Below are positions 1 through 64,000 of a stretch of 64,000 bases of DNA, piece by piece (position 1 is the stretch's first letter; each line of letters opens with the position of its first letter). The position numbers were made by a program, and so were the translations under genes. Origin of the DNA: Isoetes taiwanensis (lineage: Eukaryota > Streptophyta > Lycopodiopsida > Isoetales > Isoetaceae); the NCBI GenBank assembly GCA_021234155.1, contig JAJEKV010000013.1, positions 12,178,669 through 12,242,668 of the forward strand, written 5' to 3'. The notes under the pieces are model-generated. The model saw nothing but the letters and a program-made list of their open reading frames with translations. It did not search any database and was not told where the DNA came from.

Positions 1-2098
1 TTACCTTGTAATCATTAAGCTTCTTTAAAAGTACAAAGATGCAAGTGCATCTCCTGGAGCTGGAAGATAATCTCTGGAGAATACCAGAATACCTTGTAAT
101 CATTAAGCTTCTTTTGTGCTGCATGAAGGAGGAACTTACAGATTTATATTCCACATATTTGGCCTCAATTCGCCATGGCATATAACCTAGATGATATGCA
201 TGCCTCTATGTTGGATCGTATATGCCATGTGCGGCAATATATTTTATGTTGCCAGAAGCATATATAGAGCTGAATGTTTTCTTTTCGTTAACCAACAAAA
301 ATGCCACTATCTGTACTTGTTTACACAGATTATCCCATATAATGTTTTCCATTGCACCGTAAATTATCGGTCTTCCTTAGCTTGTCTTATTTGGAGTTAT
401 GATTATCGGTCTTTTCTGTAGAACTTGATCATGCAACCTGGTATTGCTGAAAGTTTAGGCTGAAAGCTTACCAAGTATAAGGTAAGAAACCACCAGTTAT
501 CTTAGTGAAATACATGTTTTTCAAATTTCTTTAACCACCGGCTTTTGCTACACAAACCTCTTCATTTGTGCATTCGCAAACCTCTTCTTTTTGCAGGTCC
601 TGAGCCTGCAGCCCACAAGTGCTTAGGCTGCAATTAAATTTCAGATGTCTGCCTTATCCATTTGTTCAAAACATTTCAAGTAGAATTGTGCTCGATGTGC
701 CCTCCAAAACTGAGCCATCTTTACCATACATATCAACTGATGCTGCAGATACTCCTTTTTCTTGATTTCGGCATGTATTTGCCTCTTTGCAATAAGATAT
801 GAAAAATAAGCAAGGTTTTACAGCATTTGTAACCACCTGATCAATTACAGATAAATTATCGGAATATGCATCATGTAAGCCCCCAAGCATTTATTTTCAA
901 ATACTTTGGATTAAATACGTTAGCTTTGTCTAAGCTGCCTCTTGAGGAGCAATGTGAACACATATCAGATGTCAATGGAGGAAGCGCAGAAAGTGGCCTC
1001 TTCAAAGAAGAATTTATTGCATTTATTTATCCGTTGTCTTGCTGTTCTGTTTTTGCATATTTAGCAAGAGACATCTCATTTTCGTTATCACATAATTTCT
1101 TCTGGCAATTGCATCATAATATATTTGTCATATTATGTTCAGCCTCCTATTTTTCTTGGATGATAGGGGTTTGTGCATATGCTCAGTATAATAGGATGCC
1201 TGTGCATCGCAAGAGCATCCTCTAAACTAGTGACTAGACGAAGTATTGTAGTTTTTCGCAATAGAATTGACAATTCTTTTTTGGTACAGTTAAGCCCCAT
1301 TATGGCAATGTATGCTGAAGGATCCTTGACTGTGTCTTTGGATGGGTCCTCCATTCTGCCTCTCTTGTGTCTTTGTGGTAAGTATTTTTTTTGGAAATGA
1401 TTATGGCAAAGTTAACATTCGAATTTTTGCTATTGTTCAATGCAATTTCATATGTGAATTCCCATCAATCCAATGATTAAATATAAACTTCTATTTCAAA
1501 AGGGTTTTGAAAACTAGGTTTGAAGTCCAAGAGCACGTTTATGATTTATGAAAAGCAAAACTCCCTAGTATTTAGGAACATTTTTCCGAAATAGATCTCT
1601 CATTTTCCCACAAATTTGAAACTACCATTTGTTTACATATAAATGCCAATTTTAATGACGCTAGTTGCACAATTTCTAATGTGGTTGTTTGGTTTGTATG
1701 TTTAAATGTCTATTCACCAAAATTTCAAGATACTAGCTCATATGCACAATTTCTAAGGTGATTGTCTTCCACGTTGTATTTCTAATATTCAATCGCGATG
1801 ACTATGTTAGAATGTTGCAACTTTTAATTTCTTTCCTTTTTCTGTTATGATTTAAAATGCATCACTTTTGATGTAAATGCATATTAATCCTGATAATACT
1901 ATAGGTAGTGTGCTTAATGAACAACGAGTTCACCATTCATAGTAATTATGAAAATGTTCATGGTTTCACTAATAGCTCTCACGTCTCTTGCAGTGTGACT
2001 GTCATTTAGCAAGAGCCTCTAAATTTTAGGCAAGTTTGCAATGGTGGCCTATGATTTAGAAAAGATGGCTTTATAAATGTTTATATGAACATTTCAAG
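1..2098. other. No recognisable gene; upstream region of SINE1-like gene
   Basis: This stretch is AT-rich with only short, unconvincing reading frames on both strands. The last part should hold the promoter and 5' UTR of the gene starting at 2099. A small exact repeat (ccttgtaatcattaagcttctt) occurs at the very start and again near 92. Nothing else could be supported. Confidence 0.5.
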
Positions 2099-4979
2099 AT
2101 GGCCCCTCAATTTAGACCAGTACTGAAGCATGAATTAGCAAGGCTTGAAGACCCAAAAAGTCGCTATACAGCTTTAATATCCTTACAAGGGCATATCAAG
2201 CGTTTGGATCATGCATCTTTACGCAATTTTCTTGATAGCATATGTGAATTAAAAGATCAAGGTGCAACACGCCCTTACATAATCTCTTTGTATGAAGATG
2301 TGGCCGTAGTGCACAGAAAAACTGTGATACCTTATATTTCGCGCATAATGGCCTCTATAATTCGGACCCTCGCATCAAGTGGAAGTGATTTTCAATTACA
2401 CCGACGATGTGGAAACGTAGTTGCAGCTATTGGAAATCGATGTATAGATCCACAAATGACTAGACAACAAGTGGGAACAATATTGAGGTATTTATCAAAA
2501 CCTCTTCTAGAAGCTCTTGTTTCTAGCTTCGAACCAATGACTGGTGGTGCTGCATTTTGCCTGAAATCACTCGTAGAATTGAATTCTTGGAGTAATATAC
2601 CACAAGATATTCTGGATGAACTATATATAAGGTTGACTTTTGCATTGAGTGGCAGGGTGACAGTGAATCACATGGAATTGGCTTGTGCATTGGCAAAGTC
2701 CAATAGCCAGATGCTAGATACACATGCTTTGGAATGGTTGGATTCATGCATAGTTGTATTGAGAAATAAAATGGAGTGGCAACTTAGGGCTGCAGCTGCC
2801 CAACTTATGGGTACAATTTTAAGCATGACTGAAAGAAGAAATCTAATGCCTAGTATTGATGTTGTGGTTAGGAACCTCGATGCAAGCCGTTTAGATAAAA
2901 TGCCAAAGGTGAGGAAGGAAGTAGCTGATGCTCTGCAGATTGCAAGAAACATTGTGAAGGCAGGTGATAAGCAATATGACAATGGCATTCCAATGGAAAG
3001 GAATAAGCCATTCTATTCAACATTTTTGAAATCGCAGTCTACAGGAAGTTTATTGACAAAATCTAACTCTAGACTAAAATATTTCAATGCTTTAAGAGAT
3101 TGCAGAAAGCATTTTTCTAATATATCCAAGCCACCTCCTTCAGCAATTTCTGAACTAACTGCTTTAGAAGAGTTGGCTGCAAAAATCTGTCAAGAAAGAC
3201 CACCAAGGCATGGAGATCAAAACACTTTACAAACTTTATCAAGGAAAGGCTTTGTATCTTTAAAGAATTTGAACATACCTGGTATATGTGCAAATTCAGA
3301 ATGTCAAATAAGTGAACCAACTAGGTTGCATGAGTTACAAGATAATTTATTAGAGCAGACTGGTGCAGATTCTGATGAAGAAAGCAGCTGGGTGAGTGCT
3401 TCAAGCTCTAATACAATCTCATTCATAGATGACACTCTTGGTAATGAAGATGTAGATCAATTTTCTCAAGCCTTTGGAGATGCGAATGATGCAGTAGACT
3501 TAGTGGACAATGAGTCTGAAAATGAGTCAACGGTCGTTACGAAAAGATTTTTGGCAGATGGATTGTGTAATATGGACAATAATGAAAGAGAACTTGCCGA
3601 CATATGTCTACCAAAAGGCATCAGCATTAGAGTGAAGCCTACAAAGATCTGTCTTCAGAGTGGTGCAGCTAAAGATTCTTCACATGAAGCACATATAGGA
3701 ACCCCAAAGATTTTGGACAATAATTGGGATTCAGAAGGATGTCAATTATCTCTCATCATCAGCCATGAGAACACTAGAAATGCCCTTGACTATCTCGATC
3801 ATCAGAATGATTGTGTTGCTGCTGGCCACAATGCATATTTGCCAACTACAAATAATATGGAGGAAATGGCCCTTGTGGTTTCTAAAGTCGAGGATCAGGA
3901 TGAAGGACTACATTGGAACTCATCTATAAGTCACCAATCTTTACAAGAAAAGTCTTTGCAAGAACAAGAAGAATGGCACCAGGTGACATTGGCATACTTC
4001 CTCTGGTCAACTTTCTCATTCTTTAAGCTGGATATTGAATTATTAAATTTGCTTGATTCTATCACAGGATCAAAGTTTATTGTTGTTAGAAAGCCCACAT
4101 GCTCCTTTAAATCGTATGCTTCAACTTAATTTTCTGCAAATAGATGATCTTAGTAGCAAAAGTTTTTGCATAAACTTGAAGAAATCAAACTATGCCACCA
4201 TAGGCATAGACTGTGATGTAAGTGGTTGGAGCATGTGGCGTAATCCAATCAAAGAACACTACGAGAGAGAGAGTAATATAAAGTCACAATTGATCTCTTA
4301 TGGAACAAGAGCTGCAGAAAACCTATGCAGTTCAACTTTCAAGTATGCGTATCAAGAAAAATTATCAATAGGAGGACCCAAAATGTGTAATCATGATGCG
4401 TTTGGAAAATTTACAGAGATCACGTCAGAAGATGATGACGATCAGCATGCGAATGAGGATGAGCATGAGCATGAGGATGCAACAGTGTTCCAGAAACATA
4501 TAGCAAAAACTCCGCATGGGGATTCCGATGATCTAGCTGGAGCTGTGCAGATAAAAAGCATCAACCTCATAGACCCTTCTGCTGTGCTTTTTGTAGAGAA
4601 GCTACTCGAGTCCACCGACTGGATTGAAATACATGAACGTGAGGTGTTAGATCCTATTGAAAATGAAAGAAACTGGATAGAACTACACGAACATGAAAAT
4701 TTAAGCCCTCGTGAACCAAAAATAGACCAGATAGAACTATATGAACATGAATCAATAGGTCTTTCTGAACAGAAAGAAAACATAGTACTAGGTTGGGAGC
4801 ATGAGCAATACCTCAACACATTGTATATAGTAGTTGGAAAGTTTTGTAGAGTACTTTATTGTGGATTGGAGGGATTCATTGGTGGTTCCATTTGCGCACT
4901 TATAGCTGTTCCTACTGCTATGGCTCTTGTAAGTTGCATGAAAGATCAGAATGACTATGAATTATTGATCCCCACATAA
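2099..4979 (+). CDS. SINE1: SINE1/SINE2-type armadillo-repeat KASH protein, two exons
   Basis: Predicted 931-residue plant outer-nuclear-envelope protein. Exon 1 is 2099-3982 and exon 2 is 4068-4979. The 85-nt intron (3983-4067) has GT...AG ends (CAG|GTGACA and ATCACAG|GATC) and is phase 0, and both exons stay open across it. Residues 1 to about 290 match the helical ARM domain of plant SINE1/SINE2, beginning PVLKHELARLEDPKSR and including ISLYEDVAVVH, TLASSGSDF and SGGAAFCLKSLVE-like blocks. The middle is acidic and low in order, with repeated 'ELHEHE' heptad-like runs. A single membrane segment lies at about 895-916, followed by a short tail ending ELLIPT, the KASH-type terminus that binds SUN proteins in the perinuclear space. 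In Arabidopsis, SINE1 links the envelope to actin. The assignment to SINE1 rather than SINE2 is not resolved. The first ATG of the open frame is used as the start. Confidence 0.88.
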
Positions 4980-5238
4980 TTGGTCCTAGGGACTCTTACG
5001 TCAAATGCTGTATAGACCAAAAAGTTGTAACGTAGTAATCATTTTGTCCACTATCATATTTCAAATGAATTAGAATTAGAATATGAGCATGAACTTGTTT
5101 GTCCCACATAGTTCAGTTTTATAAAAAAACAAGCATAGAAATATAAAAGCATCAACACTAAGCGTCAAGACATATGGCATGATTACTATAACCTCCAAAT
5201 CATTGAATTTTAAGGATAATAAAAGGGGCCAATGCTAT
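4980..5238 (+). other. Probable 3' UTR / downstream region of SINE1-like gene
   Basis: AT-rich sequence directly after the stop codon, without reading frames. Several A-rich hexamers could serve as poly(A) signals but no single site stands out. Confidence 0.4.
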
Positions 5239-5745
5239 AGGAAAATGTGAAATGATGCTTTGACAAAAGACTTCTTCTGTAACATATGGTTTAAAGATAG
5301 ATAGAGAGATAGATACATTTTTAACATCCATGGGAAATGTGAAATGATGCGTTGACAAAAGACTTCTATAACATATGGTTTAAAGATAGATAGATAGATA
5401 GCTAGTATAGATAGATAGATAAATTTTTAACATCTAGGGAAAGCTCATGAAGTTTATGGGGGATACAACACAGATGCATATTTAACATCCATAGGAAATG
5501 TGAAATGATGCTTTGACGAAAGTCTTCTTCTGTAACGTATGGTTTAAAGATAGATAGTTTTAACATCCACGGGAAGCTCATGCAGCTTATGGGCCACAAC
5601 ACACCCAGATAGATAGATACATCCTTAACAACCACGGGAAGCCCATGAAGCTTATGGGACACAACACACTCCATGTGAAGCTCATGAAGCTTATGGGACA
5701 GAACGCACCAGATGGGACCTGCCCCCACCATTGTATATAGCTAAA
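5239..5745. repeat. GATA microsatellite with imperfect tandem duplications
   Basis: A unit beginning gaaatgtgaaatgatg and ending in (gata)n, with a central 'acaaaagacttcttctgtaacatatggtttaaag', recurs three times (near 5240, 5333 and 5490). From 5570 a second unit (aacatccacgggaagctcatgaagcttatggg...caacacac) is repeated. This is non-coding local amplification. Confidence 0.75.
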
Positions 5746-5924
5746 GTGGGTCCTTCCCCTACAACTTTACAATGATCAACATGACCACATTCACAAGGAA
5801 GCGTTGAACCCGACCTTGGACATGGCAGTTTAGGATCTTACCACAAGGCCCACATCCATGCCTCTAATAAGAATTGGCGACATGGCTTGTGGTTCAAGAA
5901 GTTATGAGAAGCTTAGAATAATTG

Positions 5925-6060
5925 GATTGAATTGAATTGAGTTTTATCATCGACGAAGACCATAAGAAAGAGAACACAACAAGCTCGCTACATAAAACCC
6001 CGCCCCAAAGGGCTTTCAAGGGAAAAACCTTAACAATCATGGACTCGCTGAAAAATTGTA
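5925..6060 (-). mobile_element. LINE 3' end (truncated copy)
   Basis: Read on the minus strand this contains a 'ggtttttcccttgaaagccc...gggg' block followed by cgtcgatgataaaact and an (attca)n-type tail. The layout matches the 3' ends at 7661, 14897 and 41655. The left boundary is the tail; the other boundary is uncertain, because the body is severely 5' truncated. Confidence 0.5.
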
Positions 6061-7660
6061 CATCTATACATTTTTACATATATGCAGGAGTTATTTTATC
6101 TCGCTTGCCAAGAACCTTCAGGACAAAGGATATAATGCTATTATTGCAAGAAACTGCAAGAGCAAATGTAATGGCTGATTAGGAGAAAAGTTCTAAAAGG
6201 TCCCTTTTTTTTTACATTAATTGTCAAAGAGTTCGAAGAGGGAATTTTCCTCGGTCACTGGCTTAGTTTTATGCATTCTTGGACTTAGATCAATGATGGG
6301 CTGCCATGGCAATTCCACTTCTTATGTTGGTCTGGACATACTTCATCGGCCAATATATGTGCTTTTGCATATGCCTACAGTGGTGCTAACATCATATATC
6401 ATGGAGGACCTTGACCAAAGGGCCCACATATGCTCGCCTCTAGCACATTGATATCATACTTTGTATACTTAGCTTATGAAATTTTTGAGACTACCCCTTG
6501 AAAGGACAATATTTTCATCACAATTTTTAAGACTTGGGCTTCGTCACAGCTGATATCGCATCAAACACTAAACCACCACTCCCTCGGAGTCCTTGACTCC
6601 CCCACTAGTACGAAAGCCCCTGGCTCTATCAAATGCTTGCCGAAATCGTAGTAGAATAGCTTAAGCAGTATTTGCTTCTATGAAGGAAGGATTGTGTCAC
6701 GCCTCTCCGATACATGAATCTTTTATAGCACACTAATTCTTGTGTTGAAAGCAATGGCTGGGTGGCCAATTGGGCCAAAATTGTCCTTTTCAGGCCAATC
6801 TGATCTCAGACCACTGCTTGGCCTCAATGCTGCCTTGATCGGCCGCGTATCAGGGCGTGAAGCAAAAGCTTCATCCTGTTAGGTTTCTCCCATCCAATCT
6901 GGTAGTGGCACATCAGCATAACATAAGATTTCATACTAACTATTAATTGAAAGAAGAAGAAGAAGAAGAGATTTTAACGTCACGCCACAAGGCAGCCCCA
7001 TGGTATTTCTATGTTTATAGCATACCTCCCTCCTTCATATCCTTAATCCCCAAAAGATACGGGAGTATGTCTATTGTGAAACTCATTCCTTTAGCTACTC
7101 GGTAACCATGGTTTCACCATCTAGTCCCTTCTGAAACCAGCTCCCTAGATCACATTGTGATCATGGTTTTATAGCTCGTTCTTTTACGAACGTCCTGCTT
7201 GCCATCCTTGATGCAAGTTTCTAGTTCTTAAGATAGACACCTTAAAGCATAAGGTGATGGAGAATGACTTTATGCATTGCCCAACTGACAGAATTGGGCC
7301 AGAGAATATTGGATTAGTTCTACTTATTATAAATATTTTTATCAACATTTATCGTCATTTTTATTTTCCTCGTCAATAATTCTTATTCTAAGTGTTAATA
7401 TCTTTATGATTCTTATAAAAAAGCATAAGAAAGAACAACAAAGAATAAAGAATAAAGAATAAAGAATAAAGAATAAAGAATAAAGAATAAAGAACAACAA
7501 CAAAGAACAACAAAGAATAACAACAACAACAACCACCTACTTGAGGAACACTGCCAAACAACTAATTAATACTAGGAAGTTGGATGGAATGGATCCGGGA
7601 ATTTTATTATATCCAAATTGAACTTTCAAAAGCCTGAAACTGAGGCATGCCTACAGACCG
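6061..7660. other. Intergenic, simple repeats only
   Basis: No gene is supported. It holds a short (gaa)n tract near 6951-6969, and an (aataaag)n microsatellite grading into (caa)n at about 7438-7540. Confidence 0.5.
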
Positions 7661-8059
7661 ATAGAATAGAATAGAATATAATAAAATAGAGTTTTTATTG
7701 TCCACGGAGACCAATTGGCCTATGGGACCCAAACAGGAGGCGCAGCAAGCGTATTACTATATGGGTTAATACCTTCCCCCCCTCCCCCAACCCCGAAGGG
7801 TTGTTTGGGGGAAAAACCATGACAGGAATAGGTTTGCTGTCAAACTGTACAAATACAAATACAAATACAAATACAAATATATATCATGGGGGAAAGAAAT
7901 ATATACAAGTGTCAAGTAAGTGCCCGTGGACCGAGCTAATCTCGGCAATCCATGATCTCTTGAAGGTACGATTTCAATCTCCGTACCGAGCCCGTGCTCG
8001 GCATCTCATGCAGGGGCTGGCCAGGACGGACCAGCTCAGCGTAGCGTATCCGAATGTCA

Positions 8060-8777
8060 TCATAGGCCGAACCTCTGAAGTGTGTGGCATTCGTCTTCCA
8101 CAGCTCCAACCTGGCAGCATTGACAAAACCTCTCCTCATGCGACTCCCCAATCCATCTCCCCATCTCAATCCAGAGATGGTGTGCACCTAAACAGACAGA
8201 GCCAATAGATCTGCGCTTTTTCATGGGTAGATGAGTGCACAGGTAGCATTGCAGGACCCGCCCCAACATGGGATTTATGTGGCGTTGATAATGTGCCGTC
8301 TTGACCTGTTCAAGGGTGTTGGCATCCCATAGCTTGTTGAGGAAGCATGTATCAAGGTACTGTCTGAGACTGTGGTGATCTGCCTCCTTTTGCATTCGGA
8401 TGCACCTAAGCTCCTGCACGTTCCATCTGGCCAGCCACTGAGCTCTCTTTTCCCGCTAGCAGGCTTTTAGGCGTTGAGGCCCCATTGCCACAATGTAAAC
8501 GAGGTTAGGGAGACGAGTACTTTCTGGAAGTAGACGATGTGTCTGTCAAGGGCCCCTCTTTGAAGAGGCAAGAAACCTGTTTCCTGCAAGACTTCATCCC
8601 CAGGGCCCGTGCCAAGAAAGCTTTCTGCACCTGCTTCAAGTCATTCCAAGTGGCGAGGGAAATCTCCGGGCCACAGACCTCGACCCCATACAAAAGCATA
8701 GGTTCTACTAGCACCTTGAAGAGGTGCGATTGGTGGGTCCAATTATACAGCTCTGCCTTGTGGCTATTGTTATGCAT
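8060..8777 (-). pseudogene. LINE ORF2 C-terminal region
   Basis: Minus-strand fragments in two frames. The first (about 8777-8505) reads KAELYNWTHQSHLFKVLVEP followed by MLLYGVEVCG, the conserved block downstream of the reverse transcriptase in this LINE lineage. The second (8419-8060) ends with a CQCCQVGAVEDECH knuckle, resembling the CCHC-like C-terminus of LINE ORF2. Frameshifts separate them, so the copy is dead. Confidence 0.75.
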
Positions 8778-8790
8778 TGCATAGAGTGCC

Positions 8791-10290
8791 TAGCTACCCG
8801 GAACGGGAACGGGAATGGGAACGGGAACTCGGACCCAAAATTCAGAACGGGAACGGGAACGGGAACGAATTGGAATGGGAACGTCCAACCTTCGAATTTT
8901 TTAAAAATTCAAACGGTTTTGGCGTTCCCTTTGCAAGCAGATCATCATAGAACATTTAGAATAGAAAAAAGTGAAATACATAGTGATGTGTGAACATAAT
9001 AGATAAAACCACTTTTTGACTTCCATCAAGAGTTTGGAAACAACAATTTTAAGTAAATAGATAAGCTTCTAGTATCATTATCTAAAACATAATAACATAT
9101 GTAAGAATATAGTAATATAGTAACTATTCCAACTAGTTCAAGAGTTCCATTTCCTTTTGATTCAAAATATCGTTTCATTTTCTTCACCCTACAAAAGGAA
9201 ACAACAAATTCAATTTTAAGTTCAGATCATCACCAATAAAAATTAAGGAATAGATAGATCTACTTTGTTTTTGCATATTTTTTTGATCAAGCTCATGAGC
9301 AGCTTTAACTTTTGAAAAGAAAAATCATAGTGTATCCATCTATTTATGCTTTTGTAGATTTTTTATGGGATGCTCTTTGTGCAAACGTAAACTCTGAAGA
9401 ATCGATCAAATACATTTGAGATATATATTGACTGCAAAGGATGCTAAATTAAAGAAGCATGAGATTAAAAGTGGCTAGCCGAACTTTTGATCTTATGCTT
9501 TGTTGATCGTTGATGCTTTTTTTCTCTTTTTAGAAACTTTTGAACTGGAACTAATGAATTCAAATTAGGACGTAGTGCAGGCTGCAACAGCAGAGGTATT
9601 TTTTTTTTATTGAGAATGACAGATAAAGGAATGAAGCTTAGATGCTTGGGATTGGAAACGAACTTACCTTCAGATAGTTTGGGCAGATTTGTTGGGCTCC
9701 TCCTCACCAATCCGGCAGCATGGTAGAGCTTGGCTGGCTTGGCTTCAATCCGACAACTTGGCTGGCTTCAATCCGACAGCAGAGCTGCAGAGCAATGAGA
9801 TGAGTTGGACTTCCGATAGCAGAGCTTGATAGCAGACCTTGATAGTAGAGCTTATAACAGAGCTGATAGCAGAACTTCCGATGAGATGCTTGATAGCAGA
9901 GCTGCAGAGCAATGAGATGAGTTCAACTTGAACTTCCGATGAGATCCGACCATTCAAGACTTCCACAACAGCAGATGTGTGAGGCAGACATCGCAGCAGC
10001 AGATCGATCAGGCGACAGGCGCCAAAAAGAAGCCATGAAAAGGGGGAAAGAAAAGCTTTTCTTGGTATTTGACTCTCTTTTTTTGTTGTTGCTTTGTTAA
10101 TTAAATCAATTTAATGGTTAAATAAATTTGCTACCGGGAACTCAAGTTCCCATCTATGGGAACTTTGTCCGGAACGTAGTTCCCAGTAGCAAACGTTGTG
10201 GGAACTTGGCTAAGAGTTCCCGGAACTCTAGACCCTCGGGAACGGAGTTGGGAACGGGAACCAAGTTCGGAACTTGGTTCCCGGTAGCTA
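8791..10290. mobile_element. 1.5-kb non-autonomous TIR element inserted in the LINE
   Basis: Both ends read TAGCTACCSGGAAC inward (left TAGCTACCCGGAAC; right, reverse-complemented, TAGCTACCGGGAAC), and both subterminal regions are packed with GGAAC/GGGAAC motifs (8800-8885 and 10130-10290). The LINE reading frame continues on either side, so this is a real insertion. The flanks suggest a duplication of only a few bases (..GCA / GGCA.. on the minus strand) but it is not clean. No transposase is seen inside. The interior has imperfect 'gatagcagagctt' repeats (about 9770-9960) and AT-rich filler. Superfamily not assigned. Confidence 0.7.
9770..9960. repeat. Imperfect tandem repeats inside the 1.5-kb element
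   Basis: Variants of 'gatagcagagcttgatagcag' and 'gagcaatgagatgagtt...aacttccgatgagat' recur in tandem. The translated open frame (SAISS/LLCSSA repeats) reflects the repeat and is not a gene. Confidence 0.6.
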
Positions 10291-10370
10291 TGCTTCCAAC
10301 CTGCTGCGACCCGCAGCCAGATGGAATTGTCCCAGTTCATGGCCGACCGGAACTCCACCCCCAAATATTT

Positions 10371-11468
10371 TTAAGCGAATGCCACTTCAACATTTTGGCC
10401 ACGATAAGTAAGGGTTGGGGCCCTTGGCTGGTGTGTGGACGATACGAGAACTACCTTGGTCTTGGCTAAGTTGACACACATGTCAGTCACCTGGCAAAAT
10501 GTGTCCAGGGCATCGAGATGGCATTGCTTGTCTGCCTGAGTGTGTGCTAGGAGGTCCACATCATCAGCATAGATCAGCTGCCTGGTGATCTGGTGTAAGA
10601 GTTGAGCTCCAGTGCCTCCATTATTAGCGAGCCATCTCTCCAGCTGATTAATATACATGCCAAATAGTGTGGGAGAGAGAGGGCATCCCTGGCGGACTCC
10701 GATACTGCTCTCGAATGGTTGGCTCGTCGGTTGCAGCCGGCCTGTGCATGTCTCATATAACCTGTACACCTCGTTCTGCAGTTCGGCAGGGACGCCTAGC
10801 TGCTGCAATCTTGTCCACAGCTTTTCTCGAGGCACAGTGTCAAAAGCCTTGGCGAAGTCTACGAAGCAGCAATACAGATCTTGCCTATGGTTCCTGCTGT
10901 TCTCAATCAGAGTCCGCAGCGTGAAGATATGATCTATGGTTGTGTCTTGGCCTGAATTTTGCCTGCGTGAGTGCCTGCACTTCTGCTGCCTCTGCCCATC
11001 CTGTCAACTGCTGCTCGAGGATCCCGGCGAGGAGAAGACTTAGCTGATCATGATGGTCCGTAATTGGCCGGGCAGTGCGGGTCTCCTAGTTTGTAGATTG
11101 GGATAACACTGCTAGTGGTCCATTGCGGGAAAAAACCTTCTCGCAATGCCTTGATGAACATGTCGGTGAGTACCGGTGCCATACTTGAGTAACTTTGCCT
11201 GCATGCCGTCAAGATCTCGTGCTTTTCCATTGGCTAGATGTTACGTTGTAGACCCCTGCGCTACCTCCACCTCTGTGATTTCCAACATTGGGTCCTGCTG
11301 GGGGGTAATGCCGTTCGTCACCCTCAGGATTGTAGAGCTGCTATAGGTATTGCCCCCACTGGTCTGGAGTGATGTTTTCTGTGGGCAGCACTGGCCACCT
11401 GAGGACTCTTTGCCAAAAGGTCCTGGGATGGGATGACGTTCCAGGAGGAAGAACATAGAAGATGTCAA
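10371..11468 (-). pseudogene. LINE reverse transcriptase (ORF2 fragment)
   Basis: Minus strand, 5' to 3'. It holds a linker (11468-11241), then the N-terminal RT block FPQWTTSSVIPIYKLGDP with PANYGPS (11230-11048; family motif 'PxxW..s.viPiyK.Gdp..p.nYRpI'). It continues with GVRQGCPLSPTLFGMYINQL and the catalytic LIYADDVDLLAH motif (YADD; 10835-10371). Several frame changes between these blocks show it is inactive. The enzyme would copy LINE RNA at the target site. Assignment to a plant LINE is secure; the clade is not. Confidence 0.85.
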
Positions 11469-11540
11469 ACCGTGTACTTGTTGTCGGCAGTGGATCGCAT
11501 CTACAGTTGTTGAGCAGGAAGCGGCGAGTGGAATAGATAA

Positions 11541-12285
11541 GTTATAAAGAGCAATATGGGTAAAAGAAAGTTGATTTTTTTCAAATAATCTATGATAGAG
11601 GAAAACACACTCTATTTATTGATTCTCTGGTAGATTTCTTTAGAGCTTATTCTCTTTTCAATGGGATTTTCATCGATTGGAAGGAATGGGCAAAAAGGAA
11701 AGACTATGAAAACTTGTTTTTTTGTTTTTTAAACAATTGCGAGAAGCATTGTCTACATATTTTACAATTTTTGTGCGTGGTGAGGCAATGGTGGCTTCAA
11801 CTGATTCTGATGCAATTAAAAGGGCCATACAGCTGATAGATCAGATCCATCTGCCATTGTTTACGCCTCTGGAATTATCAGGAGACAACGGCTTAACTAA
11901 ATTGCTTAAAAGAGGGATTCCTCCTGCAAAGATATTTGCGAAAGATTTCACACAGAAGATTCTTGTGATTGTCCTCAGATTTCTGTGGTTTTGGTGAAGG
12001 CTGTTGCATGCTTAAAGTGTTTCGCGATATGAATAATTGCAGTATTATGTTTCACCGGATCTGCTGCACGAGCTAGGGCCATCGCTCATTCGCAGAAAAA
12101 GGCTGGACACGCCCAAAAAAACTCCAGCGGAATTTTTGTACCCAGGAAAAATCAACCCAAAAAAATTGATACGTGTCATTTCAATACAAAGGAATAAAAG
12201 AATTGAATTTTAGGAGAAATAACTTCTAATGGGCCTTTATTTCGTGTGACATTTTAAATTCATAAGTTAAGTACACTTGCTTTCT
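11541..12285. other. Unassigned region with one unrecognised plus-strand ORF
   Basis: An open frame of 91 codons lies at 11722-11997 (plus), containing RGEAMVASTDSDAIKRAIQLID. It looks like a real protein fragment but I do not recognise it, and it has no clear splice partners. The rest is AT-rich with no other signal. Confidence 0.3.
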
Positions 12286-13282
12286 TTAGAAGTTGCTATT
12301 GCGCGTCTTTAGCAAAAGAGTTCCATAATCCTTGCTACTAATGCAAATAATGGTATGCAAATAATGGTAGTTCTTCCTGTAACACTCAACGTGGAACAAA
12401 GATTGGTTCAAACAAATTGGCATGAAATGCTTATCTCTAGTAATGATATTATATGTGCCCAAAATATTCGTTTGTACCATTAGTGATGCAATTTCAGAAT
12501 GAGGATATAGTTTAATATTGGTGGCATAATTTGGTGTTTGCCACGATGCATCACCAATTCCGAAATGTAATCGACACGGCAAATTCTTTATACCAGTTTA
12601 ACTGGTGAACCCTTGAAGAAACGAATAAATAGCATAAATAACATAATAGTAGAATTGGCATTATAAAGAGCTTGTTGTAAGCATTTTGGATTAACTGACA
12701 TCTCCACCTCTAATAGGATTCTTAAAACATTTGAAGCATCTCCTCTTCTTGATAACCAAGTTAAAGGCAATTTATAAATCCCATAACTTGTTTAGGCAAC
12801 AAAGCAACCTTTGAGGAATGGCAGAATGGTGGGATAATAGATTTTAAAACCATTAATTCCCTTTGATTCCAGCTTTTTACATGTTTAAATCCAACTGCAA
12901 TTAGTTCTCTACAGAAATTCAACGTTTCTACTTGTATAGATAACTCGTCTTTCGCAACAAATAAACACATAAGTTGTAAGGAGGAAGTACCGTTGATAGC
13001 CAAGACATGGGTTGCATCTTTGTCTCATGGCTTTAATATCGGACGCAAACTAGATTGCAACATGGAGGCTTGTCATCATCATGCTATTTTTGAATAATAA
13101 TACATGTTTTCATCACAAAGGAAATGAAAATAAAGAAATGCCTTTTGCGATTTCTCTTGGAACTTCATAACCTGCAAGTCTGCTAAAAATATGGATGATT
13201 TCTTCATTGAAATTAAGATGATGCCAACTGCATACCCCAAGTTATTGAGTCTTGCAAGGTTCAAGTGTGGCAACCATACCAA
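12286..13282 (-). pseudogene. Possible ankyrin-repeat-like gene remnant
   Basis: Four adjacent minus-strand open segments (13282-13079, 13003-12761, 12770-12588, 12582-12286) read in order. Two look ankyrin-like: NGTSSLQLMCLFVAKDE...CRELIAVGFKHV, and PLTWLSRRGDASNVLRILLEVEMSV, compared with the usual 'G.TpLh.a...g....v..Ll..Ga' pattern. Frames change between segments, so this is either a decayed gene or one with short introns I could not define. Ankyrin assignment is by eye only. Confidence 0.3.
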
Positions 13283-13487
13283 TGCAATATTCTAAATAAA
13301 GAGATTGGTCATGGTCATCTTTGGTTGAGCTGTAGACATGTAGATATGTCAGAATTGCAGCAAACGTTGTGCGTCAGAAAATATAAGCCTTTTAAAGAAA
13401 AAGAAAATTGGTTGGAGGAAAAACAAAAAAGCCGACCATGAATGTTATGATTTTATATATAGATTGCTACACACATTAGCATTTGTG

Positions 13488-13735
13488 ATGGGAGGAATCA
13501 CATACATTGGCATTTGGGATAGGAGATGGTTCAACATCTGGGCACTATCCAGGTGCGGTCAACTATTTTGAACTTCTTGAGTTTCTATTAACGCAAAAAC
13601 CAGTTACTTGCAGTTCTAGCCTCATTTCCAATCTGATCATACCATGTGGCGGATCTTCAAAGTTTGAATTACAGCAAGCTTCGCCGACAGATCTCCCACT
13701 CGACTCTTCAAGAACTTACCTTACATTCTACTAGA
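13488..13735 (+). pseudogene. Frameshifted relative of the ORF at 61130-61480
   Basis: The DNA (ggaggaatcacatacattgg..., then ...gaacttcttgagtttct) aligns by eye with about 61245-61355 over roughly 110 bases. Translation gives GGITYIGIWDRRWFNIWA and, after a frame change, NYFELLEFLLTQ, against GGITHVGVCDGRRFKAWA and GDYELPEFLTKH in the other copy. Function unknown. Confidence 0.45.
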
Positions 13736-14049
13736 TTTACAACACATTCTGCTCATTTACCTTGCATTCCAGCCCCAGAACAACAAGTAACTGCACGATA
13801 TAGAAGTGTCTCGCTACCAGACATTCTTGAGATGCCAACAATGCCTCCACGCTTCCACGTCGGCACTGTTTCCATCTCAAGAATGTTTGGTAAAAAGACA
13901 TTCCTGTAATAAAATAGTTGTGGGAAAACTTGGATTGTATGTATGAGAAGCTATGAGAGAATGTGTAATGTAGACGTTTACGAGAGGGATAACACCCTGA
14001 AACGAGGGTGTTATCCGCCTTAACAACCTGGGCTAGAGAGTTTTATAGT

Positions 14050-14265
14050 GGTTTTGTAGTGATTTTATGGTGGTTTTCATAACAAACTAGGTGTTTATGG
14101 CCATTGCATAACAAACTAGGTGTTTATGCACTGTCCAAACTAGGTGTTTATGCACTGTTTAATGTGTTACTGGTGGGTAACACCATTGCAACCAACGGCT
14201 GAGATCAGGTTTAATGTGTTACTGGTGGGTAACACCATTGCAACCAACGGCTGATATCTGATCTC
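14050..14265. repeat. Short direct repeats
   Basis: The 17-mer aactaggtgtttatg with its flanks occurs three times (about 14090-14155). A unit of about 54 bp starting gtttaatgtgttactggtg and ending accaacggctga is duplicated in tandem (about 14158 and 14211). The unit carries an internal short inverted repeat (gttactggtgggtaac). Confidence 0.65.
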
Positions 14266-14599
14266 AGCACTAAAACTTGAGGGCCAGGTTGTTGACACAG
14301 ACGCTCCATTTTTTTTGATAAGGGCCAGATTCGACTGTGGAAATTAGATGTGTGTCAGTTCTCCGTGAACCAATTTTAGGATGGCACGTCGTAACTGACA
14401 CTTGTCCTCTGATTCCATTGCAACATTTAGCAATTAGCAAAACACTCCTCCTAAAACCAAAAACACTGCGCTTTAACTGCAAAACACTCGCTTAAGTGAC
14501 AGGGGTGATCCCCTGGCCGTTAAAACTTGAATCAAGTGCCAGGCAAATCTTGCTGTAAATTCCTTAAAAATTTAGATCTTAAACGTTTATTTTGAATTG

Positions 14600-14900
14600 G
14601 CTTCAAACTGCCACCGCCGCAATGGAATCAGGGAGTTGTTAGGTCACCTTTTCCCCTTTGGCCGCCACCGATTAGGGCGCTGCGGTGCGGTGCATATTTG
14701 TATATATTTGGGTGTTTTCGTGATTTTGTATGTTAGTTTGTCGGCCAGGCCGATTGTTGCTACGGTTTTCCCTCGAAAACCTTCCCGGCGAGGGTTTTTT
14801 AATCCGGCAAAGAATCCGCTGCTTCGCGTTTTAGATTGGGTCCCATAGACCGATTGGTCTCCGTGGACGATAAAAGTACCTCCTTCTTTCCTTCCTTCCT
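14600..14900 (+). mobile_element. LINE 3' end (truncated copy)
   Basis: It ends ttgggtcccatagaccgatt, then ggtctccgtggacgataaaag and a (ttcc)n tail at about 14880-14900. The block cggttttccctcgaaaacc and its neighbourhood match the other LINE 3' ends in the window. Only the 3' UTR remains; the left boundary is approximate. Confidence 0.65.
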
Positions 14901-15984
14901 AAAAAAGGGGAGCCGGAAGTATTGCCGCTGCCGCATGTGGAATCTGGCCCTAATATTGCGACAAAAGGGGCAACTTATTTACGTGGTCCACTAAGAATGG
15001 CCCACGTTGCTGGTTTGTGTTTCTTGATGCTTCTGTTGGTATTTTAGGTTTTTAGAAAGCGGCTCCAGTGAGGAAGGCGGAAGCTGCTTGCGCGAGGCTA
15101 CAAGGTAAGAACGATGGCATCTTCTTAGCTTTTATGTTACTTCTACTTGCATAAACTGTTCGGAAAAAAGGTTTTGTCTGCAAACGAACACGAATGGTGT
15201 TATTTAGAGACCTTACGGTTTTCCTCTGCATGACGGGTTAGAATGGTGTTTTCTAAATAGACCTGTTACTTGGTTCATTGGGTCAAATCCGCTGTGGATA
15301 GTGTATTTCTATGGTTGCAATTAGTACTAGCGTTCTTATTACAACACTTTTACCTAGTCTCTCACTGTTTAATACTCGCTAAATAAAGTTGCACTGCAAC
15401 ACGTTGCGGAGCCTTTGCTACGAAACAGAACAAACGAGAAAGAAAACAGGTGCCGAAACATCTTTTTAAACAAGTAAACTACCTAACAAATTCATGGGAG
15501 TATATGCTCTTTTAATCTATTAAGATTTAAATTCTTCTCCATGCTGCAATACTTACATTGCCATCTTCTGGCTTCTGGTCACTCTGTACACTTGCTAGAG
15601 TAGCTGAACAGCCAATACTTTCCTTCACTTTTTGTTGGCTCCTGATCCCTCTTTACACTTCAGTAGAGTAACTGAACAGCCAATCACTATCTTGTTGTCT
15701 TGAATGTCATCCAAATTTTACTGATTAACCGTTTTTAAAGGTCCACTTTGGAACAAAACAGACTTTTAGGGTAAAACAAAAACGTATTCTGGAACACGTT
15801 GCATATCCTTTAAGCATATTAAGGATAGCAGTGCATATTCTATTTGCACTTTAAAAAGTTGTAGGTTGAGACTGGCATTGATTTTGCATGGCCTGCACTT
15901 CAAAAAGTTGTAGTTCAAAAATGGTAATAATATAGAGTGCATTTTACTGACTGAAGTCAAATCTTATTATTGATGAAGTGAACA
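14901..15984 (+). other. 5' UTR and probable 5'-UTR intron of SF3B6
   Basis: A strong donor ctacaag|gtaaga lies at 15104/15105, and an acceptor-like AG (ttgatgaag) lies at 15977-15978, six bases before the start codon. Together they suggest one 5'-UTR intron at 15105-15978. No coding frame is supported inside it. Confidence 0.45.
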
Positions 15985-16356
15985 ATGGCGGCGCTTCTTA
16001 GACGCAGCAATACACGACTGCCTCCAGAGGTGAACCGCGTGCTTTATGTTCGTAATCTGCCATTCAACATTTCATCAGAAGAGATGTATGATATTTTTGG
16101 AAAGTATGGTGCAATCCGCCAGATCCGCGTAGGAAGCAGCAAAGAAACTCGAGGCACTGCATTTGTGGTTTATGAAGATATCTATGATGCCAAAAATGCT
16201 GTGGATCACTTGTCAGGTTTTAATGTTGCCAACAGGTATCTTATTGTGCTTTATTACCAGCAGGCCAAGATGTCCAAAAAGATAGACCAGAGGAAAAAGG
16301 AAGAGGAGATCGACAAATTGAAAGAGCAGTATGGTGTTTCGACCAAAGAAAAGTAG
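15985..16356 (+). CDS. SF3B6: SF3b subunit p14 / SF3B6 (pre-mRNA branch-site protein)
   Basis: Complete 123-residue protein, about the normal length for the family (124-125). It is the SF3b subunit of the U2 snRNP that sits on SF3B1 and contacts the branch-point adenosine during spliceosome assembly. One RRM spans about residues 18-93. RNP2 is LYVRNL (20-25), whose Tyr corresponds to the residue that crosslinks to the branch adenosine in the human protein, and RNP1 is RGTAFVVY (56-63). The basic C-terminal helix ([15 protein letters not shown]) is the SF3B1-contact extension. The CDS is intronless here. The start is set by the conserved [19 protein letters not shown]-terminus. A poly(A) signal AATAAA lies at about 16538. 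Identification is by direct recognition of the sequence. Confidence 0.95.
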
Positions 16357-16820
16357 CATAAAAACAGAATGTAGCAGTGACATTAGGTTGATGTATATTG
16401 TGGAGATTCATTTTATATATATACATTTCTAGACTGGTCTCTTAAATAAGTGTTTTGAAGTATGAGGCCTTTAGTTTTAGATTAAGTTTGCCAACAGCTA
16501 TCTTTTTGTGTTATTGTGTTGTGTTAGATGTCCAAAGAATAAAGGAGACTAGTTATGGTGCCCGGCGTTGCCGGCTTTAGTAACAACTTGATAGGGGAGG
16601 GGAGGAGGGAGATTGTTGAACTTTGGCTAGAAAATTGGCTAGAAAATGTGGCTTTTGGGGAGGAGAAGAGAAGGAGAGGATGCTATAGAGCAGCCTTCTA
16701 AGATTCATCAATGAAGATAAAAGCCCACTGTGCCAAATTATGAATTTCATTTCAGATGTTGAACTGTAAATCTTCTTTTTTATTTTGTGAGGTAACGCCA
16801 CATGTTACGCCGGATGCGGC
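16357..16820 (+). other. 3' UTR of SF3B6 and flank up to hAT insertion
   Basis: AT-rich non-coding sequence with an AATAAA at about 16538-16543. The last eight bases (16813-16820, GATGCGGC) are the left target-site duplication of the hAT element. Confidence 0.6.
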
Positions 16821-16976
16821 CAGGGTTGCCCTTAAGGGTAAATTTGTGTAGGTGTAATTTAGAAATGTTGGCTAATAATAGTTTTTTAGCAATAGCAAAG
16901 TTGGCGATTTTTTCACAATTTTCAACACTAGGGATAGAAATATTGGCGAATTTTGACCAACACGTTTAGCCAAAAA

Positions 16977-17480
16977 GATGGTTTTAAAATGGTTTTAAGG
17001 CATTGTGACGATGAGATTTTTGACGTTTCTAAACATTCACAACCTTCTAGCTTCCAGAATTCTCCCCTTGTGCAACTATCTAGCAACTCAACTTCCCTTC
17101 TTGTGCCCATGAGGTTTAGGGACAATTACCCTTCCTTGTCTTTATTCTTTCTTCTTTTTTTTCTTCAATTGTTTGATACCCTCTAGATTAAGTATCAGGA
17201 CAAGTTTCCTAAGTTCTCAAGGTCACAATGACTACTTAGTTAAGCATACTCTTGGGGGATCCAAAATTTGTTAATAGATACTTCAATATGCTTATATATG
17301 ATACTCCCATAATTATGTCCCACATGGATTTAATACTACATTTATTACGGAACTCCAATTTTGAGATGTTAAAATACCTTAAGGATTTGTCATAGGCGTA
17401 TGTCAAGAATATTTGAATGTTTCAAAGACGTCTTTCATGAAACGTTGAAAACAATGCCTTAAAACCATTTTAAAACCATC
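16977..17480. mobile_element. 504-bp inverted-repeat (MITE-like) element nested in the hAT
   Basis: The first 30 bases (16977-17006, starting GATGGTTTTAAAATGG) are an exact reverse complement of the last 30 (17451-17480). The interior has no gene. No convincing target duplication is visible at the flanks, so it might instead be a structural inverted repeat of the hAT. Confidence 0.55.
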
Positions 17481-17499
17481 GGATATAGCCGAATGCCGA

Positions 17500-18290
17500 T
17501 TTCCATGTTATAACTTATATTTCGTTCTAAAGCCCAGCCGATCAATTAATCTGTAGCCGATGTTTGAAGACCCTAGGTTCATAGCAAGACCCTAGGTTCG
17601 GATCAATCTGCATGCTACCGATCATATGAAGCGGATATCTACAGAATATGAAAACCCCTTTTTTAAATAACATGGACTACATGACAAAACGTGCAAGACC
17701 CTAGCCGACTATTTCAGACATCTCGATGAATCTGTAGCCGAAGTTTGAAACCCTAGGTTCATAGCAAGACCTCTGATATTAATCTGATCTACATCTAGGT
17801 TCAAGGACTACATCTAGATTAATCTGAAGCCAAAGTTTGCAGACCTCTGATATTTTATTGCCTCTGAATTATTCTGAGCTGATGTTTACATCTATTGCCT
17901 CTGAATTCTTCTGAGCTGATGTTTGCACTCTCTGCTAACTAAGATAGACTTCATGCCTGCTTCAAAACACTGCATGACTGCATAACCTCATATAAATAAC
18001 CTGCTTCAGAAGACTATATAACATGCTGCTACTGAAGGCTGCACAATCATACTGCACAATCTACACAGACTGCACAATCTTATAATCTACACAGACTGCA
18101 TGTTGATTCTTCTATAGCAGATTATGGAGGTCATGTATCCACAGTTTTTTCATAAGAAACCATATCAAACATTCTAACAATAAGCCTTACTAAGGGATTA
18201 CTGTTCAAAGCATGACAGTACAGATCAGACTAGAGATACTTCAAGCCTCTTTCAATGAGACAAATAGCATATAAGCTTTGAGTTCCACAT
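17500..18290. repeat. Diffuse direct repeats in the hAT 3' non-coding part
   Basis: Phrases such as 'aaccctaggttcatagcaagacc', 'atctgtagccgaagtttgaa' and 'ctgaattcttctgagctgatgtttgc' recur two to three times between 17560 and 17930. Phrases with 'ctgcacaatc' recur at 18030-18090. No coding content was seen. Confidence 0.5.
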
Positions 18291-18467
18291 GCCTACAATG
18301 CATATGAATCCAGAACTAAAGAAATATTATCCTCATAATGTTTCAAGAGCAGGCTTACCATTTGATTGTAGTGCAGAATCTGAAGACAACGATCTGAATT
18401 GTAGTGCAGAAATGCAGCCGACCACCATATTGTAAACTCATATTGTAAAATCAAATTGTAGATTGTT

Positions 18468-21173
18468 TCAAGAACCTGCAGAATCTGGTAGAAAGCTCCA
18501 ACCACTTGATGAATCTAAAGACTTAGAACTTCCTGCAATCTCCAATCCTGCTTGACTCTCTCTTCTTGAAGTTGAATCCCACAAAGCTAACGCTCTATCA
18601 AATGGAAAATCCTTGAGAGTGTAATTGCATGTGTATGATCGTAAAGCAATATCCAAATTCTTCTCGAGCCTATTGCGGACCTTATTCTTCAAATAATTCA
18701 TGGTGCTAAATACTCGTTCGTCCTCCACAGAGCCCAAAATCATGGTTTGACACAGATGGACAAGTTTAAAATACTCTGGCATTCGATCTCGAAGAAACTG
18801 ACTATTGCTAAGCAGCATCCAAAGTCTAGTAATTGAACCAAATTCCTTGGGCTCCTCTAGTTGTGCGCATTGCACCCACATAGTTTCCCAAAACATTGTG
18901 CTTGTTCCATCAATGCATTCCCATCTATGATGCCATAAAGCATTTACGATTCTACAATAACTTGGGCTTAGAGAAATAATCTTTTTAAAGTACTGAACAT
19001 TGCTTTTGAAATCAATCGCTTTAAGTTTTTTTATGATGATCACTTTGTGGGCTGATCCAGAACTGAGGATACACAATAGACATTGCATCCAGGATTTCAT
19101 CCCTTGGAAAACGATCCCGTATTTCTTTAGCTAAAGTACCTGCTATATCATGCAGATTTTTGCGCACATTTGTAACTATTTCAGCAAATGTATCTCTGGT
19201 TATGGGAGCTCGTCGCAATAGACGACCTCGAATACGTTTCTTTGGTGCATACATCTGCAAATTCGTCTACTAGATAATGTGACAATAAGACATATAAAAG
19301 ACAAGATTGAAATGCTGCATAAATAAATAGTACCTGCACTAAATTAGAGTGGACCTTCATGCATAATTTCTCGTTGGCATCAAACTCCAAAATGCTTTTA
19401 TTGCCATCTACATCAAGTAACTCATACCATAACACAAATTTCTCTGCATCATATGGACCAGCGACAGGATACATGAAATCAAATGCAAGACATGCCATCT
19501 GTCTAGCCCGCACATACTCTGAAATGTACATAGTTTTTTTTGCTAAGCTTTGTTAAGAAGTTCAGCTCCTTTAACATGGGAAGAATGCCTGCAAAAGGAA
19601 CCAATGTCAAAATAGACTGGAACTAATGCAAAAACATGCCTTAACTAGACTGGAACTAATCCCAAACTATAGACTGGAACTAATCTCAAACTATAGACTG
19701 GTACCTGCCAGAGTCAACAATGTCTCGAGATCCACGAGTTGAGCAAGTAATTGTATTGGTTTCTCTGAGTCTTGCCCACTTTTTGATGACAACTTATCCA
19801 TTAACCCGACCAAGGAAGGGTACTCCAAATATAGGCGTTGTGCTGGTTTATAGAGGGATATCCACCTCGTATTAATAGTGTTCAACAGCTTGTTACCCTT
19901 AGTCAACCCTAATGCCATCTTCTTAAACTTGCGGAATCTAGGATAGAAAATCCATCAAAACAGGAACTTATAAACTAATACGAATGTAATAACCAAAAGA
20001 AAAAGTACCTAACATACCTTTTTGAGCTTCGACAGAAGAAGTTATAAACATCTTTTATTAAGCTCTCAATCTTCATGACGCAATCAAAATTGTCTACAAT
20101 TTTGTATGCAAGGTTCATTCTATGAGCCATGCAATGCACACCAAGAGCATAAGGTGCCAATGTAGTTTGAATCCTAACTGTAAGCCCATTACGACATCCT
20201 TGCATTACAGATGCACCATCCATGCCAATGCAGACCAGCTTTCTTGCAATATCAAGTGTTGAAAGCCCCAAAACTGTCTTTAAACTCTCGTCAACAATTG
20301 CAAATATATTCTCCGCAGTTGCATTTTTTTGCAAGCGCATGATCCTAACATAAGATGCTCGTCTAACAAAGAGGGTCACGTAGTATACTGTCATGCACAG
20401 CCAAGACGAGTTATCTTTTGCGGTTGCCTCATCCAATGACATAGCAAAAAAATCACACCTATGGAGATCTTCTTGCAAATCTTGCCTAACCACTTCATCA
20501 ATGCATTTTGCGAACTCCCAACCACTTTGCTTAGACCAATGTGAGTTGGAAAAGTTCTGGTTACTAGGCTGCATTTCCAAAATCTCTTTTTCCTTAGGAT
20601 AATCAGTCATAGGCCTTCCTTTTTTTAATTGATCGGTTTCACAACGGGTAAGTCTTTCTTTGCAAGGTACTCCGTATATTCCTCAACATACGGCAAATGC
20701 CTACACTCATCCTTTGTTTTCCACCTCATCACGGACACTTCCTTTCCATCCTCCAGCTTCTTATCATAGGTTTTACCAGCATGCTTCTCTATTGTGTCTA
20801 ACTTCAGCTGCAGGTCGACATTAGCTCCTTGTTTCCATGAACATGCATCACATCGTGCTCGTCGTGCTCTTGGAAACCCAAATTCATCTTCTTCGACTAT
20901 AGGCCTTATGTAAGGAAATCTTCTACCCCAATCTTCCTGAAAATCTCTACCTTGAGTCCACTGACCTGACTGCCTTTTCCGCTTCTTGCTTTTGGCATTG
21001 TCAACATCAACATTTTCTTGAGGTTCATTTGCTGCTTGATCAGTGGACACCTTTTCACTTGAACCTTCTACTATGGCTTCCAGACTCTCCTCCACAAGTA
21101 CCGTACTGTTGCTACAACTGCCCACAACATTGTTGTTGCTCTTAAAGAATGACAAAATGCTCCGTGTAGACAT
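18468..21173 (-). pseudogene. hAT transposase (possibly still multi-exon)
   Basis: Minus strand, in order. The N-terminal segment (21173-20625) is basic, with a Cys/His patch (CDACSWKQGAN...KHAG) where a zinc finger is expected. The RNase H-like core (20610-19975) contains MSLDEATAKDNSSWLCM, then CIGMDGASVMQG and HCMAHRMNLA, typical of the DUF4371/ZNF862-like hAT group. Helical segments follow (19918-19691, 19531-19181, 19260-19021). The C-terminal dimerisation domain (19100-18468) contains SVEDERVFSTMNYLKNKVRNRL. The first and second parts are in different frames around an A-run at about 20630: reading through gives LKKGRPMTDYPKEKEIL. That is a frameshift or a sequence error. The others could be joined by introns I did not fix. 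The enzyme would cut and rejoin at the CAGGG ends of this element. Confidence 0.85.
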
Positions 21174-21943
21174 TTTTATCTGCCTAAGGTCTGGAAATAC
21201 AGCAAGGAAACTGAGATTCAGAAATTAGAAACATAATCATGAAGGTCTTTGAGGAACTATATAGGCTAAACCAAAAGAACTTGTATGTTCAAGCATCTTG
21301 CATATTCACAAACGTATTGCTGTCATCTTCCTCACTAATTTGCATGGCACTCATAATCTAATGCAACTAATGCAACTATGCTCGATTACAACATCATCAA
21401 AGGGAATAACTCAGCATCATCAAAGTATGGCACAAAAGGAAAGTACCTTTAACATCAACCGAGAAGACTGTGAAACGGGTGTAGGATATGACATGCTTGA
21501 AATCGTATAATGTAGTGCCAAGCCAGTAATGGCTCTCAAGCCTTTATTCAGGTTAAAATTTCCTGCTACAACAGAAATCGTATAGATTATTCACAGAGCT
21601 TAAATGCCGGTTGTGAGCAATTTCTTACATTATTATTCATGGTATAAGTCGACATTGTGGATTTCGTTTGCAAGAAATTTACCTCATTGGAGGGGTGCTA
21701 AGAGGCGAATCCATGAAGCCGGTCCACCGCCTCCATAGAATTGGCGGCTAAACCGTAAACCTCGGCCTAAGAATATGGGGCGAAAGAAAAAAAAATTGGG
21801 AGATGAACCATCGAAAGTTGGCGAATTTTTTTCCCATATTATTCAATGGTATCCTACTAACATTTAGAAATATATTTTAGAAAAAACCTTGAAAATAGCC
21901 ATTGGGCTAAAATTCGCCCCTTAAGGGCAACCCTGGATGCGGC

Positions 21944-24566
21944 GTTCCCTTCCAATTTCCCTCCCCCTTGCGGGACGCAGGCTGGCAGAATTGAATGAGG
22001 ACATCGCAGATCTCGAAGAACGAAGGCGTTGGAATTGAATGGCAAATATACGAAATTGGGTCGGCTCCATTCTATCCTCCTCTGTTTCATGCTTTGGCGC
22101 CTTCGTTCTCATTTCTGGCAAAACGTTCTCAGAGTTGGGCTTTTCTTAATCGTTACTATGGCTTCCAGAGAAAGAGATCTGCCCGTTTCGTCCGGTTCAG
22201 CACAATCTGTTGTCAAAATACTGCTTCTTGCAGTGCACAAAGCACTGCCTCGATTTCTCTTTAGCACAATATAGTTGCAGAACCCATACCAAGTTCGTGA
22301 AAAAGATTGAAGGGTTTTACAGAGCATTCCGGAAGGATTAAACCAAAACCTGGTAAGAATGCATGATTGCCGCTTTTGAAACGAATAGCAAAGTTTAAGA
22401 ATCCTATGCTTCCTAACCTGGGCGAACGATTTGGATATAATGGACAGATTGGCAGATTCTGGAGCTAAACGGGTCCATTCTTGCAAAGGTAAGCTGAGCT
22501 GAGTGTTCATATTCGCATCATATTCCCTTGCACAAGACATCTGTATAAAGTATCTCGGATATTGATCTTAGTTGTTGCTGCAGGCACCAAATGAGCTACT
22601 AGCGTATGATCTAACCAGTGGGAAAGCAGCGGTCTTGGTTGGACATAATTGTCAGGTTAAATCTGTGTACTTGCAAGAAACAGTTTTATAGTATTAGTGT
22701 AAACAGTAGTGAAGATATTTGGCCATTTTTCTAAAGGCGTAATATGGATATGCAAATATAGTAAGGGATCTTGCTGGACAACTTGAATGACAGTTTTGTA
22801 TCAGTCATATCTATGCATAGCAGTTTGTATTTCACGTGATCAGCTAATATAGAATGAATTTGTAACCTGAAAAATCGAAAAAAAAAGGGTTTTTTGTTAA
22901 TGATTATGGTATAACAGCAGTGCACATGTTAAGAACGGTAATGTTAGAATCGTAACTTCCACCTTTTGCAAAAAGTAGTTAAAATTTTGCATATATGATC
23001 CAAAGCCCTGGTATACATAGTTGTGAATACAATAGTATGCAGATCATGGAATCCTTCCATAAAATATGGAACAGTAAATATCGGAGTTCGGCTTTATAAG
23101 CAGATAGTATAATTCGTTTAAAGATAATGATGAAGGGTTTAGGGTTTGAGCAGGCTTGGATTAAGGCGGGGCTTGGATTAATTGAGGCGCTTGTTTTGGA
23201 GCAAGCGAGTGGTTTTGTGGAAGAGTTGCAAGAGGTGAGCCCCTATTGGTGTTTCCGGATTGTGGACGTTTCACCATAGCAATTCAAGCTTTAATAACAT
23301 GGCCATGAGGGTAGTTTTTGAATGTGCCATTGAATGCCACGAAGCTTCGACCATTTCGACTTGCAAGCTATGATAGCTATTATTGTAATGATTTTATACC
23401 CACGACCGGACTACCTCGCCGTAAAGTTTAGGATTGCGGCTTTCTTTGGTTGGTTCATTCATGAGCCGGATCTAAGGTTTGCAACATGTAAAATGAACCA
23501 AAGAAGGCGATGCAACATTCTTGGCAAAAGGCTTTTCATTGGTGAAGCCGGGTTCATTTAACTATGAATGTGGCAAGCAAGCTTTGTATTAACGGCCCTG
23601 ATTTTATTCTTTCTGGTTGTGTTGAGAACAATTCGTATATGCTTTGAACATGTAGGACATGTGTTGATTGCTATTTCTAATGTCATGATTTTTAAACTTG
23701 CAGATTCACAATCAGCCTTAAATTGATTGGGCATGTGACGAAATCGAAGCAAGCCTTGGATTTGTTGGTGTTATGGAAATATCTGAAGCTGGAATGCATC
23801 TTTCATAGGTGTATAGACCAGTCTTGCAAGGTTTGTTCCTTTAGGCTGTCTCCAACACAATTCATGAATTACTTATGAATCAATTGATCTTCGTAAAAGC
23901 AAGCATATTGTGTTAACGTGGAAAGAGTAGTATTCTGTAGATGGTAATGTACGTGCAGAATGCATTATGTGATGTGTGCATGGCTTTGCTTGGTGTATAG
24001 AAGAACTGTCCAGAAAAGATAAATAAGTTCGTTCTGTTTAGCTAAAGAATGGATGCTTATTTGGAGATAAAAATAAAGAAGGCAAGCATATATTGAGCCC
24101 TCTAAGGCAATGTAAATGCAGCATAGTTTAAAGTTTGAACATTAATATATCTCTAGCTACTTATTCGTTCGTTTGTCTATTTGTTTGCAGCACCTAGGAA
24201 GTATTGAGAGTATAAGCTACAGAAAAATCAAGGAGAGAAGCTGTAAAGTTACGGCACATTCGCATCCGCAAGAAGATATTCTTCTTTATTGTTATTGTTG
24301 ATCAGAAAGTTGCTTGCAGTCAATGTTCTTAGCAATCATTAAGTATGCCTTTATCATGTTACAGTTGCTACTGTATCAACAATACAAAAGGATATTCGAG
24401 AAGAGTTGCAGCTGACTTCAAGGCCCACAATTGTAAGTTAGTACCATTCTTTTTTTTTTTTTTTTATCTTACTGTTATTGAACCTTCGGCTTAGATGGAG
24501 TTCTCTATGTGTTAAACAAATGCAATTATCTAAAATTTTAAAGAAGATGATTTCTGAAAATATTTC
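21944..24566. other. Non-repetitive flank with possible exons of an unrecognised gene
   Basis: A start-like ATG at about 22158 begins MASRERDLPVSSGSAQSVVK. Two short candidate exons join in phase: one ending at about 22486 before gtaagct, and one after tgctgcag at about 22583 (to about 22656). They would read ...ILELNGSILAK|APNELLAYDLTSGKAAVLVGHNCQ, reminiscent of a WD-repeat strand, but I cannot name it and found no convincing continuation. The rest to 24566 is AT-rich without supported features. The last four bases are the TSD of the next element. Confidence 0.22.
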
Positions 24567-24570
24567 TGAA

Positions 24571-24830
24571 AAGTCGTATTTAATTAAAGTGGGACTCATT
24601 TCATTCCCAATTTTTTTGGGAACCCTGTTAATTTACACAAAAAGAAGCACCCCGACCCGAAAACTGGCCATAATTGGAATTTTTGTCTATTAGTGTGCAT
24701 CCAAGCTTTTCTTCCAATTTTCTTGGATAGCGTGTCGAGAACAAGAACAATGCAACGCAAACATAGGAATTTCATTACAGCTTGAAACCAAAGTTCTAAT
24801 TGAAAAAGATTCTTAGTTGAACATTTTGGC
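24571..24830 (+). repeat. Terminal region 'B' of the 4-bp-TSD transposon family
   Basis: It aligns by eye with the reverse complement of 55525-55781 over about 255 bases. Shared landmarks are GGGACTCATT, GGAACCCTGTTAATTTACAC, GCACCCCGACCCGAAA, GTGCATCCAAGCTT, GTCGAGAACAAGAACAATGC and GAAACCAAAG. The first 25 bases form the TIR. Confidence 0.85.
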
Positions 24831-25366
24831 TGTATTTTCTTAGGTGGGTAGACAATAGATCACAAATTCCAACAAAAATTAAGCAAATTGTTTACTTAAT
24901 CACCCAAAAATACTAGTTTTGAGATACCTTATATTTATAAATGGGCTCATTACAATATATATTATAGTGGGTGAAGAGACCATAGTGGTGGTATGGGCAC
25001 AATGATTACACCCTCTTCACACATGAACCACCTAGTGCAAAGGGCGCGTGGAGCTCTCTCCTAGTCACGAAGCAACTTAGAGGGCGATAGAAATTTGTAT
25101 GAGGAGTTCCTTTATGGGCCCGCGTGCTTGTATGTCCAACGATGTCACCACCCTCTTCTCGGCACCTTTCTTCAATGAACTGATCTTTTCATTGCTCCCA
25201 AGCATGTACTATCTGGTCGAGATAAGGACTGCAAGAGACACAATCAAATTAGTCAAGTGATGCTACATGCAAAAAAAAAAAATAAAATAAAGCACAGTTC
25301 TTAGGGCCATTTTTGGAAAATCTGAGGCATGAGAAAGGCGGTCGAGAGGGAAAAAACATCGGAGAA

Positions 25367-25723
25367 GGCCTTTCTCGACTCAGCGAGTCGAGAAAGGCGA
25401 CTCAAAAAAAACACGTGTTTTAGGGGTCCGGAAGGCCTTTTCGACTCGCGAAGTCGAGAAAGGCAGCTAGCGAAAAACACGGGTTTTAGGGTCGAGAAGG
25501 CCTTTTCGACTCGCGAGTCGAGAAAGGCGCTTTCAAAGTTTAAAAACGCGGGTTTTAGGGGTCGAAGGACTTTCGACTTCTCTTGAAGTCGAGAAAGGCG
25601 ATTCAAAGCTAGAAACGCAGTTTTAGGGGTCGAGAGGCCTTTTTCGACTCGCGAGTCGAGAAAGGCGACAAAGCAAAAATGCAAGTTTGAGGGCCTTTTC
25701 GACTCATGAAGTCGAAAAAGGCA
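25367..25723. repeat. Six-copy array of a palindrome, ~66-bp period
   Basis: Palindromic cores start near 25368, 25434, 25499, 25568, 25636 and 25692 (steps of about 66, 65, 69, 68 and 56). Each core is ggc + TTTTCGACTCG + its reverse complement + gcc-like, with small changes at the dyad (agc, aa, tctctt, atg). Linkers are related to each other ('aaaaacgcgggttttaggggtcgagaa'). Each copy can form a stem of about 12-15 bp. No CRISPR significance: eukaryotic context, homologous linkers, no cas genes. Confidence 0.85.
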
Positions 25724-26270
25724 GCTCGTGAGTAAAAAAAGGGCAATTTCAAAGCTCGAGTCAGAAGGTCGAAAATGAATAACCTTCAAACATCCTATGT
25801 ATTTTCTATGAAAAAATACCCTCCCCATAAATTTCCTACGTATTTTCCATGAAAAATAGACCCTCCCCATGTATTATCTAATGGACACATATCCAATGGA
25901 CCCTCCCCCTTTCTAATGGACCATACCATATAGCGCTGGGGACCATTGGGCTCATATTTAGCTATGTAAAGAGTAATGCCTAAATAGCAACATATGCACC
26001 TATAATGCACATTATAACCTATGAGTGCCTATTAGACCTATGCATTAAATCTATTAATATGCATTAGACCTACTAATATGTACTTGTCCCCATTTTGTGT
26101 CTTGAACCTTCAAAATGGGTTAAACAAGGTGTAAATTATATCATGATCTTCGCAAAGTTAAAGAATATATGCCTAGAAAACGTGCACCATGGGAACATAA
26201 TGTTTAACGTGTGAACATAGTAGCACACACATAAAAAGAGGAAATTGGGGACACGTCCTATATTATTAGC

Positions 26271-26454
26271 ATTTATTTTACACTTTCTTTTTCAATGTAT
26301 TATTTTACCCTTTTTTTTTTCTAATACCCCGCCTTTTTTCCCGCCCATGCTTGAATTTTAAAATCATTTATTTTACACTTTCTTTTTCAACATATTATTT
26401 TACCCCTTTTTTTCTAATACCCCGCCTTTTTTTCCGCCCATGCTTGAATTTTAA
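26271..26454. repeat. ~93-bp tandem duplication
   Basis: A unit beginning atttattttacactttc, containing ctaataccccgcc, and ending cccatgcttgaattttaa, occurs twice in tandem. Flanking regions 24830-25366, 25724-26270 and 26455-27430 hold no supported gene. Confidence 0.75.
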
Positions 26455-27473
26455 ACTTTGGTACATATCTTTGAGATAGAAGTTCATTTGTACCGCTTGG
26501 AATAAACTCCCAATGCCATAGCTCCCACCGGCTTGCTAATCAATTTCGGCTTGGCAACCACGAATCCGTTGAAAGGGAAGAAAGGGAATGGCAGAGCGGC
26601 TATCAAATGTAAGCCCCCATTTGGGGAAATTTCGTTCTTGTTGGATTCTTGCCAGCAGGAATAAGTTTGGCCCTTCAATCTCCAATCGCAAGGGAGCAGT
26701 GAGCTTTCTTGTTAGAAAGCTCAAGAAAACAAGAAATCTGTTGATTCCGATGCAGGAAATGGGTAAGAAACGAAGGGGGCAGACGAATCTTTTAACTTCT
26801 TCATTCCTCCATTTCTACTATCCTTGAAGCTCCGTTGGATCTGCAAGCAGCTCAATCAGCAACGTGGAGGGGATCTGCTGATTTTGATCAAAGAAATAGA
26901 CGAACGACAATTGCTAACACCTTGAAGATCTGAAGCCCCAGCGGATCATGCGCTCACCGAATCCGTCGAAAGGGAAAGGCCGGGTTGAATCGACTTGAAT
27001 GAAGACGCTTTGAATCGGCCGCCTGCGGAACGCCATGCAACGGCGAAAAGGGCAAAAAAAAAAAAAAAAATCCGTGAAGGCGTATGTAGTTTTTGAATCG
27101 GGTAGAAGCACTTTGAATTGGCAAAAGCGTACTTTGAATCCAAGAAGGCACCATCTTTGAATTGGCGTAGCGGCATTTTGAATCTTTTAATCGGCGAAGC
27201 TTATAAAAGAAAGTTTCTCTTCATCCGCTTATAATTAGTTAATTAATTATAAGCTTTGTCTACCGCTCGAACCATGGTGGCGTAATCGCGTAACTTAACG
27301 CCATAGCCGGAGCTTGGCTGCCGTAACTTGGGCTCCGCCGAACTAGTCGCTGGGTCGCCGGAGCCGGGAGTTGGGCTGCCATAGCCGAGCTCGGCTGTCA
27401 AAATCAAGGGCGTCACGGAGCCGAGCTTGAGTTGCATCTCCTCCGCCGCTTCCATAGCGGTAACCGGGGCCCG

Positions 27474-27600
27474 AGCTTCAAATCTCTATTGGCTAACGGT
27501 GCAGAGAAGAACGCACGTGATGTATATGGAGCGATGCCCTTTCACTTTGCTGCAAGATGTGGAAATGTGGAAGCAATGAGTATGTTATGTGATTTACCTG
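27474..27600 (+). pseudogene. Ankyrin-repeat gene fragment carried in the 3.6-kb element
   Basis: Plus-strand frame reads SLLANGAEKNARDVYGAMPF followed by HFAARCGNVEAMSMLCDLP. This is one clear ankyrin unit ('D..G.tPlHfAar.Gn.e.m..L') preceded by the end of another ('LLanGA.kna'). It runs into a repeat-derived stretch and then low-complexity sequence. It is probably a captured or residual exon rather than a working gene. Confidence 0.6.
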
Positions 27601-27711
27601 TATCCACGGCATCAGTATCAGTTCCCTCAGGTTATAAGCATCAACTCTACGCTCCATCAAAATTGGAAGCTCCATCAAAATGGTGTTTTCCATCAAAATG
27701 GTGTTTTCCAA

Positions 27712-27733
27712 TTCTCGACTCACTAGTCGAGAA
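27712..27733. repeat. Single copy of the 22-nt palindrome
   Basis: Arms TTCTCGACT and AGTCGAGAA around a CACT centre. Located after three short 'ccatcaaaatggtgttttc'-type repeats, inside the 3.6-kb element. Confidence 0.75.
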
Positions 27734-27749
27734 GAGGAGAATGATTTAT

Positions 27750-27998
27750 ATTTTTTTATTAGTTATTTATTTAATTAAATTAATTAAATTATTGTTAATT
27801 AAATTAATTATTAATTATATTTTGATAATATGTATTTTTAATCTCAATGGATACGTTCCCTTGCCCCTTGCCCCTTCTTCTCCCTTGCCCCCTTCCCCTT
27901 GCCCCTCTTCTCCCTTGCCCCCCTGCCCCCTTGCCCCCTTCTCCCCCCCTTTCTCACTCCCATCTTCCCCTTCCCTCCCCCTTTCGATCTCACCTCGC
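27750..27998. repeat. AT-rich tract then C-rich (CCCTTGC)n tract
   Basis: First a TTAATTAAA-rich stretch (27770-27840), then a strongly strand-asymmetric cccttgccccttctcc repeat (27858-27990). Confidence 0.7.
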
Positions 27999-28087
27999 TC
28001 AACTTTCTGAACTATTTATTTGGAAATTCTGTAAGAAAATATTATGAACCAGTCCTTGTTATATGATGTGAAATTTTGATGTCAATA

Positions 28088-28152
28088 TGAGTCCCATTTT
28101 CAGTCCGAGTCCCAAAATTCAAGATTTGTCCCACTTTAATTAAATACGACTT
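28088..28152 (-). repeat. Terminal region 'A' of the 4-bp-TSD transposon family
   Basis: Reverse-complemented it is the same 65 bases as 42524-42588: TIR, then CAAATCTTGAATTTTGGGAC, TCGGACTGAAAATGGGACTCA. The GGGAC motif repeats three times. Confidence 0.85.
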
Positions 28153-28505
28153 TGAAATTTCTGAAATAGAAAATGTATCGATTTGCATTAATATCATTGT
28201 GAGCAGATAATCAAGTTGTGTTCGTTGTATCCAAGGAAGGCATAGTGAGCTGGTGATGCGGCTGCTTTGCAAGGTTAGTTGACATGCTTCTTTTATTTAT
28301 TATTTCATGTTTGGAAAGGGTAGATGTCTAAGGGTTTAGAGTAGAATCTTATGTTGTGCTTTCTATATTGAGTCAAAGAGTTGTTTGTGTTTTGTCCCAG
28401 TTAAAGAGTCCAATAAACTTGCCTTTAAGTTGTCCTCTACTATACACGTGTCCATGCCAGTCCTTGCCTAAACTTGCTCTAATTTATTTTTCTATTGTCG
28501 TGTAG

Positions 28506-28823
28506 ATGGTGCAAATTTTGGTGCCATGGTATGCTTTTGACAGCCATGTTGCCGAATGGTTGATTCAGAAGGAGGTGCATGTTAGTCGCATCTCCTTCGT
28601 CGTCAAAGCCTTGGGGTCGTGGTATGAGTGGCGACCTTGGAGGCCATGTCCAAAGTGAGTAGATGAGTTGATAGGTGTTGACACCGAGAATCTTATTGCC
28701 AAGCTCGAGAAATTCTATAGCCAAAGCACTTTTGTCGAAGTGAGGGAGGTCAAAGAAGTCATTGATGACATGTTGTTTGTGCTGAAGAATGAGGAAGATG
28801 GTTGGGAGAATAACATGGGTTGA
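28506..28823 (+). pseudogene. Unrecognised ORF with one in-frame stop or a splice donor
   Basis: From ATG 28506 the frame is open for 50 codons (MVQILVPWYAFDSHVAEWLI...), meets TGA at 28656, and stays open to TGA 28821-28823 (...KLEKFYSQSTFVEVREVKEVIDDMLFVLKNEEDGW). The stop overlaps a perfect donor (AAA|GTGAGT), so an intron is an alternative to a nonsense mutation. I do not recognise the protein. Confidence 0.35.
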
Positions 28824-29314
28824 GAGCATAGTGCAGTGCAGGTTTTTGTTTTTGTAGATAGACCTTTAATGGTGTTGTAACACTTTCTTGATGATAAAAG
28901 AGCATCGCCTTAGAATACTCTTTTTTGTACTTCATCAAAGATATAAGGTACATGCCTTATGTACCCTTTTGATGTAATCCTTCAACATGGTCAATGGATA
29001 AAAAAGTTTATCTATTTATTATAGTCTCTTCAGTTTTATTTTTTTTCTTTACTTGAACTTCAAGATTTTCTCTTTTTGGTACGTTGCTAGAACATGATTC
29101 TCAAAGTACATACCATTGTATTCGAGAAGGTAAAAACAATTATTTTCCCTTCCCTTGGGTCAAACAATTGTTTGGTATGGATCACAATGGTAACCAAACT
29201 TTATAGCCTTTTTTCGTGTGTTTTGTTTTTTCTTTGCTATTACATCCATTTTTTCTTTAGGGTGAGCGACATTCCATGTGCTAGAGGAAGACCTTTTTGG
29301 ATTCCACCTGTTCG

Positions 29315-29610
29315 ACAGGTCATTTGTTAGGACGTTTATGACACTCTAGGAGAATGTTTTGTTTCATGATGGCATGGACACGTAGTATATTTGAGGTCTT
29401 TCCCTACGAGTAGAATTTATGTTCATCAATCTTATCTGTAAGATTCTTTTAGGGATTTATATTACTTTTGATAGAACGTTTATGACTCTCCTAGGTTTAA
29501 GTTTAGTGTCGTGCTGGCATGGGCACATAGTGTGTTCGAGGTCTTTCTTTACCAGTAGGATTTATGTTCACCAGCCTCTAATTATTTTAGGGATTTATAT
29601 TACTTTTGTC
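29315..29610. repeat. ~140-bp imperfect tandem duplication
   Basis: Units start gacgtttatgac / aacgtttatgact and end agggatttatattactttt. They share 'tggcatggacacgtagtatatttgaggtctttcc' with few changes. The rest of 28824-30277 shows no supported gene; a T-run lies at about 29708-29730. Confidence 0.6.
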
Positions 29611-30277
29611 TGGCCTAAATGTCGTCATGTAATATTATTATCGATTTATGTTGCACGCTTAATTGACCCTTGGCTTCCTTTCCTATATGCCCCGTTGGGA
29701 TCCATGACTTTTTTTTTTTTTTTTTTTTTCTATTATTACTCTCTTTTCTCTGCGCCGCCTAGCCTAAGCACCTGGGCTGCTGCCTAAGGGCCTAAGCGCC
29801 CAGGGCCCGTTCTAGCTCATGTCCGATTTCGTTCAGGTGGTAGCCCAAGCCCAGCCATACCAACAGCAGATCCCAACGGCCGCAAAGAATGTATTTCGGA
29901 ATAGATCGGTCAGTATAGCAACCTAGCAGATTGGTTCAGTTTGTTGTTTTTCCAGCTTTCAACTTCGTTTGGCACCTCTGTCAGAGTTGGGCTTTGCACA
30001 GAGCCACATATCTTGCTCCCGGTTTTCTTATAGGTGAAAGTCTTGGTCTGCTCAGCCTCAGGTCACTTAATACGATTCCATCTAGCACGATCTTGCCCAG
30101 CACGAGTTGCTTTGTGGCCCGCTCAGGTCATCTGTACAAGGGCCAGCATCAAGCCATCCGATTCTGCAAAGAGGGGTTTCTGTTCTTGCTTTTGCGACAG
30201 GCCATGTACCAGCAACCACATCCCCGATCCCTTCTCCTTTAGCATCAGGTTTTACTTCCCCGACCCCTTCTCCCTCG

Positions 30278-31143
30278 TGGGCGTCCCCTACTGTATACGG
30301 TTGCACTCACCGTACACAAACGAGGAGTTCATCCCCCATACCAGCTCCATGCTAATCTGGGGCCCTCCACATGACACCGCAGAACCGTGGCGGGTTCCGA
30401 GTGGGAAGAGTGGAAGGGTCATTGCACCCCGTCTCCCTCGGGGCCTACCTAGCTGCGGAAGCGTAAAACATACATGTCAGTAGCACATACATCAACATCA
30501 TATGACCATCACGAAGGATGGTCCTCCACATATATCTGCATAGACAAAGATCAAAGCACATCACATAGGGAATCCTACCCAAGGCTCGGACTCAAAGGGA
30601 TGACCGGGCTTTGGTCTCGAGTTCAGTTCGTGCATGCAATTCATGGCAATGGATTTGGCTGGCATAAGAACATGGCATAGGGTTGTCCACTCCATCCGCC
30701 CCTCCCGTGCACACTTTGCGAGTAGGTTGAAAAGTGTTGGGACTGATCAGAGCCCCGGATGCATAGCCAAGAAGGCTATATCCCGGGTTACATCTCCCCA
30801 GCCCGATGGGGCGGTAGGGATCTCTCCCTCCAGAGATCTACAATCCGACTCAAGGTGACTAGAGGGCCACCGCCTGCATCAGGACTTGAACTCAATGGAA
30901 GGTTATATTCACTACCTCACGAGTGTCGAGCCCATGCCTTGCCCACACGGTGGCAAGCCATTAGACCTAGTCACAAAGTGACCCCCAGCAGTACTAACAC
31001 ACCATAGGGGTCGATTCAAGAGTCGAACATGAACCTCCTTATAAGCCGGCCCCGCCCCTTCACCCACAACCGGGTGTGGCTCTTGTGCCACCGTGCCGTA
31101 TCTATAGTGTGCTAGAGAGGCTACTCTAGGAGCATCAACTACA
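30278..31143 (-). repeat. 3' LTR
   Basis: Pairs with 39661-40528 over its whole length with scattered indels and substitutions, indicating an old insertion. Shared landmarks include catgacaccgcag, ggaagagtggaagggtcattg and gatggtcctccacatatatctg. Confidence 0.85.
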
Positions 31144-31154
31144 AAGCTTTTAGG

Positions 31155-31170
31155 TCTCTACCCCCTTCCC
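31155..31170 (-). other. Polypurine tract
   Basis: Minus strand GGGAAGGGGGTAGAGA, located 11 bases upstream of the 3' LTR start. This is the usual position for plus-strand priming. Confidence 0.6.
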
Positions 31171-31639
31171 AATACAAGGAGTTCACAGAGATACATCATC
31201 CATATACATCACAGAAGAACTAAAGAACAAGATCTAATCTATATCATAGAGTTAGGTTCTTTAGTTAGAATCTGCTATCTAGAGTTCTAGAGGGCTGCTA
31301 TGGGCAATTTAAGAGGCTAAACCTACTGATTCGATGGCTGAAATGGGGTTTAGACTACTAAATTGCCTAAATACCTGATCCTTTGAGTTCCTCCTCGACT
31401 GAACTTCGACCATCCCGGCTGAAATGCTTTCGAATCAAGGAAAACTAATGATGCGGTTCTCTGGGGGCCAGTCGGGGAGGCGGTTTTGGCTCTTGAGGCA
31501 GCCAAAGCAGAGCTCTAAAACCCTAGAAACGAAAATGGGCAAGTTAGGGTTCTCCTACTTAAATAGACAAGGGGGTGGCTAGGGTTTCCAATTATCCCCC
31601 TTTAGGCATGTGGGATAGTGGGAAAAGGGCCCACTTGCC

Positions 31640-31850
31640 TTTAAGGGCTAGGTGGCCAAATGTGCCCACATGGAAATGTGTGCACCCAAATGTGCTCACA
31701 TGGAAATGTGTGCACATTAATGAATGTGTACATTGGAAAATGTGCACATTAATTGCACCTATGGGTATGGCCCACTTGGCATCAAGTGGCCACATGGAAA
31801 TGTGTGCCCACATTAATGTGTACATTGGAAAATGTGCACATTAATACTAA
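31640..31850. repeat. Short tandem/inverted repeats of the type acatggaaatgtgtgcac
   Basis: Variants of 'cacatggaaatgtgtgcaca' and 'ttaatgtgtacattggaaaatg' recur at least seven times near the 3' end of the LTR element interior. Confidence 0.65.
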
Positions 31851-32099
31851 TGCACATTCTTAGCAAGTTGCCCCTAGGGGCTACCCACTTGGCTACTGCG
31901 TTGGCGACACGTCGGTCGGGTGGCGTAATGCGGCGTGGCGTGGCAAAGACAATATACGTCCGGGAGCGTATCGTGTCTTTGGAACGTCACATTCTCCCCA
32001 CCTTGAAATGATGCTGTCCGCAGCATCGTGGTTCTCCCCACCTTGGAATCTTCCTAACCTGCAATCAACCTGAGATAATATTTTTAAATCATTATTACG

Positions 32100-32560
32100 C
32101 CATTACATTATCAAATAAGTTGTCAATTCGTAACTTCTACTAAAATAAGGTACTTATTAGTTTCTATTATCACAACATTTAGTTTATCACAATTTAACAC
32201 TTTCATATACAATTATTATTTAAGGTACTCTTCATTCCTTGCAACACATTCCAACAAAATTTGTGTTGGGTGTCTTCAAAGACCTTAAAATCCTGCATTA
32301 ATTTTATAATATCTATAATTACATACTTACTATCTTAATTATTAGAATTACTCTAAGGTAATGTTTAAGACATTACTATTTTCGTTATCCTATTAACTTA
32401 TCACATCATAACTTAATCCACGCTAGGTAATTATTAACCTTACTTAATACAACATTTAAGTTTATCAAAGTTTATCAATTTCATACAAAATTTACACTTC
32501 TAAGGTACCCTTCATCCCTTGCAACACATTATAACAAAATTTGTGTTGCAAGCCTTCGTA
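32100..32560. repeat. ~280-bp tandem duplication in the LTR-element interior
   Basis: Landmarks 'taaggtac(t/c)cttcat(t/c)c(c/)ttgcaacacatt' and 'aacaaaatttgtgttg' occur at about 32222 and again at about 32502, each preceded by similar AT-rich sequence. Just upstream (31990-32045) the phrase ctccccaccttg occurs twice; read on the minus strand it resembles the segment after pol in plant Gypsy elements. Confidence 0.55.
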
Positions 32561-35216
32561 GTTCGACCTCCTTGCCCTCCGGAGCTCTATTGGCCTGCAG
32601 GTCGACACTACCTATTATTAATTATTACAAAAATTTTGGTTATATGGTGACCACCCCACCTATCTACATGGATGCATGGCTAATCTCCCGGCGTAGGAAG
32701 AGGGTGGATCTTCCATTATGGCCGTGGAGACAGCGCCTATATGCCTATATGCCGCTCATGACTACACCTCTAGTTGCCCAGCGTGGAGGATATCCTTCCC
32801 GCGTGGGGGGCGTGAAGGATAGATTCCTCCTATCAAAGCATATATGGGGCTAGAGGTGCCTTTCCTATCAATGCATTCCTTAATGACCTCCTTTCTCTCG
32901 AGGTTGTCTACTTCCGTGGAACAGAAGTAGACTTTCTAATCTACCTTCCACTCATCCAAGCGGAAACGCGGTCATGCCTACATTGACATTACACCACGCC
33001 CTAGAGATCACTGTAGTGGTCTCATCATCGGTAACAACGCATGCAACCCATACCTAGCATAGGTTGCATGCGCAGATTAATCTTAGCTACATATAGAATT
33101 AATCTACACAAATTGACATGCCTGAGCCATTGGATACATTACTTCCGATAGTACAATTAAATTTACTCTAAGCTTTGCAATATTTAACGACTTTTAGATC
33201 GCGATTATTTAAACAATAACCCTACTTTCGACCTATTGTTACATAGACAAGGTTTTAATTATCATACACAAGAATTAGATGTGCTTCTTATTCTCTTCCT
33301 TGGGTCCTGCATTACCCTTGGAAGTATATCCCTAAGATGCACTTAAGTATATCCGAATTCTATTTTCTATTTATATTTATAAGGATCTATGGCTATCCTT
33401 GGAAGGAATTGCATCCTTGCGAAGGATTAATTAACATGCTACCTCACATTATCGTTGATACATATACGTACAACAATTTCTATGCAGTTATTAGGATCTA
33501 TATTTAACTTATCAATAAGACACATTAAAGCTTATAATACATGCGCATACCTTACCTAAGGCTAGAACGCATCCACTCATTGAGCCGGCGTCGAGTAGTT
33601 TGGAGATGACTTGGTCGTTGCATTGCTCCCATGGTTTTGCTCCACTTCGTTGGTGTAGTTAGCTATCATGTCGGTCTCGCACGTTGAAGGCCTCCTGAGC
33701 TATCTATCTATCTATCTTACGCTCTATTCGCTTCGGCCATTGCCGGAGTGAACTCTATTCTACGGTCAGTCAATTCGGTGCAAGTACGTTCAATCATAAG
33801 ATTGAGCCCTCCCACTTTCTTTGAAAAGAAAATGGTCCTGCACCCCTTCAATGACATTGCACACAACGTCATATCTATTCTCTCCCCTTAAGAGGTTATA
33901 CGCTTCTTACTTAGCGCATTAAGTTACTAGCCTTAGCTAACATATATAACCATCTAAGATGGATGCACATATTATGTTATTATTTATTTCAATATAGTTA
34001 TGGGTTATCTACTTAGTTAGAACGATTCTAAACCACAAGGTTTTGTCATGACGACAATTCCTTTTGTCTCAAAAGACTATTTGATTACTATAATTCTTAT
34101 TTTAGATGTACCTTGCATGTACTATTATTTTATTATTCTAGAGATTCCCCCTTTCTTAGTTATTTAAACTCTTGGAATATTCCTACCAATCGAATTGATG
34201 TCATCGTAACAAGTTGGCCGGACTTGTTAGATTACTTCTTTTCTTTCGGTTGGATTATTCTTTTGGAGGTACTAGATTTATACATGGTCAACAATTATCC
34301 TAGTAATGATTCCTTCTTAGTGAGGAGATCAATCTCACCAAGTGGTTCAATACATTGGATGTCTGTTAACAATCGTGTATAATTATAGTTACTCCTATGC
34401 ATTTCCTTCCCAATCTTGACGCTTAGCTCAATATTGGGGCAATCCTTTCAGCGAGAATATCTGGAAATGCCTTCTAATCCCAATATGGATGTTACCATCC
34501 ATACATTTAACCTACTAGGCCCCGTGGCCTTAGATCCTTGAGCTTGCTAGAAGCTCATCCACTTGTTTGCTTGAAGGAGCAAGGTAACGTTCTTCCGTCG
34601 TCGCCGATACTTGGTCTCCTTGACAGTGGCTCCTCTTTGATGTAGAGGTTGACTTTGTTCGCTAGAAGCCTCTTATTGCTGGTGGCTTGCTGGTGTAGTT
34701 GATCATTTGAATCTTGCATGCCGCTTTTCAAATGCCTGAAAGTGGCGCTGTTGAAAGAGATCTTTCATCTTGAACTCTTTGTCTTGGCAGCTAAAGGATG
34801 ACTCTGTATCCGATATTGTTTCTTCGACTCCATCGATGTCTCATACGTCGAGTCCTCTTGTCGTTATCGTGTTGCCCGAAGAGTGTTGACGATGTTGATT
34901 GCTTCACCCCTGCAACTTGCATGACATCTCTTCCTTTGATGTGTTACGCTATGGGAGGGAAGAAATAACAAGGGAACTATACATGCACAACATATAGCTT
35001 ACATAATTACAATTACTACTAGAGCTATTAGGTCTCCCTTTGTGCCTCCCTTCGAAGTTGGACACCTACTCCTTGGCAATGTCATCGGTGTTCCTCCCGG
35101 TGCAATGGTGTTGACGATCTATATCCTCCTATTTTGTACGCGGCTCTACTCGGGGTAACTTGTTGATATACTTGGGCCTTCCGATGTTTGTCGGCTACGG
35201 CACAACACGCTTTGCA

Positions 35217-37949
35217 TCACATTCTAACTAAAAATGTGCTGGTCGTTGATGCTTCGGCATTTCGGTCTGCTTCCTGATCCTGTTCTCGGGCGGTAATTGT
35301 TCCCCCCTTCATGATACTTGAAGCTATTTGGAGGCGTCTCTTGAGGCTAAGGCGATTCCTTTGGCTATACTCTCTGAGTTGTTCTCTTCTGCAGTTGTTC
35401 TTTGAATCGTTCATCCTTGGGTTCACCAAGTTGCATGCAAGGCGTGCAAGTCATCGGCTTCGCCTCACCTAGTTGGTTCTCCATCGAGCTTCCAAACTTC
35501 TTCGTTTGATCCCCTCGATCACATGGCTTGGACGTTGTCACGTTCCACAGTGCTATGCCGTCTTCTTGTCTTGAGGTACCCTCCGGTGACTTTGATTGTG
35601 CTTTCGTCGGTTTGATCCTCCTGTTGCCTGCGGGAAGCTTCGTGGAAGAAGTCGGTTGCTAGCACTTCTCCATCTTCGGGTTCCGACCTTTGTCCTTCTA
35701 TGCATTTGGGTCTCTTTGGCAAGTAAGGCATCATGACTCTCCTCCACGATGGCTCCGTTTGTCGGGATGATGGATCCTTATCTCTGCTTGCGGCTTGACC
35801 CTAGCGTTGAAGAAGTACACGCCTTAGATATACTCTTGTCGTTGAATAGCCTGGCTATTATCTTGAACTCTCTTTTCGCGAAGGTGCTTCAGTTGCTATC
35901 CTTGTCGTTAAAGGCGTCGAATGCTTCTACCTTGGGCGTTTGGCGTGCCACATGTCGGAGATATGGTCGGCTTCTTCTCTTCTAATTCTGGTAGGAGTAC
36001 GGCGAAGCCATCACCTAGTTGTTGGGGCATATCTCCTCGTCGCGGTGCCTTTCATAAGTGCATCTCCATCTAATACGCGTGTCATAGCACATCCCCTATA
36101 TTACCACAAGTTGGAATTATGGTCGTCGAGATGTTGCCTTCTTAGTTGGCTTCGTTGATGTCGGGTGTTCCTCCTTCCATTGTTGAGGCCACTCATGTCA
36201 TAAGTTCGTCAAGTGCTGCCACCGCTACAAGAGGTAGTGTTGCGCTACGGCGATGTCACGGTGCTGCGTTGATGATCTTGACATGATCGGTGTTGTCTCT
36301 TATTCTAACATTGGGTGGCCGAGCAGTCTTCTGCTTGAGGGCATTTCCCGAAGTGTTTGGAGTTGAAGGTTTGCTTGGGCTCTGGTCGTTCTCCCTCGTA
36401 CTTGCTCTTCCATTTTGATCTTGGGCTATAGTTGTGCTTCCTCGCTTACTCCTTTGGTAGTCGAAGTGAAGGAGCTTCCTGATCTAAGCGCTAAATCCGT
36501 AAAACATGACTTTAAACTCATGTTTCTCCACTATATATGTGGACATCATTTACATTGGGATTTTAATTCATCCACTTTTGCAAAACAACTACGAAGATCT
36601 ACCTAATTATTTATACTCCTTTAGGGTTTCCCTTCCTCGATCGCGTTTGATCCTTCGGTTTTGCTGCATCTTCTTCGTTCTGGTTGACTCCGGGATTCCT
36701 TGAGATGCTGCTACTATTGTTGAGCTTTATGTCTGATCCGAGCTGATCACCTCAAGTTGCGAAGAGTGTTCGTCGATGTGATCCCTTGAAAAAGATGCTC
36801 CTCCTTATTGTGTATATTCGTCGCGAGGAATGCGGTAACCGCTCACGTCCCTACATCGCGATTGTATCGTTGCAAGATTGCTGATTGCGGTGCCATTGAT
36901 CGAGCTTGAGTAGGGTCACCTGGCTGTTGCAGTCGGGCATTCTTGAATGTCTTCGAAGCTCTGAGATCGTGGTCGGTAGGCAGGCATTGTCATTCCCCCG
37001 CAGGTTGAATTTCTGAGTGCGACTCCTGTTGCTTGGGCTTTGCTTTATTCGAGGTGGCTCTCGTACTGCCTGGAAGTGTGGTCATCTCCATTGCCCTATC
37101 ATAGCTCCTTCTGGTCGCCTTTGCGTGATTTGTACCTGCTGGCTAGGTCGTCTCCTCCGTCCTTTGGGTCCTAACCATTCGAGTCTGCACTCCTTGGCTG
37201 ACGTAGTAAAGCCGTCCTTCCTTTGGTTTCTAGGTGTTCCTGGGTCCGGAATTCCTGTTTGAGCAGAATATTCTCCTCCTTGGTCTTGCCCCTAGTCTAG
37301 CGTCTGAGGGCCTTCGAGTCGGAAATGTTCCTTGATATCGTCTCCTCCCTCTCATGGTCTCCTACCTTTTTTTTTTTTGGAACCGATGAAAGTTCTCTGC
37401 TGGTGCAAGGGGGGCTGGAGGCTCATCTTGGTCAGCCTTAGTGGTTTGTGGTTGCCTAGCTTGGTTACTCCTTTTGTTGGCGTTGCGCTTTTGAGCTGCT
37501 GGGCTGCAAGGTCGTGGTGATCTTCCCTCCGGTTTCTATACGCTCCTGTGTCGCCATGAGTTGTCTCCTCGACGGAAGATTATGCCCTCTGGCCCTAGCT
37601 CGTGATGCTAACGCGACATCGATGCCTAACATCTTCCTGTACCTGTATTTTGTTGTCTCGCGTTCTTCCATTTGAAACTCATGTGCGTCGAGTTGGTGAA
37701 GGCGTTGAGATCCTCTTTCTGATGTGAGCTCGTGGACGTGGTAGCCGGGAGGTTGACATCTAGAACATTCTTGGTGCCTTTGGTTACCAATATTCTTCCC
37801 ATTTGATGAAGATTGATGATAAGCCGGTGGTGTCCTGTTCTACTCGTTTGTCGGTTGAGGTGTTTGTCATGCTTCCCTCTCTTGGGTCTGCCTTTTCGGT
37901 CTCCTCTCCTTATCTGTTTGTACATCGGCTGGGACCTTGATGTCTTCAA
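35217..37949 (-). pseudogene. Decayed gag/pol-like coding debris of the LTR element
   Basis: Short minus-strand open segments (37949-37626, 37671-37465, 35734-35519, 35429-35217) are basic and Gln/Arg-rich. Around 37760, in another frame, QECSRCQPPGYHVHEL resembles a degenerate CCHC zinc knuckle (C..C..pGH....). No protease, RT, RNase H or integrase motif could be recognised, so family assignment is open. Confidence 0.3.
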
Positions 37950-39644
37950 GAAGTTGCGCCCTTAGCTCGTCTGTGGCTCTGGCCCCGTCCTTCGAAAGCA
38001 ACGCTCGTGTATCCTAGAGTCTAAGAGTCTACTTGAAGGGCTCTCCTACAATATTCTGGGCTCTATAAGCAAGCAAGATGGCTCGAGCAGCATTACTAGA
38101 GACATATCTATAATTTACAAGTCTATGGACATTAGGACGTGTGGTATGGCATGACATAAGGGTTGTTTTGCAAAGCCCTCATGGTGTTTGAGATATACTC
38201 TAAGGTCCTAGCAAAGTTGGTTTGGGGGGGTCCAATCTCTACACATGGAATGACTTGGGCAGCTCTAGGCTCTAGCTCCTTTCTAGGTATCCTGGCAATA
38301 GGGAGTGTCAATGTGGCGGCTATATAAGTCAAACTCTATTAGAAGGACACAGAATTAGGTCAAGGTTTATGCCTTTGGCTCGAGCAGAGGTGGTGTACCA
38401 ACAGTTGGACTTGGGTTGCTATGCTAAGGTCTAGATGACTATAACTGTGGGGTGTTCCTTAACACTTCTACCCAGAAGTAAGGCATCAGCTTCGAGCCGA
38501 GAGCAGTACTTGCGAGCTACTAATGGGGTATGCTTCTATCTACAAACAAACTACAGTTTGGGAAAGCAATTCAAGGGTTTGAGCAATTTTGGTCATTTTG
38601 AGATGGGGTTTGACATTTCTATCCTAATTTGAGGTCATAAATGGATTCTAGGCTGTCTAGCGGTCCTAACGCAACAAATTTCAGGCGATTTGGAGCTCTG
38701 TAGCTCAAGTTATGGAGGTTCAAAATTTGGAGGTCTCTGCGTTGTTGCCGCACCGATTTTGAGAATGTAGAAATCCTGTCCGGCGACGTGTGAGACATGG
38801 GTTCTAATTGGACTAGGCTTACTCAATTTAAGTGATCTAAGGCTGTAATTCCACTAAACTCATCGAAGTTAGGCAGAATTGACCCCTTATTTGGTCGATT
38901 TGGAGCTGTTTTGGGCATTTTTGGGCATGGTCTCACGTTCGCTCGGCCCGATTCCTAAAATCTAGAATTACGTCCCCGGCGGCGTGTGAGACATCGTCTC
39001 AATTTGCTCAAAAGCTCCAATTTGACTAAAACAAAAGCTAGAATTCTATAACTTAACTTAATTAAGTAACTTTATCTGATTATAATTTACTCTAAAACAC
39101 GTTGTATTAAACAAATTTTATCATTTCTGAAATTAATAATGTTCTCCTTTGATATGATTGGTAAGTGCATATCTTTCTTCATTAGAGTTACTCCCTTGGG
39201 TGTGTCTTGCGGCGGCTGTTGAGTCTTCAAAATGTTGGACCGGCTTACGCTCTGCTTTGCTTCTTGACCCCGGCCTCCCGCTCTCGTTCGCCCTCTCCTC
39301 TTCTTGTTTCCTTCAGCCTCCTTGGCCCTCCGGCTGTTTGCCCTGTTTAGCTTTGTTTTGCGGCGTGTGAGACCATCCTATTTGGCTACTAAAACTGTAT
39401 AGCGACGTGTGAGACCATCCTATTTGGCTCACTAATTTTTTTCTTTAACTGCTACTAATTCACTTTAACTGTTGCTAGCTTAGCATATACTACAAAAATG
39501 AGAAAAAATTTCCCATTTCTCGAGGTTTGAGGATCCTATCAAGTTAGTACTTTTGGGAGCATGGTCGATTGCTTTGCTCTTGGTCTCAAGTTAGTACTCT
39601 TTGGGAGCATGGTCGGTGCTTTGCTCTTGGTCTCCAAGAACATT

Positions 39645-39654
39645 GCTCGATACC
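39645..39654 (-). other. Primer-binding site (tRNA-Met type, imperfect)
   Basis: Minus strand GGTATCGAGC, a few bases inside the 5' LTR end (39661). Compared with the common TGGTATCAGAGC it lacks one A. Confidence 0.55.
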
Positions 39655-39660
39655 CCTTTG

Positions 39661-40528
39661 TGGCGTCCCCTACTGTGATCACGGTGCACTCACCGCAGGT
39701 ACACAAACAGAGTTCATCCCCATACCAGCTCCATGCTAATACTGGGCCCCTCCACATGACACCGCAACGTGGCGGGTTCCGGTGGGAAGAGTGGAAGGGT
39801 CATTGCACCCCGTCTCCCTCAGGGCCTACCTAGCTGCGGAAGCGTAAACATACATGTCAGTAGCACATACATCAACATCATATGACCATCACGAAGGATG
39901 GTCCTCCACATATATCTGCATAGACAAAGATCAGCACATCACATAGGGAATCCTACCCAAGGCTCGGACTCAAAGGGATGACCCGGCGGGCTTGGGTCTC
40001 CGTTGAGTTCTTGCGCATTTAATTCATGGCAATGGATTTGGGCTGGCATAAGAACATGGCATAGGGTTGTCCACTCCATCCGCCCCTCATTGCACACTTT
40101 GCGAGTAGGTTGAAAAGTGTTGGGACCCGGATCAGAGCCTCACGGGATGCATAGCCAAGGGGCTATATCCGGGGTTACATCTCCCGCCCGATGGGGCGGT
40201 AGGGATCTCTCCCTCCGTAGATCTACAATGCTGACTCAAGGTGACTAGAGGGCCCCAACGCCCGTATCCGACTTGAACTCAATGGAAGGTTATATTCACT
40301 ACCTCACGAGTGTCGAGCCCATGCCTTGCCCACACGCAGTGGCAAGCCATTAGACCTAGTCACAGTGACCCCCGGCAGTACTAACACACCATAGAGGTCG
40401 TTCAAGAGTCAGAACATGAACCTCCTTATAAGCCAGTCTGGCCCCTTCACCCACAACCAGGTGTGGCTCTTGTGCACAGGCCGCATCTATAGTGTGCTAG
40501 AGAGGCTACTCTAGGAGCATCAACTACA
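39661..40528 (-). repeat. 5' LTR
   Basis: Partner of 30278-31143. Both repeats continue for 7 further shared bases (AAGCTTT) before diverging, so the outer boundary is uncertain by a few bases. Confidence 0.85.
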
Positions 40529-40532
40529 AAGC

Positions 40533-41655
40533 TTTAGATATGGCGAGGAAGGCAGTGAAGGCTGCGCCATGCCCGCCCCCTCCGCCTGCACCCATAGTTT
40601 CTGTAGATGCATCCCCGGATCCCTGCAACTCGGCCACCTCACAGTCCCCCTTGCTAACAATTCAATCCAGGATGCAGTCGGTTTGGTCGGGAGTTACAGT
40701 TACAGCAAATTCGGTGCAGCTTCCTCTGGACAGTTGGGCGCAGGTTCTGGAAATATTGGAGCACTTGATGAAGGAATATATAGGTCACAATAGCTCCCCT
40801 TTGCCACAAGACGGATCTGCACACACCTTGCTTTCGGATGTTGATGTCTGACGAAAGCCATAGAGATACTGCCAGAAATAGCCACGCCCACGGTGCATGT
40901 TGATGCCGCGGCCAGGTGCGAGGCGACAAAGGGAGAGGCCCCATCCATGAATTCGAATGTTCAAGTGCAAAATGCAGCTCAGGAACATGCACAGGAACCA
41001 GCAAGAACGTCTGATGGCACACACATTCCATGTGTGGGCCAGCCTAAGCAGGACCGCTACTTGAACTTGCGTCTAGTAGGCGTCCCAGACATAGCCTCCT
41101 GCTTGGATAGCGAGACTGCTGCACATTTTTTCACGGATATTATGCACATCCAGGAGTCCAGAGCTTTTGGCCTGCCGGTAGGTGCTCATCGGCCGGACCG
41201 GCCACGCCATCTTCTGGTACAATTTTCGTCATCCCAGGACCGGCTATATGTGCTACAGCATGGGAGTCACCTCAAGGGCATTCCCTTTTCGGTCCAGGAA
41301 GACCTCTCCCCAGTTCAATTAACTCGACGGCATGATGAGTTATGTAAGGTCCGAGAGGCGAGGCTCCAAAGAAAATGGATGGTCTATCGGGAAGGTGGCG
41401 CACTTATTCTTGATCAGTGGCCTCAGAATCCCTCGGTAGGTTACGTCTAAGCGCACCAGTAGTTACGTCTAGTCGCTTCTGTCTGGCTCGAGTCTACGTT
41501 TGCTCTGTTCTCATGAATTTTGGCATTGTTTTTGTTCTGCTTGTACTCCATTGTCTATAATGTTTCGGGCTTATGCCCCTTCTTCTGTATTGGGTCCCAT
41601 AACCCGATTGGGTTTCCGAGGACGATAAAATATTTATCTTTATCTTTATCTTCAG
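40533..41655 (+). mobile_element. LINE remnant with ORF1 and 3' tail but no ORF2
   Basis: An ORF1-like frame is followed directly by a LINE 3' UTR (ttgggtcccataacccgatt, ...cgaggacgataaaa) and a (tttatc)n tail. The tail form is the same as that of the other LINE 3' ends here, but the reverse-transcriptase ORF is absent. The left edge abuts the LTR at 40528. Confidence 0.6.
40540..41450 (+). pseudogene. LINE ORF1-like protein, one frameshift
   Basis: Frame 1 (40540-40851) has a proline-rich N-terminus (MARKAVKAAPCPPPPPAP) and a short helical part. After a frame change near 40845 it continues LTKAIEILPEIATPTVHVDA and runs to 41450. The last 130 residues (RYLNLRLVGVPDIA...FGLPVGAHRPDRPRHLLVQF...LSPVQLTRRHDELCKVREARLQRKWMVYREG) have the RRM-like plus C-terminal layout seen in L1-type ORF1 RNA-binding proteins. 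Identification is by layout and by the LINE tail that follows. Confidence 0.5.
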
Positions 41656-41658
41656 GAT

Positions 41659-42523
41659 ATGGTGACATCAAAAACCATGAGTCCTAGAACTTATAAAGAT
41701 AGCAAGGCATCTTCAGTTACACCCGAACAAGAGTCAAAGTCAGCTAGGGAGAGGCGTCTGGCCCGTAAGCGTAAATTAACATGGAGAGCACGAGCACGTG
41801 CAATAGGGGGAGACATGGTTGTGCATGATGACACATGCGAGAGAGATGGAACTACCTATGGAAGTATTGCTAGAAACTTGCAACATGACCTGAATGAGTG
41901 TATGTCAACCCATGCATCAACAAGCATGGATGTTGTGAGTTCGTTGCCAAGTGAGGTTGTTGATGATGAATGTACTGAGGCTCTACCAGCAAGAGACACT
42001 ATGCATGGAATTCCTTTGAACCTTGCTCAAACCCCAGATGCTGTACGACAAAATCCATCTTATGAAACACCTAAGGAAATGGAGTCTAAGCTGGAGAAAA
42101 GCAATCGTCGAGCAAGAAGACGCATGGCCAAGGCTAGAGCATTGGCAAGAGAATTTGAGAATGTTAGCTTAATGCTTGCTAGCACAACAGTGGCATCATA
42201 TTTGACAGACCAGGGTGGGAATGTATTTGATGGACGTAACAATGCAACAATGCTGGGTGAATGTTCTGGACTTGGCGATGTAGCACAGAACACCATTCCC
42301 ATGCAAAGTGAGAATATTGTTGCAGAGGGTGATGCAATGGGAGCGGTATCGCATTTAAATCCTGTTGCAAGTGTGCCAGGTGCACGTGTGTTAGCATGAG
42401 AAGGATGAATCTAAGGCATGGAGAGGCATTCCAGGATGATGATGGTGATGCACCACAAGCTGAGGCATTAATAAGGAGAAGGGTCGGATTTTGGAAAATA
42501 GCTTGGAGTGGTGCAGCTCCGCA
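41659..42523 (+). pseudogene. Helitron Rep/helicase, N-terminal part (5' of the large insertion)
   Basis: Basic N-terminal region (41659-42399; SARERRLARKRKLTWRARARA and KSNRRARRRMAKARALAREF), then after a frame change near 42390 HGEAFQDDDGDAPQAEALIR and FWKIAWSGAAP. The frame is cut exactly at the TSD of the 13.26-kb element. It resumes at 55786 as QYCDAGRISKKCKHCGALLW, so the two halves are one former gene. Confidence 0.75.
42520..42523. other. Left 4-bp TSD (CGCA) of the 13.26-kb element
   Basis: CGCA here and CACA at 55782-55785 flank the element. One G-to-A change at a CpG explains the mismatch. Removing the element and one copy restores an open Helitron frame (GCT CCG CAA TAT TGC). Confidence 0.8.
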
Positions 42524-42719
42524 AAGTCGTATTTAATTAAAGTGGGACAAATCTTGAATTTTGGGACTCGGACTGAAAATGGGACTCACACACCATAAAA
42601 AAAAATTCTGAATTGATTGCTTGAATAGAATTACACATCATACACAAAGAATTGGGTTACTTGTTTTCCTCATAAATTTTACAAACCACTAGTTGAGAAA
42701 GTTTTCAAGCTTCTCAATA

Positions 42720-45658
42720 TTATCTACCCTCATACAATGATATAACATGGAGGTTGCTCATGGCTTTGTCCATCTCCCTTTTTGGGATCTTGTGTGTGTT
42801 GTCCTTTGCAGTGTGAGAACTTGGATATGACCATACCACACACTCCACCAATTCCCTCCTTTGAGGATCAGCATAATTTGCCCTCCACTTCTTCTCCCAG
42901 CAGTCGGTGTATTGCTCCTTCAAGTTGCCCTTCTTGTGTCTCCCAATGGGCTCCCAATATTGAATTTGGAATCCAGGACGCAGGCATAGTGGTGGTTACA
43001 TTAGAGAGTGCCACCCCTAACCATATTGGACAGTCCTCATCATCAGGCCTTACTAGCACAAAGTATCCTTCCTTGATGTCCTCAAAGGGATCCCACTCAG
43101 GAAGATCAAACCACTTCGGCTTTGAGGCCTTACTTTCCACAAACCACTTGGAACCCTTGTTAGGACCCAAGTGAACATTCTTAGACGTGCTTGCTCCTTG
43201 AGAACCCTCCCATCTTGACTCTGGCAAGAACCCGTCTCTTAGCTTCCTCCCACATGGTTGTTCAGTTTCTAAGCATGTCACAACCTTCTCCCAGTACTTG
43301 ATTAGGGAGTCCATTTGATTTTTCTTAAGAGTGGAGGTGTGCTTTCCATTTCGAACATCATCCCAAGTCGTTATGTAATCCTTGATGCCCTTCACTAGTT
43401 GGCTAGAGTCTTTGACAGTCTTGAAGGGAGGTAGTGGTTTTGGCTGCCCTTTAGGAATGAGAACTTCACCGGTAAAGCACCCCCTTTGCCACAACTTCGA
43501 TTCCTTGTGAGGCATCCACGACTTGTCACCTGGTCTCCACTTATATTGCATGATTGGTATTCCATCCCTAACCCAAAACTTGAACTGAAGTGACTTTGTG
43601 TGTCCTGTCAACTGGTCCTTACCATCTAGCAAGTATCCCTCTACAAATGATTTCCAATCTGCAACTTCATCCATCAAGAAAGCCATTGGGTTGGGGTCAA
43701 TGCAGCTCTCAAACACATCCATTAGTTCAGGGAGACTAGTCACGTTTTTCTCTCTTGAGCTTGGTGGAGAAAGTTCAAAGAATCAATCTATATCATCATG
43801 CGTATGCCCAACCATCATGAATCCCACTTTCACAACTTTGAATACTCCCCACCTTTGTCAAGTATGACATTGCCCCAAACATCCATCTATTCTTGTTTTC
43901 TTTCCAACAGTTGTCCAATTGAACACATAGCTCCTCAGGCAGTGGTTTCTCAAGTAAGGGAAAATCATCCCAAGTCCTCCTTGATTCACTAGACACCTTG
44001 GATGTGAGCTTTTTTATCTGCCTTTGGTAACAAAGCGGTTGATCATCCATCAAAGCCTCAAAAATGGGTGCTGAAGGGGAATACCTCCTCCCTTCTATCG
44101 ATCATTTCTCTAGTGTTCTCAAGCACTTGAAAATAGAGCCCACATGGAAGTTTGGATCATCCCTCCATAGATCAAGCACAAAATGACCATATGTTCCAGT
44201 TCCATGACCATGTGTTAAGACACCCGCCAGACTTACTTTCATCTGAAAAGCGTTTTGACAACGCTTGGGTAAAGGATCTAGCTTTGGCAAGAAAGTCTTG
44301 TGTTGGTCATCATGAATAATACACAAAAATTTGTCCGGCTACATCTCAGAAAATGTTCTCCACTGTCAATACAACTGTCTACATGATATTTGATCCCTTT
44401 GGTGATCTGCAAATTGCTCCCTAATTGCCATTCTTTCTTTCTCTATTGCAGTTGATGCAAGTATATCCTTGAGTTGAATGCAAGTGTTGCACTTTGAGAA
44501 TGGCATGTGTTGCAGGACACTCACGTCTGAGAAGTGAGTGCTCCATAACTTGCTGAAATGTGATTGAGAAAGAGGCCTACCTCTAGTAGTTTCTAGGATG
44601 GAGTTGACCTCCTTAAGGCACTCCTTTTGGATATAGTGTTGTGGCAACACCCTTTGCACCACTCGCACACCGTGCTCGTTTACCTTCGACTTGTGGGGCA
44701 TAGATTGAGACATGTATCTCACAAAGCTCTCGAAGACTGCAATGGCCTTGAGAGTATTTGCTCTAGGTTTCAAAGTGAGTGCATTACCATGTTGGAACAA
44801 ACTGTGCCCTTTTCTAACCTGCTCCCAGTATCTGTAGAATGAAGACTTGCTCACCCCAAGAATCCATCTCAATGCTCTCATACATACCTTCATGCCCCTC
44901 AATTGATATAGTAGCCTTCCTGTGTTTTCATCATAGCTGGAATTCCTACACAAGGAGTAGATGAAATTAATCCTATCTTTTTGAAGCTGTCCAATGTATT
45001 GGGACCTTATCTGCACGAGGTCGTCCACACTGTACTGCACTGTGCAATCTAGGTTGCAACACTCTTGTCCCCTAATTGCCTCTAGGTTTTCGTTGGTTGG
45101 GGCCATACTTTCCATCCTTTCTAAATATTTGTCACTTCTAGGCCTCTTGGGCACCCGTGGATGCCTTTTATGAAAAACATAGCGTCTCTTCCTTGTGATC
45201 AAAGGATGCTCATCGACCACCAAATCTTCCACATGGCCTTGGGTGGGCCTTGGGGTATGTAGTTCAGTAGGGCATTCCAGACTATCACCATTCTTGTATG
45301 TAATATATCTAATTGGCCATCTCAACTGAGTTTGGGACTCCAGCAACCTAGAGCACACAATGCAATCACTAGAGCTTCCCTGGGACATGATTGTATCAAC
45401 TTCGATAAGAAGCTTCACAATGCCAACTCCAAGATGATCATCTCCTAGCCTTTCATCATTCACACTATCAAAAGGATCAACTGCAGTTATTATGCCCTCT
45501 GCAAATACCGTCTCGTTGCAAGGGTGCAACAACAAGCAACCCATCTTCCTCCATTGGAGCCTAGGGCAATGGCCTGTGCTGGGCTTCCTTGGCTCCATTT
45601 TGCTCATCTCACATGCTCCCTGAATGAAAGAGCACACATTAAAACCATATACAACCAT
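42720..45658 (-). pseudogene. Transposase of the 13.26-kb element (D...DN....NKN...GHTHDDID type)
   Basis: Minus strand, about 900 codons. The N-terminal part (45658-44366) has a conserved helical block ALRWILGVSKSSFYRYW (HTH-like) and Cys pairs (CCNLDC; MPFSKCNTCIQLK). The same frame continues past stops (TGA 44366-44368, then a TAG a few codons on) to CIIHDDQHKTFLPKL (44320-44301) and LTHGHGTGTYGHF. After a TGA at 44102 comes VQLDNCWKENKNRWMF (43920-43881). A one-base shift near 43835 leads to VGFMMVGHTHDDID, then a TGA and LPELMDVF... A further shift near 42905 gives the C-terminal YTDCWEKKWRANYADPQ. The three acidic motifs suit a DDD-type catalytic core. Several stops stand where CGA/CAG would fit. 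It would mobilise both family members, but this copy is dead unless edited or misassembled. An upstream intron acceptor (ttcattcag|GGAGC at about 45619) is possible. Confidence 0.75.
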
Positions 45659-45880
45659 ATATGAATGAGCACTATAGCCATATAACCATTAGAAACCATA
45701 TAACCATTAAAAACCATTGAAATCTTGGCTAACATTAACCATTAAGAAGCATTAAAACATTATAACCTTATAACCATTAAAAACATTAAAACTTTTAACA
45801 CTAACATTTAACATTAAAACATTTAACATTAACCATTAAAAAGCATTAAAACATTATAACCATTAAAACATTGGCTTCCC
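45620..45880. repeat. AT-rich (accattaaaaacatt)n low-complexity tract
   Basis: Irregular repeats of accattaaaaac and attaaaacattataacc. It may lie in the first intron or promoter region of the minus-strand transposase. Confidence 0.65.
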
Positions 45881-45895
45881 CGAATTCATGGTGTC

Positions 45896-46246
45896 TTGGC
45901 GTGGCGCCGTCGGCGCACATCGACATGGCCCGCGTCAACAATCCGGTCGCGGATGGCATGCCCACGCTGGCGTGACTCTAGGAGTGTCATAAATGCCACT
46001 TTTTCGAGGTTCGAGGATGCAGCCCGAAATAACTACACCCTCTACCTCTTCTCCGCGACCCTATTCCTTCCATTCCTCTTTGTCTTCCCTGTTCCAAGAC
46101 TCGTGGCGCTTTGTTCCCCTGTTCGCCTTTGGCACTCGATCGTGAGGCATTTCCGGGCAATCTTAGCGGATCGCGACGCATCCGGTGACGAGGTTTTGGC
46201 TCAATTTGAGTTAGCCAGTGAAAAGTACTTCCTAAGAAGAAAGTGA
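45896..46246 (+). CDS. Unrecognised 116-codon ORF with a hydrophobic segment
   Basis: Open from ATG 45896 to 46246. The N-terminus is Arg/Trp-rich, followed by YTLYLFSATLFLPFLFVFPV, which could span a membrane, and a more polar C-terminus (DRDASGDEVLAQFELASEKY). A donor-like cgtaag follows the stop. No family recognised; could be chance or an exon of a larger gene. The following 46247-46847 is T-rich and featureless. Confidence 0.25.
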   Translation: MAWRRRRTSTWPASTIRSRMACPRWRDSRSVINATFSRFEDAARNNYTLYLFSATLFLPFLFVFPVPRLVALCSPVRLWHSIVRHFRAILADRDASGDEVLAQFELASEKYFLRRK

Positions 46247-46847
46247 GAAACCTTTTACGTAAGTTTTTTTATATTCTTATCTTTGCTTGTTTATTGTTTT
46301 TGCAATTCCTTTACTCTTGTCTTTGCTCCTATTATTTTTTAGAGGCTCTTTATATACCACGATACATTTTCCCATGTTCAAACCGACAAATCCTTACTCT
46401 CGCTTTGCAAGCCTTTGTAGCAAAATAGAATCGAACTTCTGCTGACTTCCTCCTCATCCAACAAATCTCGGTATTTTTTTTTTTTTTTCTCAATATTTTT
46501 CTCATTTGTCTGCTTTGTTTCAAAGGCGCTTCCTTTGCTTTCCTTTTGATTTGCTTTCTGATTTTGTGCTTTCTTGTGTTTAGTTGTTGTTTACTTGAAT
46601 ACCTTGTACTGAGGGCATCGGTGTTCTTAGATGCTAATAGTAGTGGCAAGCACCCGACTTAGGAATCCTGAGAGATATGAAGAAAAGTATTGCATAAAAG
46701 TAAGAGAACTGTCTATGATTCATAAAAGAACATAACTATACATGAAATTGCTTTACAGAAACTTAAAATAGGAATTACCATACAGATTGAAAATTTCACT
46801 CACAGCATATCCTCCTTTGTAGGAGAGGTGCATAAGGGAACCTGGCT

Positions 46848-47009
46848 TTCTCGACTGGCGAGTTGGGAATCCCTCAGCTTGCCAACAATCAAGAAAGGGC
46901 CTTATTCTCGACTTCATGAAGTCGAACTTCGACTTCGCGAGGCGAGAACAGGGAATGTACACTCTGGATTGTTGGCTGGTTGAGGGATTCCCGACTCGCC
47001 AGTCGAGAA
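46848..47009. repeat. Long inverted repeat (43-bp arms) with palindromes at its ends
   Basis: Left arm 46848-46890 and right arm 46967-47009 are reverse complements with about four mismatches, enclosing 76 bases that contain further TCGAC/GTCGA half-sites. It could form a hairpin of about 40 bp. The outer tips of the arms are the palindrome half-site TTCTCGACT. Confidence 0.8.
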
Positions 47010-47126
47010 TAACGCCATTCTTGCATTCTCGACTCGCGAGTTGAGAATGTCATACCTAGCCAATGCCCCTAACCTGTCGACAACACCTGCTAATCTCACA
47101 CACACCAGTGCCGGCTCTAGTGCGCC

Positions 47127-49080
47127 ACTCTCCTTCAAACTATCTTGCTCGGATATTGCGAAGGGAAGTGGCTTTTTCGATCACCGCAGGCCTCGGCCAA
47201 TGACCAATTCTCCGGTGGTATGGTCGCAAAGGGCCTCTACCCGCCGAGATCGTCTCCTTCGAACCATCTTCGTCGAATATTGCGAAGGGGATGGGCTCGG
47301 ACTGGGTGGAGGCCTCTACAACTAACCACAGGGAAACCACAGAGCTTGCTGTCTGCATTCTCGCTCCTTGATCGAGAATGCCCTAACCACCAAAGACTCC
47401 ATGTGTACTATTCGAGTTCTCGATGGCTAAGGCATTCTCGACTTGCCAGTGAAATCACGGCAACAACCAACACTTGCATTCTCGACTTCGCCGTCCCGAG
47501 AATCATAACTCACCAATTCTCACATGCATGGTGATGGCCTCCCACCGGTCGAGCCACTCTCCTTGAACCATCTTACCGTGGTGAATATTGCGGGGAGGGA
47601 GGCTGGGCTGATGGGACCTCTACAACAACCCGCGGGGAAACCCGAGCTTGCTGTCTGCATTCTCGGCTGTGAGTAGAATGCCTAAACTCCAACCAACCTC
47701 CCATGTGTACTATATCGGGGTTCACCGATGGCTAGGCATTCTCGACTTGCGAGTGGGAATGCGAAAAGAAAACCAACACTTGCATTCACCGACTGCGCGA
47801 AGTCGAGGAATCCCTTAACCAATTCCAATTCTCCCCTTAATTATGGTGGCCCTGCGACCGGTCGAGCCCTCTCGCCCGAACCATCTTAAACCGAATATTG
47901 CGAAGGGAGGGGCTGGTTGGGTGGGCCTCTAACTAACCCGTGGAAACCACTGAAGCAGCCGTCAAGATTCTCGGCCACAGCCCAGAATGCCTAAAACTGT
48001 ACCAACACTCCATGTACTATCCGGAGTTCTCGATATATAATTTCTAATTTCAAGTAGCCTATAATGCGTAGAGGAAGTTAACACTTGCATCTCTCATCAT
48101 AGTCGAGAATCCTTTACAACTACTCCTCTGCGGTATGGACGTTAGTGGGTCTTCTATTCCGCCAGTCACTCTCCTTCGAACCATCTTCGCTGAATATTGC
48201 GAAGGGAGGGGTCGGATTGGGTGGGAGGCCTCTACAACTAACCATTGAGAAACCACTGAGTTGTCTGCATTCTCGGCTCAAGAGTCGAGAATGCCTTAAA
48301 CCGATCAACACTCCATGTGTACTATCCGAGTTCTCATTGGCTAAGGCATTCTCGACTTCATGGTCGAGAATGCAGAGAGGAAGCCAACATACATTCTCGA
48401 CTCTAAGTCGAGAATCCTTAACAAACCAATTCTCCTCATTGTATGGTCGCGGTTGGCCTGATTTCCGTCAGAGCCACTCTCCTTCTAACCATCTTCGTCG
48501 AATATTGCGAAGGGGAGGGGCTCGGACTGGGTGGAGGCCTCTACAACTAACCACAGGGAAACCACTGAGGGGTGAAAGCATGCTAGGGTGTACCATCTAA
48601 AGTTCTTTTTAGGGAGTGCAAAACTACCCAGAAAAGTACCCAGTACTGGGTACTGGGAACTTGCATAAATGTCTCAATAAGCAATAAGTTTGAGTGTTGA
48701 TTCATTCATTTTAATCTTTAATAGTATTGTTACCCACTAATACTATAGATTAACATGTTATTGACCTTCAATCCAAAATTTTTTAATTGATTTTAATGGG
48801 AAGAAAAAACAAAAAGTACCAGTTTTAAAAGTACCCAGTGGTGGTACTTTTGAGGGTTCCAAAAGTGGTACACCGTAGCATGCTTTCACCCTGAGCTTGT
48901 CTGCAGGCCTTTGGGTCTTAGCACAGGCCTCTACAACTAAGCACTTTGTATTCTCCTGTTTTTAGTCCCAAGTGCCTCTAGCCTGTCTGAGCCACTCTCC
49001 TTCGAACCATCTTCCTCGAATATTGCGAGGAGTGGTTCCGACTGGGTGGAGGCCTCTCCGACTAACCACAGGAGGATGCA
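47127..49080. repeat. ~305-bp tandem satellite carrying the palindrome
   Basis: The landmark ccactctccttcgaaccatc followed by gaatattgcgaagg recurs near 47251, 47553, 47866, 48165, 48473 and 48991, with a partial copy at 47127. Steps are about 302, 313, 299, 308 and 518; the last is enlarged by the MITE at 48570-48891. Each unit holds up to three palindrome sites, for example 48269-48294, 48347-48373 and 48392-48415. Copies differ by many small indels. No coding frame is conserved between units, so the open frames here are incidental. Confidence 0.8.
48570..48891. mobile_element. 322-bp MITE with 26-bp TIRs and 4-bp TSD
   Basis: It starts GGGTGAAAGCATGCTAGGGTG and ends with its reverse complement (one mismatch in 26). 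TGAG flanks both sides (48566-48569 and 48892-48895). Sibling satellite units read 'accactgag|ttgtctgc' without it, giving the empty site. The interior repeats gtacccagt/agtactgggtac, and it has no gene. Confidence 0.9.
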
Positions 49081-49184
49081 TTTGAACCGCATCTCCAGGG
49101 CCTTAGACCTAGCCTGATCTATATACAACATTCGAAGAAAACATTCCAAGATAAAACACACCTAAAACTGAACTACAAAATAAC

Positions 49185-49520
49185 CTACACAAAATAACAG
49201 GCATCTCTGAAACTCACCTCTTCACGCAGTAATTCCTTGGGCCATTGTATGACAGACCCCGCAGCTTCACCGAGAGTCTTTGCTTCTTCTGTCGGTCTCA
49301 TCAAGAGTGCACTCGCATCTAACACTTGTATCAATGCGATTCTCGTGTATCCCCGTTCCATGGCGCTGCAGTGTAGCATTCCCGTGCCTGGCAGCTCCTC
49401 TCCGCTTGCTACCTTAACTCTGTGCTCATCGATCAAATCAACTACTTGCAATAAGACGCGCGGTTAGAAAAAATACACAGAGCAAGGCGCTGTGAGGAGC
49501 TTACCGCGTCGTGGCGCCAT
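49185..49520 (-). CDS. Small two-exon ORF, ankyrin-like
   Basis: The exon 1 coding part is only 16 nt (49520-49505, ATGGCGCCACGACGCG). It is followed by a GT donor and an acceptor (attgcaag, AG at 49446-49445), then exon 2 at 49444-49185. Joined it is 92 codons including the stop, in phase. The protein reads VVDLIDEHRVKVASGEELPG then TGMLHCSAMERGYTRIALIQVL, resembling an ankyrin unit ('G..lH.sa..g...ia..ll'). It is divergent from the cargo gene starting near 49701, so the two may share a promoter. The short first exon is a prediction only. Confidence 0.4.
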
Positions 49521-49700
49521 TCCAAAAGTCGCTTACAGTCGATGCTCGCCTCCCAACTCTAAGTCGCCAATGCCGCAGTGAAGATAAGCTACACTGCGCT
49601 CACTAAGTCCCTGGATGTGATTCAATTTCGAAATGGTGTTTGGGCGGGCTAAAGCCGACCGTGCTGTACCCTTAGCCCGCTTTTTTTCTTAAATGATTGT

Positions 49701-52700
49701 ATGTCCTTAAATTCAAATTTAAGAACACGCCCGACCTTTTTTACTTGCAGTCCTAAAACCTCCAACGCGCGGAGGAGGCTTAATTTACAGAAGGGTTCGA
49801 GCAGGAAGAAGATGCGGGGGCATACAGACATGACGACTCCGTCCAAGAAGCGAGGCGCCGGAGCGGAAGCTGGTTCTAGCGGCAGCAAGAGGAAAAAGAC
49901 AGGCGCTCTAGGTGAGCTCTGAGGTTTTTCTTTGGTCGGAATACCTTTACTGATCCATCCTTTGGAAGTGCAGCATTCACCGCGGACTCACTAGTGATCA
50001 CTGGCCGAACTCCGTTCTTCGTCATCGAGGGATTGGAGACAGAGCTTCTTGACACACCAGCAGATTCTTGGTGGTATGTCGAGGTATCAACAAGTGGGAA
50101 GGAGAAAGATCTGTTTCTCCACCAAAGGGATAAGAAGAGCTCCGGAGACAAGTACAAGAAGGTCGGCGTTGTGCTCTCCGTCTCTGCGCCAGATTCGAAG
50201 CATCTAACAATGTATGTGGAAGACTGCCAGAAGAGTAAGTTCTACCACACCAAGAAATTATCAGTTTCAAATTATTCTCACTCTTCAATGAGCAAGGCGA
50301 AGGGCACCGACAAAAGGCCGGCGCCTTTAAACTGTCAGAACCTTGGGTGGAAGGATCTGGAAAGGATGAAGGAGGCCGGAACCCTAACATCCAGGGAGCT
50401 TGGAATGGAGATTTCCAGAGTCAGGGAAAAACTGTTCAACACGGGGAGCTTCACTTCCAGTGCGCTGAAGACTCTACAGCATTCGGCAGTTACAAGGGAA
50501 GTTGTGGTTCATAAAGAAAAATCTCCGGACAGGACCTCAGATGCAGATGATATCACACGAGAGGAATCAGATGATGAAGCAGACGAAGATATGGTCGACT
50601 CCCCATTAATGGATCCAGATGAGCAGATCAGGATTTCACAGAGAGGGGCAATGTAAAATGGAGCGGCTAACCCGCTCAAGATATATCGATTGGGAATATC
50701 ACACAAGCTGCTGCTGGACATCAGACGCCTGAAGGTTTGCACCGGAGAAGCCGTCTTGTTCAACCACAGGGAATTTAATCCAGCACACATGCTGGAGATT
50801 CTGAACCTGATGGTGCGACATCCTGTTGCAGATCCAATGCCTGCGGATGTCATACCTTTCGCCAGAATCGACCCGGTCGGTTGTTGTTGGTGGAAGTCCG
50901 AGGAAGAGCCGGAAGGAAAAGACGTCCGGTTACGGGTAGTAGACGGTCAAGATTCGGAGAGCGCGGCGCAAGTATTGCGCACGGAGAAGGAGGTGCCGCA
51001 AGGATCAGGATAGATATGCCAAGCGAGTCGCGAGTTCTTTCGGCGGAGGCGCCCAAAGAACCGAGTTGGCCAAGATTATGCTGCGCGAACACAATAGCGG
51101 TGAGTGCCGGTTACATAAGGTAAATAACTCTCGATTCGGTGGTTTTTCGATTTCGCGAGTGAAAGCCCTAGCATCCTATCATTTTCTTTTTTTTCACTGG
51201 GGTTTTCGACTCCAGTCGAGAAAGCCGCGGAAACACTGAAAAATCAAAGGATGCGGAGCTTTTCGACTTCGAGTCGAAAAAACAAGTAAAAAGAAATGGA
51301 CATTAAAGGGACTTTTCGACTGTGAAGTCGAGAAACCCGAAGGCGATAAAGAATATTCGAGATTAATGGTCGAATTTACCGAAAGCATCGAGCCTTCCCA
51401 TCCTTTCTTCCTCGGCCTCTTTGGGCAATGTCGCTTAGTTTCTATTCTAAGTTGCATCGTTCGAAGAGGCGCGGCAAGAAAGGATTTGGGAATGAGCAGT
51501 GCTTTCACTCTGGCCTTCACTCTCGCACCATGTTCTCTCCTCTCCCAAGGGTATTCTCGACTCGCGAGTCGAGAAAGTCCCTTGAATAGAAACCTCTCAC
51601 TTTCTCGACTCGCGAGTCGAGAAACCCAAGGGTAAAAGAGAGAACATTGGAGATTAATGGCTGAAGAGCAAAAGCATCGAGCTTTCTCAATCTTTCTTTC
51701 CCCGCCTCTTCGGGCAATGTCGCTTAGTTTATATCCTAAGTTGCATCGTTCGAAGAGGCGTGAAAGCAAAAATTTGGGAATGCGCGATGCTTTCGCTCTG
51801 GCCTTGATTCTCCTATGTTTTCTCCTCTCCTTGAGGGTATTCTCGACTCGCGAGTCGAGAAACCCCCTGCATCCTCCTATTTAGTGTTTACTTCCATGCT
51901 CTAACATTGGGACATTTACTGAATGCAGCCCGTATCCTGACCAGATCATACACGCTCGGCAACATTGGAAAGCATTGGGTTGTCCTCAGCGTCCTAAAGG
52001 AAACAGGGCTCCCTCGGATAAGTGGAAGACCTTTGAGTCACTCTGCAGATACTTTTCTTTGGAAGGCCGTGAAGATGATGAGGGGAGGATGAAGAGGAAA
52101 AGAAGAAGAGAACACCAAGAAAGGGCGGGGAGTCTCTCTCGGACCAATATGACCTCATTCTTAGCACCGATGCGATTCCGGGAGAAATGGGTGAGATATG
52201 GGCTCAATGGACAAGAGGCAAAGTTTGAAGGACAGCAATGGAGAATTTCCATGCAGGCGGACCCAAAGTTGTTCGACGGGCAATTTATGAAAAGGATATA
52301 GGGCCGGACCGACAAGGAAACGCTTGATCTAGGCGAGAATCACGGATGGAACAATCCTACTAAGGAAAAGTAGAAGCTCAAAAATGCGGGGCGCAAAAGG
52401 ATTATGCCAGTCCTAAAAAGAGGCGGCGTGCGTTGGAAGAAGGCATCATCACGGAGTTACTGCAATGTTGCTTCCAATGAATACCACGACTTTGATTATT
52501 ACAAGGAAAATTTGCCCTTGATGAGGAAGACATGAAGGAATTGAACCGTCTATGTCAACCCCTACATCAACACAAGCTAAAGCGTAGCGTCAAAACCCTT
52601 CCCTTCCACGAGCGTGCTATGGCAATTCTGAAGAGGAAGCTTGGATTGGGGGTGGTCCCATTTAAGGTAGATGATAGCTCCCCTCCATTTTACGGTAACA

Positions 52701-53519
52701 TTGGGACACAAGGGATTTGGTGGTGCGGGCTGGCACGGGGGCCCGGCACTATTTGTCATCAACATGATCGAAGACCCCACCCTTTTTTATGACAAAGTGA
52801 CATAGAGCCTTTGGTACAAGACGTGTCTGGACATGACCGACCTGGATACTTTCAGTTTCCTTGTCTTTTACATGGCGGGCAATGGGACAACCGCTTTTGT
52901 CTCCCAATGGGCGGTGATATTAACTTCACCAACAAGATCTTGTACTCCATATCGAACTTGAACATGAGTGTAGACTTGGCTTGCCGAAGGCACCAAGCTT
53001 TTGCCAATATAGTTTTGGTTTTGGTTTCAAGATCGGTGTAGACTGGACAAGTGGTGGTCTAGCGAACATCATTATCTCGGACAGGTTCATGATTTCGCAA
53101 GAGCAGATGGAACCCTGGAAGGGCGACAGATTTATGGAGGATGTGCCATCGATGGACAAAGTCAGCAATGATGGTGCGACAGGTCCTATACATAGAATTC
53201 CTATCCGGCCAAGAGTTATCAAGTACTTCATAACCGGCTTGGTGAGGAAGATCAAATTGTATCGCGAGTGGTACATGAATGGCTGTTCTCTCGGGGGCTA
53301 TATCCGTGGTTGGAAATAAGGACATGGTTGAAACCATTCGGTCATACACGGATGCGCTTCATGAGCATTTCAAAGGGAGGAAGACAAATGGAAGCGATGG
53401 GGCGATGATGACGAAGACAAACACGAGAGCGAAGGAGAGAAACATGGCGAAGAAGAGAATGTCGAAGGTTTAGACCCGAATCTTTGCTTGGAACTAATTC
53501 TTGAGAATCTGAGATTGAG
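49701..53519 (+). pseudogene. Cargo gene, N-terminal and central part with ParB-like segment
   Basis: Exon 1 runs from ATG 49701 (or 49812) to 49911. A 62-nt intron (49912-49973; G|GTGAGC...GTGCAG|C) joins in phase to exon 2 (49974-51099). After a basic and then acidic region, TAA at 50654-50656 interrupts the frame. The same frame continues NPLKIYRLGISHKLLLDIRR, FNHREFNPAHMLEIL, ADVIPFARIDP and LRVVDGQDSESAAQVL. This resembles ParB/sulfiredoxin-like domains ('R.f.p.h...l...m', then '.vVdGqHr..Aa..l'); the H of GQH is D here. A frame change near 51005 leads to RYAKRVASSFGGGAQRTELA and a donor at 51100. The next exon starts at 51929 (YPDQIIHARQHWKALGCPQR). Later blocks include GGPALFVINMIEDPTLFYDK and MAGNGTTAFVSQW. 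It joins in phase to the HAD exon at 53650. Domain naming is by eye. Confidence 0.45.
51100..51928 (+). other. Intron of the cargo gene containing six palindromes
   Basis: GT at 51100 and AG at 51927-51928. Inside are three degenerate palindromes at about 51203, 51262 and 51311 (step about 55) and three perfect or near-perfect ones at 51552-51573, 51602-51623 and 51840-51861. A 291-bp segment is duplicated in tandem (gagattaatgg at 51359 and 51650; shared gggcaatgtcgcttagttt and aagttgcatcgttcgaagag), each copy ending with a palindrome. Confidence 0.6.
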
Positions 53520-53649
53520 GTGAGTTCTTGCTCTCTCGGTGTTTCTCGACTCGCGAGTCAAGAAACCTTTCGGGACTAACTTTTTTTTCCATTCTCGACT
53601 CGCGAGTCGAGAAAACTCGTTTCCTATCTGACATCTCTCATCATTTCAG
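53520..53649 (+). other. 130-nt intron with two palindromes
   Basis: It begins GTGAGTTC and ends CATTTCAG. The flanking exons join as ...ENLRL-R-EIEVND..., phase 2, with both frames open. Palindromes at 53543-53564 (one mismatch) and 53592-53613 (perfect) fill a third of its length. Confidence 0.75.
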
Positions 53650-54499
53650 GGAGATCGAAGTCAACGACTCCGGATCATTGACAATATCTAGTGGCGGTTC
53701 ACGTCGCGAGGAGGACAATGCACTCCCCAAAGACAATCAAGAGCAAGACACTGCGGGCAGCCAGAAAGGAGCTAACAAAATAATGATCCCGCATATAGAT
53801 CCCGATGAACCGGAAATATGGTCAGAGCCAAACTCCAACTGGGATCCAGCTGGTCCAACCAAGCTTGTAATATTTGACGTCAATGGAGTATTAGCTGCAG
53901 TATACCATGATAAAGACGTTCCTGAGCTTAACACCTCGCAGATCCCGACGAAGACGGAGCATAAAATCGTCTATCCGAGGCCTAGAGCAAAGGAAATTGT
54001 TGAATGGTGCCTGGAATGGGGATTCGAAGTGGCCATATGATCTTGTATGGCAAAGAAAAATATTGTCAATTTTCTTGGTGTTCTCGGCCTTCCAGTTTTG
54101 AAGTTCAAGTTTGTTTGGGGAAGCGAAAGGGTCGAGCATGTGTCAGACCTCGATCCAGCCATCACAAAGGGGAAGCATATTATGGTGAAAAGGCTGGACA
54201 TGGTTTATGAACAATTCCCGGACTATGGCAAACACAACACGCTGATCATAGACGACTCCGCCTACAAGTGCTATCATAACTCGCAAAATACAATCATTGC
54301 TAAGACTTATCGACCAGAAGAGTATGAGATGGATAGGTGGCTGTCTTTCGGACTTTGTCCTATCTTGGCAGAATCCCTCTTTGCCATTCGTGTGGCCGAT
54401 GTGATTACGAACTATCCGAGCCTCAAGGAACCCGATCCAGAGAGCCGCGCGATCATGAAAGCTATGGACGACAAATATTTTGGTGATCAAGAAGAGTGA
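53650..54499 (+). pseudogene. FCP1/HAD-like phosphatase domain, C-terminal part of the cargo gene
   Basis: It continues in phase from the exon ending at 53519. After an acidic linker, the domain begins PTKLVIFDVNGVLAAVYHD (HAD motif I; the second Asp of DxDxT is Asn, DVNG). It continues RAKEIVEWCLEWGFEVAI and, after an in-frame TGA at 54038-54040 where Trp is usual, SCMAKKNIVNFL. Next are the Lys region (GKHIMVKRL) and HAD motif IV NTLIIDDSAYK. FCP1/NIF-type enzymes remove phosphates from Ser/Thr residues, notably the Pol II tail. Plants have a DxNG subgroup of unclear activity. The frame ends at TGA 54497-54499. One nonsense codon means this copy is probably inactive, or the base is wrong. 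Confidence 0.7.
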
Positions 54500-54603
54500 C
54501 CTCTGCTTTCAGATAGTCAAATTGTGTGAATATTGTAAAGAAACGTGAAGAAATGTACTATGTTTTGTAATGAATATACATGTATATTGATTTTTCGCTG
54601 GCT

Positions 54604-54885
54604 TTCTCGACTCGCGAGTCGAGAAAGACATGCTTGTCCTGTTGATGAAACCATTTGTATGTTTGTTTGTGTGACTGGATGCAGCCGTAATCTATTATGA
54701 TAATGGTTGTACATTGGGTTTCCTGGGCCTTTCTCGACTCGCGAGTCGAGAAAGGCACTGCTTGTCTCGTTGACGCAACCATTTGTATGCTTCCATGTGT
54801 GATTGAATGCAACCATATTCTAATGGGAATGGTTGTACTTTGACTTTTCCGGGCCTTTCTCGACTGCGAAAGAGAAAGACTACTT
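54604..54885 (+). repeat. ~127-bp tandem repeat with palindromes, downstream of HAD frame
   Basis: Palindromes at 54604-54625 and 54731-54752 are perfect, and one at about 54857-54877 is degenerate. The linkers match each other (gaaaccatttgtatg, gtgtgattggatgcaaccg, gataatggttgtac). It lies in the 3' UTR or intergenic space of the cargo gene. Confidence 0.85.
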
Positions 54886-55009
54886 TTCAGCGTGATTGGA
54901 TGCCGTTACATGGAATGAATGTTCTCTATTGTAATTGGATTTCACCATTCTTTTCTTCGTTTTGACTAATGGCACCGTAATTGTTAATCATAGACTCTCC
55001 TTGCTCCAG

Positions 55010-55508
55010 GTGGTTCAGCCACAGATCCGACACCGGCAAAAAGATCCCGTTCGGGGCATCACAGACCGGGACGCTCCGACGGCAATGAGATCCTCTCAAG
55101 GCGGAAGAGATACCGATTCGGCACGTGATCCCGCCACGCTACACTCTTGCCGGCCTTTGGGATAAGGTTGCTCGTGAATCAGGCGCCATGCACACGCGCT
55201 TCGGGATAAAGAAGAGGAGAAGAAATTAGAGAGTCCCGAAAGCTCAAAGCATCTTGCAAGCATTGCATAACATCCACGGAGGTTGGGGAAGGAGCATATT
55301 CGATGAAAAGCTGCGGGAGGAGAGTGGAGAAGTCGGGTGGACAGGTCAGCCGGTGGCTCCAGAGGCATTCCACACTCTTCAGGTTGTCCCCAAGGCTTAC
55401 AGTCGGCGTGAAGAAGCGCCGCAAGTTAATCCCCTATGGTGGACCACCTACCACGATGATGTAACTGTAGTGACAGCAAGACCGCCATGGTCTCTGCGTC
55501 CGATGTAA
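55010..55508 (+). pseudogene. Terminal ORF segments of the large element, unrecognised
   Basis: After an acceptor-like ttgctccag (to 55009) the frame reads TDPTPAKRSRSGHHRPGRSD and EILSRRKRYRFGT before a stop. A second open frame, 55254-55508, reads MQALHNIHGGWGRSIFDEKL and ends WWTTYHDDVTVVTARPPWSL. Frames differ, so a shift or intron lies between. No family recognised. AATAAA-like attaataaaaatt at about 55531 could be the poly(A) signal. Confidence 0.35.
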
Positions 55509-55524
55509 AATACATTGTACTTAT

Positions 55525-55781
55525 TCAATTTATTAATAAAAATTCTTTTTCAACTAGAGCTTTGGTTTCAATCTTTAATGAATTTCCTTTGTTTTAGTTG
55601 CATTGTTCTTGTTCTCGACTCGCTATCCAAGGAAAACTGGAAGAAAGCTTGGATGCACAATAACAGACAAAAATTCGAATTAAGGATAGTTTCGGGTCGG
55701 GGTGCTCCTTTTCGTGTAAATTAACAGGGTTCCGAAAAAAAGTGGGAATGGAATGAGTCCCACTTTAATTAAATACGACTT
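55525..55781 (-). repeat. Terminal region 'B' of the large element
   Basis: Reverse complement matches 24571-24830. It includes the TIR at 55757-55781 and a palindrome half-site (tgttctcgactcgc at about 55610). Confidence 0.85.
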
Positions 55782-55785
55782 CACA
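55782..55785. other. Right 4-bp TSD (CACA, from CGCA)
   Basis: Partner of 42520-42523; see there. Confidence 0.75.
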
Positions 55786-58700
55786 ATATTGCGATGCAGG
55801 AAGGATTAGCAAAAAATGCAAGCATTGTGGGGCCTTGCTGTGGAAGGACAAACTTGGTACATTTTGTTGTTCAAATGGGAAGGTTTCATTGCCACTTTTC
55901 CCGACTCCCCCTCCTGCTCTCATGGATCTATACACACGAAGGGATGACATTGGAAAGGACTTTCGCTCTGGTATTAGAAAGTATAACAATGCTCTTGCAT
56001 TTGCCTCATTGGCTGTTAAACTGTTGATATGCGTCTTCGAATACCAAGTGCAAACCTGCAGGATTCGCGTAGACGACAATATAGTGCTCCATCTGCAAAT
56101 GAGATAGCAATATTAATGCCACTTGACTGTGGCCCAGAAGACAATCTCAGAGACATTGTCGTACATTCAAAGGAAGGAGGAATAAAGCATATTGACGCAC
56201 TATGATGCTCTACACTTTGCACTCATGTTCCCCTATGGAACTGATGGCTGGCATACAGGGATCCGACAAATGAACAGATCAAAGTGCGTAACCATCTTGC
56301 AATTCTATAAGTATCACCTACAGGTACGCAGTGGCACATTATCACCACTTCATATCGCAGGGAGGTTGTTCCATGAGTACATCTGTGACATGTTTGCTAA
56401 GATGTGGCAGTCAAGATTGGGTTGGATACAACTAAATCAGGCTCAACTACGTAGTGAGTTGTATAATGGTATTGTGGATTCCACTGGGCACGATGGGACC
56501 TCCATTGGGCGTCGTGTCATTCTACCAGCAACATTTATTGGAAGCACACGTTACATGACTCAGCTCTACCAAGATGCGATGGCAATTGTTCGAGAGCTTG
56601 GCTGACCAGATTTATTCATCACTATGACTGCCAACCCAAAGTGGCCAGAAATACAAAGGGAACTCATAAATGGCCAGGACCCATCTGACAGGCCTAATTT
56701 AGTAGCCCGTGTCTTCTATTTAAAGTTGAAGGAGCTATTAGAGATTGTGTCTCACCATGGCATATTTGGCCGCATTTCTGCCAGGATTCATGTCATTGAT
56801 TTCCAGAAGAGGGGCCTTCCTCATGTGCATCTTCTTAACATATTGTACCAGGAGGACAAGCCACTGACAGTCGAGGATATAGATAAAGTGATTTGTGCGG
56901 AGATTCCAGACAAAGAATCTAACCCTGAGTTGTATGAGGTGGTGACACGTCAGATGATGCATGGCCCCTACGACCCTACGTATCCCAATGCTCCCTGTAT
57001 GGTTGATGGGGTGTGTAGTAAAGGGTACCCAAAGCAATTTCTAGAGCAGACCATGATTAGCAACGGGTACCCACTCTATAGACGTAGAAATGATGGGAGA
57101 ACTGTCTATCGAGATGGCATGAACATGGACAATAGATGGCTTGTACCCTATAATCCGTGGTTATCCTGCTATTTTAGATGCCACATCAATGTCGAGATAT
57201 GTGCTCATATTAAAGGAGTTAAATACTTATACAAGTATATCTATAAGGGTCCAGACATGATATCAGTGAACTTAGGACAAGGTTCTGGAGAGAGTGTCGC
57301 CACACCGAACGCCATAACAGATGAGCATGACAAAGTTCAGCAGTATGTCAATGCCAAATACTACTCTGCCTCTGAGGGCGCATGGTGGTTGTTCAAGTTT
57401 GGGTTGCAAGAACAGAATCCTCATGTCGTGCGCTTAGCAGTTCACTTTCCTAATGAGCAACCAATACTTTTTGATGAGAATGCAGACTTAGATGAAGTGA
57501 TTAACAATGCACATGACACCACTCTCATGGGTTGGTTTAGGGTGAATGCTGCAAATGAATACCCAGTGTCTCGAACTTTGTTCTACCATGACTTTCGCAA
57601 GAGCTTTACTTGGAGCAAGGCGACATACAAATGGACAATTCGTCAACGTATTCAGGTTATGCCATCTGTGTGTAGAATGTACTTTGTGACTCCCTCACAG
57701 GGTGAACGATTCTATTTGCGGATGTTGCTAAGCAATGTACCCGGAACTACGTCTTTTGAAGATTTGAGAACTGTTGACGGTCATTTGTGTGAGATGTTCA
57801 AGAATGCATGCATCAAGCGAATGATTGTGAATGATAATTCAGAGTGGCTAGAATGCCTACGAGAAGCATCATCATGGGGTATGCCACGTCAATTGCGACA
57901 CTTATTTGCATCAATTCTGTTGGAATGTAACCCATTGTATCCACTTGATATTTGGAAGGAGTTGAAATATAGGATGGTTGAAGATTTTCTAGACCAGGTT
58001 GCTTATGATGCATATTCCAAGACAGGTCAACTGAGTCAGTATGCTATTGACATGGCACTAATGGATGCGGAGGATCATATGCAATCGGTTGGAAGGAGCC
58101 TAGCAGAATTAAGCTTCAACTTACCAGAAACTGTGCTAGACACAACCACACTATTCCAGGAGGAAATGATGTATGTGAGTATGGATAAAGTCCTATCTGA
58201 TTCCGAGAAGTTGAACATTGGTCAACGGTCAGTTTATGATGTTGTTCTCGACCATGTTATCGATAAGACTGGTGGTGGGGTCTTCTTCGCGGAATGGCCC
58301 CCGTGGAACCGGAAAACATATCTATATAACACTCTCTAGGGGGTATGCGTGCAAGGGGTTGGATTGCTCGGCGGTTGCATCTTCCTCGATATTGCGTCGA
58401 TTATTTCTTTGCAAGGTGGTCGAACAGCTCATTAAGCGTTTAAAGATACCCATAGGGGCACACAAGGCGTCTACACCGCAACATTCCACGGCGTTTAATT
58501 GGCAAGACTCATTCGAGCATGTCGGTTGATTGTATGGGATGAGGCACCAATGATGCACAAATGGATATTTGAGGCAGTGGATAGAATATTGAGAGATGTG
58601 ATAGGCAATGAGCAGACCCCGTTTGGTGGGATTCCAATGCTATTGGGAGAGGATTTCCGACAAATACTACCCGTGCGTGGTTCCTAAAGGTTCGCGCACA

Positions 58701-59628
58701 CAAATTGTAGAAGCTTCTCTAAAGCGTTCGTATATCTGGGATAGTGTGAGAGAATATAAACTGACAATCAACATGCGCGTCATGAATGCATTGGGTTTAG
58801 ATGCGCTTGAACAACAAGCATTTGCTGACTACCTACTAAGTATAGGAGATGGCCGAGGACCAACCTTTCCGGAGAAGGGTCTTGATATGGTGCATCTCCC
58901 GCGAGATATATGTCTTGGCTCAGATGATGTGGATGATTTAATTCAGGACATATTTCCTGATATCCAACTGGATACATCGTGCTATACTATCGCCTTTGAA
59001 CTATTTTGTTGATGAGATCAATAAGAAGGTGGGGTCTCTGATCCCTGGAGAGATGACAGATTACTTTAGTGCTGATCGAATCATAGACACAGATGGCCAA
59101 CAAGCAGGTCTATATCCCATTGAGTTTCTTAATGCACAAACTCCAAGTGGTGTACTGCCCCACGAGCTAAACCTGAAGGTGGGAATGATCGTAATGTTGT
59201 TGAGGTCTACATCATTTAAGAAGGGCCTGTGCAATGGAACACGATTGATTATACGAAAGCTAGGAAAACGTGTCATTGAGGCAGAGATAGTAACTCGGAC
59301 ACACATTGGTGATACTGTGCTCCTATCACGCATTCCAATTGTGCCTACCGATTCAGGTTTGCCATTTCAGTTTGAAAGGGTGCAATTCCCTTTGCGGCCG
59401 GCCTTCGCCATGACCATAAACAAGTCCCAGGGCCAGACAATTCATAAGGTGGGGATATATCTTCCAAAGCCTGTCTTTACGCATGGACAATTATATGTGG
59501 CATTCTCAAGGGTACAAAATTGACAAGGAATTCGGGTTGCTATCAAAGACCCACCATCCATGCCTCAAGAAGACGCCAATACAGTTTCAAGGTTCACAAG
59601 GAACGTGGTTTACACGGATGCTTTGTGA
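55786..59628 (+). pseudogene. Helitron Rep/helicase, main part
   Basis: It resumes the frame cut at 42523. The N-terminal Cys motif is CKHCGALLWKDK...FCCSNGKVSLP. The Helitron-like core is FALMFPYGTDGWH, then MTANPKWPEI. The HUH nickase motif is GLPHVHLL (near 56815) and the two-Tyr motif is YLYKYIYKG (near 57226). The SF1/Pif1-like helicase follows: Walker A degraded by frameshift (GGVFFAEWPPWNRKTYLYNTL), Walker B RLIVWDEAPMM (58510-58545), LLGEDFRQILPV, and the C-terminal MTINKSQGQTIHKVGIYLP and QLYVAFSRVQN. Stops at 56603-56605 (GRPD expected) and 59521-59523 (RVQNRQG expected) fit CGA to TGA. Frameshifts lie near 56110-56190, 58280, 58500, 58690 and 58990. The protein would nick and roll-circle copy the element. 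Dead copy. Confidence 0.88.
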
Positions 59629-61129
59629 TGGAGGTAAGTGTCATGTCCTCGACTAACGTTGTGATGTCCATATATTGCATGTATATGTGTTTTTTTTTCA
59701 AAGGTTCTCATGCTTCTTGGATGTTTATTGATCTTCTGAATGTGTGCAGATCATGAAGCCCTACACACCTTTTGTACCTCGGGAACTTGGAAATCCTAAG
59801 CCAAGGGCGATAGTTCATGTACATCGTAGGGATGGTGAGTGCAAGGGTTTCCTATCTTTTTCTGAAATGATATCTTATTATTGTAGGGAGTTATGCGATA
59901 GTTGATAACACACGCTGGCGTGTTGCTGTGTTGGTGTCAAAAAAGTTCTCCTCCAAGTATACATGCAGAGGAACTTGCTTCTTTTTTTTTTTGAAGGAAC
60001 GAAGTTTCTGTATTAATCAGATAGGAAGAATTACAATACAGAGATCCCTCTATGGATCAGATATAAGTTAAGTACAAAGGATCCCATCTGGATCCGAGTC
60101 ATGTCTCAGAGCTAAAGTACACATGAGCCTCTCTCAACCTCTTCTTTTGTCTAACCAGTACTACAGTATTAACATCTTCCCAATTAAACAGAGTACTATA
60201 GGAGCCAAGTGCCCATTTTTCGCAGCTGCAAACAAATCTTGAATGCTCCAAAAACCTCTTGCAAAAATAGAAATGAAGATGGTAGAGATGAAGAGTAACC
60301 TGAACAGTCTCCCCGCTCGCTTTCGTGGAATCCCATACTTCGGACTATGATCCAAATATACAATTTTATTCCGAATGTGTGATTAAAAGGAGATGTTTGA
60401 TTGTCGGGGCGCCGGTCGGCTGACTCAGTAATTGGCTAGACACGCCCCAGCCACCGTAACTCTCCCTAAATCTCGGCTCATGATATCCGGTCTTGATATG
60501 GAAGCATCTTCACAGGCACAATCAGATCCCTAGCTCGGCAATCTCAAATAACCCGACATTTTGTTTCAAAACCGTAATTTAAGATCAAGAATTTACTCGC
60601 TTCTTCCAAGAAAACATCCCTAGATCTTTTCCGCTAGCAAGAAAGAGCAAGAGGAGGGGAAAAGTTTCCAAAGATAATAGACTTGTAAGAAATATTTAGA
60701 CCGCCAATAAAACTGAAACTTTGAATTATCTTCTCTCATAGCCCGCCGATTTTATTCTACCTTATAGGCATCCGCGACCGTTTTTGTGCTTATCCATAAA
60801 AGAAACAAAGAAGAACCTATTCTGCAAGATCCGGCTCATCCCTAAATCACATGTTCAGATGGACTAACCAAGAAACAAGAATCTTGGGCTGCTGGAAACC
60901 TATCAGAACTATTCCATGCCTTTGCTAAATTCATGAAAATCACTAAGCTTACCAAAGGGGAAGCATCAGAATAAGTCCACGTTAGTGGAAAAATCGTTTG
61001 GGCTGAAGAGACCGCCATGAAGAAGATCCAAGAATCACCAATTAACAGCCTGATATAAGCAAAATCTGGATTATGTAGGAAGCCAAAACCCCTTCTAGCA
61101 GCCAGGAACAAGATTTTGAACGAAATTAG
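59629..61129. other. No supported gene; possible retroelement debris
   Basis: A T-run at 59981-59990 is followed by cgaagtttctgtattaatcag and gaagaattacaatacagag, which look like the 3' end of a minus-strand retroelement. Minus-strand open segments 60355-60161 and 61111-60842 are unrecognised. No Helitron 3' CTRR hairpin was fixed with confidence. Confidence 0.3.
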
Positions 61130-61480
61130 GTGTCACCGCAGTGCCGTGAGCAGAGAAAAAGGGCGGCCCCTTTCTCCGCTACCGCCCTAGCCGTGAAGGC
61201 GCCAAGAAGTCATCCCAAAGTTCGGGGAACTTGCTTCACGCCCGGAGGCATCACACACGTTGGTGTTTGTGATGGGAGACGGTTCAAGGCTTGGGCATCG
61301 ATTCCACATGACGCAGTTGGTGATTACGAGCTTCCTGAGTTCCTAACAAAGCATAACATTGTTGTTGGTACACCTGAGTCGCGCGTGTGGGACATGGTAT
61401 CAGAGCATGTTTACACGTTCATGTTCGCCACCATAGGCACGATGGGAGGAGCTTCTATACCTATCGGCTACGCAACTTAG
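61130..61480 (+). CDS. Unrecognised ORF with a relative at 13488-13735
   Basis: 116 codons, beginning with a basic segment (REQRKRAAPFSATALAVKAP) and then FTPGGITHVGVCDGRRFKAW, DYELPEFLTKHNIVVGTPES and a more hydrophobic C-terminus. The central DNA matches 13488-13600, where the frame is shifted. Two dispersed copies suggest a piece of a mobile element or a duplicated gene. No family could be named and the start codon is uncertain. Confidence 0.35.
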   Translation: MSPQCREQRKRAAPFSATALAVKAPRSHPKVRGTCFTPGGITHVGVCDGRRFKAWASIPHDAVGDYELPEFLTKHNIVVGTPESRVWDMVSEHVYTFMFATIGTMGGASIPIGYAT

Positions 61481-62475
61481 CTTCACATCGATCCGACGGA
61501 CGTTCCTAGAGTTCTTTGGGACAGGTTCTTCATGATGTTGATCCATTGAGATTGACGGACATAACCTCATCTTGCACTAAAAATATTTTGTATTTGCGTA
61601 TAGAACCAGTATATTTGTTTAACATTTTGTTTGAACTTCATATTATGTGTACACTTTAAAAGGTAAAGTTTGTTCAGTATCTATATGTGTCTATTCCACC
61701 TACACATATATTGCCTTCGATGCATTGTGCACATTCACGACACAACCACAACTAACGCACATAAATGCCCTCATACGTCCACGACTAATGCCCGGCATCA
61801 CCGGTCACATGTTTCTAGTATGTTATAGTATGCCATTAGATGCAATGCAAAGGCATGCTGTAATGTACAATGCTAATTGACTATAACATACAGTTCCAAG
61901 AATATTATCAAAAAGCATCATGAATCCAAATGTGTATTTATTTTAACTGATTGAACAAACAACTTGATATTCTCAATAGCAAATTTAAATTTTCACAATG
62001 CATTGTTGGTCCTTAGCAACAATGTCTTGTATTGGGTTAACAGACACTCCACAATGTCGTGTATTGAGGTTAACAAACACACTTGAATTGGATGCTTGCT
62101 CGATGGGGTCTTTCTTGGCAATGTTATCCACCATAAATATGTGGGGTGAAACATGTAGGCCTTAGTATAATATCTTATATTGTATTTGTTAAATGGTTAT
62201 TTTATAAAGAGTAGCTAGAAATGAAGTCAGTATAAATCATTAATGTATACATGATACTAACCATCTCACTAATACATCTAAGGCTCAAAACATGTACATA
62301 TACACTCCATGAAATGCTAAATTGAAATGGTTGCCGACATGTTGAACCCCCTCATAAGATGACGAATAATGTCATCATACGTTAGAATGGTGATGGGGAT
62401 GCATATGTTTGCATAGGCAAGAGTCCTAGAAGTAGCATACATTTGACTCTAGCTTAGGAACGTGAAATTAATGAG
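61481..62475. other. AT-rich, no supported feature
   Basis: Only short frames; nothing recognised. Confidence 0.4.
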
Positions 62476-63701
62476 GTGTTTAAGCAACATTATACCACAG
62501 AGTGTGTTTCTACAGAGTCCATTCTCCCATTTCCCATGCACATACCAATGCTGCAAATGCGCCTCGTGTTGTTCCATCTTCTGCACCCACCACATCTTCT
62601 TCTGCTCAAGGCCATTCCTCTCATGATGTTGCTAATGGTACCCTTGATGTCGCCGCCTTCGCCGATATTGTTGTCTTCTTGCTGCCGCCGCCGCCTCTAT
62701 TGCTCCAGCCTCCTCGGGCCAAGACCGATCATACCTCAAATGTACCTTCCTAGGAAATGTGCCTTTGGGTTGGTGTCCCGGAATTGTCGAGGTTTTCCGG
62801 GTAAAGGTGATGGCTTGAATCCCATTGCAAAAGATATGGATATCATTTACGCTCATGGAAACGTGGGAGCATTCAGCCAAACGGCTACCTCATTTTGCTG
62901 GGCTATCAATTCTTTTCATTATTTAATGAATGTCATGGGCAAGGTTGCGGTGGAGTTGCTTGCTATTTCAAGGATGCCCTTGCTCCATATATCACGCTTC
63001 ATAAAGTCGATAGATATAATCGCTACATGTGGATCAAACTTCATTGCCACAATAGTAGTACCATTTTTGTTCTCCGCCTGTTACTTCCCACCTACATCAT
63101 CACCTTTTATGATGAATATGATGTCGCCGCAGTTGATCCTTATGGTGATCTTTATGATGACATTGCTCAATTCAAACTTGGGGCATGTTATTCTTCTTGG
63201 TGATTTCAATGACCGCTGAAATGCAAGCTTGCTCAACTCATACTTGAGGATGTTCGTGACCCTTTATGGATGTCTCGCTAATGATCTGATCTTTCCACGC
63301 TCATCGCCGATGCTAATAAACCCGTCTCAACATTTGGAAGGGAGCTCATCCGGTTGTGTGAAGTCTTTGAGATGGTACTTTGTAATGGCTTAGAGCAATG
63401 GCCACACTCTAAAGGTATTACATGCGCATGCGGGATAGGCGGGGGTGGTGGTACTAGTGTTGTTGATTATGTCATTTCCCAAGTTCAAGCCTTGGATCTC
63501 ATTTCAGATTTTCGAATTGGCACAAGGCATAGAGATGAGGAGATAAAATCTGATCACTATCCACTTTATTTGTCATTAAAGTGGCGGCTTCCACCTCTTC
63601 AACCCATTGCTATCGGGTTCTCGTCCCTCGCATTCGCTTTGACTTATTCTAGATCTTTTGAATATGAACGGACATTAGCTCCTGGCTTGCGGGTATTTTG
63701 A
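62476..63701 (+). pseudogene. LINE apurinic-type endonuclease region, continuing past the window
   Basis: Plus-strand blocks in shifting frames form the ORF2 endonuclease: FGLVSRNCRGFPGKGDGLNP ('WNCRG' with Trp changed to Arg), CGGVACYFKDALAPYITLHK, ACYFPP, LGHVILLGDFNDR (63183-63219), then GGGGGTSVVDYVISQVQALD and KSDHYPLYLSL (to about 63575). These correspond to the catalytic GDFN and SDH motifs of the EEP nuclease that nicks target DNA. A proline-rich stretch precedes it. The reverse transcriptase would lie beyond 64000. Frameshifts show this copy is inactive. Confidence 0.75.
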
Positions 63702-64000
63702 TTACCCAACTCTTCAAGAGCGTAATGCAAAGATTTGTTGATACTTTGCTTACTTGGCCGCCTCTCTTGCTTTGGTACACGCATACGGGTGTTGCTCATG
63801 CCGGTAGGAAATCCTTTCCTAGAAATGCCCGTTTGATGAAGACCGCAGCGCCTTTTAAAAACAATTGCGAATGATAGTTGAGCCAGACACGCGACATAAT
63901 GCCATTCATAATTATAAGTCTGTTTTTTGAAACGCTAAGAAGGCACGCTTTGTTGCCGAAAGCACCGAAGCAAATGTTTGAATTATCGCACGTGGAACCT

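Follow-up and report, generated by a model that had tools for sequence, protein, structure and literature searches.

A 22-bp palindrome of one DNA transposon family in Isoetes taiwanensis: a putative family-specific protein-binding site

A stretch of 64,000 nucleotides from the lycophyte Isoetes taiwanensis (the window) contains two related transposons that carry many copies of a 22-bp palindrome. What is the palindrome for? Four roles had been offered in a preliminary description: a protein-binding site, a hairpin in RNA, a replication or segregation signal, or a selfish micro-repeat. On balance we favor the first, which fits best, while the selfish micro-repeat and the RNA hairpin are disfavored; in what we examined, there was no support for a replication or segregation signal.

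Two elements and the layout of their palindromes

The two elements, A and B, are DNA transposons in opposite orientation. They have a common 25-bp terminal repeat and distinct L and R ends (Table 1). The terminal sequence of family elements is AAGTCGTATTTAATTAAAGTGGGAC or close to that. Among seven elements whose flanks we examined, the 4-bp target duplication is exact in four (A, L004, L011, and L021); in L022, the 4 bp match only after a one-base shift, and in B and L005, 3 of 4 bases match. We also considered that 24571-55781 might be one nested element. We rejected this, since 28152 and 42524 are both R ends, each of a separate element.

Table 1. Features of elements A and B in the window.
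Feature	Position	Strand	Remarks
Element A, 3,582 bp, without transposase ORF	24571..28152	+	L end 24571, R end 28152; TGAA on either side (4-bp target duplication)
L-type end of A	24571..24809	+	90% identical to L end of B
Half-site in L end of A	24731-24741		1 mismatch
L-side array of A	25372..25718		Palindromes at 25372, 25438, 25503, 25570 (8-nt centre), 25641, 25696; 66/138-bp units
R-side single palindrome of A	27712..27733		Centre CACT; 419 bp from R end; ~125 bp past end of ankyrin-repeat match
R-type end of A	28088..28152	-	100% identical to R end of B
Element B, 13,258 bp, with transposase-like ORFs	42524..55781	-	R end 42524, L end 55781; flanks CGCA/CACA (3/4 bases match)
R-type end of B	42524..42588	+
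Transposase-like coding region, several ORFs	42868..45688	-	DUF7869 matches
Palindromes of B	46848..48414		46848, 46905 (degenerate), 46988, 47026, 48270, 48349, 48394, and decayed copies; ~308-bp units; between transposase ORFs (-) and next ORF group (+)
Second ORF group	49653..51013	+	Pfam: nothing above cut-off in two pieces scanned
Palindromes of B	51203..51861		51203, 51260, 51313, 51554, 51602, 51840; ~289-bp tandem units, palindromes at unit edges
Apparent GT-AG intron (130 bp), inferred from sequence	53520-53649		Before NIF-like ORFs
Palindromes of B	53543..53613		53543 and 53592; inside the apparent intron
NIF/FCP1-like phosphatase ORFs	53780..54499	+	NIF 22.8 bits (cut-off 21.8) in 54041-54496
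Palindromes of B	54604..54876		54604, 54731, decayed 54857; 127/128-bp units, downstream of NIF-like ORFs; 0.9-1.2 kb from L end
L-type end of B	55544..55781	-
Half-site in L end of B	55612-55622		Exact 11-nt
Exact 22-mer copies	51554, 51602, 51840, 53592, 54604, 54731		Strict search of window

In the transposase-like region of B, DUF7869 scored 38.7 bits (above the cut-off) in the piece 43799-44101 and 21.4 bits (below the cut-off of 26) in the piece 42871-43782. With the 440-aa transposase ORF as the query, a search for related proteins gave 2089 candidates, none of them at E = 0.001 or better. AlphaFold predictions from single sequences for two of B's ORFs had mean pLDDT of 33 and 43, which is too low for interpretation. 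When we scanned for codon-phased substitution between copies, 53820-54059, within the stretch of the NIF-like ORFs, alone passed the threshold. On the cargo side of its R-side palindrome, element A has an ORF that matches ankyrin repeats.

The preliminary description counted more than twenty copies of the palindrome and placed all full copies within 24571-28152 or 42524-55781. These ranges are exactly elements A and B, as bounded by the 25-bp terminal repeat. The count is true only if the centre is allowed to vary, since a strict search of the 64-kb window for the 22-mer gives too few copies: 6 exact, 10 with at most 1 mismatch, 12 with at most 2, and 14 with at most 3. (Across 100 dinucleotide-preserving shuffles of the window, the strict search found zero matches.) With a relaxed definition (9-nt arms with at most 2 mismatches in total, around a centre of 2-8 nt), there are 7 palindromes in A, 16 in B, and none in the remaining 47,160 bases; as a control, one was found in 1 of 20 Markov-randomised A+B sequences. 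The 11-nt half-site, with at most 1 mismatch, occurs 37 times in the window versus 0.49 expected. Local tandem duplication, in units of 66/138, 127/128, ~289, and ~308 bp, gives part of this multiplicity. The surroundings of the clusters do differ, as had been claimed: A and B align at their ends and palindromes, and beyond these there are two weak matches, one of 49 columns (E = 0.001) and one of 61 (E = 0.003).

Across the family, the layout is regular. An array of palindromes lies 0.5-1.3 kb inside the L end. Of the 11 R-ended elements that we fetched, 9 have a single R-side palindrome at a distance of 419-693 bp from that end, with neighbouring sequence that is little alike. A half-site with at most 1 mismatch is present in 17 of 22 L ends, at 157-180 bp inward, and in 0 of 11 R ends (counts corrected for a mis-sorted end and a chance match); in the other 5 L ends, it is absent or has at least 2 mismatches. 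In element B, no R-side palindrome was found within 4.3 kb of the R end, and there are additional palindromes in interior noncoding sequence. Most of B's palindromes are 2-9 kb from the ends, which is too distant for end recognition to be their sole role.

Distribution across the genome

In the 1.658-Gb assembly, we found 10,135 places with the palindrome (at most 2 mismatches), as compared to 0 for a reversed control, and we detected 3,370 terminal repeats. An equal density of palindromes outside the family would speak against a link to these elements. In our sample, 28 of the 29 palindrome loci that we fetched are family members, as judged from an end or from sequence similarity beyond the palindromes, versus 0 of 20 control stretches (50 kb) with the palindrome and 0 with family sequence. 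The exception, L023, resembles A's array only. Furthermore, among 50 perfect-arm sites listed, 27 are faced by an exact terminal 25-mer no more than 13.3 kb away, while ~2.7% would be expected by chance. When we picked 9 facing pairs of ends by the ends alone (contigs C1-C33), 3 of them (C16:327873, C22:321970, and C26:159643), all 11-12 kb, were without a listed perfect-arm site with a 4-nt centre, which counts against the protein-site reading given below. Exact searches gave 0 matches to the 22-mer in GTDB genomes and 0 matches to its 20-nt core in IMG/VR. Within this sample, the palindrome is restricted to one transposon family.

With over 10,000 near-copies in several flank contexts, the palindrome might be a very small mobile element in its own right, which prefers to insert into this transposon family. 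But there was no clean empty site among 50 aligned comparisons (which include the decayed site at 54857, and in which sites at alignment breaks are outside view). Where the palindrome is absent, there are deletions within it (L016 at 53592 and L010 at 54731). Also, palindrome positions are common to different elements, and all but one of the loci belong to one family. We consider a selfish micro-repeat to be very improbable. In particular, an autonomous micro-repeat or tiny MITE was rejected, as clean empty sites with a target duplication were not found in the 50 comparisons.

Conservation of the arms and what it suggests

The palindrome itself had been suggested to be what is conserved or propagated. 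Between copies, 3.9% of arm positions changed, as compared to 14.5% in the flanks and 22% in the centre (identical positions, with gaps set aside, were 1128/1174, 2642/3090, and 189/243, and 5152/5671 in the NIF-like ORF stretch), and because all loci were picked for an exact copy, the conservation of the arms might be overstated. Without the aligned pairs whose copy holds the exact 22-mer, identical positions were 769/810 in the arms, 2296/2703 in the flanks, and 116/167 in the centre. CpG was retained at 231/241 positions in the arms versus 103/135 in the flanks. The centre is 4 nt long in 61 of 72 perfect-arm palindromes, or in 41 of 52 when we leave out the 20 seed copies that had served to choose the loci. 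(For the identity and CpG comparisons, for the distances to ends, and for the arm-pair changes below, the B set omits the decayed sites 46905 and 54857.) The arms are conserved over the flanks and the centre, which favors constraint on a palindrome that goes with elements with these terminal repeats.

The palindrome changed less than the surrounding DNA and lies at set places, so most likely a protein that the element needs docks there. We lean towards a cis-acting site that is specific to this DNA transposon family and is bound by a protein. The putative site would be two-fold symmetric and would serve its own element in cis, comparable to the sites of TnpA or VANC. From its layout, we infer that the array near the L end, the R-side site, and the half-site in the L end would allow a protein, perhaps encoded by the element, to find the two ends of a copy, whether autonomous or shortened. 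Through the intergenic sites and those in the apparent intron, the same protein may regulate the element's own genes or chromatin. The protein could be a transposition cofactor, a repressor, or an anti-silencing factor.

The evidence for constraint is silent on which protein binds, so a host protein might bind the site instead, or the site might have been co-opted for silencing. However, there are 0 palindromes in the 50 kb controls and in the 47 kb of window sequence that belongs to neither element, so there is no sign there of host regulatory use, and we consider a host protein to be improbable.

Alternatively, the palindrome could work as a hairpin, either as a cruciform or single-stranded DNA stem (during excision or repair) or as an RNA stem in transcripts (such as a small-RNA signal or a processing signal). 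Four copies that we folded as DNA all form the stem, with -10.4 and -14 kcal/mol for 30 nt and -7.7 and -8.2 for 22 nt, and these were equalled by 1, 0, 5, and 0 of 200 shuffles. The flanks lengthen the stem with sequences that differ by cluster: none of 500 shuffles attained the within-copy complementarity that the flanks show at offsets 1 and 3 (ignoring kinship), and other offsets gave a weaker signal or none. At the R-side site, 5 of 9 copies, some of them related, have a symmetric change in both arms. And in 236 pooled dyads, which admitted up to 5 arm mismatches so that some are chance, double arm changes exceed independence, most strongly at position 7 (10 versus 3.9 expected) and to a lesser extent at positions 3, 6, and 8. 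However, comparing B to its relatives, a compensatory change kept the pairing in just 1 of 42 changed arm pairs. (Of 40 one-sided arm changes, 11 mend a pair that is broken in B, as expected from either reversion to the consensus or pairing.) At arm position 3, T:G and C:A were seen 36 and 26 times, which is not a clear strand bias; perfect arms mostly have a 4-nt centre, while a loop needs no fixed length; and Rfam at gathering scores gave 0 matches. We consider a hairpin to be unlikely, and a conserved RNA hairpin is disfavored.

The symmetric changes at the R-side site and the pairing of flanks at offsets 1 and 3 go beyond what a plain protein site requires.

We also considered that the palindromes are hotspots for recombination or template switching, which would set the edges of the tandem units and of the captured cargo, and that repeated exchange conserves them. 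When B is aligned to its relatives, 14 of 54 breakpoints are within 12 bp of a palindrome, and such zones make up 9.9% of the region; after merging breakpoints, it is 9 of 41 (binomial P ~0.017). Palindromes form the edges of the units at 51313-51840, and the sequence on the cargo side of R-side sites is largely unrelated between elements. But alignment ends are attracted to any 22-mer in common, and a hotspot leaves unexplained the regular spacing from the ends and the conservation of sites outside tandem units. Hotspots seem quite unlikely to us.

More speculatively, and we consider this unlikely as a whole, a lycophyte transposon that is neither Mutator nor CACTA may have its own dense, element-restricted palindrome code and its own anti-silencing or transposition factor, with palindromes that double as exchange joints for tandem units and captured host genes. 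The code would have evolved independently and would consist of the 22-bp palindrome at either end, in intergenic sequence, and in the intron.

The palindrome is also a short, testable piece of DNA with which to probe for the binding protein. Together, the 25-bp end and the 22-bp palindrome are an annotation handle for a family whose detectable ends number 3,370 in this genome. In a limited search of the literature, we found no paper with the 22-mer and none that joins Isoetes, palindromes, and transposons.

Comparison with known systems

Sola transposons have 4-bp target duplications. Our family is a candidate for Sola-type or other DUF7869-bearing DNA transposons, with its 4-bp target duplication (exact in 4 of 7) and its transposase-like region, where DUF7869 matches one piece above the cut-off and one below. 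VANDAL MULEs with VANC, a protein that removes methylation at motif-bearing copies, have a Mutator-type transposase and 9-bp target duplications, while these elements have DUF7869 and 4-bp duplications; the VANDAL terminal repeat is not the same either. REP-type repeats are short palindromes with many copies in the extragenic regions of prokaryotic genomes, as described in an excerpt of PMC3733652, whereas the palindromes here sit inside one transposon family.

In En/Spm (CACTA) elements, an element-encoded protein, TnpA, binds subterminal repeats and is required for transposition (PMC2613891, in part). As in our family, a short repeated motif lies near both ends, differs between the two, and is kept in non-autonomous copies (same excerpt). 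However, the family ends here are AAGTCGTATTTAATT rather than CACTA; the target duplication is 4 bp instead of 3 bp; the motif is a 22-bp palindrome, which is also intergenic and in an apparent intron; and a TnpA-like protein was not found. In Arabidopsis, the anti-silencing protein VANC21 of VANDAL21 has the motif YAGTATTAY, which occurs in noncoding repeats and introns (PMC5735166, in part). Similarly, that motif is restricted to its family, has a high density in noncoding tandem repeats, in introns, and in sequence upstream of genes, and turns over as repeats are gained and lost (PMC5735166; PMC10398659; both in part). But VANC21 sites, as given in these excerpts, are 9 bp and in a single orientation, while the site here is palindromic. 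In flowering plants, CACTA and VANDAL transposons are known to contain repeated recognition motifs (excerpts of PMC2613891 and PMC5735166). A palindromic version, with thousands of copies, in a DUF7869-bearing lycophyte element would point to more than one origin of this strategy.

Restriction to a transposon family

The 22-mer TTCTCGACTCGCGAGTCGAGAA occurs six times exactly in the window and 14 times with up to 3 mismatches. The preliminary description held that the palindrome is confined to the window's two related DNA transposons, A (3,582 bp, without a transposase ORF) and B (13,258 bp, with transposase-like ORFs). This was borne out: with 9-nt arms (up to 2 mismatches in total) and a variable centre of 2-8 nt, we found 7 palindromes in A, 16 in B, and none in the remaining 47 kb. 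The window also contains a TORTIFOLIA1-type plant gene and a reverse transcriptase (RVT_1) ORF (10371-11003, minus strand). Between A and B are direct repeats (30401-31150 and 39782-40535), about 9.38 kb apart and 92-100% identical in pieces, which resemble those of a large retroelement or a duplication.

Across the assembly (1,658,258,908 bp in 1110 contigs; the window is C941:12178669-12242668), the palindrome was found at 10,135 places with up to 2 mismatches, and perfect arms with any 4-nt centre were found at 6,563 places (controls: 0 for both). We fetched 29 clusters of exact copies, which were all of those among the matches listed: 20 ten-kb loci, and 9 shorter loci that formed an out-of-sample set. 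In the first set, the terminal 25-mer of A and B was present in 17 of 20 loci at up to 4 mismatches (13 at up to 2). Of the three loci without it, two (L016 and L019) are similar to B along long stretches, and the third, L023, is similar only to A's palindrome array with its spacers. In the second set, four of the nine loci have the 25-mer. The other five are similar to B: four show 78-87% identity across 1.3-3.1 kb, and L024 shows 70% across 0.7 kb. Given these similarities to the ends or to B beyond the palindromes themselves, 28 of the 29 loci belong to the family. The palindrome was not seen at equal density outside the family, the outcome named beforehand as contradicting its confinement: 20 evenly spaced 2.5-kb stretches of C941 (all from this one contig, and smaller than the test loci) had no palindromes, terminal repeats, or similarity to A or B.

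Furthermore, 27 of the 50 perfect-arm sites listed for contigs C1-C35 have an exact 25-mer no more than 13.3 kb away, with the site on its inner side (about 2.7% expected by chance). When facing end pairs on C1-C33 were picked by their ends alone, six of nine enclosed a perfect-arm site among those listed. The other three, all 11-12 kb, had none among the sites listed, which counts against restriction to the family; these long elements could carry a different recognition motif.

Features of the elements (window positions unless a contig is named)
Feature	Location	Strand	Remarks
Element A	24571-28152		terminal 25-mer AAGTCGTATTTAATTAAAGTGGGAC
Element B	42524-55781		terminal 25-mer AAGTCGTATTTAATTAAAGTGGGAC
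Transposase-like gene in pieces	42868-45688	-	in B; DUF7869 match
NIF/FCP1-like phosphatase ORFs	53780-54499	+	in B
ORF with ankyrin-repeat match	27327-28010	+	in A
Long element	C16:327873-339935		exact terminal 25-mers, no listed perfect-arm palindrome
Long element	C22:321970-334031		exact terminal 25-mers, no listed perfect-arm palindrome
Long element	C26:159643-170631		exact terminal 25-mers, no listed perfect-arm palindrome

Ends of the elements and placement of the sites

B's right end resembles A's left end (90% across 240 aligned columns) and B's left end is identical to A's right end across 65 bp, so A and B are in opposite orientations and have distinct L and R ends. Beyond the ends, they align only at the palindromes and in two weak matches, one of 49 columns (E = 0.001) and one of 61 (E = 0.003). 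Directly outside B's L end are Helitron-type helicase ORFs (56606-59523, plus strand). Exact 4-bp target duplications flank four of the seven elements with printed flanks (A, TGAA; L004, ACAG; L011, AATG; L021, GTTT). L022 has TAAA if its end is shifted by one base, and in B and L005 three of the four flanking bases agree. Genome-wide, the terminal 25-mer occurs at 1,661 + 1,709 = 3,370 places with up to 2 mismatches (control: 0). Facing end pairs (n = 26, chosen by eye among the first 100 matches listed) have two sizes, 3.5-5.8 kb (12 pairs) and 11.0-14.8 kb (14 pairs). At least one of the longest, the 14.6-kb pair on C10, encloses further ends (L007) and hence more than one element.

All seven complete short elements examined (A, L004, L005, L006, L011, L021, L022) have an L-side array of 3 to 7 sites (up to 3 arm mismatches), located 547-1285 bp in from the L end, plus a single site on the other side, 419-693 bp in from the R end; L021 has an additional near-palindrome at 167. 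The R-side site is present in 9/9 elements tested (these seven, L009, and L013), or in 9/11 if we count L007 and B, whose nearest sites are about 2.7 kb and 4.3 kb from the R end. Among R-side sites, the arms agree at 588/648 bases and the 60-bp flanks at 2734/3580 aligned bases (54% of the alignment length). Five of the nine (L004, L005, L006, L011, L013) have both arms altered symmetrically (TTCTCGCC.../...GGCGAGA), which sets them apart from the L-side array. Most copies also have the 11-nt half-site CGAGTCGAGAA 157-180 bp inside the L end. With up to 1 mismatch, it is found in 17/22 L ends (all except L005, L006, L014, L018, L029) and 0/11 R ends, counting L031 as an L end and leaving out a chance match at 5733; it is exact in 10 of the 21 L ends in the set before L031. 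In one subfamily (L012, L018, L021, L030), the half-site lies within a near-palindrome.

In B, other sites are found between divergent ORF groups and within 289-bp units; some lie in an apparent intron (53520-53649), and others past the NIF-like ORFs. Repeats of about 308 bp between the divergent ORF groups (47877-48569) contain up to three palindromes each, many of them decayed. At 53820-54059, substitutions between copies of the NIF/FCP1-like ORFs are codon-phased (chi2 = 32.6), as if the element has retained a gene. A's ankyrin-match ORF is apparently a captured fragment, and the match stops about 125 bp short of the R-side palindrome.

Conservation of the arms

To compare arms and centres, a check suggested in the preliminary description, we aligned B's 16 palindromes to 14 related loci (omitting decayed palindromes at 46905 and 54857; L024 gave no palindrome positions). 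Setting gaps aside, substitutions were found at 46/1174 arm positions, 54/243 centre positions, 448/3090 positions in the 30-bp flanks, and 4388/38966 positions elsewhere in 46800-55500. CpG was kept at 231/241 sites in arms versus 103/135 in flanks. If gaps (90 in arms, 156 in flanks) are counted as mismatches, identity is 89% versus 81%. Arms were more conserved than flanks in 12 of 13 loci with data; the exception, L010, has 5 arm positions. Because every aligned locus was selected for an exact copy, we dropped pairs with the exact 22-mer in the copy and recomputed: 769/810 arm, 116/167 centre, and 2296/2703 flank positions were identical. Another version (7 loci, 17 sites) in which gaps counted as mismatches gave arm, centre, and flank identities of 788/897, 127/177, and 2203/2700. 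Perfect arms surround a 4-nt centre in 61/72 cases (41/52 without the 20 seed copies), and the centre is looser where the arms are looser.

In 542 arm pairs compared between B and its relatives, 40 had one-sided changes (11 of which restore a pair broken in B) and two had changed on both sides, with one still paired. As the sequence is constrained more than the pairing, the centre is usually 4 bp, and the sites are regularly placed at both ends, these results point to a putative symmetric protein site that is needed in cis. There are also hints of a hairpin, alone or beside protein binding: complementarity of the flanks exceeds that of shuffles at offsets 1 and 3 (0/500 shuffles), the symmetric arm change recurs among R-side sites (related copies included), and double changes in pooled dyads exceed expectation at arm position 7. 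All three could reflect a structural or templated process. Breakpoints between copies lie near palindromes more often than expected (14/54, or 9/41 after merging), which hints at a role in recombination, again alone or beside protein binding.

Proposed role and known parallels

The data show restriction to the family in our sample, a regular layout, and conserved arms; from these we infer that a protein, which the element itself may encode, would bind the palindrome in cis near both ends and have an effect on the element. Excision alone would not account for B's interior sites, as these are too distant from the ends; a VANC-like regulator would use such sites. The DUF7869 region and the 4-bp target duplication would fit more than one superfamily. 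Judging by its ends and target duplication, which differ from those of En/Spm (CACTA) and of VANDAL elements, the family is neither. The closest working models are En/Spm TnpA, which binds subterminal repeats acting as cis-determinants of excision (PMC2613891), and VANC21, which binds a short motif packed into VANDAL21's introns, upstream regions, and noncoding repeats and lifts silencing (PMC5735166).
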